The notes under the pieces are model-generated. The model saw nothing but the letters and a program-made list of their open reading frames with translations, had not been told where the DNA came from and ran no database searches. DNA of 64,000 nucleotides, from assembly GCF_029689945.1 (NCBI RefSeq), contig NZ_CP121451.1, forward strand, positions 4,154,001 through 4,218,000, read 5' to 3'. This DNA is from Paenibacillus amylolyticus. Lineage in GTDB: Bacteria; Bacillota; Bacilli; Paenibacillales; Paenibacillaceae. The position numbers were made by a program, and so were the translations under genes. Below are positions 1 through 64,000 of this stretch, in pieces; within the stretch, counting starts at the first letter, position 1, and every line of letters starts with the position of its first letter.

Positions 1-1519
1 TGGTAAGTGAGCGTAATTCATTTTGGTTCGGTATATCTGCAATTGTTGTTGCGGCAGACTGTGTGCTTGGGCTGTTGTTTTGAACAGGCTGCCTGGAAAT
101 CTGATTGTCATCATTAACGTTGTTGTTTCCTTCTTCTTCATCGTCCACTGGATCTTCAAAACCAATGATCCATGTTAGAACAAAGGTAACAACAAAGGCG
201 ATTAGACATGTCACAATGGCATGAACGATGTTCATCGGATTGCTGCCAATGAAGGCAGGTAATGCGGCAAGACCCGGAGAAACGAAGGCATAACGTACGA
301 GACCAGTCAGACCCGCGTATATTCCTGCTACACCGCCACCAATCATTGCGGCAATCAAGGGTTTCTTCAGTTTCAGCGTTACGCCATACAAGGAAGGTTC
401 CGTAATGCCCAGCACAGCAGTGAAACCGGATGAAGCAGCGAGTTGTTTCAGTTTTTTGTTTTTCGTTTTCAATGCTACAGCGAGCGTAGCCCCACCTTGA
501 GCAATGTTAGACGCGAGCATTCCCGGACCGTTGATCATTTCATAGCCATTTTTGGTCAGTTGGCTCGTTGCAATCGGCGTCATCGCCCATGCGGTGCCTG
601 TCACGATCAGGAAGGGTTGCAAAGTTCCCATTAACAAAGGAATCAGCCAACTGGCTCTGGCATTAATCGCTTCTGCGCCCATCGCAACCAGATCATTCAG
701 ATATGTTCCGAAAGGCCCGATCGCCACCAGTGCATGTGGTGCTGTAATCAACAGCACAATCATCGGTTTCGTGAAAAATTTGATCATGGAAGGCGATACC
801 CGATCTGCGAAACGTTCAATGTATGACATGAGCCAAACGACGATAATAATCGGCAGAACCGAGCCGGCATAGTCGGTTAATCGAACCGGAACACCGATGA
901 AAAATACATCTTTTCCTTCTGCCATCAGCGCACTCCATCCTGGATGTAACAATACACCAGCAACCGTCATCGCCAGAATTGGACTTGTTTCGAATTTAAT
1001 GGAAGCTCCATAAGCCAGCAAAATAGGCATGAAATAAAATGCCGCGTCAGCAATTGTATTAAGGATATAGTAGTTTTGGCTTTCCGTCGTTACGAGACCT
1101 GTCAGGACAAGTACAGCTAATATCGCTTTGATCATACCTGCGCCAATGATTGCCGGAATGACCGGAGTAAATGTCGTAGAGATTACGCTAATGAATCTGG
1201 AGATCCAGCTCTGTTTTTGTTTTGGTTCGTTACTTGTGTCAGAACCTGATTTAGAGACCGCACTTCGAGTTGCCGAACCTATCTGCTGAGTGATAACTCG
1301 GTAGACCTGCTGCACCTCGTTACCTACGACAACCTGGTATTGTCCACCATTATTCACAACGGTAATGACGCCTGGAAGTGATTTGAGTTTTTCTGTTTCC
1401 GCTTTGGAGATGTCGTGCAGTTCGAACCGAAGTCGGGTTGCGCAGTGCGTAAGCCGAGCGATATTTTCCCTCTTCCCAACCAACTCTGTAATCTCTTGTC
1501 CTAACTTGCGATAATCCAT
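1..1519 (-). CDS. PTS permease EIIBC(A), beta-glucoside type, 3' end beyond window
   Basis: Membrane sugar permease that phosphorylates its sugar during uptake. The frame is open from ATG at 1519 to the window edge (506 codons). EIIB comes first, with phospho-accepting Cys26 in the THCATRLRF motif. A multi-span EIIC follows and carries the GITEPSLYG motif. A Gln/Asn/Ser-rich linker then runs off the window, where BglF/BglP-type enzymes carry EIIA; that domain is not visible. The start is preceded by GGGGCAGAGG. Upstream lie a RAT site, an attenuator, a promoter and a cre box, so expression probably depends on a BglG/LicT antiterminator encoded elsewhere and on CcpA. The beta-glucoside assignment rests mainly on the RAT; a sucrose- or trehalose-type substrate is less likely. 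Confidence 0.9.
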   Translation of the reverse strand, partial: MDYRKLGQEITELVGKRENIARLTHCATRLRFELHDISKAETEKLKSLPGVITVVNNGGQYQVVVGNEVQQVYRVITQQIGSATRSAVSKSGSDTSNEPKQKQSWISRFISVISTTFTPVIPAIIGAGMIKAILAVLVLTGLVTTESQNYYILNTIADAAFYFMPILLAYGASIKFETSPILAMTVAGVLLHPGWSALMAEGKDVFFIGVPVRLTDYAGSVLPIIIVVWLMSYIERFADRVSPSMIKFFTKPMIVLLITAPHALVAIGPFGTYLNDLVAMGAEAINARASWLIPLLMGTLQPFLIVTGTAWAMTPIATSQLTKNGYEMINGPGMLASNIAQGGATLAVALKTKNKKLKQLAASSGFTAVLGITEPSLYGVTLKLKKPLIAAMIGGGVAGIYAGLTGLVRYAFVSPGLAALPAFIGSNPMNIVHAIVTCLIAFVVTFVLTWIIGFEDPVDDEEEGNNNVNDDNQISRQPVQNNSPSTQSAATTIADIPNQNELRSLT

Positions 1520-1548
1520 ACCTCTGCCCCATTTCTGAATTTGGATAT

Positions 1549-1610
1549 AAAAAAGACCAAAACGATATGCCTTCCCCTACATACAAGGAAAATGCAACAT
1601 CATTTTGGTC
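1549..1610 (-). terminator. Attenuator (rho-independent) in the PTS leader
   Basis: On the minus strand GACCAAAATGAT (1610-1599) can pair with ATCGTTTTGGTC (1566-1555), 11 of 12 positions plus one G-T, followed by six T (1554-1549). It lies 30 nt before the PTS start. Its 5' arm overlaps the RAT, as in LicT/SacT-controlled operons. Confidence 0.88.
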
Positions 1611-1634
1611 ATGCCTGCTTTACCAGTAACAGCC
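1607..1634 (-). promoter_or_regulatory. RAT (ribonucleic antiterminator) for a BglG/LicT-family protein
   Basis: The minus strand reads GGCTGTTACTGG, then a short spacer, then GCAGGCATGACC. This matches the known LicT/SacY RAT pattern (GGxTTGTTACTG ... GCAGGCxxxACC). Its 3' end shares bases with the 5' arm of the attenuator, so antiterminator binding would exclude the terminator hairpin. Confidence 0.88.
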
Positions 1635-1662
1635 AAACACTGCTAATATTCAATTGAATTCA

Positions 1663-1678
1663 TTGTAAACGTTTACTA
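1663..1678 (-). promoter_or_regulatory. cre box (CcpA site)
   Basis: TTGTAAACGTTTACTA is a near-perfect palindrome and fits the catabolite-responsive element consensus. It starts 5 bp downstream of the -10 box and so covers the expected transcription start, a position where CcpA would repress. A sugar-specific LacI-family repressor could in principle use a similar palindrome. Confidence 0.75.
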
Positions 1679-1682
1679 TGCC

Positions 1683-1711
1683 ATAGTATCACACAACAAT
1701 TCAGTTAGCAA
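1683..1711 (-). promoter_or_regulatory. Sigma-A promoter of the PTS gene
   Basis: Minus strand -35 TTGCTA (1711-1706), a 17-bp spacer, and -10 TACTAT (1688-1683) with an extended TG motif in front. The transcript would start near 1676 and run through the RAT and attenuator. Confidence 0.75.
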
Positions 1712-1810
1712 TCACTTAATTCGACAATATTTTCGTAATTCTTAGGTAAGACCTTAAGTTCACTAATAACCGTGATTCAGTAATAACTCTTCGTACTATC
1801 CAAGTTATTT

Positions 1811-2456
1811 CTACACTTCGGAGAACCGATTGCGAAAGGCTGAAGGTGATATGCCCTATTTGCGAAAGGATTTGCTGAAATGATATTCATCTGCAGCCTC
1901 TCTGCATATCTGCATATCTGATCTCCAATATCTCCTTGATTTTCAAATACACACTATACACGTCCTGCTGTTCTGGAAAAAGTGCCGGCTGATTTAAATA
2001 CGCAATCAGTTTCAGCAGGTCCGCATTGCTTTCAAGTTCTTTGTATGGATTGCCCATTGACCAAGCTGTTGTAATTTGATTGAACGCATGATCCAGTTCC
2101 ATTCCACTGCTTCCCTTACACCGGCTTGCAAAAGGAATCGGGAGTTGATGGACAAGTTCGGGCATATGCCAGCGGGATTCAGTATACGTTAGCTCACAGC
2201 ATTCAAACAAAATCATACTGATGGCAAGCGGTGCACCCTCTGCACTTTCCATTTTCATAGGTGTACCTGGCTTCATATAAAACAACATCCCTTGATAAAC
2301 ATCATGCCGTCGATTCGTATAAAAGATGCCCTTGCCCTCATGTATCCAATAAAAGGTATGCACCTTGGTATTATTTCTGATATCAGCCCAGTCGCTGGTA
2401 GTTTGCTTGAAGGCGCTCCACATGATTCGTACGACCAGTTCAAACGGGTTTTGCAA
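1811..2456 (-). pseudogene. AraC-family regulator, decayed
   Basis: A TTG start at 2456 follows AAGGAG with 11 nt spacing. It opens 189 codons that resemble the cupin-like N-terminal domain of AraC regulators (ELVVRIMWSAF, HTFYWIHEGKG). The frame ends at about 1887. In another frame the last helix-turn-helix remains as YHFSKSFRK, a stop, then GISPSAFRNRF, ending at 1811. The first helix-turn-helix and the recognition region are missing, so there is a deletion of roughly 50 residues plus an internal stop. It sits divergently from a glycoside hydrolase fragment that it probably once controlled. Confidence 0.8.
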
Positions 2457-2635
2457 AGAGTATTCATCTCCTTAAAGGTATATTCCATTTCCTCTGTAGC
2501 ATACAACTGCGCTGCAAATCGGGACAGCTTTGGATCGATATTTACATGTTTAGGATCGACCAAGCCATGGCTTAATGGCTTCCAGTTCGTTATGTTAAGC
2601 ATATCACGACTCAGATTAGAGATGGAGGAAAAATA

Positions 2636-2986
2636 ATGCTTAGACTATTCGACATACATGATATCCGTTATAGCAGAGAGTTGGAAGGTCTATGGGAATT
2701 TACAACAGTCACTCTTATAGGTGAACGTCCCGATCACTTTCCCTACTCCTTGCCGGTGCCCGGCTGCTGGGAAACACATCCCCACATCGGAACCTATAAA
2801 GGTAAAGCTGCCTATCGCAAAATAGTTACTACAAAGCAAAAAGCTAATGTCAGGCTCGAATTTAAAGGCATAAGCCATACGGCACATGTTTATTTTGACG
2901 GCACCTTTGTTACAAGCGTGATCACGTGTAGCTATACGAGTATTAAACTCATTCAAGGCCCCTTAGGGGCCTTGTTATTACAGTGA
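2636..2986 (+). pseudogene. Glycoside hydrolase family 2 N-terminal fragment
   Basis: ATG follows TGGAGGAAAAATA. The first ~95 residues (RELEGLWEFTTV, LPVPGCWETHPHIG, YKGKAAYRKIVTT, LEFKGISHTAHVYFDGTFV) match the sugar-binding domain at the start of GH2 beta-galactosidases and beta-glucuronidases. The similarity then stops and the frame runs into unrelated sequence containing a hairpin. The (beta/alpha)8 catalytic domain is absent, so no enzyme can be made. Confidence 0.85.
2955..2980 (+). terminator. Hairpin terminator, orphan
   Basis: AAGGCCCC-TTA-GGGGCCTT is a perfect 8-bp stem followed by the T-rich TGTTATT. It now sits inside the tail of the GH2 fragment, probably the terminator of the gene after its middle was deleted. 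Confidence 0.65.
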
Positions 2987-3119
2987 CTCACTTAGACACG
3001 AAATATGAGCATAATATGGAATATTATAATGCCAATAATGCTAAAGTTAAAATAACAATCTCCCAATATGAATTGTTACTGAAGAAAGAAAAATGACAAC
3101 CAATCATGCACCGCTATGC

Positions 3120-3485
3120 TCCTATGTTGGAAAGATGGAGAAGGCTTTGATACCAAGCAAATGAAAGCTTTTCTAAGTACGGATGTTTCCTAAGTAATGA
3201 AGAAATTCTGAGCTATTACAGCAAACATCGGCCATTGAAACGTATTTTCGGACGACGAAGGTTAGGCTGGCTATGGATCGTTACCAGGTTCAATCGACTC
3301 AGGCCATTGACCGTTATCTGACCCTGCTCCTGTTTGCCGCGCTATGCTGCAGTTATGATAGTCATGGAAGCTTGATTGATGGGTTACATCGCTACCAGAT
3401 CCAGAAAAAGCATGACATGATTGAGTATATTTACAACCAAACCCAAGGCGGAGCTACATATAACTCAACTCTCGCAGCTTGAAAT
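3120..3485 (+). pseudogene. Transposase remnant (DDE, IS4-like)
   Basis: The frame ending near 3485 encodes IETYFRTTKVRLAMDRYQVQ and QAIDRYLTLLLFA, the pattern around the last catalytic glutamate in IS4-type transposases. Just upstream, EEILSYYSKHRP is in a different frame, so at least one frameshift separates the parts. No start, N-terminal half or terminal repeats were found. Confidence 0.7.
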
Positions 3486-3491
3486 CGGCAA

Positions 3492-3677
3492 GTAAGCCTT
3501 GATGTAGTTAGGCAGAGCGGAAATCCAGTGCTGGAGTTGACTTCTAATCATAGTGGATATTTTCTTGCCGACTTCATCACAGAGCAAATAAAACAGACCG
3601 CCGAGTGTTCGTTGATCCGTAAGTTTTTAACTAAAAAGGTTAACGGGAATCAAATAACTATCCGATATATTCAATGA
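3492..3677 (+). other. Unrecognised open fragment
   Basis: Sixty-one codons are open without a convincing start or ribosome site. The translation (VSLDVVRQSGNPVLELTSN ... QTAECSLIRKFL) is not recognised. A short second stretch (GEYLESQGEFEQLEQLSNKG) follows to about 3789 in another frame. Both look like gene debris between the transposase remnant and the SLH gene. Confidence 0.3.
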
Positions 3678-3848
3678 TACAAAACGCATAAGAGTGGACG
3701 GTGAGGGAGGGTTTAAGGGAAAAGGAGAGTATTTAGAGTCTCAAGGAGAATTCGAACAATTGGAACAACTGAGCAATAAAGGAGATTAGAAGTCATACTT
3801 ATCTGTAAGTAACATGGTCTGAGATGCAATAAAAAAGGGGGATCACTA

Positions 3849-6800
3849 ATGAAAGGACATTCGCGGAGAAATAGAATGATTCAGCGCTTCTGTTTAAGCT
3901 TACTCTGTATTCTGCTTAGTCTTGGGCTGGTACATCCAGCGTTCGCAGCGCCGCCTCCAGTACCTACCGTCACGACAGGTGCAGAAACGATTACGATTAG
4001 CAATTATGTATCCGGAGCTACTTTGAAGGTATACAAGGCAGACGGAGGTAGTCCGGTATGGCAGGAAGCGAATGTAATCACGTCTACAAAAACGATCAGT
4101 TTATTGCCGTATGTTAATTCGTATTATGTGACGCAAACGGTAAGTGGCGAAGAAAGTACGAATACGCCCTTCTTTAATCCAAGCCTGCGCACACCTATAG
4201 CGACTGCTGGTATTCGTGCTATTGATGTTACGAATGTATCAGGCAATACGACAGTCGAGCTACATCGTGTTTCGAATGGATCGCTTGTGTCTACAACGGT
4301 GTCAAATCAAGGTGGTGGAGTGTATCGTTTTGAGAATGTCATCCCGGATAGTAGCTTGTATTATGTCGTTCAAACCTATAGTGGCCAGACGAGTACAAAT
4401 ACGCCTTTTTTAACATCTAAGCTAAATACACCGATTGCAACAGGCGGAGCCGAATATGTCGATGTAACGAATGTAGATACCGATATTGGCGCTGTAATTA
4501 GCTTGTACAAAAGTGATGGCACGCTGGCGTTTAATTCATCGACCAATCAGGGAAACGGAACGCTTCGTTTACAAATGTCCCGGCAGGTTCTGGTTACTAT
4601 GTTAACCAGACCTTAAATGGTGTAGTAGCAGATTCCAATGGAGTAAATGTAACAGAAGATATTCCAGCCGCTCCAACTATTGTGGCAGGTAACGAGTCCT
4701 TAGTGGTTAGCGGTGTCACTGTAGGCGCTAACATCAAGCTGTATACAACGACGGGTACGTTAGTCGATGCGTATTCAAACGTTCCCGTATCCAGCTTTAC
4801 GATTCAAAATGTATTACCGAATACGATTGGTTATTATGTGACTCAGACCGTCAATGGGAAGGAAAGCGTTAATTCTAACTTTGCGAATCCAACCCTGCAC
4901 ATCCCAACTGCAACAGCGGGAATCGGTTATATCGATGTGAGCAATGTGACGAGCGGAGCTAGCTTGAATCTGTATGATGCTTCTGACAGTCAATTGGTAT
5001 CCACCACGACGGTGAATCAAGGAAACGGTGTATTCCGTTTTGAAAATGTAGTGCCTCGCAGTGGCTACTACTATATCACTCAAACGCTCGGTGGTCGTGA
5101 AAGTATTAACACATCATTTGTCAACTCGATGCTGCCCACACCTGTACTTGAAGGTGGTGTAGGTTATGTAGAAGTGAGCAATACGTATGCAGGTGCAGCG
5201 CTTATGTTATACAGCGGCGCGAGCCTGGTATCTTCGTCTCCACAGTCGATGGGAAATGGAATATATCGTTTTACGAATCTGAATGCAGCAACCCCATATT
5301 ATGTGGTTCAGTCCATTAATGGTGTACTGAGTTCAGCATCTAATATTGCGACAGTACAAGAGTTTATCCCCCAGCACCTGTAGTAGCTGGAATGGGCGAG
5401 TCGATTCAGGTGAGTAATTACATTTCGGGTGCTACACTGAAGCTGTATCGTGCTGACGGAACGGCAATCCAGACTTTCCCCAATGTGACCGGCTCTGTGT
5501 ATACGCTGGAAGATGTACTGCCTGATCAAGCCCATTACTACGTCACACAGACCGTAAATGGCATTGAAAGCTTGAATTCAATCTTTGTCAACTCTATCTT
5601 GCGTACCCCACTTGTTGTTGCAGGAATTGAATCGATTGACGTAAGCAATGTATCATCGTATGCCAAATTGAAGCTATATGATGCAGCCAACAATACAGTT
5701 GTTTCCGAAACATACACATTGCAGGGTAATGGAACCTACCGTTTTAATAATATTCCACCACGTTCAGGCTTCTACTATGTGACCCAGTCAGTGAATAACA
5801 CGGAGAGCGTCAACTCCATCTTTATCAATCCGATGTTGCGTACACCAACAGCTACAGGCGGACATCAATTCTTGGAAGTGGGTAACGTGTACCCAGGTGC
5901 AACATTAAAGCTGTTTCGTAGTGGAGACAGTCAGTCACTGATACTGCAGCCAATAAGTATTGGGAATGGGAAGTATCGCTTTAGCGGTATTTCTTCCAAA
6001 GGCAACTATTATGTTATTCAATATATAAATGATGTAGCTAGTCCTCGTTCCAATACAGTTGCAGTCACTGCTACAGACCAAGGCAACTCAGCTGGAAGTG
6101 GTAACCATAGTAGCACAACTCCTGTACAGGCGACCTCTTCACAACCGCAGACAGTTAATGTCGATGTGCTCGTAAATGGACGGGTACACAAGGCTGGGAT
6201 ATTAACTGAAAGCATGCAAGGAGATCGCAAGGTGCAGACAATTATTGTGAATCCACAGCTAGTACGTGCTCTACTCGCATCCGCAGGTCAAGGTGCGACG
6301 GTAACTGTACCATTTACGAATACTGGTAACGCCAATGTACTGATCACCCAATGGAGTGGTGAATTGATTCAAGAGATGAACGAGCAAGAAGCTAAACTTG
6401 TTATCGATACCCCACTGGGTATATATAGATTGCCATCCGCACAACTTCCCCTGGCTCAAGGAGGAATGAGTTTATCAACAGATGAACTTGCAAATACACA
6501 GATCGAGATTTCAATTGGTAAGGCACCTTCAGATGACAATGCTAAGATTAACGACATGGCTGCACAAAATATGACTGTGCTGCAACCTCCAGTCAGCTTT
6601 GAGATTGAAAAGATTACGAACGGAAATCGTACCTCTATGGATCGTTTCAATAAATATGTAGAGCGTCTAATCCCATTGCAGACAGATACAGAAAGTAATG
6701 GAACAATTACGGGTGTTGTACTGAACGGAAATTCGCTCATCCCCGTACCAACGCGTATTGTTGAGCACAGCAATCAAAAATATGCTATGATCTCTAGCTT

Positions 6801-7398
6801 GACGAACAGCACGTATGCACTGATAAAGCATGCTCCTGAACTGTATGACATCAACGGTAGCTGGGCTGCATCTGCTATTCAGAATATGGCTGCGCGGTTG
6901 ATAATTGAGGGTACAGGTAATGGTCAATTTGAACCGTCCCGATCAATTACACGAGCTGAGTTTGCTTCCATTTTGACAAGGGGGCTCGGATTAAAGCCAG
7001 GTGTCACTAGTTCCTCTTTTAATGACGTATCTCTATCTGCCTGGTATGGCGGAGCGATATCGAAAGCTGCAGAATATCAGTTAATTACTGGCTTTGATGA
7101 TGGTACGTTCCGTCCACAACAGCTGATCACACGCGCTGAGGCGATGGTGATGCTGTCGCGAGCATTGCAACTAACCGGACTACAGAATCAAAACCATCGT
7201 AACACAGAGTCATTGTTACAATCAGTTGCTGATGGGGATGCTATTCCTGATTGGGCACGTGATGCCGCAGCTGGAACGATTGAAGCAGGCTTATTCAATG
7301 GGTACAATGGTAATCAGTTGCTTCCACAAAAGACTGTAACGCGTGCTGAAATGGCATCACTCTTAGAGCGTCTATTGCGTAATTCGGGTCTAATTTGA
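3849..7398 (+). CDS. SLH-anchored surface protein with ~9 tandem repeats (two -1 frameshifts)
   Basis: Secreted cell-wall protein of about 1183 residues once two one-base losses are restored (T run 4568-4570; C run 5368-5372). The start follows AAGGGGGATCACTA. A signal peptide ends at AFA-APP (residue 33). About nine repeats of ~78 residues follow, with the pattern xIDVSNV-SGAxLKLY ... YRFxNVxP ... YYVTQTVNGxESxNS. A domain typical of Paenibacillus SLH proteins (VDVLVNG, TIIVNPQL) comes next. Three C-terminal SLH motifs with TRAEFA/TRAEAM/TRAEMA bind the secondary cell-wall polymer. A terminator follows. The ligand of the repeats is unknown. The breaks fall inside repeats whose continuation in the next frame is perfect. 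Confidence 0.85.
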
Positions 7399-7448
7399 TT
7401 ATAGCTATAAAATGATAGATCCCTGTAAATTAAATTTTTCTTTTTCAA

Positions 7449-7501
7449 ACTGTCCCTGTGTGAAACGGTGTTCTTACACTCGCATGAGGACAGTCTTTTT
7501 G
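7449..7501 (+). terminator. Terminator after the SLH gene
   Basis: ACTGTCC (7449-7455) pairs with GGACAGT (7488-7494) and CTTTTTG follows. The loop contains a smaller GTGT/ACAC pairing. It lies 50 nt after the SLH stop codon. Confidence 0.75.
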
Positions 7502-7688
7502 TTAGGATTTATTTATATTAACTCAACTTTCGCAGAATCAAAAAGATAACACCGAATTTTGTACTATCAGAGTTGAGTATTACATTTGAACTCAGTAAAT
7601 AATCCCCTAAATTTCTTTTTCTTGCTTTCAAAGTGCCACAAACCTAATATAGCAAGCATTGCAATTTATGGCATGTTTCTTATGAATT

Positions 7689-7724
7689 AAAAAATAGGCA
7701 CCACTCCACCAGAGTAGCGCCTAT
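7689..7724 (-). terminator. Terminator of the 28-residue peptide gene
   Basis: On the minus strand ATAGGCGCTACTC pairs, with mismatches, with GAGTGGTGCCTAT and is followed by six T. It lies 22 nt after the stop at 7746, which argues that the tiny reading frame is a real transcription unit. Confidence 0.75.
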
Positions 7725-7745
7725 CCTCCATTTACCTCTTTGTAA

Positions 7746-7832
7746 TTATTTCTTACTTCCAACCATCCAGAGAGCAACAGCTACGAAAATAGCTCCAGCT
7801 CCCATCATCGCCCCTTGAACGGCATCCTTCAC
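7746..7832 (-). CDS. 28-residue hydrophobic single-span peptide
   Basis: GTG at 7832 follows GGAGAAGG (7840-7847) with 7 nt spacing and opens 28 codons. The peptide begins MKDAVQGAMMGAG, has a hydrophobic core AIFVAVALWMV, and ends GSKK, a short membrane-span design with a positive C-terminus. A strong terminator follows, and there is no other gene in the transcript. An in-frame extension back to a TTG at 7889 is possible but lacks a usable ribosome site. No family is recognised. It could be a type I toxin-like, bacteriocin-like or signalling peptide; none of these is shown by the sequence. Confidence 0.55.
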   Translation of the reverse strand: MKDAVQGAMMGAGAIFVAVALWMVGSKK

Positions 7833-7889
7833 TACAGAACCTTCTCCACTGATGATTTGATTTGACTCCGGTTGGCCAAAACCGGACAA

Positions 7890-8130
7890 CCTTTATTGTG
7901 GTTTTAGATCAGTTGAAAACAAATCTTGAACTTACTTTCAGTGAGGTTATATGACTATTATGGTCATTCTCTTTGTAATTTTTTACTCTCTTCAGTCTCA
8001 AATTAACAACAGGGACAGGCCTAAACTCACAACTATTTCGGCGGTACAACCGTGTTTAGTCTCATCTTTATAGATGCCTTTATTCTTATAACTAAACAGG
8101 TCATCAAGGTGGCTTTTATCCATTTCATTT
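7890..8130. other. Intergenic stretch
   Basis: AT-rich sequence between two small minus-strand units. No open frame with a ribosome site was found. Just before it, an inverted repeat CCGGTT-GGCCAA-AACCGG (7868-7885) lies upstream of the 28-residue peptide gene. Confidence 0.4.
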
Positions 8131-8158
8131 ATAAAAAAGTCGCCTAGATAGCGACTCT
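8131..8158 (-). terminator. Terminator of the small hypothetical gene
   Basis: On the minus strand AGTCGC-TATCTAG-GCGACT is followed directly by six T. It lies 44 nt beyond the stop at 8202. Confidence 0.75.
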
Positions 8159-8201
8159 CTCTAATAAACCCATTAGACTTAAAGAAATAAGACGAAACCC
8201 T

Positions 8202-8444
8202 TTAAGGTTGAATCTTCTGTTGACATGCATTTTTAAGAAAAAGTAAAGCACTGAAATAACTAAGGCAACCCGTATTAACCCATGACACATCTTGGCGATC
8301 TAAATGATGAGTAACTAGATTTGTCATCCCCTCATAAATCCCCATATCATTTTTGCGTAGACTAAGCTCCCAGCGAAAAAGAGTTATTGTCCCTTCCTCA
8401 TCTTTCTGTTTTACTTCATACATATATGTGGAAGATTTGTCCAC
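8202..8444 (-). CDS. Hypothetical protein, ~80 residues
   Basis: The frame is open from 8462, but the best start is GTG at 8444, preceded by AGGTGG with 9 nt spacing. The product (MDKSSTYMYEVKQKDEEG, ITLFRWELSLRKND, CLSYFSALLFLKNACQQ) is soluble-looking with a hydrophobic C-terminal helix. It is followed by a good terminator, which supports a real gene. No family is recognised. An ATG at 8462 or 8453 is an alternative start. Confidence 0.5.
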   Translation of the reverse strand: MDKSSTYMYEVKQKDEEGTITLFRWELSLRKNDMGIYEGMTNLVTHHLDRQDVSWVNTGCLSYFSALLFLKNACQQKIQP

Positions 8445-8604
8445 TCGGTTCATCCACCTCATATCTGACTATTTCGTTGTATCAGTGTATTCCTATATTG
8501 GAGTATAAAGCAATAGAATTTTCTTGGTTATTTTTTTTGACGCGGCAATGTATACAGCTTTCTCCTTAAGCTGTTAGCTCAGTAAATTCATAAGACATAA
8601 CAAG

Positions 8605-8725
8605 GACCCTCGCTGTCCGATACGAGGATCCATATTATGTCCTGATGTCATACTACAAGCTCATCGGGAGGACCTTATATCCTATGCTCTAAATCCATGA
8701 GGGTATTCCCTTTTCTTAAAAATGC
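8605..8725. ncRNA. Structured repeat element, copy 1 (candidate RNA)
   Basis: Two hairpins about 10 nt apart: GACCCTCG-CTGTCCGATA-CGAGGATC (8605-8630) and CCTGATG...CATCGGG (8641-8668), then AGGACC and a T-rich end (TTTTCTT near 8710-8717). The same architecture recurs at 26043-26160 with changes that keep pairing. Sense strand is unclear: wobble pairs in hairpin 1 favour the minus strand, while the T-rich end favours the plus strand. It may instead be a non-coding mobile repeat. Confidence 0.5.
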
Positions 8726-8803
8726 TTTCAAACGGAATGGTACAATCTGAGCTGTGAATATACATCTTCGATGTCATAATTTAGTCGGAGGTGAAATCGT
8801 TTT

Positions 8804-11800
8804 ATGGCTTTTATATTGAGATATAACACCACCATGAATGGAGCCATGACCTTTACAGGGAATACGATGGGTCTAAACAAGGTGGCTAACCAGAACAATC
8901 AAGGAACTGCCGGGTCTATTGGCGCATTCATTACGCTGAATACGGCTTCGCAGGTTGGTAACTTTCCACTAGGTACAACACTCGATTATACGCAAAATTC
9001 TTCTGCCGCTATACTCAGTTTACCATCAGGGTCCTCTGTACTCTATGCTGAACTCATCTGGGCGGGGAGTTACAACTATGGGGGCAGAATGTTAGCGGAG
9101 CAATTCCTAATCCCATTACCTTTTCTACCCCGGCGGGTACCTTCTCAGTTTCGCCCGATCCAGCTACAGCTGTTAACACAGCCCCAGCAGCAAGCTTCTA
9201 TGTCAACTCCGCAAATGTCACGTCACTCGTTCAGCAAGGTGGCGCGGGTACTTACGTTGCGGGAGGTATTCCAGGAACAGCTGCAGCTACTGAAAATAAT
9301 ACGAATTTTGCAGGTTGGACACTTGCTGTAGCTTATGGGAGTCCATTCCTGCCTTCTCGCAACATGAGTATTTTTGTGGGGAGTGAAATTGTTAATGCAA
9401 CGATAGGAGCAGCCACAGCATCTATTACTGGATTTGCTACACCTATTACTGGGAACGTCACTGGCCGTTTGATGGTCAGTGCATGTGAAGGCGACCCACA
9501 AATTGCAGGAGACCAGGCGTTATTTGGCCCGACAGCAGATACACTTGTCCCGATCTCCGGACCAAATAACCTGGTGAACAACTTCTTCGCTTCCCAAATT
9601 AACAACGATCAAGGGGTACTCAATACCAACGGAACCTTCGGTAATCTGAATAGTAGTCCAGGCACAGCAGTCATCGGTGCACGCCAAGGGTGGGATATTA
9701 CCAATGTTGACGTCTCTCCTGAGTTAATTAATGCTCAGACATCGGCTGTTATCCGATTACTTTCCAATCAGGATCAATATCTGGTGAACAGTGTCGGTCT
9801 TCAGGTCGATGTGAACGCACCTTTCTTCGTCTTTAATAAAAGTTCTAATGTGACATCTGCTTTGGTTGGGGACACGATTCAATATACGGTTACAGCATCT
9901 AATCAAGGCACTGCTGCTGCAACTCTAGTTTTGTTACAGGACAATTTCCCAAGTTCGGGCAGTTTCGTTCCAAACAGCTTGTCTGTAGATGGTGTACCTC
10001 AACCTGGGGCAAGTCCGGTTACGGGACTTAATCTCGGGGTTATCGCACCTGGCCAAACCGTTACCATTGTTTACTCCGTTCAAATTGTTTCTCGCCCCTC
10101 TGGCTCTACACAATCCAATGTCGCCAATCTAACATACAACTTCCAAAGTCTTCCTGGTGGTCCAACATTCCAAGGCATGTCTCAATCCAATGGCAACAAT
10201 GTCACCATCAACAACCGCCCTCCTACGGTTCCGAACTACTCTTATACAACCAATGTAAATGTCCCTGTTTCCAATCAAGTTACAGGAACTGATCCTGACG
10301 GCGACCCACTTACCTATTCCTTGAACTCTGTTCCAACTAGCGGAACGGTTGTGGTGAATGCGAACGGTACGTTCACCTATACGCCTAATCCAGGTTATGT
10401 TGGCCCCGACTCCTTCACTGTGCTCCTCAGTGATGGTTTGGGTGGTACAGCGGTATCAACAGTGGCCATCACCATTGTCAATCGTCCACCTGTTGCGCAG
10501 AATCTCAATTTGACGACCAATAAGAATACACCGGTTAACGGACAAATCACGGCTTCCGATCCGGATGGAAGCACATTAACTTATGCACTGAATTCTCCCC
10601 CAGCAAACGGTACAGTTACGGTAAACCCGGACGGATCCCTTACGTACACACCGAATACAGGTTTCGCCGGTACTGACTCATTTACTGTTATTGTACGAGA
10701 TCCAAACGGTGGAACGGCCATCTCGACCGTTACTGTTCAAGTGGTGAATCGTCCGCCTACAACGCAAAATGTGAATCTTACAACGCCTGAAAACATTGCC
10801 GTTTTTGGTCAAGTCATCGGCGTGGATCCCGATGGCGATCCATTGACTTATAACTTGAATTCCCAGCCTGCGAACGGAACAGCGGCTTTGAATCCAAACG
10901 GTACGTTTACGTATACACCGAACCCTAACTTTATCGGTGTAGATACGTTTACCGTGCTTGTCAGTGATCCAAGCGGCGGCACGGTAGTGTCTACCGTAAC
11001 CATTACTGTTGTCAATTTGCCACCAACAACCCAAAACGTAAACTTGACTACTCCTGAAAATGTACCTGTATCTGGGCAGGTTATTGCTAGTGATCCGAAT
11101 GCGGATCCGCTGACTTTTACGTTAAATTCAGCGCCTGCTAGTGGGACTGCCGTCGTCAATCCAGATGGTACTTTCACGTATACACCCAACGCATCCTTTG
11201 TAGGCACGGATTCATTTACAGTATTAGTCAGTGATGGTCGCGGCGGAACCGCTCTGAGCAACGTGACCATTCAGGTTACCAACCAGCCCCCTGTGGCTCA
11301 AAACCAGACGTTAAACACGCCAGGAAATACGCCTGTATCTGGACAAATCATTGCAACAGATCCGAATGCGGATCCATTGACTTTTGCCTTAAATTCCGTG
11401 CCAACGAATGGCACCGCTGTGGTGAATGCAGACGGTACGTTTACGTATACACCGAATGCTGGTTTTGTTGGTACAGATTCTTTTACCGCTATTGTGAGAG
11501 ATCCATCAGGTGCATCAGCCATTGCTACAGTTACCATCAACGTACTCAACCAACCTCCTGTAACGAGTAATCAATCGCTCTCTACCTTACAAAATACACC
11601 TGTAACAGGACAAATCATTGCGACGGATCCCAATGCCGATCCGTTGACCTACAGTTTGCTGTCCCCGCCAACCAATGGCACGGTTACGGTGAACCCAGAC
11701 GGAAGCTTCTCCTATCAGCCCGCGACAGGATATGTTGGCGTAGATACATTCTCTGTACTTGTCAGTGATGGACGTGGTGGAACAGCGGTATCTGTCGTTA

Positions 11801-14800
11801 CCATTACTGTTGCAAACCGTCCGCCTGTCGTTACTAACCAATCCCTTTCTACGTTGCAAAATGTTCCAGTAAACGGGCAAGTCGTTGCTACAGACCCGGA
11901 TGGTGATCCCCTTACTTATGCATTACAGTCTCCTCCAAGTAACGGTACCGCGATTGTGAATCCAGATGGAAGTTTCACCTATACACCGGTGACTGGATTT
12001 GTAGGTATTGATTCGTTCAGCGTACTGGTCAGTGATGGTAAAGGTGGAACGTCCGTCGGCTCTGTTACTGTGAATGTCATCGACCAGCCGCCTGTCACGC
12101 AAGATCTGCAGTTGTCCACCAACTTCAACACACCGCTAAATGGACAGATTCCAGCTACCGATCCGGATGGAGATACGCTCACGTACACGGTGTCTGTTCC
12201 ACCTGCCAATGGTACGGTAGTACTTGATCCAGCAACTGGCGCCTTTACGTATACACCCAATGCCGGGTTCATCGGCGTGGACCATTTCTCCGTATTGGTT
12301 AGTGATGGCAAGGGCGGTACTGCGACTTCTAACGTACAGGTCGGTGTACCTGTTTCACCACCAGTCACATCCAATATCACACTAGATACCAATGCCAACG
12401 TACCTGTCGCAGGTCAGATTCCAGCTACTGACCCGCAGGGCGAAACGCTTACCTATACGCTCACTACCCCGCCACCAAACGGAACCGTTGTACTTGATCC
12501 AGCAACGGGCGCCTTTACGTATACACCCAATGCTGGTTTTATAGGTACAGATACGTTTGTTGTGACGGTGACAAACACGAGTGGCATCCCGGTGACAAGT
12601 ACGGTGTCGGTCAACGTGGATAATCAGCCACCAGTTGTTCAAAATGTTTCTGTGGATACGGTTCAAAATACATCGGTTAACGGACAAATTCCAGCTACCG
12701 ATCCAGAGGGCAACCCGTTGACCTACACCGTTACAGCAACGCCTTCACTCGGCACAGTTACGGTCAATCCGGACGGATCATTCACGTATACACCTAATGC
12801 AGGCGTTGTCGGTACAGATACATTCAGTGTTCTTGTGAGCGATGGTCTTGGTGGTACAGCAACCTCTGTTGTAACGGTCAATATTATTGATCAACCTCCC
12901 GTGACACAAGATTTCCAATTTACGACACCGGCGAATGTTCCTGTGGCAGGCGCGGTCACAGCTACCGATCCAGATGGAGATCCTCTGACGTTCACATTGA
13001 ATTCCATCCCTGCAAACGGTACAGTTGTCGTCAACGTAGATGGCACATTCACCTACACGCCAAATGCTGGTTATATTGGAACAGACAGTTTCACGGTACT
13101 GGTTAGTGACGGTAAGGGGGTACTGCACTTTCTACAGTTACCATCAACATAATCAACGAACCGCCTGTTGCCACAGGTACGACGCTCACAACACCTCAAA
13201 ATACACCTGTCAGTGGCGCAGTCACGGCTACCGATCCAGAAGGAGTACCGATTACTTTTTCTCTGCTCAGTCCGCCGGTTAACGGGACAGTTGCACTAAA
13301 TCCTGACGGCACGTTTACGTACACTCCGAATGCTGGATATGTTGGTTCAGATTCATTCACGGTACTTGCGACAGATAGTCTGGGTGGCACAGATACTGCA
13401 CCAGTCATCATTACCGTTACGAACGTTCCTCCCGTCACCACGGATGTTAGTCTGACTACGAGCATCAACATCCCGATTTCCGGGCAAGTGCTCGCCTCTG
13501 ATCCAGCCGGTGATCCGTTAACGTTCAGTTTGCTTTCGCCTCCGGCGAACGGAACGGCTGTAGTGAACCCAGATGGTACGTTCACATACACACCGAATAC
13601 CGGATTCGGAGGTCAGGATGCTTTTACTGTGCTTGTCAGCGACGGTAGAGGTGGCACAGCAGTCTCGACGGTGACGATCCAAGTCGTCAATCAGCCTCCT
13701 GTGACTCAAAATGAGATTTTGAACACCTTACAATCCACACCAATAAGCAGTACCGTCATCGCGACAGACCCTGATGGTGACCCACTCACCTATGTATTGG
13801 GTAATCCGCCTGTAAATGGTGTTGCTGTTGTCAATCCGGATGGCACGTTTACCTACACTCCGAATGCTGGATTTGCGGGTACCGATTTCTTTACAGCAAC
13901 AGTTACCGATACACGTGGGGGACAGCAACAGCAGTTATCACCATTAATGTGGCTGTCAATAACCCGGTTGTGTCCAATCAAACGGTCAGTACCAATCCCA
14001 ATACACCGGTTTCAGGTCAGATTACAGCTGTTGATCCAGCCGGTGAACCTGTCACGATTACGCTGCTTAGCCCTCCTGCCAATGGCACGGTAACCGTGAA
14101 TCCAGATGGCACGTATACGTATACGCCAAATCCAGGATTTGTGGGTACAGACAGCTTTACCGTGCAGGCCACTGATCCAGGCGGCGGCATCGGAACAGGT
14201 GCCGTGACCATTTTGGTGAACAATGCACCTCCAGTGGCTGTCGGTACCAATGTGACAACCGCTGAAGATGTGCCGGTTTCAGGAGCAGTGACCGCAACGA
14301 GTCCAATCGGTAATCCATTAACGTTCACTCTGAATTCCGCACCTGTCAATGGAACGGTCGTTGTAAACACGGACGGAACGTTCACATATACACCGAATCC
14401 GGGATATGTCGGGCAAGATACATTTACCGTTATTGCCAGTGATGCTTTTGGAGGAACAGCTGTAGCGACAGCAGTGATTACCGTTGTAAATCAGCCGCCT
14501 GTAACGCAAGATCAGAATTTGACCGGTACACTAAATACACCGCTAAGCGGGCAAGTCATTGCTACCCATCCTAGTGGCAGTACACTTACGTACGCACTCG
14601 GATCACTGCCTACCAATGGTACGGTTACATTGAACCCAGATGGCTCCTTTACCTATACGCCTAACCCGAACTTTGCAGGTGTAGACTCATTTACGGTGTG
14701 GGTATTTGATAATAACGGTGGAAGTGCTGTATCTACCGTCACCATCACCATTCCCATTTTACCACCCGTTATTAATAGCACGCAGTTTACAACCAATGCA

Positions 14801-16501
14801 GATCTCCCGGTTAACGGTCAATTGAATGCCACGAGTCCTGAAGGAATTCCGGTGACGACTGCACTGGGTAATCTCCTTCCAGTGAATGGAACGGTTACAG
14901 TCAATCCAGATGGTACGTTCACGTATCAGCCGAATTTAGCCTTTGTAGGTACAGATACGTTCAGTGTAATCGCAACGGATGCCAACGGAGCCACAACCAC
15001 AGGTACCGTGACCATTCTAGTCATTGCTGTACCACCCGTTGCAAACGATGTGTTCCTCATTACCCCGATTAACACGGCTGTTTCAGGTCGTGTAACAGCA
15101 ACAGATCCGGATACTTCCGTATTAATCTATACGTTGTATGTTCCGCTTCCAGCTAATGGAACAGCGGTTGTGAATCCGGATGGGACATTTACGTACACAC
15201 CGAATCCCGGATTTACGGGTGTAGATACCTTCCCGGTCATTGTTACGGATGCCTATGGTTTAAATGATATCGCACTTGTTACCGTGACTGTCATTGCAGA
15301 TACACCTGTGGGACCACCTGTCAATGTAGCCACGACTACTGGACAGAGCGTAACAGGAACAGTTACGGTGACTGATCCTGCCGGTCTTGTTGTCACTTAT
15401 GCTTTGGGTACTTCACCTAGTAATGGTACAGCCGTTGTGAACTCAAATGGGACATTTGTATACACTCCAAATCCTGGTTACGTAGGGCAAGATACGTTCA
15501 CAGTGATTGCAACGAATTCAGCAGGACAGATTACCCTAGTTCCGGTCAACATCACGATTGTTGCAGGAACTGGAGGTCAGCCCGTAACGAATGACGTAGG
15601 GATTGGAACCAATCAAGGCCAGCCGGTGTCGGGTCAAATTTATGCCAGTAGCCCTGATAATTTGCCACTTACCTATGCTCTAGGTGCTCCTGCCGGTAAT
15701 GGAACTGTGAGTCTAACTCCTACTGGTGGATTTACGTACACGCCAAATCCGAATTTCTCGGGAACGGATACGTTCACTGTTGTGGTGACAGATAGTCTGG
15801 GTCGAAACTCGACAGCAACGGTTACCGTGGTCGTATATCCGGTTTCATCTGTTACGCCTACGCCACCAGTGAATCCGGATGTCCCCAATAATCCGAATAC
15901 ACCTATTAATATCAGTGCTCAATTAGGTACCCTATCCGGAGTACCTGTAAGAAGTGCAGCACCAGGAGCTGGCACGGCTTATAGTCTGGCCTCTGGACCA
16001 AATCATGGCGTCATCTCACTCGGAGCAGACGGTTCATTTGTCTATACTCCAAATTCAAACTTTGTAGGAACAGATAACTTCGTTATTCGCTATATTGATG
16101 CGCAAGGTAAAGTCGTCCTGTACAGCGTAACTATACATGTTGCAACTCCAGCCGGTACACCTGCCCCTGGAACTGGTGCGGGCGGGGGTGGCAGCTCTGA
16201 CACAGGTACGGCTATTCCAGTTCAACCTGATCCAACACTTACCTTGAACCTCAGGGGTGAAGAGAATCGAACATTGTTTAGTAATCTTGATTCATTACGG
16301 ATTGGTAGGATCATCCGAGCAAGAGTATTACGAGCTCCGCAAAACGGCAAATTAACTATAAATGACGATGGTTCGTTCAATCTGGCTCCCAATGCAAATT
16401 TCAAAGGATTCATTGAGTTCACCTTAGTGGTGACAGTGGAATCGGGAGCAGAGTATACGATTTATGTGACCGTCAACATCATTGCAGACGATGAAGAATA
16501 A
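8804..16501 (+). CDS. Giant surface protein with DUF11-like domain and ~23 tandem cadherin-like (tandem-95) repeats; three -1 frameshifts
   Basis: About 2566 residues when three one-base losses in runs of five G are restored (9080-9084, 13116-13120, 13917-13921). The start follows GGAGGTGAAATCG. The N-terminal ~330 residues begin MAFILRYNTTMNGAMTFTGN and show no signal peptide. A DUF11-like domain (DTIQYTVTASNQG, VTIVYSVQIVS) precedes about 23 units of ~88 residues. The units have the pattern PPVxxN...PVxGQIxATDPDGDPLTY...NGTVxVNPDGTFTYTPNxGFxGTDSFTVxVSD, as in VCBS/tandem-95 adhesin-like proteins. A Gly-rich spacer and a last divergent unit end in DDEE. There is no SLH, LPXTG or membrane anchor. 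Likely a large surface or spore-surface fibre; the role is inferred. Confidence 0.85.
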
Positions 16502-16528
16502 CGTTATTTCTTCTTACAGATTTTTTTC

Positions 16529-17410
16529 TTACGCTGGACCGTTTTTGATTTCGTTGAAGTTGAAGTCCGACTTTTTTCTTAGTTGACGATTGTTTTTTTC
16601 TCCCCTTGCTGCCTCGTGGCGGTGAGGGACTTTTACTTCCACCTTGGGATCCATCTCAACCAAGGGTTCATCCGGTTCGTCCGGTTTCTCCTTTTCGAGC
16701 GAGAACGTTCGCAGGTGATCTAAATTAAATGGCTGTTCTGCATCTTCATACTCTATTGTGACTGTCTGTCGTTGTTGTTCTACGTATATTGGTTCTTCCA
16801 GTACAGCAGCTTCTTTGAGATCAGCGAGTGCTTTATCCGATATTGGTTTTTTGACTACTAATAGATGATACATAATTTGGTACGTTACATTGAGCTGAGA
16901 CTGTCGGAGTAACCCCAGCTCCACCTCGTTATATAATCCATGGTAGGCTGGAAAATAGAAAAATTCCATGTTTAACAGGCGAAAATCCACAGGCATAGGC
17001 TCAATAATTTGATGTTTACGCATGAGGGCCGATGGATCCGTAGTCAGCTCATAATCATCCTGAGCTGGTTCCCCCGCCTGAGTCGTCCAATAAGCGGGCG
17101 AATGCTCATTAAATTGTTGTTTGAACTGTGGGTTTACCATATGAAGAGATGCATGAGCATACGGAACAACAATACAAACAGTAGCGCCATGGCGACAGAT
17201 GCGATAGATCTCCTTCATCACCTGAGATAAATCATGAACATACTGCAAACTATGGGAACACATCACCATATCTACACTGTTATCCTCAAGAGGAATTGGC
17301 AGGTTAAAGTCGTGTACAATATCTGTAGTAGCATAAGGTATTTTGTCTATACCGATGCAGCCCGTATGCTTGTTCTCTCCACTTCCTAGATCAATTCTCA
17401 CCCTGCTCAC
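16529..17410 (-). CDS. SAM-dependent methyltransferase (class I)
   Basis: 293 residues from a GTG start. The SAM-binding motif RIDLGSGENK is at the very N-terminus. It is followed by an acidic-loop residue (GIDK), the Asp-rich NSVDMVMCSHSLQYV post-motif and a KEIYRICRHGA helix, the pattern of Methyltransf_11 enzymes. The last ~100 residues are Glu/Lys-rich and low in complexity (EKEKPDEPDEP, KVEVKVPHRHEAARGEK), unusual for the family. It converges on the giant surface-protein gene with 27 nt between the stops. The substrate is unknown; a role in modifying a surface glycan or the neighbouring protein is only a guess. The ribosome site (AGAAAGAA) is weak. Confidence 0.8.
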   Translation of the reverse strand: MSRVRIDLGSGENKHTGCIGIDKIPYATTDIVHDFNLPIPLEDNSVDMVMCSHSLQYVHDLSQVMKEIYRICRHGATVCIVVPYAHASLHMVNPQFKQQFNEHSPAYWTTQAGEPAQDDYELTTDPSALMRKHQIIEPMPVDFRLLNMEFFYFPAYHGLYNEVELGLLRQSQLNVTYQIMYHLLVVKKPISDKALADLKEAAVLEEPIYVEQQRQTVTIEYEDAEQPFNLDHLRTFSLEKEKPDEPDEPLVEMDPKVEVKVPHRHEAARGEKNNRQLRKKSDFNFNEIKNGPA

Positions 17411-17679
17411 TTCTTTCTGATCTGTAGTTCTTGTAGTCTATTCAGATCAGGACAGGAATGCATATGCATTCACCCGATGAGGTTGAGCAAAAAAAAGATC
17501 ATGGTTGCTACATGAACATCCTTTATCTGTTGAACCAGTGAACCCATCTCCTCTAGGTTAGTAGGCGCGTATTACTCCTAATATTGAAATACAAATTGTA
17601 ATTCATTAACTTTTGGATTCATAAGGATATCTTTCATAATCATCCAAATAACACCTAACTCCGTATAGTAGTACTCTTC
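17411..17679. other. Intergenic stretch
   Basis: Region between the methyltransferase start and the cyclase terminator. A 25-codon frame at 17464 has only a modest AGGA upstream. I see no supported gene here. Confidence 0.35.
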
Positions 17680-17720
17680 AACAAAAGAAAACTCTGCCAA
17701 TAAATTAGATTAGCAGAGTT
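17680..17720 (-). terminator. Terminator after the diguanylate cyclase gene
   Basis: AACTCTGC (17690-17697) and GCAGAGTT (17713-17720) form an 8-bp stem. On the minus strand the stem is followed by TTTCTTTTG. Confidence 0.7.
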
Positions 17721-17841
17721 AGTTTGAAGTAAATAATTTAGAGTTCTTTCATAGTTCACCCTATATATGTGATTATATTATATGCTAGATAAAGGCTTTT
17801 TCTTTCCATTCATATGAACTCAACAAACGATGAAAACCAAA

Positions 17842-19407
17842 TTAATTATTGTTTGAATGAGTAATAGTACGATTACGGCCTACTGCTTTGGCTTGATATA
17901 AAGCAGAATCAGCTAAACTGAACAATTCTGTTGCTGATATTGAGTTTAGCGGATATTCCGCAATTCCTGCTGAGATTGTGACAGAACGATTAATGGGAAG
18001 AACACTTGCTTCAAGTGTGATACGAATGCGCTCTGCCGTTTCATAGGCCTGCTTAGAATGACAATGTCTCATTAATACAACAAATTCTTCCCCACCGAAT
18101 CGAAAACAAACGTCGTTGAGGCTTACAGACATTCGTAGCAGACTCGCAACATATTTTAGTACTTCATCCCCAGCAGAATGACCAAATTCATCGTTAATCG
18201 ATTTGAAGTGATCAATGTCAAATATGACCAGAGAAAATGGAATCTCTTCCTCAATCCATTGCTGAATGACTTCATCAAAAACTCTGCGATTATTTATGCC
18301 AGTGAGTACATCCGTCCTGGCGTCATATGTCAATTGATCCGATTTGTTTTTGAAGTTTGCCATGGCTTGAAGAACAGTGTGCGTGAGTATATCTGCTTCA
18401 CGATTCCAATGTGATTTTATGACCGGTAGTTTAACCGTGCCCTTATCCATCTGATTAATTACATCAGCAAGCATTACAAAAGGACTTGCAAGCCTGCGTG
18501 CAAACCTCACCACAAAAAAGGTCAAGATCAGAAAGGGTACGGCAGTATATATGAGTAACATGCGAATATGATTGTTAAGCTGGTCAAACACCATTTGAGT
18601 AGGCGTAACGATAACCACTCCCCAACTTGTTAAGGGGACTTTATAATACCCTGCGAGAGAGTCTACTCCTGCTAAGTTCTTATATCGAGCTTTTCCCATC
18701 TGATTATTCATTAACTTCTGTACTACAGTATTTTTGCTGACGTCTTCTCCAATTCGATCTTCATCTGGGTGAAACAACAATGTGCCTTTTTTATCGACAA
18801 TGAAAAAATAAGAACCATCGCTATACTTGAGTTGATTCCCAAAGGAAAGATTTAGAATGTTATACTCCTGCAAATGGATATTTCCGCCTATCATACCTAA
18901 AAAACGACCCGAGGCATTAAAAACCGGCTCACCTAGAAATACAATTCGGCTTTGATCTTGTGATACCGGAAAGGCTTCCGATATATATGATGCTTGAGAG
19001 CTGATTGCTTCCTTTGCAGCTTTCGAGCTGACATGTTTACCTATACTGGATTCATAGTAGGGTGAGATTGATAACACAAGACCTTCCTCATCAGCAAGGG
19101 CAACTGAGTTGAAAAAGTTGCTACTATTGCGAATGAGATCCAATGATTTATTCATTTGTGTAGTATCCCTTAAATTCGTGTTTTGGATATAATCTGCCGC
19201 AAATTTTAAGCTGCCCTGCATAGATAAAAACAAAGAATCTAAAGTTTGGCTCATTTGAACAGCTTTTGCATAATTAATCGAGAGCGTGTTATCTATTATG
19301 GTCTCCTTCTGAGAGGTATAAGAGGATATAACCATAATGGTTAGAGTCATCAAAACCGAAATGGTTACCAAGGCACATAGCAAAACAGTAATACTGATCT
19401 TTCTCAA
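17842..19407 (-). CDS. Membrane diguanylate cyclase with extracellular dCache sensor
   Basis: 521 residues. TTG at 19407 follows AAGGAG with 11 nt spacing. An N-terminal membrane span (ITVLLCALVTISVLMTLTIM) leads into a dCache-like extracellular sensor (residues ~40-270; SYFFIVDKKGTLLFHPDED). A second span follows (LLIYTAVPFLILTFFVV), then a HAMP-like linker and a GGDEF domain. The GGEEF signature is at residues 438-442 with RFGGEEF context, so it should make cyclic di-GMP. The product-inhibition I-site (RxxD, just before GGEEF) reads SLND, so allosteric feedback is probably absent. It is transcribed alone. A decayed copy of its 5' end lies at 25.6-26.0 kb. Confidence 0.9.
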   Translation of the reverse strand: MRKISITVLLCALVTISVLMTLTIMVISSYTSQKETIIDNTLSINYAKAVQMSQTLDSLFLSMQGSLKFAADYIQNTNLRDTTQMNKSLDLIRNSSNFFNSVALADEEGLVLSISPYYESSIGKHVSSKAAKEAISSQASYISEAFPVSQDQSRIVFLGEPVFNASGRFLGMIGGNIHLQEYNILNLSFGNQLKYSDGSYFFIVDKKGTLLFHPDEDRIGEDVSKNTVVQKLMNNQMGKARYKNLAGVDSLAGYYKVPLTSWGVVIVTPTQMVFDQLNNHIRMLLIYTAVPFLILTFFVVRFARRLASPFVMLADVINQMDKGTVKLPVIKSHWNREADILTHTVLQAMANFKNKSDQLTYDARTDVLTGINNRRVFDEVIQQWIEEEIPFSLVIFDIDHFKSINDEFGHSAGDEVLKYVASLLRMSVSLNDVCFRFGGEEFVVLMRHCHSKQAYETAERIRITLEASVLPINRSVTISAGIAEYPLNSISATELFSLADSALYQAKAVGRNRTITHSNNN

Positions 19408-19639
19408 CTTGTATTATTCTCCTTGCAGATCATATGTTTGTTTTAATCAATTTAAATTCTATTGTTCGATCTTACACCAAAGGTGTTAAGAAATAATAAA
19501 GTCTTACTGGATTTTTTAATATTTAACTATTTATTTCATTCCGATTCTGAAACCTACTGGATATGTGTACTCTTTTTTAAAAGATTAAACGCTAAAATAT
19601 CTATCTACAGAAACCTCAGTACAACAAACCACATTTTGG

Positions 19640-19838
19640 TCAATACCTCATTTATTAAACATTGAAAAAAGATCGTAGGTTATAAACTGCTTTCGGGAAT
19701 TTGTCTCGAAAGAATACTGTATAATCTTCTGACTTTTAACTGCTGGCATAAAAAAATGCACCCCCTTAGAATTTCATCAGATAAACCAGGGGTTTAATCC
19801 AATGTCTATTTTAAGGGGTGCACTTCATATTTTAGAAA
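19640..19838 (-). pseudogene. IS3-type element remnant A (left end plus orfA start)
   Basis: The minus strand shows an IS end (TGAAGTGCACCCCTTAA) and an inverted TAAGGGGGTGCA. An ATG then opens MPAVKSQKIIQYSF and decays within ~28 codons. The block at 19726-19750 matches remnant B (31849-31873) at 23 of 25 positions. MPAxKxQK is the usual start of orfA in some IS3-family elements. The rest of the element is gone. Confidence 0.5.
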
Positions 19839-19949
19839 TCAGTTTTTTTTATTTCGTTAAAGCGCCCTTTAATGGAATAAAAAAAATATGGCCTTATATA
19901 AGAATGATACGCTATTTATTAGCATAAATAATATTTTCACGAGTGGGGG

Positions 19950-20405
19950 TCAGACACCCTTAGCTTGAACCAGTCTTTTTAGCGACTGAATTTGACCTAA
20001 GTGCATCGCTTCATGGTAAGCCATCATGGCTGCAAATTCTCCAAAAGTCTCCAATCCCGGACGTGGTCTTGGCAATCTTTCATCAAAGGCTTTATCAGGA
20101 ATATTTTGAATGCGAACATACTGCTCCTTTAATTCAGCAACAAGGACTTTTAACGACGGAACTCCTTCGTTCGATTGCCGGGGTTTTGTTCCAGAGTCAA
20201 AAAAGTTCGCATACTCCGCAGGTAGTGTTCCTTTACCTGGGAATAAATGTAGTTCTCCTGCATATAAGATATGTCCTACTTGCCAACGAATATTGTTATT
20301 GAAACCAAATGGAATTACGTCAGCCATTTCCGGTGAAGTCCCCTCTAACACCTGCATGATTCCTTGTCTCGTTATAGTAAACTGCTGTTTAATAAGATTG
20401 ACCAT
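19950..20405 (-). CDS. DinB-like four-helix protein
   Basis: 151 residues. ATG at 20405 follows AGGAGG with 7 nt spacing; an ATG two codons upstream is only 1 nt from the ribosome site. The sequence has the DinB/YfiT four-helix pattern with the putative metal-binding His in WQVGHILYAGELH and in YHEAMHLGQIQSLKR. Family members are metal-dependent thiol-S-transferases or proteins of unknown role, often induced by stress. No partner gene is evident. The function stays open. Confidence 0.8.
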   Translation of the reverse strand: MVNLIKQQFTITRQGIMQVLEGTSPEMADVIPFGFNNNIRWQVGHILYAGELHLFPGKGTLPAEYANFFDSGTKPRQSNEGVPSLKVLVAELKEQYVRIQNIPDKAFDERLPRPRPGLETFGEFAAMMAYHEAMHLGQIQSLKRLVQAKGV

Positions 20406-20510
20406 TTTCATACCTCCTATGGTTTTTCAAGCCTGGTAAACTTCCCGCTCTCTACTTATTTTGCTTTCTACAAATCTTTTACTCGTCTTTTCATAGATCG
20501 ATTTGTAAAA

Positions 20511-21536
20511 TCAGTACAAACCTAATTCTTGAGCCAACAATATGTGTCCTTTCTTTCGACTTTCTTGATCAGGATAAAAATCAACGATAATTATTTCATC
20601 AACTAAACTATCTTTCGCTAGCTGATGTAATGTCTCAGCAACATTTTCTACACTACCTATCACGAAACGAGATTTATTACGTTCCCTAGCACTTTCTTCC
20701 GCTAGAGTGTATATATGATTTTTCGCTTCCAATGGTGTTGAAAACGAGAAATCTATTGTTCCCGTACTGATTTGTGCCCACATTAACTCTGCTGGACCGG
20801 CTATGAAGTCAGCCTCTTCTTCAGTTTCGGCCACGATAACCATTAATGCCATTATACTTTTTGGTTCACTCAGATAAGAAGAGGATTTAAATTCGTTTTT
20901 ATAGGCTCGTAACATAGGAATAGCTAAGTGTGGTGCGAGTTGAGCAGCGAACACAAAACCTAATCCTTTATCCAGTGCAAATTTTAAACCACCTTCGCTA
21001 GAGCCTAACATGTACACATCTGGTATCATTGACATGTCACCCGGCGGGGTTATCTGGCTAAATGGATGATCCTTTTTGAAATCACGATTAAAAAACGAAA
21101 GAAGATCCTCCAGTTGATTAGGGAAGTCATTTGCCCACATTAACTCTCTAGACCGTAGCAAAGCTAACATCGTTTGTGCATCAGTTCCGGATGCCCTTCC
21201 TATACCAAGATCAATCCGCCCTGGGTGAAGCCCTTCAAGCAAAGTGAAATTCTCCATTACTTTCAATGCACTGTGATTAGGCAGCATCACTCCTCCAGAA
21301 CCCACCCTAATCCTCTTTGTATGAGCTGCCGCATGCATAGACAACATTTCAGGCGAAGTACTTATCGAAGTTTTGGTATTGTGATGTTCCGTAAACCAAT
21401 ATCTTGTGTAACCTAATTCCTCAGCTAATTGCGCCATCTCAACTACATTTTTAAGACTTTCTGAAGCATTACTATTCCCGTATATATGAACAAAATCTAA
21501 AATTGAAAGTTTTAAATCGTTATTCCCGATGTTCAC
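20511..21536 (-). CDS. LLM-class flavin-dependent oxidoreductase
   Basis: 341 residues from GTG 21536, chosen because AAAGGGGG lies 8 nt before it; the frame is open further upstream but that would overlap the next gene. The luciferase-like barrel features are present: LSILDFVHIYGN, RYWFTEHHN, VGSGGVMLPNHSALKVMENF, HPGRIDLGIGRASGTD, and a C-terminal SVENVAETLHQLA. This is the subgroup often named MsnO8/alkanal monooxygenase-like. The enzyme would use reduced flavin and oxygen on an unknown substrate. It lies downstream of a medium-chain dehydrogenase and an efflux pump on the same strand. Confidence 0.88.
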   Translation of the reverse strand: MNIGNNDLKLSILDFVHIYGNSNASESLKNVVEMAQLAEELGYTRYWFTEHHNTKTSISTSPEMLSMHAAAHTKRIRVGSGGVMLPNHSALKVMENFTLLEGLHPGRIDLGIGRASGTDAQTMLALLRSRELMWANDFPNQLEDLLSFFNRDFKKDHPFSQITPPGDMSMIPDVYMLGSSEGGLKFALDKGLGFVFAAQLAPHLAIPMLRAYKNEFKSSSYLSEPKSIMALMVIVAETEEEADFIAGPAELMWAQISTGTIDFSFSTPLEAKNHIYTLAEESARERNKSRFVIGSVENVAETLHQLAKDSLVDEIIIVDFYPDQESRKKGHILLAQELGLY

Positions 21537-21657
21537 TGAATGATCCCCCTTTCTGGTACCGTCTAATGGATCGGATCGTTTTTCGACTGCGTCACCAGGA
21601 CAAATTAGCTTTCGGTCGAATTTCTCCCGGCTAACCGTTCTCGCGTCATCATGACAA

Positions 21658-22674
21658 TTACATTTCGATGACGATCTTCCCGACCATCGCACCGCTTGCG
21701 AGGTGGCTATATGCATCTTGGTAATCGGCAAACGCGAAAACTCGATCAATCACAGGGTTCATCTTATGTGCTGTCATGGCGGCAAGGAGTGCTTCAAAGT
21801 CCATACGTGTGCCCATCGTCGTAGTGTTCAGGCTGAGCGCCCGACTCATGATGTCAACGGGTGAAATTCCACCGCCCGAGCCACCAGCGAAGCCGACTAG
21901 CGCTACGTTGCCACCAATTCGGGTTGATGCTGCCGACTTCACAATTGTTTTTTCGCCTGCGATGTCGACAACCTTGTCAACGCCAATGCCGCCAGTCAAC
22001 GCAAGGATGTCCTTCTCCCAATCGGGCTGCTTGGTATAGTTGACAACCGCCTCGGCACCGAGTTCCTTCAGTCTCTCGGCCTTCTCATCCGAAGAAGTGA
22101 TCGCCAGGACACGGGCTCCGACCATCTTCGCGATCTGCAAGGCGAACAGCGCTACACCGCCCGTGCCCTGTACCAGTACCGTCTGACCGGGAGAGAGAGG
22201 TGTCTTCTGATTGAGCGCAGCCCATGCAGTCACAGCCGCGCAGGGTAGAGCAGCAGCAGCGGTGAATGACAGATAGTCTGGCAGATGGACAATTGCAGCC
22301 TCGTTCAAGACTATATATTCAGCGAGCCATCCATCGGTGGTAAAGCCTACGCTACTCGAGAAGTATTCTGGCAGGATCGGGCCACCAATCCAATATTCCC
22401 AGCAGTTTGCCGACACACGATCACCGACCTTCACCCGTGTGACGGAATCACCAACAGCTACGACCTCACCAGCACCATCTGAAACCGGGATAACCTGCTT
22501 TACCTCTCCAGGATAGTTATCCTGTAATATGGCCTGATCACGATAGTTGAGCGAGGCGGCACGAACGCGCACGAGAACATCACGTCGTCCAATACTGGGC
22601 TTAGCCTCCTCATTTAAGACAAGATTCAACGCATTATTTTCAACTTTCAATCTAACTGCTTTCATTTCATTCAC
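21658..22674 (-). CDS. Zinc-type alcohol dehydrogenase/quinone oxidoreductase (MDR superfamily)
   Basis: 338 residues. GroES-like N-terminus (VLVRVRAASLNYRDQAIL, DGAGEVVAVGDSV) and Rossmann fold with GTGGVALFALQIAK. The Cys/His set of zinc-binding alcohol dehydrogenases is absent, so it is likely a zinc-free NADPH-dependent reductase. The GTG start is 3 nt after AAGGA; ATG at 22665 is an alternative. The gene is visibly richer in G+C, including third positions, than its AT-rich neighbours, which suggests separate acquisition. It lies between the LLM oxidoreductase and an MFS pump. Confidence 0.88.
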   Translation of the reverse strand: MNEMKAVRLKVENNALNLVLNEEAKPSIGRRDVLVRVRAASLNYRDQAILQDNYPGEVKQVIPVSDGAGEVVAVGDSVTRVKVGDRVSANCWEYWIGGPILPEYFSSSVGFTTDGWLAEYIVLNEAAIVHLPDYLSFTAAAALPCAAVTAWAALNQKTPLSPGQTVLVQGTGGVALFALQIAKMVGARVLAITSSDEKAERLKELGAEAVVNYTKQPDWEKDILALTGGIGVDKVVDIAGEKTIVKSAASTRIGGNVALVGFAGGSGGGISPVDIMSRALSLNTTTMGTRMDFEALLAAMTAHKMNPVIDRVFAFADYQDAYSHLASGAMVGKIVIEM

Positions 22675-22765
22675 GCTTCCTTTCTTTCATGTCAATTATC
22701 CTTCTTTTTGGAGGGATCATCTTTTCTCACTTTCGTTCATTTCAAATAAGAAAGAACTTTTATCT

Positions 22766-24198
22766 TTAATGCATGCTCTTTACTTTGTCTCGGTTGATAC
22801 CTGATCGACGTACAAACAATCCAATAATAAAGCCAATAACAGCAATAAGCATCATAGTCCAAAACACATGTTGTGCCCCTGCAGATATCGCATTTGCAAT
22901 TTCACTTGGCATAGTTGGGGTTGATGAAGTAGCGAAATACTTATTCTTTCCACCTGTTAAAATACTGATGGCTACAGCAGTTCCCATTGCGCCAACGACT
23001 TGCATCAATGTGTTTAGGGCCGCTGAACCATGAGGATATAATTCAGAGGGCAGTGAGTTTAAGGCGTTTGTTTGTGAAGCTGGCCAAATGAGGGCAATCC
23101 CACCTGCAAGAACCATATGCAATGCAACAATGAATCCAACAGATGAAGATGGAGTTAAAGTTGTTAAGAACCATAGTACCAATATCACAACAATTAAACC
23201 CGGGATGATGACCCATTGGGGGCCATACTTATCGAATAGTCGCCCTGAGACCATTTGCATAATACCATTAAGCGCACTACCCGGTAGTAAAATTAACCCT
23301 GTAATAAATACCGAAAGCCCTGCTCCTGTCTGTAAGTACATGGGCAATACAATCATGGTCGACATGAAAATCACCATACACATCATCACAAGGAAAACAC
23401 CAAGCACAAACATCGGATATTTGAATACACGCAAATTTAGTAATGGCTGATCCTTCCTTTGTCGCAAGACAAACAACACAACTGCAATCAATCCAACAAT
23501 GATTAACGTTAGAACGGTGGGACTCGTCCATCCACCTTCTGATTCCCCCGCGTGAACAAATCCAAATACAATACTTCCAAAGCCAATTGTCGATAAAAAT
23601 GCTGAAAGTATGTCAATCCGCTGCTTCGTTACTTCCGTTACATTCTCTAAATACTTCAACCCGAATAACATGCCGATTACTAAAAAAGGAAGCAATGACC
23701 AGAAAATATAGTGCCAAGATAAATATTGGATTAACATTCCGCTAATCGCCGGCCCCAATGCTGGTGCGAAGGATAAGACCAACCCCACATAACCCATTGC
23801 TGTGCCTCTCTTTTCTGGGGAAAGATTACAAGTATTGTATTAAACATGAGCGGTAATAGTAGGCCCATGCCAATAGCCTGTAAAACACGTGCAAACATAA
23901 GCATTTCAAAGTTAAATGATAGAGCCGCTAACAATGTCCCCGCTGTTAAACCTATCGTTGACGCAATAAATAATTGTCTTGTCGTAAACATTTGTAATAA
24001 CTGACCCGTGAATGGAATGATTATACCAAGCGTTAATAAGTACCCTGTTGTTAACCATTGCGCTGTAGCTGCTGTAATGTGAAATACTTCCATTAAATTC
24101 GTTATTGCTATGTTTAACGAAGTCTCACTAAACATGCCAACAAAACCGCAGATGAGTAGCGATACCAAGATGGCACGCGTATTGTATTGTCTCCCCAC
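22766..24198 (-). CDS. MFS multidrug efflux transporter, DHA2 (14-span) type; one -1 frameshift
   Basis: About 477 residues when one base is restored in the GGGG run 23817-23820. The N-terminal part ends NTILVIFP and the continuation TAMGYVGLVLSFAPALGPAISG is in the next frame. That segment is the family motif C of drug/proton antiporters. Motif A-like GRLFDKYGP and about 14 hydrophobic segments are visible. It resembles LmrB/EmrB-type pumps. It is divergent from an HxlR regulator at 24943 that may control it. A decayed paralogue start lies between them. Confidence 0.85.
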
Positions 24199-24589
24199 TT
24201 CTATAACTCCTTATACAACAATTTTAGTGTAATAAGCTTTAGTAGCTGAATACCAGCTCAGGTACAAATTTCTTTGTCATATCCTCGTTTACCTTATAAA
24301 AATATAAGTCCCTTGCTTCTTAGGAATGATAATTCCACAGTGTGCTATTTGCTATAAATGATAAGACAACGTTGATAAAGGAATACCATCAAGACCTTTT
24401 ACAAGCTAATATGGACACAGTGCAAACTTGATAAAAAGCACCACTAACACGATGAACAAACCCTGCTTTTTAAGCGATATATGACGAGAACAGTACAAGA
24501 GTGATATCAAAAAACTCATACCTACTACAGAACTCGAACGAACATAAAAATCCAAAATTGAATGCCAGTATCGCGATTAGTACCGACGA

Positions 24590-24782
24590 TTAAGCCTAAT
24601 GAGCGAACCTTTGTAGAGCTATCTTGTAGTAAATTTCTGCAGCAACAAGCCGCTATTATTGGTTATTACAACATTGAGTGCAGTTTCGCTGAGAAAGTCA
24701 ACAAAACCGCAGATAAGCAGTAATGCTATAAAGGCACCTGAATTGTATTTTCTGTCTCTGAAGATTCCATCTTTATTCCTCC
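24590..24782 (-). pseudogene. Remnant of a second DHA2-type MFS gene
   Basis: The minus strand has GGAGGAATAAAG-ATG at its start. In a neighbouring frame it has FRDRKYNSGAFIALLLICG and FVDFLSETALNVVITN, closely similar to the start of the intact pump. It then jumps to LLLQKFTTR, which corresponds to a place ~45 residues later in the intact protein. It has a frameshift, an internal deletion and a stop, so it is dead. Confidence 0.75.
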
Positions 24783-24942
24783 ATCATCTATACATATTTT
24801 TAACTGGACTTGCTTTTGTAATATTATTGGAGTATCGTATTTTTAACAAGTACGATTTTTTATAGAACATACTATCAAAAATCATACTAATGAGTGCTTA
24901 AAGGCTTTTAAGAGCTCAGTATATACTTCGGGAGGAGAAAAT

Positions 24943-25302
24943 ATGAACAACAGCAAGAAATTCACGTGTGAATGTGGACTAAACAAAGTACAAAAAATCG
25001 TTGCTGGAAAGTGGAAATTATCATTATTATGGTATATTTCCGAGGAAACAAGAAGATTTGGGGAAATAACACGAATTTTTCCGCATATCACACAATCCAT
25101 GCTAACGAAGCAACTTAGAGAATTAGAAAGCGATGGACTCATACATCGTGAAGTTTATAAAGAGGTTCCACCAAGAGTAGAATATTCTTTAACACCTCTT
25201 GGCCAGAAGTTTATACCTATCCTCCAAAGTATGTCTGAATGGGGAGACAGCAATTTGAATAGAATCGATAATGTTAATGAAAATGATTGTTTCACAGTCT
25301 AA
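24943..25302 (+). CDS. HxlR-family winged-helix regulator
   Basis: 119 residues. ATG follows GGGAGGAGAAAAT. HxlR features: an N-terminal Cys pair (FTCECG), KWKLSLLWYI, the recognition helix ITQSMLTKQLRELESDGLI, and the wing REVYKEVPPRVEYSLTPLG. Family members respond to electrophiles or aldehydes, often through the N-terminal Cys. It is divergent from the MFS/oxidoreductase genes and probably regulates them. A strong terminator follows. A similar regulator lies at 48651. Confidence 0.9.
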   Translation: MNNSKKFTCECGLNKVQKIVAGKWKLSLLWYISEETRRFGEITRIFPHITQSMLTKQLRELESDGLIHREVYKEVPPRVEYSLTPLGQKFIPILQSMSEWGDSNLNRIDNVNENDCFTV

Positions 25303-25330
25303 CATTAATATTTTGTCTTATAGACAGCAA

Positions 25331-25360
25331 AACAGCCGGCTGGCGACCGGCTGTTTTACA
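25331..25360 (+). terminator. Terminator after the HxlR gene
   Basis: AACAGCCGG-CTGGCGA-CCGGCTGTT, a perfect 9-bp stem, followed by TTACATTG. It works best for the plus strand. Confidence 0.8.
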
Positions 25361-25611
25361 TTGTATACAATTAAGACAAATCTACTTGAAAATAGATCAA
25401 ACAAGTAAAATGTAATCCTTTAATTACATATTTTATTTATGTTCAAACACCTTGGGGTTGTCCTTCTGAGCTCAGTGCATATACATGTTCTAAGACGATA
25501 TTATGAGGGACACCGCAAACTATCAAGGTTCTAAATAGGGAATATCCTGTCGTCGTACTATTGATGTTACTTCAACGAATTTTCATGACAGCTTAATATT
25601 CTTAAATTTGG

Positions 25612-25975
25612 GTAGTTTCCCTTAAATTCGTGTTGTGGATATAATTTGCCTCAACTTTCAAGCTGCCTTGCATAGATAAAAAAAAGAATCTAAAGTTGGG
25701 CTCATTTGAACAACTTTCTCATAATTATTCGAGAGCGTATTATCTATAATGATTTCCTTCTTAAATTCCTTGCAGACCATATGTTTGTTATAATCAATTT
25801 AAATTCTATTGTTCGATCTTACATTAAAGTTGTTAAGGAATAATAAAGTCATACTGGACTTTTTAATAGTTATCTATTTATTTCATTCCCCATTCTGACC
25901 TATAGGTTATATGTACTCTTCTTTAAGATGAATTAAAGCTAAAAGATCTATTTACAGTAACCTCAGCCTCTATTA
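25612..25975 (-). pseudogene. Decayed copy of the 5' end of the diguanylate cyclase gene and its upstream region
   Basis: The segment aligns in the same orientation with about 19152-19625. It covers the N-terminal coding part (TTCGTGTT..GGATATAAT, GCATAGATAAAAA) and the start region. It then covers the leader and promoter (GACCATATGTTTGTT, CAATTTAAATTCTATTGTTC, TTATTTCATTCC). About 90 bp around the start codon is deleted in this copy and many substitutions have accumulated. No open frame remains. Confidence 0.8.
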
Positions 25976-26042
25976 TTGGGTTTAATTAAACTTCCACTAT
26001 TGTTTATATGAAACAAACGCATAGTTTGAATACCAATTTTAA
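25976..26042. other. AT-rich filler
   Basis: Short gene-free stretch between the decayed cyclase copy and the structured repeat. Nothing is recognised in it. Confidence 0.3.
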
Positions 26043-26160
26043 GACCCCCGCTGTCCGACACGAGGGTCTTTCCCCAGCCCAATGTAATGTGTCATTGGGA
26101 GGACTATATATACTATGTTATGCGACTCAACATTATGCGGGGAGATTTTCTTTTCTAATG
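26043..26160. ncRNA. Structured repeat element, copy 2 (candidate RNA)
   Basis: Hairpin 1 GACCCCCG-CTGTCCGACA-CGAGGGTC (26043-26068) and hairpin 2 CCCAATG...CATTGGG (26078-26099) are spaced as in copy 1. AGGACT, a TATATA-rich part and TTTTCTTTTC follow. In hairpin 2 the A-T pair of this copy is a G-C pair in copy 1, a compensatory change. The conserved loop CTGTCCGAYA is shared. Confidence 0.5.
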
Positions 26161-26578
26161 TTGAGATTTAATAGCCGCACTTTGTAGATTATCCAAAATG
26201 GTCAGATCTATTGAATGCTATTGTATTTAATTAGATATGAGTTTCACCATGATTGTGGATTGCTTCTGCTTCCTGTACTCTAGTTTTAAACGTTGTGTAT
26301 GATAACCGAAACCGGAAGGATACATTACTTTGTGAGGCATAAACGTTTCAAAATAATGATAACCTATAGCTTAATATTTAGGTAGATTACACACCAGATT
26401 TGTACAGAAAAACCGTTTTTGTAGAATATAAAGAATGATCTTTCTCTTGATCATACATAACCACTTTTTTTCTCCGCTATGAGGCAAAGATAATGATTAA
26501 GTAAATTAAATTTTGACTATAACGCCTCCATGCTTCTATTTCTAGATAAAAATTTTGTGTTGTGTTAAGGCATTTTGC
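26161..26578. other. Gene-free AT-rich stretch
   Basis: No open frame with a ribosome site was found on either strand. Confidence 0.35.
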
Positions 26579-26806
26579 TCAGGAAACAGTGTATCCCGCT
26601 GCTGCAATGCGAGTACTGAGAAGTAATGCTTCTTCTGTACTATTTACTGTATATGCCAGTTGCATCGTACCTGACTGAGGGAAATGAGTAGGTCTCTCAA
26701 ACATATTATTTTGAAAACGAATAGATACTATATTGGGATTGTCAGGCGTTATTATATACAAAATAATATAATGCACTTCCATGCTAACCCTTCTTTCATT
26801 TATCAT
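26579..26806 (-). pseudogene. Short VOC/glyoxalase-like remnant
   Basis: 75 codons. The C-terminal part (MFERPTHFPQSGTMQLAYTVNS and EEALLLSTRIAAAGYTVS) resembles the middle of VOC-fold proteins such as the intact one at 28159. The frame stops where the last beta-strands and metal ligand should follow. The similarity is weak and it may instead be an unrelated small protein. Confidence 0.35.
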
Positions 26807-26843
26807 TGATCGAGAAAGACAAAAGAGATCACTAAATTAGGGA

Positions 26844-27287
26844 TTATAGGGTTATACTATTGTTCGCCAATATAAGAGCTAATTGTTCTTTAAGTTCTTC
26901 TACACTTTGGCACATAATTAAAGAGTTCATCCATAAAAATCGTTGTCCCTCTCTCCTCTCATTGAAGAAGCTATCCTCATGTAAACAAATTATAGGTTTG
27001 TTAAGAGCATAGGCATATCCAATCTCCCATAAGGTATTAGATGTACCATTGTCATTTTTGTCTATAACAGCAATAAAAAGATCACAATCTTTTATTATTC
27101 TATTACATAATTCAAATATCTCACTTTCGCTATTAGAGTTTGTAGATTGAAGTTCTACATCTCGATGTGGAAGATGTGTAGTTAAAAAATTTCCTTCCAT
27201 AATCGCATTAAGTTGTTCCAACTTCCATCTAGTTTCAGAAGTAAGAGTAGATCCTGACAGATATACATTTTTGTGCAATGAATTCAC
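26844..27287 (-). CDS. Nucleoside 2-deoxyribosyltransferase
   Basis: About 147 residues. GTG 27287 is preferred over the upstream ATG at 27323 because AGGAG lies 11 nt before it. Family features: VYLSGS near the N-terminus (nucleoside pocket), the D/I-rich DCDLFIAVIDKNDNG, and TLWEIGYAYALNKPIICL with the catalytic-type Glu. The enzyme exchanges bases between deoxynucleosides, a salvage reaction. It overlaps or abuts the acetyltransferase upstream on the same strand, so they are probably cotranscribed. Confidence 0.85.
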   Translation of the reverse strand: MNSLHKNVYLSGSTLTSETRWKLEQLNAIMEGNFLTTHLPHRDVELQSTNSNSESEIFELCNRIIKDCDLFIAVIDKNDNGTSNTLWEIGYAYALNKPIICLHEDSFFNERREGQRFLWMNSLIMCQSVEELKEQLALILANNSITL

Positions 27288-27306
27288 TCTCCATTTCTCT
27301 CCTGTA

Positions 27307-27927
27307 TTATTCATTAATTTCATTTATTGTATTTATTTTATTATTTCTAAAATAATATTCACTGTCATATTCGTTGACTTCACGAATTACTTTACATGGA
27401 GTACCCAATGCGACCACATGAGATGGAATATCTTTTGTAACAACGCTACCTGCTCCAATTACTGTGTTATCACCAATCGTAATACCCGGGAGGACAATTA
27501 CACCTGCTCCAAGCCAACAATTTCTTCCTATTTTTACCGGAGCATTAAATTGGTAGGCCTGTTCCCTCAATTCAGCCATAATAGGATGCCCCGCTGTAGC
27601 TATAGTGACATTAGGACCAAACATAGTATGATCTCCTACATATATATGAGTATCATCAACAAGTGTTAAGTTGAAATTAGCATAAATGTTCTTTCCAAAA
27701 TGAACATGCTTTCCTCCCCAGTTTGAACGAAGAGGAGGTTCTATATAGCACCCTTCTCCAATCTCTGCAAACATGTCTCTTAACATTTCTTTTCTTTGCT
27801 CTTCCTCTGAGGGGCGGGACATATTATAGTCATAAAGCTTATCCAAACACTTAGCTTGATCTTTGCTGAGTTGCACGTCCCCAGGCAAATATAAACTACC
27901 ATTGTGCATTTTTTCTCTAATATTCAA
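27307..27927 (-). CDS. Sugar O-acetyltransferase (maltose/galactoside type, left-handed beta-helix)
   Basis: 206 residues. TTG at 27927 follows AAGGAG with 8 nt spacing. The N-terminal helical cap (REKMHNGSLYLPGD) and hexapeptide repeats are present. The active-site His is in ATAGHPI, and GRNCWLGAGVIVLPGITIGDN plus AGSVVTKDIPSHVVALGTPC match the LacA/Maa/NodL family. It would transfer acetyl from acetyl-CoA to a sugar hydroxyl. It is the only complete member among four pieces of the family in this window. Confidence 0.9.
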   Translation of the reverse strand: MNIREKMHNGSLYLPGDVQLSKDQAKCLDKLYDYNMSRPSEEEQRKEMLRDMFAEIGEGCYIEPPLRSNWGGKHVHFGKNIYANFNLTLVDDTHIYVGDHTMFGPNVTIATAGHPIMAELREQAYQFNAPVKIGRNCWLGAGVIVLPGITIGDNTVIGAGSVVTKDIPSHVVALGTPCKVIREVNEYDSEYYFRNNKINTINEINE

Positions 27928-28158
27928 AACTATATCTCCTTAAAAATAATTATTTTTCGTTACTCCACTTTATTTTGTTTGAACGTCTAAGCTGTCTATA
28001 TCAAGATAAGCAGATCAAAGTTTGATAACCTTGTCTAACTAATGACCATATATAGAGCTATTGGGCGTACTTTTCATACAAAACCACATATAGCTAATCG
28101 GTATAAATTTTCTCCACATCACAATTAAGCCGCACCAGCTAATCGTTATTAGTATTCG
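27928..28158. other. Intergenic stretch
   Basis: AT-rich spacing between the acetyltransferase start and the VOC gene stop. No gene recognised. Confidence 0.35.
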
Positions 28159-28542
28159 TCATATTGTAATTTCAATTTGAATGTTTTCTGGCCCTAGAAT
28201 ACTACTCTCATAATATCCATCACCTGTTGTTCGAGGACCTCCGTTAACGGAATATCCTGCATTCGAAAGTTCTAATGTTAAACTGTCCACCCGATCCTTA
28301 CTTCCTACACTAAAGGCTAGATGAATCAAGCCGGTTTGCATTAGTCCAGGAGTTCTCTCAGTTAATTCTGGACGATTCATAAGTTCTAATCTTGCTCCAG
28401 TCTCAAAAGTTAGAAAATACGTTTTCAATCCTGTACGAGGGTTATAATATAGTTTGTTTGCTTGAGCACTGAAATACTTCATGTAAAATTGTTTATTTAG
28501 CTCCAAGTCATGTACATACATTGCAATGTGTTCAATTCTCAT
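28159..28542 (-). CDS. VOC-fold protein (glyoxalase/bleomycin-resistance family)
   Basis: 127 residues. ATG follows AAGGAGATTAAAAA. Two beta-alpha-beta-beta-beta modules are visible: IEHIAMYVHDLELNKQFYMKYF with a first metal-type His, GLIHLAFSVGSKDRVDSL with the second, and terminal Glu in IQIEITI. These fit a metal-dependent lyase or dioxygenase, but the substrate cannot be told. It is isolated on the minus strand, with nested hairpins about 110 nt upstream. Confidence 0.88.
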   Translation of the reverse strand: MRIEHIAMYVHDLELNKQFYMKYFSAQANKLYYNPRTGLKTYFLTFETGARLELMNRPELTERTPGLMQTGLIHLAFSVGSKDRVDSLTLELSNAGYSVNGGPRTTGDGYYESSILGPENIQIEITI

Positions 28543-28648
28543 TTTTTAATCTCCTTATTTTTTTGCATTAAGTTAATTACATAGAGTTGATATTTAATTT
28601 AGCCTTATTCAAAGCTTAATACCTATATTTATCGTTTGAAGAATTAGT

Positions 28649-28725
28649 ACTCATCCCGCCCTGTTGTGAGTAATTTGAAGTAAGGAGGGATTACTTCTTG
28701 ATGAGTGAACCTGATGACGTCAGGT
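28649..28725. other. Nested hairpins upstream of the VOC gene
   Basis: ACTCATC (28649-28655) pairs with GATGAGT (28700-28706). Inside, AGTAAT (28669-28674) pairs with ATTACT (28690-28695). An adjacent hairpin ACCTGA-TGACG-TCAGGT spans 28709-28725. On the minus strand this could be an RNA leader for the VOC gene; no known riboswitch signature was recognised. Confidence 0.3.
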
Positions 28726-29340
28726 CCCTTTGAGTCAATTTTATTTTGAGAGCGTCAATGGAACATATGACAGTCATAGGTAGACCAGTGCTTCAAAACG
28801 TGATACGGGCCATCTAATTTTCTTTGGCATTAAATATTTCTGTTACCCATCTTTAGCAATAATAGAACGTTGATAAAAGACCAGAGACTAGCCTCCAAGA
28901 AAGCGAGCTAAATCATGTGGGAACTTATTTTTCACGAGCACACTTTATAAAGTTTATTTATTAAGTGTGCATAAATCATTCATATGAATCATCAATTGAG
29001 CCAACTGGTTTCACTTCAAATGACTGATTCGATATTTTTAATGTTGTGTAAGTGCCAATCCGGATGACTACCACTAGAATTATATATGCCACTCTTGCAC
29101 CCCTTTGGATTATACAGATTTTTTTATATTAGAGCATGGGGATTCATCGGGTGTGTTGCAATTTATAGTTGAACACCAGGCCTAGTAAGTCAATTGTCTC
29201 CGATTCACACCTCACCTACATCTAAATTCGTACAATCGAAATTGGCATACAAATTTTCACTATATGATTATAATAGCCATAATCAAATCTAATATTCAAT
29301 TCCATGCTTAGTTTACCCTCCGTGGAGCCCAACAGTTTTT
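28726..29340. other. Gene-free stretch
   Basis: About 600 bp without a supported open frame on either strand. It includes one hairpin, GCACACTT...AAGTGTGC (near 28938-28970). Probably decayed sequence. Confidence 0.35.
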
Positions 29341-29490
29341 TTAAGGTTTACGTCGAAGTATTCCCTCTGATTCTATAGTTTTGTTCTTTATTCTCGTCAT
29401 TTTTCTTGCGCATTCTCGCTCCTTAGTAAATTTAGCATCTCAAGCCTCATATAATTCTCCATCAATCATCTTTTGCTTTTCAGTTTTCAT
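29341..29490 (-). pseudogene. N-terminal remnant of a maltose-type O-acetyltransferase
   Basis: ATG 29490 opens MKTEKQKMIDGELYEA, then a TGA. After it come DAKFTKERECARKMTRIKN and KTIESEGILRR in the same frame before another stop. This is the helical cap typical of Maa enzymes (xxKQKMLxGELYxxxDxELxxERxxAR). One internal stop and loss of the whole beta-helix make it non-functional. Confidence 0.75.
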
Positions 29491-29494
29491 AATA

Positions 29495-30693
29495 TTACTT
29501 CTTTTCTATTTTAAAAAACTCTGTTTGTGGTTTAGCTGACTTTGTTAGGCATGCCGAGATAATGACAGCCCCCAGCACTGCAATCATTGCATTCAATAAA
29601 CCAAAGTGTTCTCCTAGGAAGCCAAGACCTGGTGGTCCTACCAATGATGCTATATATCCTGACGTAGCGACAGCCCCGACTCTAGCTGCTGCACCTTCTG
29701 GCTTATCTCCAGCAGCAGACAGGCCTACCGGGAATCCTAACGAGGCACCAAGTCCCCACAGAATTACACCAATAGCTGCTAATAAATAATGTTGACTCCA
29801 AATTACGAGACTTAGTCCCATCACTGCTGATAAAGCACATCCCATTAAAACCTTTATCCTTCCGTAACGACCCAATATCCATCCGCCAGAAAAACGACCT
29901 AGCGTCATAGCGCCAACAAATAAACCATAGATAACAGATCCTGTAGACGCATTAAGACCATAACCATCTACCATAATTAATGGTAGCCAATCATTTGCGG
30001 CACCTTCAGCAAACGCCATGCCTAAAACCATAATCCCAATAAGTATAGTTCTTTTTCTGTCCATACCTTAATTTTTCTTCCAACCACACCGTTATCAGTA
30101 CTTACATAATTAGTTTCCATCCCCGTAGTTTTGGGTAGGTAACGAAAGCAACTTAAGAGAATAACGGATATCAATACTGCAAGTATAGAAAAATGGACAA
30201 TAACAGGCAATTCAAGTACTTCAGCGCTTACTCCAATAATAGCTCCAAGGAGTGTACCCACACTAAAGAATCCATGTAGGGCTGGTAGAAGAATTTTATC
30301 TAATGTCTTTTCTACTGCTGAACCTTCCATATTGAGGCCAACTTCAGCTGCACCAAATCCGCAACCAAAAATAAATAACCCTATCATAACGATACTTGTA
30401 GTAGTTGTCATTGTACCTAGACCAATGATTAAGAACCCGACCACAATTAGAAATGAACTAACTACGATTACTAAACGCGCTCCTTTTCGAGCGATGATAG
30501 AACCGGATGATAACAAGCCTACAAGTGAACCTGTGGCTAGAGCAAAAATGATAATTCCCATTTCTGCAGTTGATAAGTTTAACTGATCTCGAATAGCAGG
30601 CGTTCGAGCAACCCAAGAAGAAAATGAAAGTCCTGGTAACGCGAAAAGTATAAAAAGAATATTACGAATGTGTTGCTGCTCCTGAAATTTCAT
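29495..30693 (-). CDS. MFS transporter (12-span); one -1 frameshift
   Basis: About 399 residues after restoring one A in the run of five (plus-strand T run 30052-30056). The upstream half ends KIKVWTEK and the continuation RTILIGIMVLGMAFAEGAANDW is in the next frame. Hydrophobic segments, SGSIIARKGARL (motif A-like loop) and GRFSGGWILGRYGRIKVLMG in the second half are typical of the YbjJ-like group of MFS proteins. The substrate is unknown. The start lacks a good ribosome site; AAGGGAG lies 17 nt upstream. Confidence 0.8.
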
Positions 30694-30931
30694 AATATGT
30701 TTATGTTCATCTCCCTTCTAACTCCTAACACCAAACTGGAATTTTTCTTTATATAATTTTTTACCAACCTCACTTACATCAAACTCTTTTAAAAACACTT
30801 TTAATAAGTATCAACTTACATGAATTCAGACAGAATGTCTAGATTAAATATTGTAAACGTTGATTCCAAAAGTCTACATGGTTTTCTAACATGAACAGCC
30901 TTATTTTCTCAAAACAATTCGTCATTAAAAC
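30694..30931. other. Divergent intergenic region
   Basis: Upstream sequence of the MFS gene. No open frame was found. Confidence 0.35.
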
Positions 30932-30970
30932 AACAAGCCTACTCCTTTAAAAAAGAAATAGACTTGTTTT
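30932..30970. terminator. Hairpin with T-run between divergent genes
   Basis: AACAAG.CTA pairs with TAG.CTTGTT and is followed by TTTT on the plus strand. It sits between two gene starts, so it may end a lost gene or insulate the two promoters. Confidence 0.4.
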
Positions 30971-31079
30971 ATAAAGTTTGATTGAATTGCGTTTATACAA
31001 GTCCATCGGAGAATTTCGCTTGTTTTTTTACAATATTCTATAGAATGATCTACTAACTTAAGCTAATGGAGGCAAACAA

Positions 31080-31358
31080 ATGCAAATTTACACGCACTGG
31101 GACATAGGAAGATGGCTCAATACGCCCATCTTTACTAAAAAAAATGTTTCAGATTGGGTTGGAGAGGAAGTTACCATCCGTGCTCGTACGAAGAATCATC
31201 CCTGGAGGACTATCCGTGTAGCTCGTTTCCCATATTCAGATGGAACTCAGGCAGGTCCCTACGCTTGTGCTCCAACGCGTGAAGGATTTGAGGTTTTGTT
31301 TACTCGCTGGGAATTTGATAAACCCGACTTAGATCTTCATACTAATCCAACGACTTAA
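31080..31358 (+). CDS. Hypothetical protein, 92 residues
   Basis: ATG follows GGAGG with 7 nt spacing and a clear terminator lies about 60 nt after the stop, so the gene is likely real. The product (HWDIGRWLNTPIFTKKN, VTIRARTKNHPWRTIRVARFPYS, YACAPTREGFEVLFTRWEFDK) is soluble and rich in aromatic and basic residues. No family is recognised. It stands alone in the accessory zone. Confidence 0.65.
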   Translation: MQIYTHWDIGRWLNTPIFTKKNVSDWVGEEVTIRARTKNHPWRTIRVARFPYSDGTQAGPYACAPTREGFEVLFTRWEFDKPDLDLHTNPTT

Positions 31359-31418
31359 ATTTTGTTGATGTCTCATTAATATTTACAATATCTAGCGAGT
31401 CTCGAAAATCCCTACATT

Positions 31419-31450
31419 AGTAACGGCAACTTTAGGATTGCCGTTACTTT
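31419..31450 (+). terminator. Terminator after the 92-residue gene
   Basis: AGTAACGGCAA (31419-31429) pairs with TTGCCGTTACT (31438-31448), a perfect 11-bp stem, followed by TTGTGTTATG. Confidence 0.8.
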
Positions 31451-31848
31451 GTGTTATGTTTTTGCTGTTTTATTCCTCATTTGAGAACTACCTCTTATGG
31501 TTCATTTTATTCTAAGTGGTATTAGGGACAAAATCTTTTCCGAAAAAAAATAAAAAGAACATCCTTATATTGAACCTTCTGTACAAGTGCCTTGTCGTTT
31601 CATCCCGGTCTTGACCTTTACGTTTGAGATAAGCATCGTAGACAATTATAGAGAGGTCAAAAATCATACAAAGTGTCACTGGGTACTCTTTTGCGGCATT
31701 TTCGACAGTAATTATCTTTGCATTTTATCTCCTGCATCCAGATTTCCAAGCACCTTTTTAGCATTGCATTTTCCGGTTTCGGCCGCATCATCTGTCTGTC
31801 TTGGTCAACGTATTTCTTTCGTCTTCCACGTAGAAATATTTATTTAAA
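31451..31848. other. Gene-free stretch
   Basis: Open frames here have no ribosome site. Beyond the edge at 31849 lies an IS end, so this may be decayed insertion-sequence interior on the minus strand. Confidence 0.3.
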
Positions 31849-31935
31849 CTTCTGACCTTTAGCTGCTGGCATACAAAATCCACCCCTTTGAATACACATT
31901 GGATTAACTAAGGGGTGTACTTCATTCTACTGATA
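31849..31935 (-). pseudogene. IS3-type element remnant B
   Basis: The minus strand reads an IS end with TACACCCCTTAG, then AAAGGGGTGG, then ATG opening MPAAKGQKFK and a stop. It shares a 25-bp block with remnant A (23 of 25) and the same ATTGGATTAA box, so two copies of one insertion sequence once flanked this 12-kb accessory zone. Confidence 0.5.
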
Positions 31936-32162
31936 ATGAAATTTTGTCGGATTTTTTTTAAAACTTCACCTTTCTAATCGGAATGGTAATATGCTTTTCC
32001 AATTCAGCAATCGGTGCAAGTTATTCTTCTCAGCATTGTCTAGTTCCAATACCAAATTTCCAACTTTTAAGTAGTAATAAAATGTCTGACTTTATCTCTA
32101 TAATTCCGCAATGACACAACGTTCTAGTCCCGCGACATGAATGAATTGAAAATTGTGGAGAA

Positions 32163-32199
32163 TAAAAAAGATGTTGATCTCTATCAGACCAACATCTTC
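32163..32199 (-). terminator. Terminator after the GH43 gene
   Basis: On the minus strand AAGATGTTGG..GATCAACATCTT forms a stem of about 12 bp followed by TTTTATT. It ends the pectin/xylan gene set. Confidence 0.8.
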
Positions 32200-32220
32200 T
32201 AGATCGCTTAATTGAAGTTT

Positions 32221-33834
32221 CTACTGTTTTGCAATTTCTTTATAGTCAAACCAATCAAAATCAACATATGAAAGATTATGATGATGGTTGCCATCTTGAT
32301 TTAACGCTTCATTTAAATCTAGTTTGGCTTGCTTACTTCCATACAGACCAATGTAGGTTCCAGTAAAACCACCAGCACGATCAGTACTAAGCAATCGACC
32401 ATCGGCTTTTTCAAATAACACGCTCCACGAGACGTACTCATTGGCACGATAATAAAAGCTGTACTCCTGCTCAAGTCCAACAACCCTCAATTGAATATGA
32501 TGATCGCTCCATGGATGTGAGATCAGAAATTTATCTACTCCTGCCTGCCTCTCCACAAGGCGAATAACAGGCTTTCCTTGCTCTAATGCTAGCTCCATTC
32601 GAAAGTGGTAATTTTGGTTGTGAAATAAGGTCAGACCTGCGGTTTCACCCTCATTTTGTGGATTAAACTCCATGTGTGTGGATGCATTGAACATCAGGTG
32701 CTGCTGTCGCCGACCAACAAAAGCAGGATTGCTCTGTTCTGACAGCTGCTCCTGTTTCAAACGCAGGCGCAAATGCCCAGGTCGTTCTGTCAAACTCCAA
32801 AATTCTCCGCGCGGCGTTCTCAGGAAATTCCATATTGGAGATAGAGAGCTCTCGTCGAAATCGTCCCGTATCGGTGCACTTGGCCACCGCACTTCTGGCA
32901 GGTTAGGTGATTTCGTTTCTAGCTCCAATCTGCCCACCCCTGGACTAACAACAGGCCACTCCTGTTCCCATTGTACGGGTGCCATGAATGTCTCCCGACC
33001 CAAGTTTCGGTAGTATCCTCCGGCTGTTCTGGATGCAAGACATAGTAACCACCACTCACCTTGTTGTGTTTCAATCAATTCCGCATGACCTACATTAACA
33101 ATCGGATACGCTCTTCCAAGATGTCGATGCGTCAAAATTGGATTGGAGCGATGCCCTTCATAAGGCCCTGTGATGTTACGGCTTCGCGCGATGGTCACGG
33201 CATGCGTATGCCCAGTTCCTCCCTCCGCAATTAACAAGTAATACCAATCATCCTTCTTATAGATATGCGGTCCTTCTTGAGCGTGAGCCACCTTAAGTGC
33301 ACCCTGCCATATACTCACTTTCTCACCAATTAGCTTACCCTGCTCCAGATCGATCTCTTGAAGCCAGATATCCATATGTTTCGGGTATTCCTGACCTTCA
33401 GGCGGGATACGGTTTCCCGTATAGTATGCTCTGCCGTCTTCGTCGAAAAATAACGATGGATCAATACCTGGAGCATCGTCCAACCAGATGGGATCAGACC
33501 AATCACCTGACGGATCAGTAGTGGTTACATAGAAGTTATGTTCCTTCTTTTCGTTATCAACGAAGGTAGTAATCATATAGAATGTGCCCTTATGATACCG
33601 AATGGTTGGAGCCCAAATGCCCCGAGAAGGCATGATCCCATCCAAATTAAGCTGTGAAGCACGGTCAAGAACATGACCTAGCTGTTGCCAATGAACCAGA
33701 TCTTTACTGTGGAATAACGGTACGCCGGGAAAGTATTCGAAACTGGACGTAACGAGATAATAGTCTTCTCCTACACGAATGGCCGACGGATCTGGATGGA
33801 ATCCAGGCAACACGGGGTTGCGAAATGTTTTCAC
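32221..33834 (-). CDS. GH43 beta-xylosidase/alpha-L-arabinofuranosidase
   Basis: 537 residues, no signal peptide, so it acts in the cytoplasm on imported oligomers. GTG at 33834 follows AAGGAG. The five-blade propeller carries the GH43 catalytic set: Asp15 (GFHPDPS), Asp125 (GIDPSLFF) and the acid Glu187 (HAQEGPH). The C-terminal ~200 residues form the beta-sandwich domain typical of GH43 beta-xylosidases (IRDDFDESSLSPIWNFLRTP, YVDFDWFDY). The gene lies 38 nt after the pectinase gene and shares its transcript. It likely removes xylose or arabinose from pectin or xylan side chains. Confidence 0.92.
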   Translation of the reverse strand: MKTFRNPVLPGFHPDPSAIRVGEDYYLVTSSFEYFPGVPLFHSKDLVHWQQLGHVLDRASQLNLDGIMPSRGIWAPTIRYHKGTFYMITTFVDNEKKEHNFYVTTTDPSGDWSDPIWLDDAPGIDPSLFFDEDGRAYYTGNRIPPEGQEYPKHMDIWLQEIDLEQGKLIGEKVSIWQGALKVAHAQEGPHIYKKDDWYYLLIAEGGTGHTHAVTIARSRNITGPYEGHRSNPILTHRHLGRAYPIVNVGHAELIETQQGEWWLLCLASRTAGGYYRNLGRETFMAPVQWEQEWPVVSPGVGRLELETKSPNLPEVRWPSAPIRDDFDESSLSPIWNFLRTPRGEFWSLTERPGHLRLRLKQEQLSEQSNPAFVGRRQQHLMFNASTHMEFNPQNEGETAGLTLFHNQNYHFRMELALEQGKPVIRLVERQAGVDKFLISHPWSDHHIQLRVVGLEQEYSFYYRANEYVSWSVLFEKADGRLLSTDRAGGFTGTYIGLYGSKQAKLDLNEALNQDGNHHHNLSYVDFDWFDYKEIAKQ

Positions 33835-33872
33835 GTCAAGTTCTCCTTCATTTAAATGTTATGGATCATTAA

Positions 33873-36800
33873 TCAGCTCTCTTGCACGAGTGAAAGTTCT
33901 GCGGCCGGATTCCAATTATCCGCTCCGGCAAAGAGTTGGGCAGGCAAATATTTCTCTGCCTCTTCCGTCGTCAACTGAGTCGTCCAGTTCAAACGTGCTT
34001 TGGGATTCGCTCCAGGCCCGTAACTGGCAAATTCGGCAAAACGTGCTGTACGTTCATTATCCGGGTTACTCCAGTTATTCCATCCAGATGCACTAATGTG
34101 ATTATCCATATAGCTGTTGATATAGACTACATTGGCATAAGGTCTCCACGGTCTGCCAAGAGGTATAGTTCCAGCTAGACTAGAATTGCCAGTAATGTGG
34201 CTATTCAGGAAGACATAACCAGACTTCTCTTCCGCAGTGGATGCTGCAGTAACGTAACCATTGCTTAAACTGTTTATGACGCTGTTCTCAAACAATGCCG
34301 TTGCATTGCCAAAGATAAAGTCGACATCACCTTCAATATAACTGTCCACATAATATTGCCTTCCATCATTCACATAGAGCGTGTCCTGCCACCCCTTCAA
34401 GCTAACGTCCCGGAATACCAGACGATCACCACGAGCGAACAGAGCAACCGCTTGACCTGCATTATCGCCTGCATCATTTTGTATTGTCAGATGCTCAGCT
34501 GTAAAATCGTTTGTCTGCACTCGGAAGCTATAGCTACCTGAGGTACCGAGTGCATTGCCGGATGAATCCAATGTGCTGGCAGAATCACCGTAGATCAGCA
34601 CAGTGCCCTCCCGGCTTTCTCCAATGATTCGCAGATGTTTTTGCTGGACGGTACGTCCAGCTTCTCACGGTAAATTCCGTCCTTAATTCGTATGATGGTA
34701 GGAAGCGTGCTATTGTCCGGAACAGCATGTATAGCTTCCTGAACCTGTTCATATTGTGCACTTCCATCAGATGACACGGTTAGAACTGGTGCAGGAATTT
34801 CAGATATTGGAGCGGACGACATACTCTCCCCAAATTCATTCAATCCCGTAATGACATAATAATAGGCAGTACCATTAATTAACTGCGTATCAGAGAACGA
34901 AGTATCATTTACATTTGAAGCTACAGTAACGAATGGCCCTTCGGGTGATTCACTTCGTTTCACTGCATATTCCTCAGCCTCCTCGGCTTCTTGCCAAGTA
35001 AGAGTGATTGTACTTTCACCTGGTTCAGCACGAATCTCTGATGGAGCTTGAGGTCTACCATCATCCACTGCCGGCCGTGTACCAACGGCTGAGGAGTCAA
35101 GGCTTCGTGTACCTTGAGCCAGTGCGGTCACTTTGTAATAATAGGGCTTACCGTTTAAGAGTCCTGTATCCACATAGGAAGTTCCTGATTCCTGATCAGC
35201 AATGACATCATAAGTTCCAGTCACAGACATTGCACGCTTGATCACATAAGTCGAAGCTCCTTCTATCGCTTTCCACGTGATAGAAACGGATTCAGGAAGA
35301 GACTCTACTGTGACTTGGGGAGTAGATAAAGCCATCGTCGGCGTTACAGCAACAGGGGAAGAATCTTCTCCCTCTCCTCCAATACCAGTCGCAGATACGA
35401 CGTAATAGTAGGTCGTTCCGTTATCCAGTCCTCCATCCCGAAACGTAGGAACAGCTGCACGAGACGACACAGTTGTATACGGGCCTTCAGCCTGCAAACT
35501 ACGTTTTACAGTGTAGTAGTTAGCTGCTACGACTTCATCCCACGTTAAATCTGCTTGTGCGTTTCTCGCAACAGCCATCAGATTCTCAGGCATATCTGGT
35601 CTTACAGCATCCTCCGAGGGTGTCACTGAAGACGTGTTGGAATTACTGCTCTCGCCCAATGGACCAACGGCCGTGACGACATATGTGTAAGCCGTTCCAT
35701 TGGTGACCTCTTCGTCAATGTAAGTTGTCTCAGTTAACTCAGAAGCAATCAACTCATAGTCGTTTGCGGACTGAATACTACGCTTTACATTGTACGTAGA
35801 AGCCCCGTCCGCTTCCTCCCAGTGTAATCTCACCATACCATTGCCTGGTTCGGTACGAAGCCCTTTAGGAGAACTAACCGGTTCAACATAAAGTTTGACA
35901 TTGTCATAGAACAACGTGCCTTTACCCGTACCTGGTGTTCTGGCAAACATTCGTGCAACACCATCGGCAGTCACATCAGCCTGGAACGGTACATCATCTG
36001 CGACGCGCACATCATCAACGTATATATCCGCTTTTTGCGAGGCTACATTGCCAACAATCTTGAAGTTGTACCATTGATTATTGACCGGTGCATCCATTAA
36101 TTTGTGATCTTTGCCGTCTTTTTTGTATATTAGCGTATACTGATCCTCCGCTACCGGAGCAGAAGGTTTGCGTAGCTCGATGGAGAGTGCAGCACGACTG
36201 CCGGTGCCATTTTGCAATTGCAGAACGGTTGATGTGCCAGGCCAGCCTTGAGACATGATATCAGCCTCAAATACAAAACTTCCCCGTTGTGGTGGAAATG
36301 ATCTTGCGAATTGGGCGATCCCAGCCCCATTGTCATATAGCATGAGCGCTTTAGCAGACGCGTTTCCTGTTGTTCCTGTGGGAATCTGGGTAACAACAAC
36401 TTTAAGATCGTTCGTCTGTGGATCAGGGAGTACAGTATAACTTGCTGGTGTCGTATTGATCTCGATATCCTCAAAGTCATCATTCATGTAATAGATGGTC
36501 TCGGGCTCTCCTTCCGCTGCTGCACTAGCCTCATTGGAGTAGAAGCTTGTGCCATGATCATTCGAAGCCTTCACTGCGTAATAATAGGTTTTACCTACAG
36601 TAAGATTGGGATCTGTGTAGCTGGTGGTCGTAATTCCCTCTTGCTGCAACGTGTATGGCCCGCCAGGTATATCTGCTCTATACATTGAATAAGAGTCTGC
36701 ACTTTGCACTTCATCCCATTGTAACTGAATGGACTTGAGATCCGGCTCAGCTACAAGTTCAGTAGGTGCTGTCGGGAAATCAGCAGGCAACTCCTGAACG

Positions 36801-38956
36801 GATGCATTGGAGAAAACAGACGTATTGAGCTTATCAACTTCATCATCCGGTTTGGAAGCATCGGCGCCAATCCGATGTAGACCGTTTCGTCTGCCGGGAA
36901 TGATTGTGAATCGATAACAAACCAATCGTTACCGTCTTTGGATACAAGTGAAGTCACTTGATCCCCAAGTCGCACAAGCTTAACCCAATATGGGAGTGTG
37001 ACCAAGCTGCCTTTTCCTGATGCACAACTTCGGTGCCCGCTCCATTACGAACAAGGCTAATCGCTTGTTGTCCACCCTTCACATAAGTGACCATGGCGGC
37101 AATAAACGGGGATGACGCATCAAGACTACTACGAATCATGACGCCTGCTTCGGCTCCATCATCGGTAGCTGTCACCTGATTAACTCTTGCTACAATCTCA
37201 CCATTTCCTTCTAAGGTTTGGTATGCATAGTGGAAATGATCCTTCTCCCCACTGATATCTCCAGCTGATTTTACTGTAACGTCAGTATCGCTACCTCCTA
37301 ATTGGGTATGACCCGCGATACCTGGTTCTCCAATATCGATGGATGACCACGGGAAAATACTGTTCTGCTTGTGAACATGCACCGTGACATTGTTAGACTG
37401 CGTTGAAGTACCTGAGTCATCAATCGCTCGAGCAGTGAGATAATGCGTGCCATCCTGCACATTTTCCCATGTAAACGTGTAAGGTGCTGTATCAGCTTCC
37501 CCAACCTCACATCATTTTGATAAAATTCCACTTTGGCTATGCTTCCGTCTACATCAGATGCGGAAGCAGTGATCTCAACGGAAGCCCCCTCCTCCTGACT
37601 GGTATGGTTCGCAGGGGATTGAATTGTAACTGTAGGATTCATAGATCCATTGCCAGCAATACTGTTCAAATATACTTCGAGATAGGTGTAACCTGATTCA
37701 TGAATCTCATTGCGGTCAGCAGGATCGTTAGGATCGAGTCCCATACTGATCTCCCATTCGTCAGGCATACCGTCATGATCAGAATCAACCAGAGCTGAAG
37801 CCGTCTCTTCGAACTCTAGGTAACCCCCGACTTCCTTTTGTGAATTAATATGTTGCCCGGTACGATTCTTCACGTCATTTACGATTCGGGCATCTATGGC
37901 GTCTCGTCTAGGCAGAATTGCACCTGCTTTTGCAAGAACTTGCTCATAGGCTGTTTCTGCATCGTCCATGGATGTGGGATTAGCCATCTGCACAGGAGCG
38001 AGTAGTTTGGAATCTGGATTCGCAAGTTCTCCCACACCTAACCAGTTGTCCGCTGTAACATCGGGATAACTGTCCACGACATTGCCACTCACATGTAATC
38101 GTGTATCAGGTGCAACATCAAGGAAAATCTGATCCCTGGCATTTCGATACGTATTCGGTCCGTATTTATAGTAGTTATTCATAAGATTATAATTGCCTTC
38201 CTCACCCCCATAAGCAGAGAAGAACCCCCAATTATAGACAATATTGTTGTAGGACTCGGTATTAAAGCCAGGAGAGCCTGCAAATCTCGGATTGCGGCTC
38301 ACATTGTGAGCAATGATATTGTGATGAAAGGAGGTGTTGTTGCCGCCCCATATGCCTGCATATCCATGTCTCCCCTTCTGATGTGTAGTCATTAGCATGC
38401 TCTCCGCGATAACCGACCACTGCACAGTTGTATTTTCATTGGCGTACATACTTAACACTTCGTCAACTGACCAGGTAAACGACGAGTGGTCGATCATAAT
38501 GTTTTTGTGGTATCGTCCACCAAATACGTCATCCTCACTAGAGTGCTTATCCCCAAGCCGAAAGCGCATATGCCTGACGATAATGTTGTCCGCTTGGAAT
38601 GTGGTCCAATAATCGGATACAGTGATTCCTTCTCCTGGAGCTGTCTGTCCAGCGATCGTGATATTAGAACCGGTAATCGCCAGAGGGGATTCCAGATGAA
38701 TCGTTCCTCCCAATCTGAATACTACGGTGGTATCACTCTGACTAACAGCATCTCGAAGTGATCCAGGGCCGGAATCGGCGAGGGTGGTCACTTCATACAC
38801 TGACCCTCCCCTACCACCTGTCACGTACTTACCGCCGCCTTCAGCACCGGGAAATGCGGGCAATAATGGAGTAGCTTCATCTTCTGCAGCAACCATACCT
38901 GGTAGCAAACTGAATAACATCGCAACGACCAATACGAATGATACCATTCTTTTCAA
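33873..38956 (-). CDS. Secreted pectate lyase-pectin methylesterase fusion (PL1 ... FN3 ... CE8); four -1 frameshifts
   Basis: About 1695 residues after restoring one base at four places (37499-37502, 37012-37015, near 36865, 34638-34642). TTG 38956 follows GGAGGAGGAAG. Order: signal peptide ending MVAAEDE; a PL1-type pectate lyase (residues ~30-430; GGRGG, IMIDHSSFTWSVDE, NPRFAG); an Ig-like domain; a concanavalin-like domain; FN3; a second concanavalin-like domain (YYMNDDFEDIEIN); about four FN3; and a CE8 methylesterase. CE8 has GQAVAL, GWQDTLYV, DVDFIFGNA and GRPWRPYANV carrying the Gln/Asp/Asp/Arg catalytic set. One polypeptide would both demethylate and cleave pectin outside the cell. 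A cre box and hairpin leader precede it. Confidence 0.85.
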
Positions 38957-39011
38957 CGAATCTTCCTCCTCCGGTTTACATGTAATTGTACAGAATGTTA
39001 CCTCACTGAGA

Positions 39012-39060
39012 GCCAGATGCTCATGCGATAAACCTTTATCTAATCTGGCATCACCTCCTC
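39012..39060 (-). promoter_or_regulatory. Structured leader of the pectinase gene with a perfect ribosome site and 3-codon frame
   Basis: On the minus strand GAGGAGGTGA (39060-39051) sits before ATG-CCA-GAT-TAG. A hairpin follows: GCCAGAT (39049-39043) with ATCTGGC (39018-39012), enclosing GATAAA-GG-TTTATC (39040-39027). The pectinase start is ~60 nt further on. It may protect the 5' end or couple translation; the function is unproven. Confidence 0.4.
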
Positions 39061-39066
39061 AACGTT

Positions 39067-39081
39067 ATGTAAGCGTTATCA
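39067..39081 (-). promoter_or_regulatory. cre box upstream of the pectinase gene
   Basis: ATGTAAGCGTTATCA on the plus strand matches the cre consensus at every defined position. It lies between the GH105 terminator and the pectinase leader, where CcpA would repress or block transcription. Confidence 0.75.
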
Positions 39082-39091
39082 GTAAAGGATG

Positions 39092-39165
39092 CGAAAACCC
39101 GTTGTCATCTGAAACCTATCCGTACTCTTTCTGCGATCACGTTCTAGGTTTCCGATCCAACGGGT
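39092..39165 (-). terminator. Two-part hairpin terminator after GH105
   Basis: On the minus strand ACCCGTTG pairs with CAACGGGT and, inside, GAAACCTA pairs with TAGGTTTC; TTTTCG follows. It separates the importer/GH105 unit from the pectinase/GH43 unit, though read-through is possible. Confidence 0.65.
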
Positions 39166-39179
39166 CTCGTCATAGATCG

Positions 39180-40322
39180 TTAAACTTTGGCATGCAGCAA
39201 GTACTCGTATTCGGTACATGCGAGCAAGAAAGCTCCCATTCCTTTTTGGTCATTCGTTATAATCGGTTCACTTATATAATACGCGTAACTTCCGTCACGC
39301 CTTGCATCTCCACCGAGCCCTGCAACCTGGCAGTTTTTGTAGAGATTTACCCAACCCTGATTGGTCTCCATTACGAATTCAGAGATTAATCCTGCATAAG
39401 CATGGTTCAATATCAGTTCCCATTCCCGTGGTAACCATCCTAGCCGAATCCCTTTGGCCATGGCGTAGACGATCATGCTGGATGCTGAAGCTTCCAGATA
39501 ATTACCTTTGCGATCTCCCTCATTCACTACCTGATACCATACCCCGCTAGCTGTATCCTGATAAGCGCGCAGCGCAGTCATCGTATCTGTGAAGATATCA
39601 ACCAACTTGCGATAATCGGGATGATGGCTTGGTAATAACTCCAGAACATCCACTAAAGCCATAACAAACCAGCCGATAGACCTGCCCCAGAAGTTGGGTG
39701 ATTGTCCTGTTACTGAATGGCTCCAAGGCTGAACGCGTTGTTCATCCCAAGCATGATAGAGCAGTCCTGTAGCATCGTCTCGGGTATGTTGGGCACACAA
39801 TATAAATTGCTTAGTTACATCGTTCAACAAGCCCTCTTCGGGCTCCCAGCGAAGCAAGTACTCCAGATAGAAAGGCGCGCCCATATAGAGACCGTCCAAC
39901 CAGATCTGATAGGGATATACTTGCTTGTGCCAGAAAGCTCCCTCAGACGTGCGCGGGTGAGTCTTAAATTGTTCGCGTAACAGACCTGCCGCAAGCTTAT
40001 ATTTTATTTGCCCTGTCCTGTCATACAGGCCGAACATCAGCTTGCCGTTATTCAAATGATCAATATTATGTTCTTCCATCCGGTATCCCCGAATCGATCC
40101 ATCACCTTGAATAAAATAATCCATATGATGCTGGATGTATTGTGCATATTGCTCATATCCAGTCGCTTGCCATAACCGTTCAAATCCTTTTAACACTACG
40201 CCGTAATCATAAGACCACTTGCCGTGATGCCCATTCTCTTCATACAGCTTAGGGGTTCGCTCCATGATGGATGCGGCTGTTTTGGCTGCCCATAGGTCTT
40301 TAGCAGATTTTGTTTCAAGCAT
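39180..40322 (-). CDS. GH105 unsaturated rhamnogalacturonyl/galacturonyl hydrolase (YteR/YesR type)
   Basis: 380 residues, cytoplasmic. ATG follows GGAGGAGGAAATCTACAG. The alpha/alpha-barrel has Asp88 (EEHNIDHLNNGK) and Asp143 (YQIWLDGLYMGAP) at the same numbers as the catalytic pair of Bacillus YteR. SPNFWGRSIGWFVMALVD is also family-typical. It hydrolyses the 4,5-unsaturated sugar left at the non-reducing end after lyase cleavage, the natural next step after the pectate lyase encoded downstream. It lies 33 nt after the binding-protein gene. Confidence 0.93.
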   Translation of the reverse strand: MLETKSAKDLWAAKTAASIMERTPKLYEENGHHGKWSYDYGVVLKGFERLWQATGYEQYAQYIQHHMDYFIQGDGSIRGYRMEEHNIDHLNNGKLMFGLYDRTGQIKYKLAAGLLREQFKTHPRTSEGAFWHKQVYPYQIWLDGLYMGAPFYLEYLLRWEPEEGLLNDVTKQFILCAQHTRDDATGLLYHAWDEQRVQPWSHSVTGQSPNFWGRSIGWFVMALVDVLELLPSHHPDYRKLVDIFTDTMTALRAYQDTASGVWYQVVNEGDRKGNYLEASASSMIVYAMAKGIRLGWLPREWELILNHAYAGLISEFVMETNQGWVNLYKNCQVAGLGGDARRDGSYAYYISEPIITNDQKGMGAFLLACTEYEYLLHAKV

Positions 40323-40355
40323 CTGTAGATTTCCTCCTCCGCACGTATTTGCTGT

Positions 40356-41861
40356 TTATTTATTGTTTAAAACGGTTTGATGAGCTGCCTCATATTCGGT
40401 AATGATTTTGTCTCCACCTGATTTTCTCCAAGTATCAATAGCATTCTGGAAACCGGCACGATCCAGCTTGCCCAGGATATACTTGTATGTTGCATCCGTG
40501 ATGATCTTCTGCAATTCAGAGCCTTGTTCTGAGAATGTCGGTGATTCCAGTGAGTACACTGGGTTCAGCACGGCAAAGGTTGTGTTTTCCTCAATTAACC
40601 GTGTCGATTCAATACGGAGTGGGTCAGCATCCACAATGGCATATCCGTTCTCGTTAGGGCGGGAAGATGAAAATGGCTGTACCTCTTGCTCCCATAATTT
40701 GGTGTTGATTATGGTGGCACCATTGTTCTCGTCGAGGCTATAGTGCACATCTTTGATTCCATATGTCATCAAGGTAAATACCTCTTCACTCATCAGATCA
40801 TCCATAAACTTCAGAATACGTTTCAATTCAGCTTCGTCCTTAACCTCCGATTTAGGAAAAGCAAGCAACCCACCTACGCCATTGGATGTGGACCAGATCG
40901 CTCGATCACTTTCATTGCCTGTGGATGTAATGTCATTGACCATGACAAGCTCCATGTCATCTTGAACTCCTTGGGCAAGATTGAACAGCCCCTTGCTATC
41001 AAATAGAGCTCCCACATAGATCCCTGCCTTGCCCTGTGCGAAGCCTTCCTGCTGATCCTTCTTGGCTGTTACGGCAAAATCCTGATTAATGTATCCATTG
41101 GTGTACAGCTCTTTCATATAATCCATCGCCTGAATGTAACTTTCGGACTCAAACTCAGGTGTCACTTTGCCATCCTCACTAATCGCCCAACCACTGGGTG
41201 TACCAAAGTAAGATCCCAGAGTCTTAAACGCACCGAATACCAAATCACTGCGATCAATGAATCCGGTTGTGTCTTTCACGCCATTGCCATCGGGATCTTG
41301 TTCTGTAAATGCTTTTGCCACTTCCATGAGTTCTGCCGTTGTTTTGGGTACAGGCAAACCAACCTTGTCGAGCCAGTCTTTACGTATAATTACACCGTTG
41401 CGAGCAACTTGTTTTTGCATCGGTATCCCGTATAATTTCCCTTCAATGGAAGCCGAATTGCGCATATCCTGAGATATGCCTTTCAGGTTCGGAAATTCGT
41501 CCAGATACGGTCCAACCTCCCAGAAGACGCCTGCTTTGAGCGCATTGCGAACCGAAGAATTCTCCAGAATCGTCAAGGATACAATGTCAGCGAGAGAACC
41601 GGAAGCAAGTGACGTATTAAGCCGTTCTTCCTTAGAAGCATCCGGAATCCAGGAAAACTGTATATCCACATCCGTAATCTCTTCAATTTTGTTAAGTACG
41701 GTATCCGTAGGTGGTGAAGCGGTATGCATAATATTCAACCAACTAATCGTTGTTTTGCCGTCAGCATTGGTTCCTGAATCCCCACTTCCTCCCGCACAGG
41801 CAGATAACAGTAAGGCTCCACTTAACGTAAGCGCTAACAATTTTGCAGTTCTATATCTCAT
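40356..41861 (-). CDS. Extracellular solute-binding lipoprotein (LplA-type, oligosaccharide ABC importer)
   Basis: 501 residues. ATG follows AAGGGGATTGAACG. A lipoprotein signal ends at LLLSAC with Cys22 as the lipidation site. The mature part is a type-1 sugar-binding protein (TISWLNIMHTASPP, LYGIPMQKQVARNGVIIRKDWLDKVGLPVPKT, DPDGNGVKDTTGF). Length and motifs fit the large Lpl/YtcQ group that binds pectin- or hemicellulose-derived oligosaccharides. It is in one unit with permease B upstream and GH105 downstream. No ATPase gene is present; in this group a shared MsmX-type ATPase encoded elsewhere serves many importers. Confidence 0.92.
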   Translation of the reverse strand: MRYRTAKLLALTLSGALLLSACAGGSGDSGTNADGKTTISWLNIMHTASPPTDTVLNKIEEITDVDIQFSWIPDASKEERLNTSLASGSLADIVSLTILENSSVRNALKAGVFWEVGPYLDEFPNLKGISQDMRNSASIEGKLYGIPMQKQVARNGVIIRKDWLDKVGLPVPKTTAELMEVAKAFTEQDPDGNGVKDTTGFIDRSDLVFGAFKTLGSYFGTPSGWAISEDGKVTPEFESESYIQAMDYMKELYTNGYINQDFAVTAKKDQQEGFAQGKAGIYVGALFDSKGLFNLAQGVQDDMELVMVNDITSTGNESDRAIWSTSNGVGGLLAFPKSEVKDEAELKRILKFMDDLMSEEVFTLMTYGIKDVHYSLDENNGATIINTKLWEQEVQPFSSSRPNENGYAIVDADPLRIESTRLIEENTTFAVLNPVYSLESPTFSEQGSELQKIITDATYKYILGKLDRAGFQNAIDTWRKSGGDKIITEYEAAHQTVLNNK

Positions 41862-41905
41862 CGTTCAATCCCCTTTTCACGAATTATCGTCATTCTGGAT
41901 TGCTA

Positions 41906-42871
41906 CTAGTATACGCCGTCTTCTCCTAATTTTTTGGCGAGACGATTAGCGAACATGACAAGTATCAGACCTACAAGACCTTTGAACAATCCAACCGTTG
42001 TACTAAAGCTCAATTGTCCGTTCTTCAAACCTGCCGTGAAGATATACGTATCAAATATCTCACCGACTTCCCGGTTAAGTGAATTCAGTAGCAGGTACAT
42101 ATGTTCAAAGCCAAGTTCCAGCGTGTTTCCGATTTTGAGAATCAACAATGTAATAATGACCGGGCGAATTGCGGGTAATGTTACGTGCCACATTTTGCGC
42201 AATCTAGATGCGCCGTCCATCTCGGCAGCTTCATACAGCTGGGTATCTACAACGGTAATGGCTGCGAGGTAGATAATGGTTGACCAACCAGCTTCCTTCC
42301 ATATAATCTGCAAAATGTACATCGGACGAAGCCATTCTGGAGAGGTTAAGAAGCTGATCTTGCTACCACCAAATGCAGCTATAATTTCATTGACGACGCC
42401 CCCATCCACACTAAGAAATACATACGTGATGGAGACAATAATAACCCATGACATGAAATGTGGAATATATACGATCGTTTGAATGGAGTTTCGGAATAAC
42501 CTGTGCCGTACTTCATTCATCATAAGCGCGAGGATGATCGGAATCGGGAAGAAGATCACTAGTTCAAGCGCGAACAAGATCAATGTATTACTAAGTAACA
42601 TGGCGAAGGTTGGTTCCGTAAACAGACGGACAAAATGTTTGAAGCCCACCCATGGACTATCTCTAATTCCTAAATACGGCTGATAATCCTGAAATGAAAT
42701 AATAAGTCCGCCCATCGGAAAATACTTGAAGATCACAAAATAGATAAAACCGGGAAGAATCATTAAATAAAGAAGCTTGTTGGATGCAGCGTTTCTCAAA
42801 TAGTGTCCTAATCCTGTATTCCGATGTGCTTTGTGTTGTAACGAAACGACTGAGGGCTCAGATTCTCTCAC
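41906..42871 (-). CDS. ABC oligosaccharide importer permease B (LplB/YtePA type)
   Basis: 321 residues. GTG at 42871 follows AAGGAGG. Six membrane spans and the EAA loop AAEMDGASRLRKMWHVTLPAIRP that contacts the ATPase. KYFPMGGLIISFQDYQPYLGI is the hallmark of LplB-type permeases. It is the first gene of the minus-strand unit. Its usual partner, the C-type permease, is transcribed away from it starting at 43184. Confidence 0.92.
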   Translation of the reverse strand: MRESEPSVVSLQHKAHRNTGLGHYLRNAASNKLLYLMILPGFIYFVIFKYFPMGGLIISFQDYQPYLGIRDSPWVGFKHFVRLFTEPTFAMLLSNTLILFALELVIFFPIPIILALMMNEVRHRLFRNSIQTIVYIPHFMSWVIIVSITYVFLSVDGGVVNEIIAAFGGSKISFLTSPEWLRPMYILQIIWKEAGWSTIIYLAAITVVDTQLYEAAEMDGASRLRKMWHVTLPAIRPVIITLLILKIGNTLELGFEHMYLLLNSLNREVGEIFDTYIFTAGLKNGQLSFSTTVGLFKGLVGLILVMFANRLAKKLGEDGVY

Positions 42872-43183
42872 TGCTTGCTGACCTCCTTGTTTGGGATGGT
42901 GTAGTTGAATGCTTCTTAAGCATATGAGATGAAAGCGATTCCGTACATAATCATTAGCTATTGTAGTTGAAAGATTCCCCGTCCAGCACGACTTGAGGCC
43001 AGATGATCAGGTACAGATCGTAGATCATGATTATTTTTGGTACTATGGATTATCATGGAGTTTCAATGCTTTCGCATCACTATAACGTTCCATTTCAAGT
43101 CAGTAGGTCAGGATTATGTACGTAATATTCTTCGCTTGTTAAGGTAAGGAAGAATCACTACTTAACAAGGAGGAACATATCAG
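42872..43183. other. Divergent control region of the importer
   Basis: A 312-bp region holding promoters for permease B (minus) and permease C (plus). A near-cre ATGAAAGCGATTCCG (42929-42943) matches the consensus except for the last base. ATGCTTTCGCATCAC (near 43066) is another partial palindrome. The AraC regulators nearby probably bind here. Confidence 0.45.
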
Positions 43184-44067
43184 ATGTCCAAACACAATGT
43201 TAAAAAGGAACAACTCGGTGGCTTCATATTCAATGTAATGAATTATACGTTCTTGCTTCTTTTCTCTCTCGCCTGCCTATTACCCTTCGTAAACGTCGTT
43301 GCCAGTTCCTTCGCTTCCACGCAGGAGATTGTGCAGAAGAAGTTTATTCTGTTTCCGACCTCCTTCTCACTTGATGCCTATCGTTACATCTTCTCCACAC
43401 CTACCATCTTCAAAGGACTCGGCGTATCCATCTTCATCACGCTGGCAGGAACCATTGTCAGTATGACGCTAACGGCACTTATGGCTTACGGGTTATCCAG
43501 GAGATATCTCATGGGACGGAATTTTATCAATTTCTTGGTCGTCTTCTCGATGTTGTTCAGCGGGGGATGATTCCTACCTTCCTGGTTGTGAAAGCCGTTG
43601 GGTTAATCGACTCGTACTGGTCCATGATTATCCCTACTGCGATCAATGCATTCAACCTGATCATCATGCGCAATTTCTTCCAGGCGTTACCGGATAGCCT
43701 AGAGGAATCTGCCAAAATTGATGGTGCCAACGACTTTCGCATTTTGCTGCAAATTATGATTCCACTCGCTCTACCTTCCATTGCAACCTTATCCCTGTTC
43801 TATGGTGTATCCTATTGGAACACATATATGAATGCGATCCTGTACCTCAACGAGTCCACGATGTGGCCGCTGCAAGTATTGCTCCGCCAGATTGTCATTG
43901 TATCCAGTGGCATGGATGGCAACAGCTCGGTTGTAGACATTGTCCCTCCATCTCAGACCATTAAAATGAGTGTCATCGTTGTGGCTACTGTACCGATGCT
44001 GCTTGCGTATCCTTTCGTGCAGAAGCACTTTACCAAAGGCGCTTTACTTGGTTCAGTGAAAGGTTGA
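43184..44067 (+). CDS. ABC oligosaccharide importer permease C (LplC/YtcP type); one -1 frameshift
   Basis: About 294 residues after restoring one G in the run of five at 43562-43566. ATG follows AAGGAGGAACATATCAG. N-terminal half: six-span start with ASSFASTQEIVQKKFILFPTSFSLDAYRYIFS. Second half: GMIPTFLVVKAVGLIDSYW and the EAA loop EESAKIDGANDFRILLQIMIPLALP. It ends FTKGALLGSVKG as LplC-type permeases do. It pairs with permease B at 41906-42871. Confidence 0.87.
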
Positions 44068-44091
44068 GCTGAGGCACACATCGAAAATAAC

Positions 44092-44122
44092 AATCCCCTC
44101 GGGATCAACCTGAGGGGATTTA
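44092..44122 (+). terminator. Terminator after permease C
   Basis: AATCCCCTC pairs with GAGGGGATT, a perfect 9-bp stem with an 11-nt loop, followed by TACACTTAT. Confidence 0.7.
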
Positions 44123-44197
44123 CACTTATATGGAATGAAGTTTAATTTTGAATGTGCTTACGGATTATCGGATACTGCCAACGTATACAGGGATTAC

Positions 44198-46437
44198 TCA
44201 GCTATCCATCCGCAACCTTCGATATGCACCAGGGGTGAGATTCTCTTTTTCCGAAAAGTACGTATAAAGTTCTGGGAATTCTGATATCCCAGTCGTTCGG
44301 CTATATCTTTGATGGGCATGTTCGTGTCCACCAACCATTTCCTTGCTACATCTAGTCTGATATTCATTAAGTACTCGCTAAAGGTCATATTGTATTCTTT
44401 ACGGAAAATGCTGCTTAGATAGTTCGGCGTATAATGCAATCGTTCACTTATGGATTCCAGTGACAAGTCCTGATCGTATTCCGTGCGTACAATAGACGCC
44501 ATACGATCTGCAAGTGTGCGGAACTGTTGGCTCGCTCTCTCCTGCATACTATCTACCATAGGATAGATGACCTCGTGAACAAGAATGTGCTCAACTTCTT
44601 CCGGATTCAACGTGTGCAGTAGTCGATGATACAATGTGCCGTTACGCTGTGTAAGCAACACGTCCGTACCAATGAGCTGCTCCAACTGAATCAAATTGTT
44701 CACGAATCGAATCAATGTGATCTCCAGATTCATTGGATTAAGGTTGTGCTTCATCATATCTGCTAACAGCGGGTATAACGTACGTGTCACCTCTTCTTTG
44801 TCACCAAGACGTATGGCATCGAACAGCCGACTCTCCAATTCTGTAGGGTAGTGAAGTAAGGTTGGCCCGTTGCCCACACGTAAGATATCCTCATAGAAAA
44901 TAACGGACTCTTTGCCTAACTTAAGACGCTGGTACAATGCTTCAAGACTCATATCACAGGCTTCCCGGGTATTCATCAGGTCTTCATATTGACCACTGAA
45001 GCCCACACTGACTGAAGCGGACCAATACTCGCGAGACAATTGAATAACCCTTTTGGCATATTGCAACATTACTTCTCGATTGTCTGAAGAACTGCCAGCG
45101 AAGGATAATATCGTTGCTTGTGTCCGTTCATTCAACACGACAGGTAACATCCGTTGGGACGGAGGGATGATCTCCTGCACTAACTGATTAACGGCCAACA
45201 GCAGTGTATCTTTATCAGCCAGCGAGCCTTTCCCGGGACGGTCAATCTGAATCAACATCGTTGCATATATCTCGTTGTACATCTTCGTATATGCGAATCG
45301 TTCAAGATAGCTATGGATCTCTTCCCTGGTTAACCTATTCTGTAGTACATTTAGAACAAATTGTGTTTCAAGTTTGGGCTTTTCAAGATGGATAAGCTGT
45401 TCAAGATGTTGTTTCTCTGAAACAATAGAATGGATCGACTGAATGATCCAACCGACCTCGTCCCTGACCGTTCTCTCAGCACGTCCACCAAGACTATGCT
45501 GAATTTGAAGAACGGGCTTGGCAAGCCGTAAAGCTATAATGTATGCAAGAATGATCATCAGAGCCATAATGACGGCACCCATTACAATTAAACCCAAACG
45601 GGTCGATGATAGAGCTTGGCTGACTTCTTTTTGATTGGGAAGTGTGATATAAGTCCATCCATTATAAGTAGAACGGGCGTACAAGCCCATGATTGAATCA
45701 CCCGATGCAGCAGGAATTGTAATCTGTCCTGAAGGGGGCTCATTAATTATTTGTTTGCTGATTAAGTTCATTTGCTCAGCAGATATAGAACTTTGTTCGG
45801 TTAAAGCTGCGTAGAGCAATTCACCCTGTTTGTTCAAAATGTAGATCGGAGCATCGGATTGCGTCTGTAGGGATTGATTCAGTGTTCGCAAAGAAATGTC
45901 CGACATCGCAATGGCTTCCTTGTCCTTCGAATACATTGGTAAAGCATGCAGCAATCGAAGACCTTCTTTTGTTTTGGTCCAATAGAGATTATTACCTTCC
46001 GGGTCAGCGAATAAGGCTTGCATCCGTTGCTTCTCTTCATCTGTAATTCGTTTTAACGACCCGTTAGACAGGCTCCAATTCTGCTTCAGACTCACAAGCG
46101 AATACTGTACGCCATCAAGCCCCATCGTCGCAATATACCCTAACTGGGAATTGAGTTCTCGGTAAGCTTCATAATCTTGCCCGCTTAATGGACTGTTAAT
46201 GACCTTACGAAAAGATGGTGTTGTACTGTACGTGGCAAATGCATATTCAATGGTTTGAATTTTTTGTTCCAGTGTATTTCTCACCTGCAGAATTAAGCTT
46301 TGGTGCCCTTCGCTTACACGTGCTATTACAGATTTTGTAGTTGCAACATAGATATAACTTCCAAAACCTACAACGAGTCCGATGCTAAGGAGTAGGATCG
46401 AGACAAAGATATTCGTAAACGTTTTACTCTTTCGCAT
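44198..46437 (-). CDS. Membrane-sensor AraC-family regulator; one -1 frameshift at the C-terminus
   Basis: About 746 residues. The start at 46437 follows GGGGGAG. An N-terminal span (NIFVSILLLSIGLVVGF), a ~245-residue extracellular sensor, a second span (LGLIVMGAVIMALMIILAYIIAL), a long cytoplasmic linker and a C-terminal double helix-turn-helix (SLESISERLHYTPNYLSSIFRKEYN; IKDIAERLGYQNSQNFIRTFRKK). Restoring one A at 44246-44250 gives the expected ending ENLTPGAYRRLRMDS and stop at 44198. This class regulates polysaccharide importers next door in Paenibacillus. It converges on permease C. Confidence 0.88.
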
Positions 46438-46651
46438 GTCCTGCTCCCCCATCTGTTTGAATTGGTACATCTTCAGTCCATTTGTCATGAAACCCTTCAC
46501 GGCAGATATGTAATCGCTTGCATTTTACTGTACTATAAAAACTGTAAGCCGTTTTAGATCTCGTCACACTAGAGTTTATCATGGCAATGAACAAGAATAT
46601 AGACATAAAGAATATAAAACTAGCCAAAAATTGCACTGGAGGTTAAGACGT

Positions 46652-47446
46652 ATGTTACCTTTTTATGAGATTCGTAAGGATGAATTATCGGTTATCCGGA
46701 ATTTGAAGGAGATTTCTTTCCCTCCACATATGCACGGATATCTTGAAATTCTATATGTCATTTCAGGTTCTCAACGGATTGAAGTGAATGATCAATCGTA
46801 TGATTTGCATGAAGGTGATGCAGCAATGATATTCCCTGATATGGTTCACCGTTACGAAACAACTGGACATTCCTCTACGAGCGAAGTGTTGATTATTGTG
46901 CATCCCAAGCTCTTAGGCGGTCTGTTTCCTGATCTGACTCGCTTCCATCCCAAGAATCCCATTATCACTAAACCATATGTTCATGAAGACGTTGCTGTCG
47001 CTTTTGAGAAAGTGAAGCGGGATGATGATTATGCCATTAAACTTGGCTGGATTCACATCATCATCGCGCATCTAATACGCGAGATTGAATTTGAACAAGT
47101 ACAGCAACTCCCCGTACAGGATTTATCCAAGAAGCTGATGGAATACTTAGCAACACATTTCACCGAGCCCATCACCCTAGACACTCTTGCCTTCGAGTTT
47201 AACGTGAGTAAATATTATATTTCTCGCATCTTCTCGAAGCGGTTCAAGATGAACCTGCGAAACTATCTATCGATGCTTCGGGTAGAATATGCTTCCATAC
47301 TAATTCGTACAACAGATGCATCTCTAACAACGGTATGGATGAATGCAGGATTCGATAGCCAGCGTACGTTCAATCGGGTGTTTCAGGCGATTTACGGCAT
47401 GACACCACGAGATTTTAAGAACAATGTGAGCAACTATCTAAAATGA
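46652..47446 (+). CDS. AraC-family regulator with cupin sensor
   Basis: 264 residues from ATG 46652, chosen for GGAGG with 9 nt spacing; the frame is open slightly upstream. The cupin-like N-terminal domain (FPPHMHGYLEILYVISGSQRIEV, LHEGDAAMIFPDMVHRYE) precedes two helix-turn-helices (ITLDTLAFEFNVSKYYISRIF; LTTVWMNAGFDSQRTFNRVFQAIYGMTPRDF). It is divergent from the membrane-sensor regulator and likely controls the pectin locus together with it. A terminator follows. Confidence 0.9.
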   Translation: MLPFYEIRKDELSVIRNLKEISFPPHMHGYLEILYVISGSQRIEVNDQSYDLHEGDAAMIFPDMVHRYETTGHSSTSEVLIIVHPKLLGGLFPDLTRFHPKNPIITKPYVHEDVAVAFEKVKRDDDYAIKLGWIHIIIAHLIREIEFEQVQQLPVQDLSKKLMEYLATHFTEPITLDTLAFEFNVSKYYISRIFSKRFKMNLRNYLSMLRVEYASILIRTTDASLTTVWMNAGFDSQRTFNRVFQAIYGMTPRDFKNNVSNYLK

Positions 47447-47458
47447 ATGAACAACAAC

Positions 47459-47494
47459 CAGAGTACCATGGATTACAATGGCTCTCTGGCTTTT
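47459..47494 (+). terminator. Terminator after the AraC gene
   Basis: CCAGAG..CCAT pairs with ATGG..CTCTGG with a small internal mismatch, followed by CTTTTAAGG. Confidence 0.65.
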
Positions 47495-47527
47495 AAGGTG
47501 GAAATAAATCAATGATTAATGACTCTA

Positions 47528-48486
47528 TCAATAATTAATATGGTTTACAATCTCATCTATAACTTCCTGACAAGTCAGGATTTCTTGGATTCCTCCTGCT
47601 GATGGAGAAACGCTGATGGTTCCTTGGTCTAAGTTTCCTAATAAGAGCGCCTCTTTGTATCCGTTTTTATGATAAGGTATAGCCTCTTCATCTTTTCCTT
47701 CCTTAATGAGCTCGTATGCTTTTAGTCCTCCTGGTGTTGGAATGGTTCGCTCATGTACTCCTTCAAGTTCAATGATTTCTTCACTGTTGACCTGAACAAT
47801 TGCGCGTTTTGCCGCATGACTCGCAGGATTTTCCACTGTCGCTATGAATCTTGTCCCCATATACACGCCTTGTGCTCCCATCGCGAAGGCTGCTTAGCTC
47901 CTCGTCCATCAATGATACCGCCAGCCGCGATTACAGGTATACTGACAGCTGCGGTTACTTGGGGTAGTAAGGTGAAAAGACTAACATTGTACTGACTGAT
48001 ATGCCCTCCCGCTTCGCTACCGGTGACAATAACAGCGTCAGCTCCATGTTTCTCTGCTTCCATGATGTTCTGAACAGTAGGTGTGATCGGTCGATAAAGC
48101 ACCGTTATACCGTGCTTTTTTAACTTAACCATTTCGCTTGCAATCATTTGGTTACCAATGGCTACTACATATTTCACCTTTTCTTCGATCAGGATGTTGA
48201 AAAGCATTGTAGTAAACGGTTGAGTACCACTGTCATCAAACGGAAAGATATAATTTACAGCGAAGTTCTTATTCGTTAACTGCTTCACTTTCCGAATCTC
48301 GTTTCGCACATTGTCAGCATACTCTTCCAAACTATTGGGATTTAGGGTTTGTCCTGCATTTGGTCCCAGTACCCCCATGCCTCCAGCATTACACACAGCT
48401 GCTACCAACTCTGCTGAAGTGACCCAATTCATAGCCGCAGAAATAATGGGATATTCTATATTTAATAACTCCGTAATCTTATTCAT
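47528..48486 (-). CDS. Nitronate monooxygenase-like FMN enzyme; one -1 frameshift
   Basis: About 319 residues once one A is restored near 47894. ATG 48486 follows AAAGGAGC with 6 nt spacing. TIM-barrel FMN enzyme: IEYPIISAAMNWVTSAELVAAVCNAGGMGVLG at the N-terminus, GADAVIVTGSEAGGH in the middle, IPVIAAGGIIDGRG and then MGAQGVYMGTRFIAT in the other frame. These fit the 2-nitropropane dioxygenase/FabK group, which oxidises propionate-3-nitronate or reduces enoyl thioesters. It is divergent from an HxlR regulator. Confidence 0.85.
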
Positions 48487-48650
48487 TGGATAAGCTCCTT
48501 TATATATGTTAATACGTTGATTGAGGAATGCCGCAATGTCTTCTATACTAGTTGAGACCTCCATATTAGAGAAGTAGGCAATAATAATGAACATAGTCAC
48601 TTTTTTAGTACTATAGGATAATTAGATTGATCAGTGAGAGGAAGAAATAT

Positions 48651-49055
48651 ATGACTCGGATGTGTTTGGATGGATTTCATGAAGAATTTAAGGAAGATTA
48701 CCCTATGATTTTTGGGATGGCCTACACTCAGCATGTACTATCAGGACGCTGGAAGTTTCTCATCATCTGGTTTTTGAAGGATCAAGCACGACGCTTTCAT
48801 GAGATCAGATCATTTCTGAATGATATACCGCAAGGCTCTTTAACGAAACAATTGAGAGAGTTAGAAGAGAATGGGCTCATTTCAAGAGAGGTATTTCCAG
48901 AAGTCCCACCACGCGTAGAGTATTCTCTGTCAGAGAAAGGACGGGATTTCCTGCCTATCTTAGATATGATGGAAAAGTTTGGATTGAAGCATGGGGAGAC
49001 TCAAGCGATTCATGCAACTAATACGACAGAAAAAGATACTGATCCTAGGGTGTAA
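48651..49055 (+). CDS. HxlR-family regulator
   Basis: 134 residues. ATG 48651 follows GAGAGGAAG with 6 nt spacing. Winged-helix pattern GRWKFLIIWFLKDQARRFHEI, IPQGSLTKQLRELEENGLI and REVFPEVPPRVEYSLSEKG, very similar to the HxlR at 24943. The only early Cys is in the fifth codon (MTRMC). It is divergent from the nitronate monooxygenase gene, which is the natural target. The stop overlaps the upstream extension of the MerR frame. Confidence 0.88.
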   Translation: MTRMCLDGFHEEFKEDYPMIFGMAYTQHVLSGRWKFLIIWFLKDQARRFHEIRSFLNDIPQGSLTKQLRELEENGLISREVFPEVPPRVEYSLSEKGRDFLPILDMMEKFGLKHGETQAIHATNTTEKDTDPRV

Positions 49056-49097
49056 TGAAATATAATTCGAATCAAGTTCAGAATAAAGGTATAATTA

Positions 49098-49117
49098 ACT
49101 TCAAGTTAACTTTAACT
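49098..49117 (+). promoter_or_regulatory. MerR-type operator in front of merR
   Basis: ACTTCAAGTTAACTTTAACT is centred on GTTAAC and matches the operator in the dehydrogenase promoter (49538-49555) almost base for base. It points to autoregulation. Confidence 0.65.
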
Positions 49118-49135
49118 ACGAAAGGATCATTCGGT

Positions 49136-49504
49136 ATGTATAGTATAAGTGAAATTGAGAAAATTACAGGTTTACGTCCCTCCACCCTCCGCTATTATGA
49201 ACAAGAAGGCATCTTGCCTCATGTTGCGCGAAATGCTTCAGGTAGAAGAGAATACTCGAACGAAGTTCTAGAGTGGCTGGAGCTGGTTATCGCTTTGAAA
49301 GATACGGGAATGTCTATTGAAGATATTAAGGCATACACGGAGCTGATTCGACAAGGAGACCCTTCCCTGGATGATAGAAAACAATTTTTGCTTATGCACA
49401 AAACCAGGGTGGAACGGACCGTGGCTCAGACGCAGTTCCATCTGGAGAAGATTATTCGCAAGATAGCGATCTACGATGTTTTGATGTATAAGAAGAAGAA
49501 ATAG
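49136..49504 (+). CDS. MerR-family regulator
   Basis: 122 residues. ATG 49136 is chosen because AAAGGATC lies 7 nt before it. N-terminal helix-turn-helix (YSISEIEKITGLRPSTLRYYEQEGILPHVAR), wing (GRREYSNEVLEWLELV), then a long coiled-coil dimerisation helix and a short C-terminus without a metal-binding Cys cluster. This fits the AdhR/YfmP-like aldehyde- or stress-responsive group. Its product very probably activates the short-chain dehydrogenase gene just downstream. Confidence 0.9.
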   Translation: MYSISEIEKITGLRPSTLRYYEQEGILPHVARNASGRREYSNEVLEWLELVIALKDTGMSIEDIKAYTELIRQGDPSLDDRKQFLLMHKTRVERTVAQTQFHLEKIIRKIAIYDVLMYKKKK

Positions 49505-49533
49505 ACTCCGAAATTAAGTGCTCAAAAATGATG

Positions 49534-49564
49534 TTGACTTCAAGTTAACTTTAAGAGTTAAAGT
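49534..49564 (+). promoter_or_regulatory. MerR-activated promoter of the dehydrogenase gene
   Basis: -35 TTGACT (49534-49539), a 19-bp spacer, and -10 TAAAGT (49559-49564). The spacer contains the palindrome CTTCAAGTTAACTTTAAG (49538-49555). A 19-bp spacer is the classic signature of promoters that MerR proteins untwist. Confidence 0.8.
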
Positions 49565-49593
49565 AAAGTTATTACCTTGAAGGAGTGATTACA

Positions 49594-50435
49594 TTGTCAG
49601 AACCAAAAGTATGGCTTATCACTGGATGTTCAACAGGATTTGGGAGACACATCGCGCAGCAAGCGATTGATGCAGGTTATAATGTTGTCGTGACCGCACG
49701 TAATGTTGAGCAGATCACAGAACTTACAGCGGGGCATGAAGATCATGTGCTTGCTCTCCCACTCGACGTGACTAATCCAGAGCAGATCCGCAATGCGGTT
49801 GATTGTACGCTGGAAAAGTTTAAGCGTATTGATGTACTTGTGAACAATGCAGGTATTGGATATTTCAGCTCGGTTGAGGAAAGCGTAGAGGAAGAAACGC
49901 GTAAGATGTTCGAGATTAACTTCTGGGGGCTCATGCATGTGACGAATGCGGTACTCCCTTACATGCGTTCTCAAAAAAGTGGTCACATTATCAACTTTTC
50001 ATCCATTGGCGGCTTAACTTCCTTCCCAACTCTCGGGTATTATCATGCTACGAAATATGCTGTTGAGGGCATATCTGAGAGCCTCTCTAAGAATTGGCAC
50101 CTTTTAATATTTACGTGACTTTAATGGAGCCAAGTAGTTTCCGCACGGATTGGGGTGGCCGTTCTTCTGCCAAAACAGAGACAAGCATCCCTGAGCTTAA
50201 AGAATCCATTGTTGGACAAATGCTGCAAGGTATTCAACTGGGGGCTGGTCAAGAAGCTGGAGATCCGGCAAAGGCTGCTGAAGCAGTTATCAACGTTGTG
50301 GAAACAACGGAACCTCCTCTTCGTCTATTGCTTGGAAAACAAGCCTACGATGCAGCAACCTATAAATTCAAGAACATGCTTACGAGCATAGAACAATGGA
50401 AAGAAACAACGATAAACGCAGATTACAAATCATAA
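49594..50435 (+). CDS. Short-chain dehydrogenase/reductase; one -1 frameshift
   Basis: About 280 residues after restoring one base near 50089-50091. TTG 49594 follows AAGGAG with 8 nt spacing. The N-terminal half has the nucleotide motif GCSTGFGRH, NNAGIG, the catalytic Ser in INFSSIGG and YxxxK in YYHATKYAVEG. The other frame continues LAPFNIYVTLMEPSSFRTDWGGRSS. This ending is typical of the large 'classical' SDR group used on aldehydes and ketones. The MerR-type promoter makes it inducible. Confidence 0.87.
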
Positions 50436-50496
50436 ACTGGTTAAATTCCTAAGGGTGGCTGACGGATAATGTCTGCTGCCCTTTGTTATGTATAAA

Positions 50497-50537
50497 ATGG
50501 CAGCATCCTGTTGAGATTTGAACAGAATGCTGCCATG
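50497..50537 (-). terminator. Terminator of the ABC-hydrolase unit
   Basis: ATGGCAGCAT.CTGTT pairs with AACAG.ATGCTGCCAT, about 15 bp. On the minus strand TTTTATAC follows. It also lies in the right place to end the dehydrogenase gene from the other side. Confidence 0.8.
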
Positions 50538-50543
50538 CCTGAT

Positions 50544-52052
50544 TTACATTTTTGCTAACTTTCCTTGTATCTCTTTCCATGTGTCTGTATATTGCTTATT
50601 TAACATGTGATCACTAATATGTGCTATCGATTCCTGAATACAACGATCTAATTCATGCAAAGAATGATTTGTAGCCCACTGCTGTAATTGCTCCACGACC
50701 TCCTCCTGGTAGATGACAAGCGAACCATAAACAGTATCATCAACGCCTTCATGAGCTGGTAATTGCACACTATTTCCCTGATAACGATCCAAAAGAAGAA
50801 CCAGCTTCCGGGGTTGCAGCATTTGAGTTTCTGCCAAGCCAAGCGAGAACATATGTTTAAGATACGGAATATCATCGATTACGCCTGTTCCCGATGTCGC
50901 TCGGTGGCTAGCGTATGATTCGACAGGTCCATCATCGTAGATGTTCAGGTTGAATGGTTTTTTACTGTCATATGGAAGTATACTGTCTTGATCCGGGTCA
51001 GTAATCATAATGTGTTTTGTTCTTGTAAGGTCTGAAGGTAGTTCGTCCTCCAAAGAATGTCCGAGGACTCCCGGATTACTGCTGTCCAGTCTTGTCGAAA
51101 ATCCATCCGGCATTGAACTTCCGTTTTCTTCATAGGTGAAGCGTCTAGAAATTTGGTCAATCGGAACCAAAACATCAGACGTAACATGATTGATGACCAT
51201 AGGACTACTGAAATGACTTGCCAGTGCAACCGGGGAGAATGCTTCCCACCGTGCAACATCATTCGGATCTGGAAAATTTGTTAATATCGGCTCAAACATA
51301 CCGGACACCATACCTAAAAATGGAATTGGCAAATCCATCATTTCTTGCAACATTGCCTTTTCACCGCCATCTCCGGCAGTTATCATTTTATAAATACCTT
51401 TAACCATGACCCAACCCATATTACCGTTTACTTTGTTTCCCTCTTGAAAATACTGATAAAAATTAAAGTATACATTAGCAATTGGTGAATTCGCGATCGA
51501 AGCATTTATACCCATCTGTAATGCATTAAGCATAAGTGTCGTATATCCACCTGCGCTGCCTCCGACCAGGGCAATTCTTTGAGGATCGACTTCTTTCATA
51601 TGATGAATCGTATATAACGCGGCATTATTAAAAACTAAATCATCATCCGTTAGCTGTCCGTTGTACTTATTATCAAAGTTCGTTGGTGAAGCAACCATCC
51701 ACCCTTCAGCCAGGTACCTCCTCAATTCTACAGCATCCTCAGTCATTTCATAGTGAGGAACGTAGATGACGGGCAGTGGCTGCTCTTTAGCTTTTGGAAT
51801 GTATAGCCTTATTGGTCGGGTATCCACTGTCTTGTCCTTGTTGATATATTTGATATCCACGGTTCTCTGCTCGATATTTTTAAGAGGAGGAAGTTTTTCC
51901 TGGGATTGCGTTTGTTGTGCAAATATTTTATCTATATCCCGTTCACTGTTATCCACTTTTGAGGGGAATAACATATTTTTAACTCTCAGTCCCACGATCA
52001 ATAGTACGATGACCAGTATGCAAATACCAATTATTTTAATCCATTTTTTCAT
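50544..52052 (-). CDS. Membrane-anchored alpha/beta hydrolase
   Basis: 502 residues. ATG 52052 follows AAGGAGC with 6 nt spacing. An uncleaved N-terminal anchor (IIGICILVIVLLIVGLRV) places the enzyme outside the membrane. The alpha/beta-hydrolase core has the nucleophile Ser166 in ALVGGSAGGYTT, a likely acid Asp in TSDVLVPID and a late His candidate in QLPAHEG. Lipase/esterase-like; the substrate is unknown. It is last in a unit with an ABC exporter and a 40-residue membrane protein. Confidence 0.82.
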   Translation of the reverse strand: MKKWIKIIGICILVIVLLIVGLRVKNMLFPSKVDNSERDIDKIFAQQTQSQEKLPPLKNIEQRTVDIKYINKDKTVDTRPIRLYIPKAKEQPLPVIYVPHYEMTEDAVELRRYLAEGWMVASPTNFDNKYNGQLTDDDLVFNNAALYTIHHMKEVDPQRIALVGGSAGGYTTLMLNALQMGINASIANSPIANVYFNFYQYFQEGNKVNGNMGWVMVKGIYKMITAGDGGEKAMLQEMMDLPIPFLGMVSGMFEPILTNFPDPNDVARWEAFSPVALASHFSSPMVINHVTSDVLVPIDQISRRFTYEENGSSMPDGFSTRLDSSNPGVLGHSLEDELPSDLTRTKHIMITDPDQDSILPYDSKKPFNLNIYDDGPVESYASHRATSGTGVIDDIPYLKHMFSLGLAETQMLQPRKLVLLLDRYQGNSVQLPAHEGVDDTVYGSLVIYQEEVVEQLQQWATNHSLHELDRCIQESIAHISDHMLNKQYTDTWKEIQGKLAKM

Positions 52053-52074
52053 ATGAACGCTCCTTATGTTTGGT

Positions 52075-52197
52075 TCAGTGTCTCGCATTAAAAATACTCT
52101 TATACTGAACAAGTATCCCGACTTGAATGCACTTCACAATGATTAAACTAAGAATCAACAGTCCGAGGAAGAATAGACCCATTTTTATAAATTTCAT
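52075..52197 (-). CDS. 40-residue small membrane protein
   Basis: ATG 52197 follows GGGAGGAG with a TGAATA spacer, an excellent ribosome site. The product MKFIKMGLFFLGLLILSLII then VKCIQVGILVQYKSIFNARH has one long hydrophobic span with positive charge on both sides. It lies 23 nt before the hydrolase and 45 nt after the ABC gene, so it belongs to that operon. No family is recognised. It could be a partner subunit of the ABC protein or hydrolase. Confidence 0.7.
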   Translation of the reverse strand: MKFIKMGLFFLGLLILSLIIVKCIQVGILVQYKSIFNARH

Positions 52198-52241
52198 TAT
52201 TCACTCCTCCCTGTATCCTGGAACCCCGTCTCAGATTTAAT

Positions 52242-54574
52242 CTATTCATTGTGCAATGCTTCAACCGGATCTTTAGCCGCAGCCATTCGGGATGGAAATA
52301 CGCCAGCTATAAGGGTTAGCAGTGTACTCCCCAGAATGAGGTATATCGCATGAAACGGACTCAGATTAGCGATATTAGAAATATCAGCAATTTTCTGAAT
52401 GAGTAGATTAACAGGATATGTAATCACATAAGTGATTCCAACTCCCAGCACGCCTGCGGTTAAACCGATAATGATCGTTTCTGCATTAAACACCCTTGAT
52501 ATATCTCGCTTGCGAGCTCCCACACTGCGAAGGATTCCAATCTCTTTGGTACGCTCTATGACAGAGACATACGTTATAATTCCAATCATTACAGTCGATA
52601 CAAATAAAGATATCCCGGCAAAACCTGTTAATACATAAGTAATTCCATCTAATAGGTTTTTTGTAATAGAGGTAATGCCCTCTGCAAAATCCGAGTATAT
52701 GATTTTATCTGTGTTTGATTGTTTATCGTTATAATGATCCAGATAACCTTTGAGCCTTTCTTTACCTTCAAAATCTTTAGGGTATATGTCGATGCCAATG
52801 GGCTTTGTGCTTACCCCTAGCAATATCTCTGCTCGGTCTCGGGCTTCCTCATCTACAAAAGGAGTACCGCTAAGTATATCGAGATCAGTTGTAGCCTGGG
52901 TCTTGGCAATCGTACTTTGCTGGGAATCCTCAAGCATCGCTTTTGTTAATTTGGAAGAATAAGCAAACCCTTCGGTTAAAAGACTGCCATCAGCCTTTTC
53001 TTTTGGTCTCATAATCCCCGTTATTTGGAGGTCGGTTACCGAGGAATGATTGTATAAATTGCTGTAATTATCGGGCGTGGCAGCTACAAACAAGTGATTA
53101 CTCTTTCTCGTGTAAAAAAGATTGTTCGGGATGACCTTAAGAACAGTCTTTCCGATAAAATCAGTCAGTGAATAATTTGATTTCACATCTGAGATCCCTA
53201 TTTTCTCAAAGAAGTCCTTCTCCAGTCGGTTATACTTGTCTACCACTAAGGCTACCTCATTCATCTGAGTAGGTAATTGGCTTCCTTCCCCGATCAGATC
53301 ATACTGAGATAGAATCAGATCTTGATTTTGCGGAAGTTGCTGCCAATACGATTTTCCGTTAAAGTCATCTTCTTTGCTGAAATCAACCACGGTATCTTGC
53401 CCTTTCGCCAAAAGGTTCAGATGCAGCCCGTAATTAAATGTTATATTTGAAACCGAGTTAGGCAAATCTGTCTTCATCTCTTCAATGTAGTGTAGAAATG
53501 AATCTGTGATCTTGTTCGTATGTTTCTGATTGTCTGCATCCGAGCGAAAAGGATATATTACATTCTGAATTGGATATTCTGTCAGGTCAGGTGCCGGAAT
53601 AGAGCTGCCTCCTGTTCCTTCGACTGTGCCAGCTGTGATGCTAATTGGCAATCTACTTAAGGTACTCGATTGCATGGAATCCAGATAAGTTGATAAACCA
53701 TTGGAAAGTGCCAGGACCAACGCAACGCCTATAATACCGATACTGCCTGCAAAAGCGGTCGTGAATGTTCTACCTCTTTTGGTCAACAAATTTCGGAATG
53801 ATAATATCATTGCGCTTTGCATGGACATGGATGTTTTTTTCATTTTGATCTTGTGCGTGTTAGAAGTGTTTTTTTCTATTAATTCATCTTCATGCAACGG
53901 ATCACTATCAGATACGATCTCACCGTCTAACATGCGGATAATACGGTCTGAATACGTATCTGCTTGCTCAGCGTTATGTGTCACCATGATCACAAGTCTT
54001 GTTTCGGAAACGGCTTTGAGAATATCCATAATCTGATCACTGGTATGACTATCTAGTGCACCTGTTGGTTCATCCGCAAGGATGAACCAACAGGATTATT
54101 TACCAGTGCTCTTGCAATGGCAACCCGCTGCATCTGTCCTCCCGACAACTGGTTTGGCTTTTTCTTCATATGTTCGGAGAGTCCTACCTCGCTTAGCGCT
54201 TGTTTGGCTCTTCTTTTCCTCTCAGCCGGCTTAACCCCAGATAGTGTCATTGCGATTTCGACATTCTGTAATATGGTTTGGTGTCCTATTAAGTTATAAC
54301 TCTGAAATACAAAACCGATAGAATGGTTACGATAAGCATCCCAATCCTGTTCTTTATACTTTGTGGTGGAAATTCCATTAATCACTAGATCTCCACTCTC
54401 GTATTGATCTAACCCACCAATAATGTTCAAAAGCGAAGTTTTACCGCATCCCGACGGCCCGAGTATGGAAACCAGTTCATGTTGACGAAAACCAACCGTT
54501 ACTCCTTTTACGGCTGTAACATGTTCACCGCTCTTATACGTTTTTTTAATATTGATTAAATTAAGATTCATCAT
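52242..54574 (-). CDS. ABC exporter, ATPase fused to FtsX/MacB-type permease; Walker B disrupted by a palindrome
   Basis: About 777 residues if the frame is repaired. ATG 54574 follows GGAGG with 6 nt spacing. ATPase: Walker A GPSGCGKT (residues 39-46), Q-loop FQSYNLI, signature LSGGQ (143-147), then after NNP the frame breaks. It resumes at ADEPTGALDS and the H-loop MVTHNAEQ. Permease: four spans with a large extracellular domain after the first, ending VGARKRDISRVFNAETIIIG and FPSRMAAAKDPVEALHNE. This class exports antimicrobials or lipids, or works mechanically, often with a two-component system. As read, no Walker B strand is made, so the gene may be inactive. Confidence 0.82.
54061..54094. 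repeat. Perfect 15-bp inverted repeat at the Walker B codons
   Basis: CCTGTTGGTTCATCC (54061-54075), GCAA, GGATGAACCAACAGG (54080-54094). It lies inside the ATPase gene where NNP-x-x-x-L-ADEP should be coded. It leaves 14 nt where 12 are expected and so shifts the frame. Confidence 0.9.
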
Positions 54575-54710
54575 ATTGTTCCTCCAGATTTGATTCAATT
54601 CAATTACGTGTTGCCCTTAGCTCTTAAAGCACTATAGCGGATTCAAATAAACTGAAAATAAACAAATGATGATATTTTGAGTTTTGTCGTTAGACAACTT
54701 TTGAAAAGAC

Positions 54711-54743
54711 AAAAAAAGATCCTCATTGGCAATGAGGATCTTT
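54711..54743 (-). terminator. Terminator after the pectate lyase gene
   Basis: On the minus strand AAAGATCCTCATT-GCC-AATGAGGATCTTT, a perfect 13-bp stem, is followed by TTTTGTC (seven consecutive T in all). Confidence 0.88.
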
Positions 54744-54790
54744 CATGGCAAAGCTCATATAAAATGTATATATTTGCATATTGTTCAATT

Positions 54791-56410
54791 TTATTTGTGC
54801 AGCAAGTAATGAGCGAATTCCGGATACTCAATATACTTAAGATCAGTATAGTTACTAACACTTCCCGTATGTTCTATATTAAACTTCTTCACATCATTTC
54901 CGTTTACTCCGTCATAAGCTTGAATAACTTTGTAGCTGTAGTCAACAGAAGGGTTATACGATGTAACTACGTCCGTAGCATACATTTTGTAAGCATAAGG
55001 CATAGCTGTCGATGTCACGCCACTATCTGTGTAAGAACCTACATCCATTACATAAGTGGACATTAACTCTTTATCCCAATAACCAGTGCTTAATCTGTGG
55101 AAATTTTCAAAGCGGTTCCCTTCTGAATACGTGTGTGCCTCATATGCACCAAGAATCGCAGCATACGGAAAATCTTCGTAACTGTTATCCCGCTCGATGA
55201 AGTTATTCAATGCATGCAGTCTCCCATTTCCCGTTTCTGGTGTTCTCCGAACACAAGAATCAAAGTAATTATAGGCTACTGTAGCATTATTTTGATCGAT
55301 TGACTTTGCTCCAAACGTAACAGCCCAGTAGCGATTCGAGAATTTCGAATACGAGATGGTGTAATAATCCGGATCTAAATCCCGACTACCGCTGTGGTTT
55401 ACCCATATGTATTTCCCTACCTCATTAACGTCAACAGGCATATTAGAATCAAACGTGCAATGGTCTACCCACACATTTCTAGAACCATATACAGAGAGAT
55501 TGATCAATCCTGGTCGATTGTCCACTTCGATATTGAGATTTTTCAGAATAATATTGTTACTTACACCAGTGACACCATAGGGGTCGTCTGTGACGAAGCG
55601 AGGATTCGTTAATGTGTGTGCGAAGTATGAACCTATGATGGTTTTATTTGAGCCTATTTTGGTAACCACAGGCTCAACACTAAGGTCAATATTAGCGGCT
55701 ACGATAATCGTTCTCGGCAGATCATCATTCAGTGCTTTTTTCAAGGATGGGTAGTCCCTTACTTCAATTGTCTCACCAAGTAACCCACCTGTTGTTCCTG
55801 TTTTAATTTTACCGTTTTGTTCAACAAACCCTGCATAACCAACGATACCAGACGAGTTGAGTTTCCATTTCTGATTAGCTGATCCTATGTAATGGGAGAG
55901 TGTCAACATGTTGTTAGATGTTCCTTCAGTCAAAACCAGGTTGGAGTCATTTTTACTGACAATGGCGTAGTTATAAAAGTCACCATAGGCATCCTTATCG
56001 GCACCAACGAATTGCCACAATTGCGAATTTTCATCGGTGTCGGAGACAGTAGCATCATGCGTGACCGTTGTGTCCGTCAGATCATTTTGTGATAGTGGTT
56101 TATTTGTTTTCATGTTAATGATCTGAAAATAGATGCCATCTGAAGTCGATAGTCTCCATCGTTGATTACTTTCTCCAGATGAAAGTTCAGTGTGTATGCG
56201 ACTGTTGTCATGCTCCTGAAGCGCTAAGTTTCGGTCTGTTTCTCCCACAATCAATACTTCTTGAACGGGATACTGTACTTCACTTGAAGTTTCACCGGAT
56301 TGAGCACCAAGAGCCTCAGCTGTATTTGATGGAACGTAACTCAGTATGGATACGGCACTTAATAACAAGCAGCCTATCCATACGAGTACAAACGAACGCT
56401 GGTATTTCAT
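54791..56410 (-). CDS. Secreted pectate lyase (PL1) with ricin-type lectin domain
   Basis: 539 residues from ATG 56410; ATG 56419 is only 3 nt from GGAGG, so the later start is preferred. A signal peptide (FVLVWIGCLLLSAVSIL) is followed by a beta-trefoil ricin-like domain (residues ~45-200; ESNQRWRLST, NSQLWQFVG, ANQKWKLNS QxW repeats). A PL1 parallel beta-helix follows with RNVWVDHCTFDSN (Ca site), WVNHSG and the catalytic-Arg region RRTPETGNGRLHALNNFIE. It cleaves polygalacturonate outside the cell, and the lectin part probably binds galactose-type side chains. Confidence 0.9.
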   Translation of the reverse strand: MKYQRSFVLVWIGCLLLSAVSILSYVPSNTAEALGAQSGETSSEVQYPVQEVLIVGETDRNLALQEHDNSRIHTELSSGESNQRWRLSTSDGIYFQIINMKTNKPLSQNDLTDTTVTHDATVSDTDENSQLWQFVGADKDAYGDFYNYAIVSKNDSNLVLTEGTSNNMLTLSHYIGSANQKWKLNSSGIVGYAGFVEQNGKIKTGTTGGLLGETIEVRDYPSLKKALNDDLPRTIIVAANIDLSVEPVVTKIGSNKTIIGSYFAHTLTNPRFVTDDPYGVTGVSNNIILKNLNIEVDNRPGLINLSVYGSRNVWVDHCTFDSNMPVDVNEVGKYIWVNHSGSRDLDPDYYTISYSKFSNRYWAVTFGAKSIDQNNATVAYNYFDSCVRRTPETGNGRLHALNNFIERDNSYEDFPYAAILGAYEAHTYSEGNRFENFHRLSTGYWDKELMSTYVMDVGSYTDSGVTSTAMPYAYKMYATDVVTSYNPSVDYSYKVIQAYDGVNGNDVKKFNIEHTGSVSNYTDLKYIEYPEFAHYLLHK

Positions 56411-56756
56411 GTAAATCATCAACCTCCAAAAGTAATAGAATAGTAACAATTTAATGATATTGTCATTTTTTGTCCATAGGAATAAAGTCTGCACATTGCT
56501 TAAGGGCTAATACTTTTAAAATGATAAATTTCAATTGCAATGTATACCTTTTGACTCGAAATAGTCCTATTTAACTAAAAATATATCTATCGTTCAGTTC
56601 GTTTCTCAAAGAAATAAAAAAAGAAAGTTGTCGAAAGATTCAGTATTTTTCTACAAAATCAACAAAATATGTACTGGAATGAAAAAAAAAATTTATTTTC
56701 GCGAATTCGCATGAATATGATGAGTCTTATTTACTAGGAACATAATTTTTTTTTAC

Positions 56757-56782
56757 TAAAAAGGACTGGAATCCAGTCCTTG
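56757..56782 (-). terminator. Terminator after the 318-residue hydrolase
   Basis: AAGGACTGG-ATT-CCAGTCCTT on the minus strand, a perfect 9-bp stem, followed by TTTAG and a later T run. Confidence 0.85.
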
Positions 56783-56823
56783 ATCAGATCAATCGCATGG
56801 GTATAGCTGAGTATCAGTATCAG

Positions 56824-57780
56824 TCATTGAGTTCTCTCAACATCTTGCCAGTTCGCATTCGTGAGGATCTCAGCATCGTCACCAAAGAATACATTGCCCG
56901 CACGTACTTCATCTTTCAGCCAGTACATAAACCACGCTGTCATATATCCATCAGCATGAGTAAGCATATCACTGTGATCCGTGTTGATACGTCTTGCCAT
57001 AATTTTGGTTACTGTGTCCGGGATATCCTCATAATTTTTCTGTAGTGACCAAAGCGGAGCAATTCCTTGCCCTTCTGTTGCCATGATATCTTCGGCAGTT
57101 CCCGCATCAAAAGATCCTGTACCAGCAACCATGAAAGAGGGAATATGGACCTTTGATACGTCATAACTCCAATCCGTTCCCAATTGACCTTCCTGTCCCC
57201 AGAAGCTTGACGTCGTGCTTGCTGTATACATGACTTTGTAATAGTTGCCGTTGTCCTGTTTGGTTACAGCATTAATCGTTCCTACGCCGCCTTGGGAATG
57301 TCCCCCAATTCCAATGTTGTCTACATCGATCTTCCCATAAAAATCACTGGTGCGATCCTTATTTAAGCGTAGCATAAAGTTAAGACTGGCTGATGAAGAT
57401 GCACCAGTTCTTGAATTTTCATCCTCATTACCCACTACAATAAACCCCCAGGAAGCCAAATGTTTAAAAACCGCTTTGTATTTGGAAGCCGTAATTCCCG
57501 TACCATTTGCCATGATGACAAGCGGGAGTGCAGATTTACTTTTGTTCATGTCGGATGGATACCAAATCTCATTTTTCTTAAAGGCAGCATTCTCTGAGTC
57601 GAATTCCTGATAGGAAACCTTGCATGGCCCAAGTGCTGTATATTGTGCTTCAATGGGCTTATCCGTCTCCACTAATTTATAATAATTTGCACTACGATAC
57701 GCAAAAATTGCAAGAAGTCCCACAATAACAACAATTACGATTGCAACTACACTTAATATAATTCTCTTGATTATTCTCAT
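56824..57780 (-). CDS. Membrane-anchored alpha/beta hydrolase (cutinase/PETase-like fold group)
   Basis: 318 residues. ATG follows GAGGTGAAGTTGA. An N-terminal anchor (IILSVVAIVIVVIVGLLAIFAY) is not followed by a clear cleavage site. The lid-less core has LPLVIMANGTG (oxyanion region), the nucleophile Ser162 in IGIGGHSQGGVGT, an Asp candidate in AGTGSFD and a His in RINTDHSDMLTH. The pattern matches chlorophyllase/cutinase-like esterases. The substrate is unknown; a pectin- or cutin-derived ester would suit the neighbouring pectate lyase. Confidence 0.82.
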   Translation of the reverse strand: MRIIKRIILSVVAIVIVVIVGLLAIFAYRSANYYKLVETDKPIEAQYTALGPCKVSYQEFDSENAAFKKNEIWYPSDMNKSKSALPLVIMANGTGITASKYKAVFKHLASWGFIVVGNEDENSRTGASSSASLNFMLRLNKDRTSDFYGKIDVDNIGIGGHSQGGVGTINAVTKQDNGNYYKVMYTASTTSSFWGQEGQLGTDWSYDVSKVHIPSFMVAGTGSFDAGTAEDIMATEGQGIAPLWSLQKNYEDIPDTVTKIMARRINTDHSDMLTHADGYMTAWFMYWLKDEVRAGNVFFGDDAEILTNANWQDVERTQ

Positions 57781-58068
57781 TCAACTTCACCTCAACCATT
57801 TTCCTAATTGTTCTATTCCTAACGCTTCGTTTCATGGAATCAGGGGTCAGAATAACATTTACATGATTTTGAGACCCTAATCTACAAGCAAGTAATCATT
57901 CAAAAGCATTCGCTAGTTGATGAATTGTTCTTTACTGGACCCACATTACCACGAGTATGTAAACTGAAAATAAACGAGGAAGAGTGAACCTTCGTTGTTC
58001 ACCTCAAGGGGCTGATTGTGATAGAATGCAGTTCAGTTATTACAGATGTATAGGAAGGAATGAGCGGA
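57781..58068. other. Divergent promoter region
   Basis: 288 bp between the hydrolase start and the response-regulator start. No open frame; presumably holds both promoters. Confidence 0.4.
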
Positions 58069-58746
58069 ATGTTTCAAATCCTCGTTGTAGAAGACGATAT
58101 AAATACCGCTAAATTAATGAAAACGATTATAGGATCTGCAGGGTACGATGTCTTTCTGGCGGAGAATGGCATTGTGGCATTGGATTTGTTAGACAGGCAA
58201 CATATTGATTTGATTGTTCTTGATATCATGATGCCTCATATGGATGGATTCGAATTGGCTCACACGATCCGAGAGGGCAGAAATGATATCCCTATATTGA
58301 TGGTTAGTGCCAAACATCTACCCGCTGACAAACGTAGAGGCTTCATGGCAGGAACAGATGATTATATGGTCAAACCCGTGGACGAAGACGAAATGCTTCT
58401 GCGAATGAAAGCTTTGTTGCGTCGAGCCAAGATCCAGAACGAACGGATGCTTAAACTAGGTAAAATTACACTTCAATACGATGAATTGTCGGTGACAAGA
58501 GAAGATGAAGTGCAGACACTACCGCAGAAGGAATTTTATTTATTGTACAAATTGCTGTCTTATCCGGACAAAATTTTTACCCGTATTCAATTAATGGACG
58601 AAATTTGGGGCATGGACTCCGAAACTAGCGATATCACGTTAAATGTTCACATTAACCGATTACGAAAGCGATTTGGCGATTATCCCGAATTTGAGATTAT
58701 ATCTATCCGAGGAATTGGCTATAAGGCGGTAAAACATAGTGAGTAG
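58069..58746 (+). CDS. OmpR-family response regulator
   Basis: 225 residues from ATG 58069, with AGGAAGG 10 nt upstream; the ATG at 58060 is too close to the ribosome site. Receiver: acidic pair in VVEDD, phospho-acceptor Asp52 in LIVLDIMMPHMDG, the Ser/Lys switch in MVSAKH and VKPVDEDE. A winged-helix DNA-binding domain follows (LPQKEFYLLYKLLSYPDKIFTRIQL, SDITLNVHINRLRKRFGD, RGIGYKAV). It overlaps the kinase gene by 8 nt. Likely targets are the divergent hydrolase, the lyase or the ABC gene. Confidence 0.93.
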   Translation: MFQILVVEDDINTAKLMKTIIGSAGYDVFLAENGIVALDLLDRQHIDLIVLDIMMPHMDGFELAHTIREGRNDIPILMVSAKHLPADKRRGFMAGTDDYMVKPVDEDEMLLRMKALLRRAKIQNERMLKLGKITLQYDELSVTREDEVQTLPQKEFYLLYKLLSYPDKIFTRIQLMDEIWGMDSETSDITLNVHINRLRKRFGDYPEFEIISIRGIGYKAVKHSE

Positions 58747-59821
58747 AAAAATAATGAATTTTATTAAAGAGAGGTCTCTCCGTGGATTTGGACTAACGTT
58801 TATGTTTACGTTCATTGTGTTGTTTATTTTGCTCGTCTCTATTTTTCTTTCGCTGGTCATCGTCGTATTTTTTGTCTATATCGGACTTTACCCTTCTCCT
58901 CCAGTCGAAGATCCAGATTCAGGTGGCGCTTTGGTTCTTATTACATATTTTGGAACGGTGAGTATTCTGGTCAGTATCCTTGCATCGTTGGTATTTAGCC
59001 GAATACCGCTCTCTCCGATTCGAAAAGTCATACGTGCGTCTGAAGAATTGGCCAAAGGAAACTTTTCGGTTCGTATTCAGCTTAAAGGGCCAAAAGAGCT
59101 AAGAAAACTGAACAGAAGTTTTAATCACATGGCTGAAGAACTCGGTAGTCTTGAAATGTTACGTTCCGATTTTATAAACAATTTTTCGCATGAATTCAAA
59201 ACACCGATTGTTTCTTTGCGAGGCTACGCAAAAGTACTGAAAAGAAAAAACTTAACCGATGATGAACGCAATGATTATTTGGATATCATCATCAATGAAT
59301 CTGAACGGTTGGCTGAACTTGCTACGAATGTGCTTCAGTTATCGAAGGTCGAAAGCCAAGCCATTATTACGGAGAAAACGTCATTCAACTTAACTGAACA
59401 CATCCGCACGGTGATTGTATTGTTGGAGCCGAAATGGTCTGCGAAGCACATAAGCTTTCAGTTCGATTCGTCTGAACTGATGGTTACCGCCAATGAGGAT
59501 ATGCTTAGTCAGGTTTGGATCAATCTTCTGGACAATGCCATTAAGTATTCACCTTCATATTCCGAGATCACAATCGCTATGAATTCGAAGGATCAACAGG
59601 TTCGTATATCGATTCACAACAATGGTCCTGGGATTAATGAGAGTCAGCAAAAAAACATTTTTGATAAATTCTATCAAGGAGATTCATCTCATTCTTCCCC
59701 TGGTAATGGATTGGGTCTGAGCATTGCACATAAGATTGTTGCACTGCATGGTGGGACAATTCAGGTTGCAAGCTCTGATGACACAGGTACAACTTTTGAA
59801 GTGACTCTTCCTTCAATCTAG
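58739..59821 (+). CDS. Sensor histidine kinase
   Basis: 360 residues, GTG start overlapping the regulator stop. Two membrane spans (FMFTFIVLFILLVSIFLSLVIVVFFVYIG; ALVLITYFGTVSILVSILASLVF) enclose only ~15 residues, so it senses within the membrane or through a partner (intramembrane-sensing type). HAMP follows (LSPIRKVIRASEELAKGNFSVRI), then dimerisation and phosphorylation with His151 in NNFSHEFKTP. The ATP domain has N-box WINLLDNAIKYS, GPGINE, F-box FDKFYQGD and GNGLGLSIAHKI. The short sensor resembles kinases that pair with FtsX-type ABC exporters, one of which is encoded nearby. Confidence 0.93.
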   Translation: MSRKIMNFIKERSLRGFGLTFMFTFIVLFILLVSIFLSLVIVVFFVYIGLYPSPPVEDPDSGGALVLITYFGTVSILVSILASLVFSRIPLSPIRKVIRASEELAKGNFSVRIQLKGPKELRKLNRSFNHMAEELGSLEMLRSDFINNFSHEFKTPIVSLRGYAKVLKRKNLTDDERNDYLDIIINESERLAELATNVLQLSKVESQAIITEKTSFNLTEHIRTVIVLLEPKWSAKHISFQFDSSELMVTANEDMLSQVWINLLDNAIKYSPSYSEITIAMNSKDQQVRISIHNNGPGINESQQKNIFDKFYQGDSSHSSPGNGLGLSIAHKIVALHGGTIQVASSDDTGTTFEVTLPSI

Positions 59822-59822
59822 C

Positions 59823-59872
59823 AAACAATCCCATTCTTCTCAGCATTTACAATGAGAAAATGGGATTGTTTC
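59823..59872 (+). terminator. Terminator after the two-component operon
   Basis: AAACAATCCCATT pairs with AATGGGATTGTTT and TTCTCA with TGAGAA inside, a stem of about 19 bp followed by TTCC. It is symmetric enough to also serve the TetR gene on the other strand. Confidence 0.8.
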
Positions 59873-59912
59873 CTACTGGGAAAATGTACAGATACCGACA
59901 ACTTCAAGAAGT

Positions 59913-60428
59913 TTATTTTTTATTCAAATCACGACTTTGCAGAAGCAAAGTCATCTCTTCCGAAGTTTCCTGCATTCCTCTGGCAAACCATTCTTCAATC
60001 CAGCCGAACAACCCATATGAAAAATAAGCCGCTACATAAGCACCGAAGTTTGGATATTCTGGTTTGGGTCCGAATAGCTCTTTGAGTATTTCCTTCAGCA
60101 GATAGAACAAATTCCTTTGACTCAGAAGCAGATAAAACTCTCTGTGTTTACTAAAATGTCCAAACAAACTTCCCAAAAGTTCATCTTCCGATGTGCCCCC
60201 ACTATCTTGATATTCTGCATGCCAACTGTCTATTAAATGATAAAGATATTCCTTTAGTACATCTTCTTTCTCATCATAATTCCTGTAAAACGAAACGCGA
60301 CTGACTTGTGCCGAGGAGGTAAGTTCACTGATTGAGATAGCCTTAAGTTCTTTCATTTTCAACAAATCAAGAAGTGATTTTGTGATTTGCAGTTTCACAT
60401 GTGTGCTTTTCATTTTGTTATCTGCCAC
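59913..60428 (-). CDS. TetR/AcrR-family regulator
   Basis: 171 residues from GTG 60428 (AAAGGAT 11 nt upstream). N-terminal helix-turn-helix ISELTSSAQVSRVSFYRNYDEKEDVLKEYLYHL with the FYxxFxxK-type pattern, then a helical ligand domain with a TetR_C-like tail (AYFSYGLFGWIEEWFARGM). It is divergent from a small membrane protein-hydrolase operon and separated by 144 bp, so it very probably represses that operon. Confidence 0.88.
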   Translation of the reverse strand: MADNKMKSTHVKLQITKSLLDLLKMKELKAISISELTSSAQVSRVSFYRNYDEKEDVLKEYLYHLIDSWHAEYQDSGGTSEDELLGSLFGHFSKHREFYLLLSQRNLFYLLKEILKELFGPKPEYPNFGAYVAAYFSYGLFGWIEEWFARGMQETSEEMTLLLQSRDLNKK

Positions 60429-60572
60429 GTTACATTTTATCCTTTCTGTATCATTTTGAGTTGATTCATTGATTCTAATCTTAACCGATGATACATTTGT
60501 TACACAAAAAATGATACGTCTATTTTATGTTGTTTGTACAATGGACGTGTTCAAGATAAAAGGAGATAACAG
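60429..60572. other. Divergent control region of the TetR and hydrolase genes
   Basis: Contains two direct TGATAC motifs (near 60487 and 60512) and a TTGTTTGTACAATGG stretch before the plus-strand start. A TetR operator would be expected here; no clean palindrome was identified. Confidence 0.4.
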
Positions 60573-60707
60573 ATGACACTCACACGAAATCGCATTATTA
60601 CTTTAATTGTAATTATCATCGTAGCTGCAGTATTGGGCCGGCTAGCGGTGCGGGCAGTTTTAAATTTAATGCTCGGTGGTACTTTGTTCGGAGGTAATTT
60701 CTTATGA
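60573..60707 (+). CDS. 44-residue small membrane protein
   Basis: ATG 60573 follows AAAGGAG with a good spacer. The product begins MTLTRNR, has the span IITLIVIIIVAAVLG, then RLAVRAVLNLMLGGTLFGGNFL. The stop overlaps the start of the next gene (ATGA), a sign of translational coupling. It mirrors the 40-residue protein placed before the hydrolase at 50544. No family is recognised. Confidence 0.7.
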   Translation: MTLTRNRIITLIVIIIVAAVLGRLAVRAVLNLMLGGTLFGGNFL

Positions 60708-61673
60708 AAAATAACGCTAAAGGCGGGCGTAAAGTGTTGTGGGGATTGATCTATGTAGTTACTTTTATTGTTGTATTCGCGGCTTCAGCATTCATCAAAA
60801 TGACATACAATCCACTGTCTGGAGAAATGCAGGTTAATTGGAATGACAGTGTTGGGCGGGTATATACAGATATTGCCTATGACAGTAAAGAACAAAATAA
60901 ATTTGATCTCTATGTTCCAGCAGATCATACAAAGAAAAATTATGGACTTGTCGTATATCTCCATGCAGGAGGGTTTTCAACCGGTGACAAAAGTGATGAC
61001 GCCAATATGCTAAAATGGCTTACTTCAAAAGGTTATGTTGCAGCAGGTATTAATTATACGCTGCGTGATGAAAATAACCCTGAAGCTAGTGTGCTTACCA
61101 TGTCACAGGAAATCAAAAAAGTATCCCCGTTGTAAAAGCCGAAGTGGAAAAGTTAGGCTATCATCTCGATAAAATGGCTATATCCGGTGGCTCGGCAGGC
61201 GGAACTCTTGCGTTATTGTATGCTTATCGTGATGCGGATACCTCCCCATTCCTGTGAAAATGGTGTTTGAGATGGTGGGTCCGCCAAGCTTCTATCCAGA
61301 GGACTGGGCTACCTACGGTTTGGATCAGAATCCAGAGGCAGCAGCAGGCTTATTCAGCATTATGTCTGGTAACACGATTACAACCGACATGATCGGAACT
61401 GCAAGCTACGATGAAGCTGTTAAAGATATTTCACCGTTTATGTGGATTGATAAAAATTCTGTACCTTTACTAGCTGCCTATGGAAAACACGATAGAGTAG
61501 CACCGTTCGGGACAGTAAAATATCTGATCAACGCATTAGAGGAAAACAACGTTCCCCATGATTACTTCGAGTTCCCCCACTCGGGACACGGTCTGCAAAA
61601 TGACAATAAGCTTTATGCACAATATATTGATAAGCTAAACGAATATCTGAAACGTTACATGCCAACCGAATAA
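60704..61673 (+). CDS. Membrane-anchored alpha/beta hydrolase (esterase); two -1 frameshifts
   Basis: About 323 residues when one base is restored in the A run 61115-61120 and one in the C run 61244-61247. N-terminal anchor (LWGLIYVVTFIVVFAASAF), oxyanion motif YLHAGGFS, nucleophile Ser164 in ISGGSAGGTL, acid Asp in YGKHDRVAPFG and His in PHSGHGLQN. It belongs to the esterase/lipase group related to hormone-sensitive lipases. It is coupled to a small membrane protein gene and followed 43 nt later by a second hydrolase. Confidence 0.83.
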
Positions 61674-61716
61674 AATACATTACACATCATCAAAAGCGAA
61701 TTCCGGAGGATCGACA

Positions 61717-62871
61717 ATGAAGAAAGTATTTAAAGTTTTAAGCATTATACTTGCCGCTATTATGGTTGTCTTATTATGTATTTATTTATTTGTTTTGCAA
61801 TATCCGAAACTAAAAGATGATCCGAAAATTGATAAATGGTATCGTGTTACAACTAGCGATATGAAAGCATCTGATGGAAGCAGATACCGAGCGCTCTTTA
61901 AAAAAGGCAGTGAAAATAAAGTGATTGTTTATTTCGCAGGAGGTGGGGTCAGCGTCAATGAAGAAACGGCGAGAGACGAAACTTTTAATACAAAAGAGCT
62001 TCCTATCGATTTTTTGGCAAATTTCACAATGAATATGGGCGGAATTGCTACAGCATCGGATGTTAATCCTTTTAAAGATTGGACTGTGATTGCCTTCCCG
62101 TATGCTACAGGAGACTTTCATGCAGGAACTGGAGAGTTCAAATTTACAGATAAAAAAGGAAAGAAAAAAACACTGTACCATAATGGATATACTAATTTCA
62201 CCATGACGATGAAAGAAGTTATTGAGCATGCTAATATTAGAAATCCCGATGCAGTTTTAGTTACAGGCTATAGTGCTGGCGGATGGGGTGCATCGCTCCT
62301 TTCCGATGATGTATTTACTAATTATTTTCCAGAAGCAAAGAGTAAGACGGTTTTAGTGGATTCATCTTTGCTTCTCAATGATGACTGGCATAGTATCGCA
62401 ACAGATGTATGGAAATCACCAAAACATATATCTGACCGATTAGTGTCTAACAATATAACTTTAGACAGCTTAACTGCACTACACAAGAAGTGGGGGGATC
62501 AGGTTAACATATTATTTGATTCTTCTACAAGGGACGGAGATCTAGCGAAGGTACAAAATTACTTTGATGCAGGAAAAATGGAGGTCGACGAAGGAAAGAC
62601 AGATATATATCAGCAAATATTAAAGGAATCGATACCGAAGTTTAAAAAACAAGCTGGAGCCCATTTGTTTCTTTGGGATGGGTTACCATGGTACGATGAT
62701 CCACGAAATTTAACTATGCACACCATTATAGCTACACCCCATTTTCTCGATAAATTTGAGAATGTAGGTATGTCCATATCCGATTGGACAATGAATGCGG
62801 TTAATGGAAATCTGGAAGATCATGGGCTTGATTTAGTTAACAAGACATATCCTTCTACTGTTGGAAACTAA
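61717..62871 (+). CDS. Membrane-anchored pectinacetylesterase-like hydrolase
   Basis: 384 residues. ATG follows GGAGG with 7 nt spacing. N-terminal anchor (LSIILAAIMVVLLCIYLFVL), then the pectinacetylesterase-family layout: VIVYFAGGGVSVNEETARDETF (oxyanion GGG), WTVIAFPYATGDFHAGTG, nucleophile Ser186 in LVTGYSAGGWGASLL, and a late HxxxxTPHFLD region. The family (plant PAE/Notum-like) removes acetyl or acyl esters. Pectin deacetylation would fit the lyases in this window. It is last gene of the TetR-controlled operon. Confidence 0.82.
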   Translation: MKKVFKVLSIILAAIMVVLLCIYLFVLQYPKLKDDPKIDKWYRVTTSDMKASDGSRYRALFKKGSENKVIVYFAGGGVSVNEETARDETFNTKELPIDFLANFTMNMGGIATASDVNPFKDWTVIAFPYATGDFHAGTGEFKFTDKKGKKKTLYHNGYTNFTMTMKEVIEHANIRNPDAVLVTGYSAGGWGASLLSDDVFTNYFPEAKSKTVLVDSSLLLNDDWHSIATDVWKSPKHISDRLVSNNITLDSLTALHKKWGDQVNILFDSSTRDGDLAKVQNYFDAGKMEVDEGKTDIYQQILKESIPKFKKQAGAHLFLWDGLPWYDDPRNLTMHTIIATPHFLDKFENVGMSISDWTMNAVNGNLEDHGLDLVNKTYPSTVGN

Positions 62872-63130
62872 ATAATTTATTAAGCTATGTGAGCAGGGGC
62901 ATGAGACCGTTCCTTTTCAGATGTCTAAAAATAAGTAATTCATTTAGAGCCAATCTCGGATTTAAAAATATATTTACCGTTTAAATGCTCACCACTTATG
63001 TTAGGGTTTTTGTATTCGAACTTATCAGCTTAGATCCTCTTTCCTCTCTGACAACCTTACCGATGAATTAGGATTTATGAATAGACTCCTCTACGCTCTT
63101 TTTGTGTTGATAGCACAAATCTTATAAAAA
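62872..63130. other. Intergenic stretch
   Basis: No open frame with a ribosome site and no clear terminator was found after the pectinacetylesterase-like gene. Confidence 0.35.
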
Positions 63131-63217
63131 ATGGAATTCACTATTGGCGACAATGTCTGGATCGGTGCTGGAGCCATCATATTACCAGGCGTAACGGTCG
63201 GCGAGAACAGTGTAATC
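63131..63217 (+). pseudogene. Fragment of a hexapeptide O-acetyltransferase
   Basis: FTIGDNVWIGAGAIILPGVTVGENSVI corresponds to two beta-helix coils of LacA/Maa-type enzymes. It is cut sharply on both sides and runs into a terminator hairpin. No start or C-terminal loop. A debris piece of the family encoded on the opposite strand at 63875. Confidence 0.75.
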
Positions 63218-63227
63218 GTACTTGATA

Positions 63228-63281
63228 AAAAATACGTGCTAGCTAGGGGTGTTTACGCCCTCCTTGCTAGCACGTATTTTT
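63228..63281. terminator. Strong bidirectional terminator hairpin
   Basis: AAAAATACGTGCTAGC pairs with GCTAGCACGTATTTTT, and AGGG.GTG with CGC.CCT inside. T/A tails on both sides suit either strand. Confidence 0.85.
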
Positions 63282-63637
63282 ACATAATATGGTTGGGTTA
63301 TATGAACATACAGGATGATTCGTCGCGCCCTGTCGAGATTTTAGCGATCAGTTCATCACGAGTCTGGTACGATTCATGGCACAATAGGTTATCAGTTGTT
63401 ATATTGCAATGTATTCAAAGTACAACACATCTAATGTGTATTCTGCCCGTTAATTGAATGGATTAACGGGTAAAACAACAATTAAATATATGGCTAATCG
63501 GTAATCGGACTATGTTCTTGTCCATTCCGGCAATCGGTACACGTTCTTGTCACTCGACAATAAAATTTCGGTCAAGTGCCTATTTGATCTTCACTTTCCT
63601 GCTCTGCCTGTTGACCGGCGTAAAGATCCTAAAATAC
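63282..63637. other. Gene-free stretch
   Basis: Open frames here lack ribosome sites. Nearly the same 9-nt phrase (TAATCGGAC/CAATCGGTA) occurs twice near 63500-63540. Probably decayed sequence. Confidence 0.3.
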
Positions 63638-63667
63638 AAAAAAGCCCAACTCTTTTTGAAAGATTGG
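63638..63667 (-). terminator. Terminator, minus strand
   Basis: On the minus strand CCAA.CTTT pairs with AAAG.TTGG, then GGC and six T. It follows the reading-frame remnant that ends at 63697. Confidence 0.6.
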
Positions 63668-63696
63668 ACCTGTATCTAAAACATTTCAAGCTCCTT

Positions 63697-63827
63697 TTAT
63701 TTTACAAGGACTTTAATCTGATCGTCTCCTGTTCTTTCTAATACTCGGTACCCTTCAACAGCAGCAGTTGCAATTCCCTTCATCATTGGGTCGGCAGTAA
63801 CCATCCACTAGACAGGTCCCATCATCC
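63697..63827 (-). pseudogene. C-terminal remnant of an unidentified enzyme
   Basis: On the minus strand, after an in-frame TAG, WMVTADPMMKGIATAAVEGY and RVLERTGDDQIKVLVK run to a TAA at 63697. The ending resembles the C-terminus of oxidoreductases, but the family is not recognised with confidence. The internal stop and missing upstream part mark it as dead. Confidence 0.4.
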
Positions 63828-63874
63828 CTGACAAGGAGTGTCTATTTCAACTTAATCCAATTTGTAAAATCGTT

Positions 63875-64000
63875 TCACTCTGTGATTTGCTTAAGTACTT
63901 TGGCTGGGTTCCCAGCGACTATCGTATTTGCTGGCACATCTTTTGTTACAATTGAACCGGCAGCAATTATGGAATGATCACCTATTGAAACACCTGGAAG
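63875..64000 (-). CDS. Hexapeptide O-acetyltransferase, C-terminal part, 5' end beyond window
   Basis: 42 codons are visible up to TGA at 63875: [20 protein letters not shown] then [21 protein letters not shown]. This is the last beta-helix coil and the C-terminal extension of LacA/Maa-type acetyltransferases ([20 protein letters not shown]). The rest of the gene lies outside the window on the right. Same family as the complete gene at 27307. Confidence 0.85.

Follow-up and report, generated by a model that had tools for sequence, protein, structure and literature searches.

Seventeen single-base frame breaks spread over the window, the 64,000-base stretch analysed here (contig 1, positions 4154001-4218000, of a Paenibacillus genome of 6.83 Mb in 3 contigs), are almost certainly consensus errors of the assembly and not features of the living cell. 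This reading is supported by one-way losses that extend over the genome, their dependence on run length, the presence of breaks in housekeeping genes and the lack of any relaxed selection, and it bears out the earlier note, which had attributed the breaks to homopolymer undercalling in the source data and advised against calling the genes pseudogenes. Artefacts of this kind are already well described, and in that sense the finding is ordinary.

The closest relatives of the window genome all belong to one genus, and the named loci with which it shares genes are from Paenibacillus. For the middle of the window, the nearest relative found is G023 (94% DNA identity), followed by G001 (93%) and then by G008 and G034 (86 and 83%). 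The estimated completeness of the genome is 95.84, compared to 99-100 in most genomes of the same genus; low values are also seen in G018 (92), G019, G082 and G092 (94 each) and G087 (89). A segment of about 38.6 kb, which includes positions 1-32158 of the window and sequence upstream of them (193596-232158 of a 400-kb stretch around the window), has no long match in G023; the latter carries about 9.4 kb opposite it, and the first half of the window falls within a strain-specific stretch. Positions 7686-7855 are a dispersed element found at 75-93% identity in at least 10 genomes of the genus and present in multiple copies in some of them (G078, G075, G013), and about 350 bases at 3109-3459, which differ from the sequence around them in being 97% identical to G079 and 78-83% identical to several other genomes, probably represent a mobile-element remnant. 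An Rfam search of the window gave zero matches.

The genes that carry the breaks are the following:

3849..7398, + strand: surface protein gene with terminal S-layer homology (SLH) domains; breaks at 4568 and 5368; one distant relative, at the protein level.
8804..16501, + strand: giant repeat surface protein gene (bacterial Ig (Big_9) and cadherin-like repeats); breaks at 9080, 13116 and 13917; its counterpart in L243 is a single intact frame of about 2570 residues (83.5% identity over 2564 residues), with nucleotide alignments as well.
22766..24198, - strand: MFS transporter gene; break at 23817; MFS_1 in both pieces; intact 479-residue frame in L233, 85% identical.
29495..30693, - strand: MFS transporter gene; break at 30052; MFS_1 in both pieces; intact frame in L252, 75.8% identical.
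33873..38956, - strand: single long gene encoding Ig-like, fibronectin III and pectinesterase domains, broken at 34638, 36865, 37012 and 37499; P. pabuli L005 has a single intact frame of 1697 residues (95.9% identity).
43184..44067, + strand: ABC transporter permease gene (BPD_transp_1); break at 43562, a one-base loss relative to 15 of 15 relatives in the cluster, with L266 short there too.
44194..46500, - strand: AraC-type regulator gene with a Cache domain (HTH_18, dCache_1); break at 44246; 97.9% identity to the G023 frame (769 of 770 residues), with L266 short there too.
47528..48600, - strand: nitronate monooxygenase gene; break at 47894; NMO in both pieces; intact frame in L092, 83.6% identical.
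49585..50435, + strand: short-chain dehydrogenase gene (adh_short); break at 50090; 94% identity to the G023 frame (282 of 283 residues).
60704..61673, + strand: esterase gene of the BD-FAE family, broken at 61115 and 61244; L225 has an intact frame of 323 residues (88.2% identity).

Proteins of relatives were compared with the window by tblastn, which served as a first pass of lower sensitivity, and then with a purpose-written frameshift-aware protein-to-DNA aligner. All 17 losses were recovered no more than 7 bases from an independently found frame break, and at each of them the frameshift-aware alignment with relatives gave the shift that loss of a single base would produce (-1); for 4568, 5368 and 34638, some relatives yield +2, which is an equivalent change. 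Nucleotide alignment with at least one relative confirmed one base fewer in the window at 15 of the 17 sites, and at 4568 and 5368 support is confined to the protein level and to a single relative (35% identical overall, 47-49% in the best pieces). Relatives have plain open frames at the 17 sites, the exception being the nanopore-derived L266/L006 at three of six sites. We count 10 broken genes instead of the 11 of the earlier note, and its description of almost every site as a homopolymer was slightly overstated: 13 sites have a run of four bases or more within reach, as opposed to 17.4% of random window positions (p = 1.6e-7), and the other four consist of 4568, with a run of three, and 36865, 47894 and 50090, with no run above two. 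A common direction holds for all 17 sites, with one possible exception outside them, an apparent gain at 50888.

This gain belongs to the 14 additional clusters that, together with the 17 sites, make up the 31 clusters of candidate shifts returned by a frameshift-aware scan of the window:

29259 and 29345: within a gene remnant that contains four stops.
39086: loss of one base, located upstream of the start that most relatives use.
16632, 23525, 40374, 42902, 43186, 48623, 49029 and 54084: at the end of a gene or of an alignment, seen with one to three relatives, or in poor alignment.
40251: apparent gain relative to L006, a record that is itself loss-rich.
48776: apparent gain relative to G023, with G010 matching the window there.
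50888: apparent one-base gain in a gene, relative to a single relative (L224, 81.5% identity).

Comparison with G001 adds one more base lost at 32737 and a single gain in the window. The remnant at 29100-29400, which has four stops and two shifts relative to L255 (63% identity, 117 of 194 residues), has the appearance of true decay and differs in this from the 17 sites.

The excess of losses extends well beyond the window. Over the 400 kb around it, alignment with syntenic G023 sequence revealed 84 one-base losses and 10 gains inside G023 frames (209 kb of aligned coding DNA), and 101 losses and 84 gains outside these frames; in the surroundings of rpoB (336 kb aligned to G023), 115 coding losses and 28 gains were counted, compared to 27 and 16 in a control alignment of G023 with G034. 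At the protein level, 130 of 480 conserved G023 proteins (27%) are broken in the window genome over two 400-kb stretches (53 of 189, with 64 losses and 2 gains, in one; 77 of 291, with 82 losses and 14 gains, in the second), in a comparison that used frames of at least 100 residues without gene prediction, so that some are spurious and all comparisons are equally affected; some of the 14 gains of the second stretch probably sit on such spurious frames. The resulting total of 146 losses versus 16 gains agrees with undercalling, under which losses should far outnumber gains inside genes, and in the G023/G034 control 19 of 521 proteins are broken, with 10 losses and 12 gains (7 of 261 and 12 of 260 in the rpoB stretch; 0 of 45 and 0 of 43 in the window stretch).

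A second trait expected of undercalling, a loss rate that climbs with run length, is seen at lengths 3-6. Considering both stretches, coding runs are shorter than in G023 in 14 of 9416 cases at length 3, 24 of 2296 at length 4, 30 of 596 at length 5 and 21 of 152 at length 6 (0.15, 1.05, 5.0 and 13.8%, respectively), and longer in 0, 3, 0 and 0; of the longest coding runs, 0 of 24 are short at length 7, an exception to the climb, and 2 of 3 at length 8, which brings the total for lengths 3-8 to 91 shorter versus 3 longer. The control comparison of G023 with G034 is flat to length 6 (6 of 4884, 0 of 1176, 2 of 307 and 0 of 95 shorter at lengths 3-6). Base identity also matters, with 22 of 113 G/C runs of five being shortened versus 8 of 483 A/T runs. 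Noncoding runs of lengths 3, 4, 5 and 6 are short in 1.03, 2.31, 6.5 and 16.0% of cases; they are shortened more than coding runs at lengths 3 and 4, and the values for lengths 5 and 6 are similar to those of coding runs. Because coding and noncoding runs of five and six are equally affected, frame-breaking losses have not been weeded out.

Runs of three bases or longer are involved in 138 of 196 coding losses and runs of four or longer in 95 (expected 18% and 5.5%). Homopolymers are thus the main context, as proposed in the earlier note, but not the sole one: the remaining 58 losses (about 30%) involve, in the window assembly, nothing longer than two equal bases, and single-base runs are lost in 52 of 185,091 cases in the window genome versus 8 of 94,242 in the control. 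The loss signal is accordingly not purely homopolymeric, and errors of long reads need not all fall within homopolymers. A count by eye of 33 cleanly flanked lone-base losses in coding DNA gave equal flanking bases for 18 and unequal ones for 15; part of the lone-base losses may represent two runs that a substitution had merged and that were afterwards called one base short. A k-mer search for a modified-base motif around these 33 losses identified no single motif, only G/C-rich words being enriched.

Genes are affected whatever their importance, as is also expected of undercalling (rpoB, gltX, ispD, rplA and others). In the window genome rpoB consists of two adjacent pieces in different frames, as opposed to a single frame of length 1188 in G023, G034 and G001, and gltX and ispD are split here and open in the same three genomes. 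Each of these genes has one location and no second full match (elsewhere, gltX and ispD have only weak sub-threshold matches), and, despite being broken, they retain 97.9-99.8% protein identity to the relative; rplA, open in relatives, is found minus its first residues. Twelve named or probable housekeeping proteins, chosen because they are broken, have at least one shift each and 94.8-100% protein identity, the break in pcrA being a two-base change; on G034, 11 of the same 12 proteins are clean, the exception being a Clp-type ATPase with a shift. The genes rpoB, gltX, ispD and pcrA are known to be essential in Bacillus subtilis. Relaxed constraint was sought in 118 broken genes by means of the third-codon-position share of substitutions and none was seen in comparison with 284 intact genes (0.765 versus 0.769); divergence is 6.95% in the broken genes and 6.51% in the intact ones.

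These data bear directly on readings that take the breaks to be real. Recent gene decay through true one-base deletions in this strain would fit their presence in the deposited sequence, the fact that many of them hit genes of accessory function (surface proteins, carbohydrate use) and the proximity of a real remnant at 29.1-29.4 kb with its four stops and two shifts; it is, however, extremely unlikely in view of the 27% of conserved proteins that are broken, including those encoded by rpoB, gltX, ispD and pcrA, the one-way losses and the conservation of the broken genes, which equals that of the intact ones. Essential single-copy genes, which decay should spare, have not been spared (rpoB, gltX, ispD). 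A mismatch-repair-deficient mutator with real, genome-wide slippage in runs of equal bases would likewise produce an increase with run length, but such slippage yields gains as well as losses and is kept out of essential genes; considering the 91 shorter versus 3 longer coding runs of lengths 3-8 and the split rpoB, we regard its probability as vanishingly small.

Large surface proteins are known elsewhere to undergo run-length switching, and the location of some breaks in genes for such proteins (3849-7398 and 8804-16501) raises the question whether homopolymers serve programmed frameshifting or phase variation, at least among genes for surface proteins and transporters. Against this, relatives have plain open frames at the matching places, the conserved shift site that would be expected among them is not seen, the signal is spread over all kinds of genes, and runs of four or five are short for phase variation; we thus hold this reading to be highly improbable. 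There is also a slight chance that a few of the 17 breaks are real run-length variants hidden among sequencing losses, most plausibly in 3849-7398 and 8804-16501.

Under the preferred reading, undercalling, the assembly was most likely made from nanopore-type long reads without correction by accurate short reads (both points are inferred). Homopolymers, chiefly those of four to six G or C, would have been called one base short, and a short-called run inside a gene would have shifted its reading frame. The result is an annotation warning and not a discovery: apparent sequencing losses split about a quarter of the tested conserved proteins, which makes calls of pseudogenes, apparent absences of genes and counts of gene-family members unreliable when they are derived from the assembly. 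Such cases can be decided without reads by codon-position counts and a look at rpoB, and a break shared by two isolates is no proof of biology if both assemblies stem from one kind of sequencing.

The last point is illustrated by G087, whose locus L266 is 99.99% identical over 9,990 bases to record L006 (CP094668) of Paenibacillus sp. OVF10. The earlier note had named shared breaks in independent isolates as evidence against undercalling, and such breaks do exist: three of the six window sites testable in G087 are also short there (37499, 43562 and 44246, two of them found by an automatic comparison with an 8-base reach and the third lying 9 bases away), and ispD is in two pieces too. At 43562, G087 is short by a different letter than the window. 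This recurrence does not refute undercalling, because the second record, an assembly of the same type, was built from nanopore reads, and it is best read as a property of the sequencing method. In the available part of the OVF10 report, nanopore reads and a Canu assembly are described and the word "polish" is absent from the main text (PMC10376600); the available part of an earlier OVF10 paper contains no sequencing details and no mention of nanopore (PMC9320186). OVF10 shows 4 coding losses and 0 gains in 21.6 kb relative to its close relative P. pabuli, and G087 shows 5 losses and 0 gains in 14.5 kb relative to G001. The accessible text of the former report also describes OVF10 as having few tryptophan-pathway orthologs and no squalene route (PMC10376600), and published statements of this kind on gene absence may be affected by one-way losses. 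OVF10 resembles the window genome in the direction of its losses, but it is a separate strain with its own set of breaks.

A closely comparable case is provided by the Kastor paper, the available part of which reports gene-fragmenting deletions in nanopore R9-type bacterial assemblies, linked to homopolymers two to eight bases long, most often four to five, and accompanied by the loss of some non-repeated bases, with 23.3% of genes fragmented (pseudogenes) before correction and completeness below the corrected value (PMC12007338). Run-linked deletions and gene fragmentation are common to that case and to the window genome, with its 27% of broken conserved proteins and completeness of 95.84. 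The two differ in that, according to the same portion of that paper, A and T runs led there, whereas in the window genome G/C runs of five are about ten times likelier to be affected per run, and in that reads were available there, whereas the window genome was judged from the assembly.
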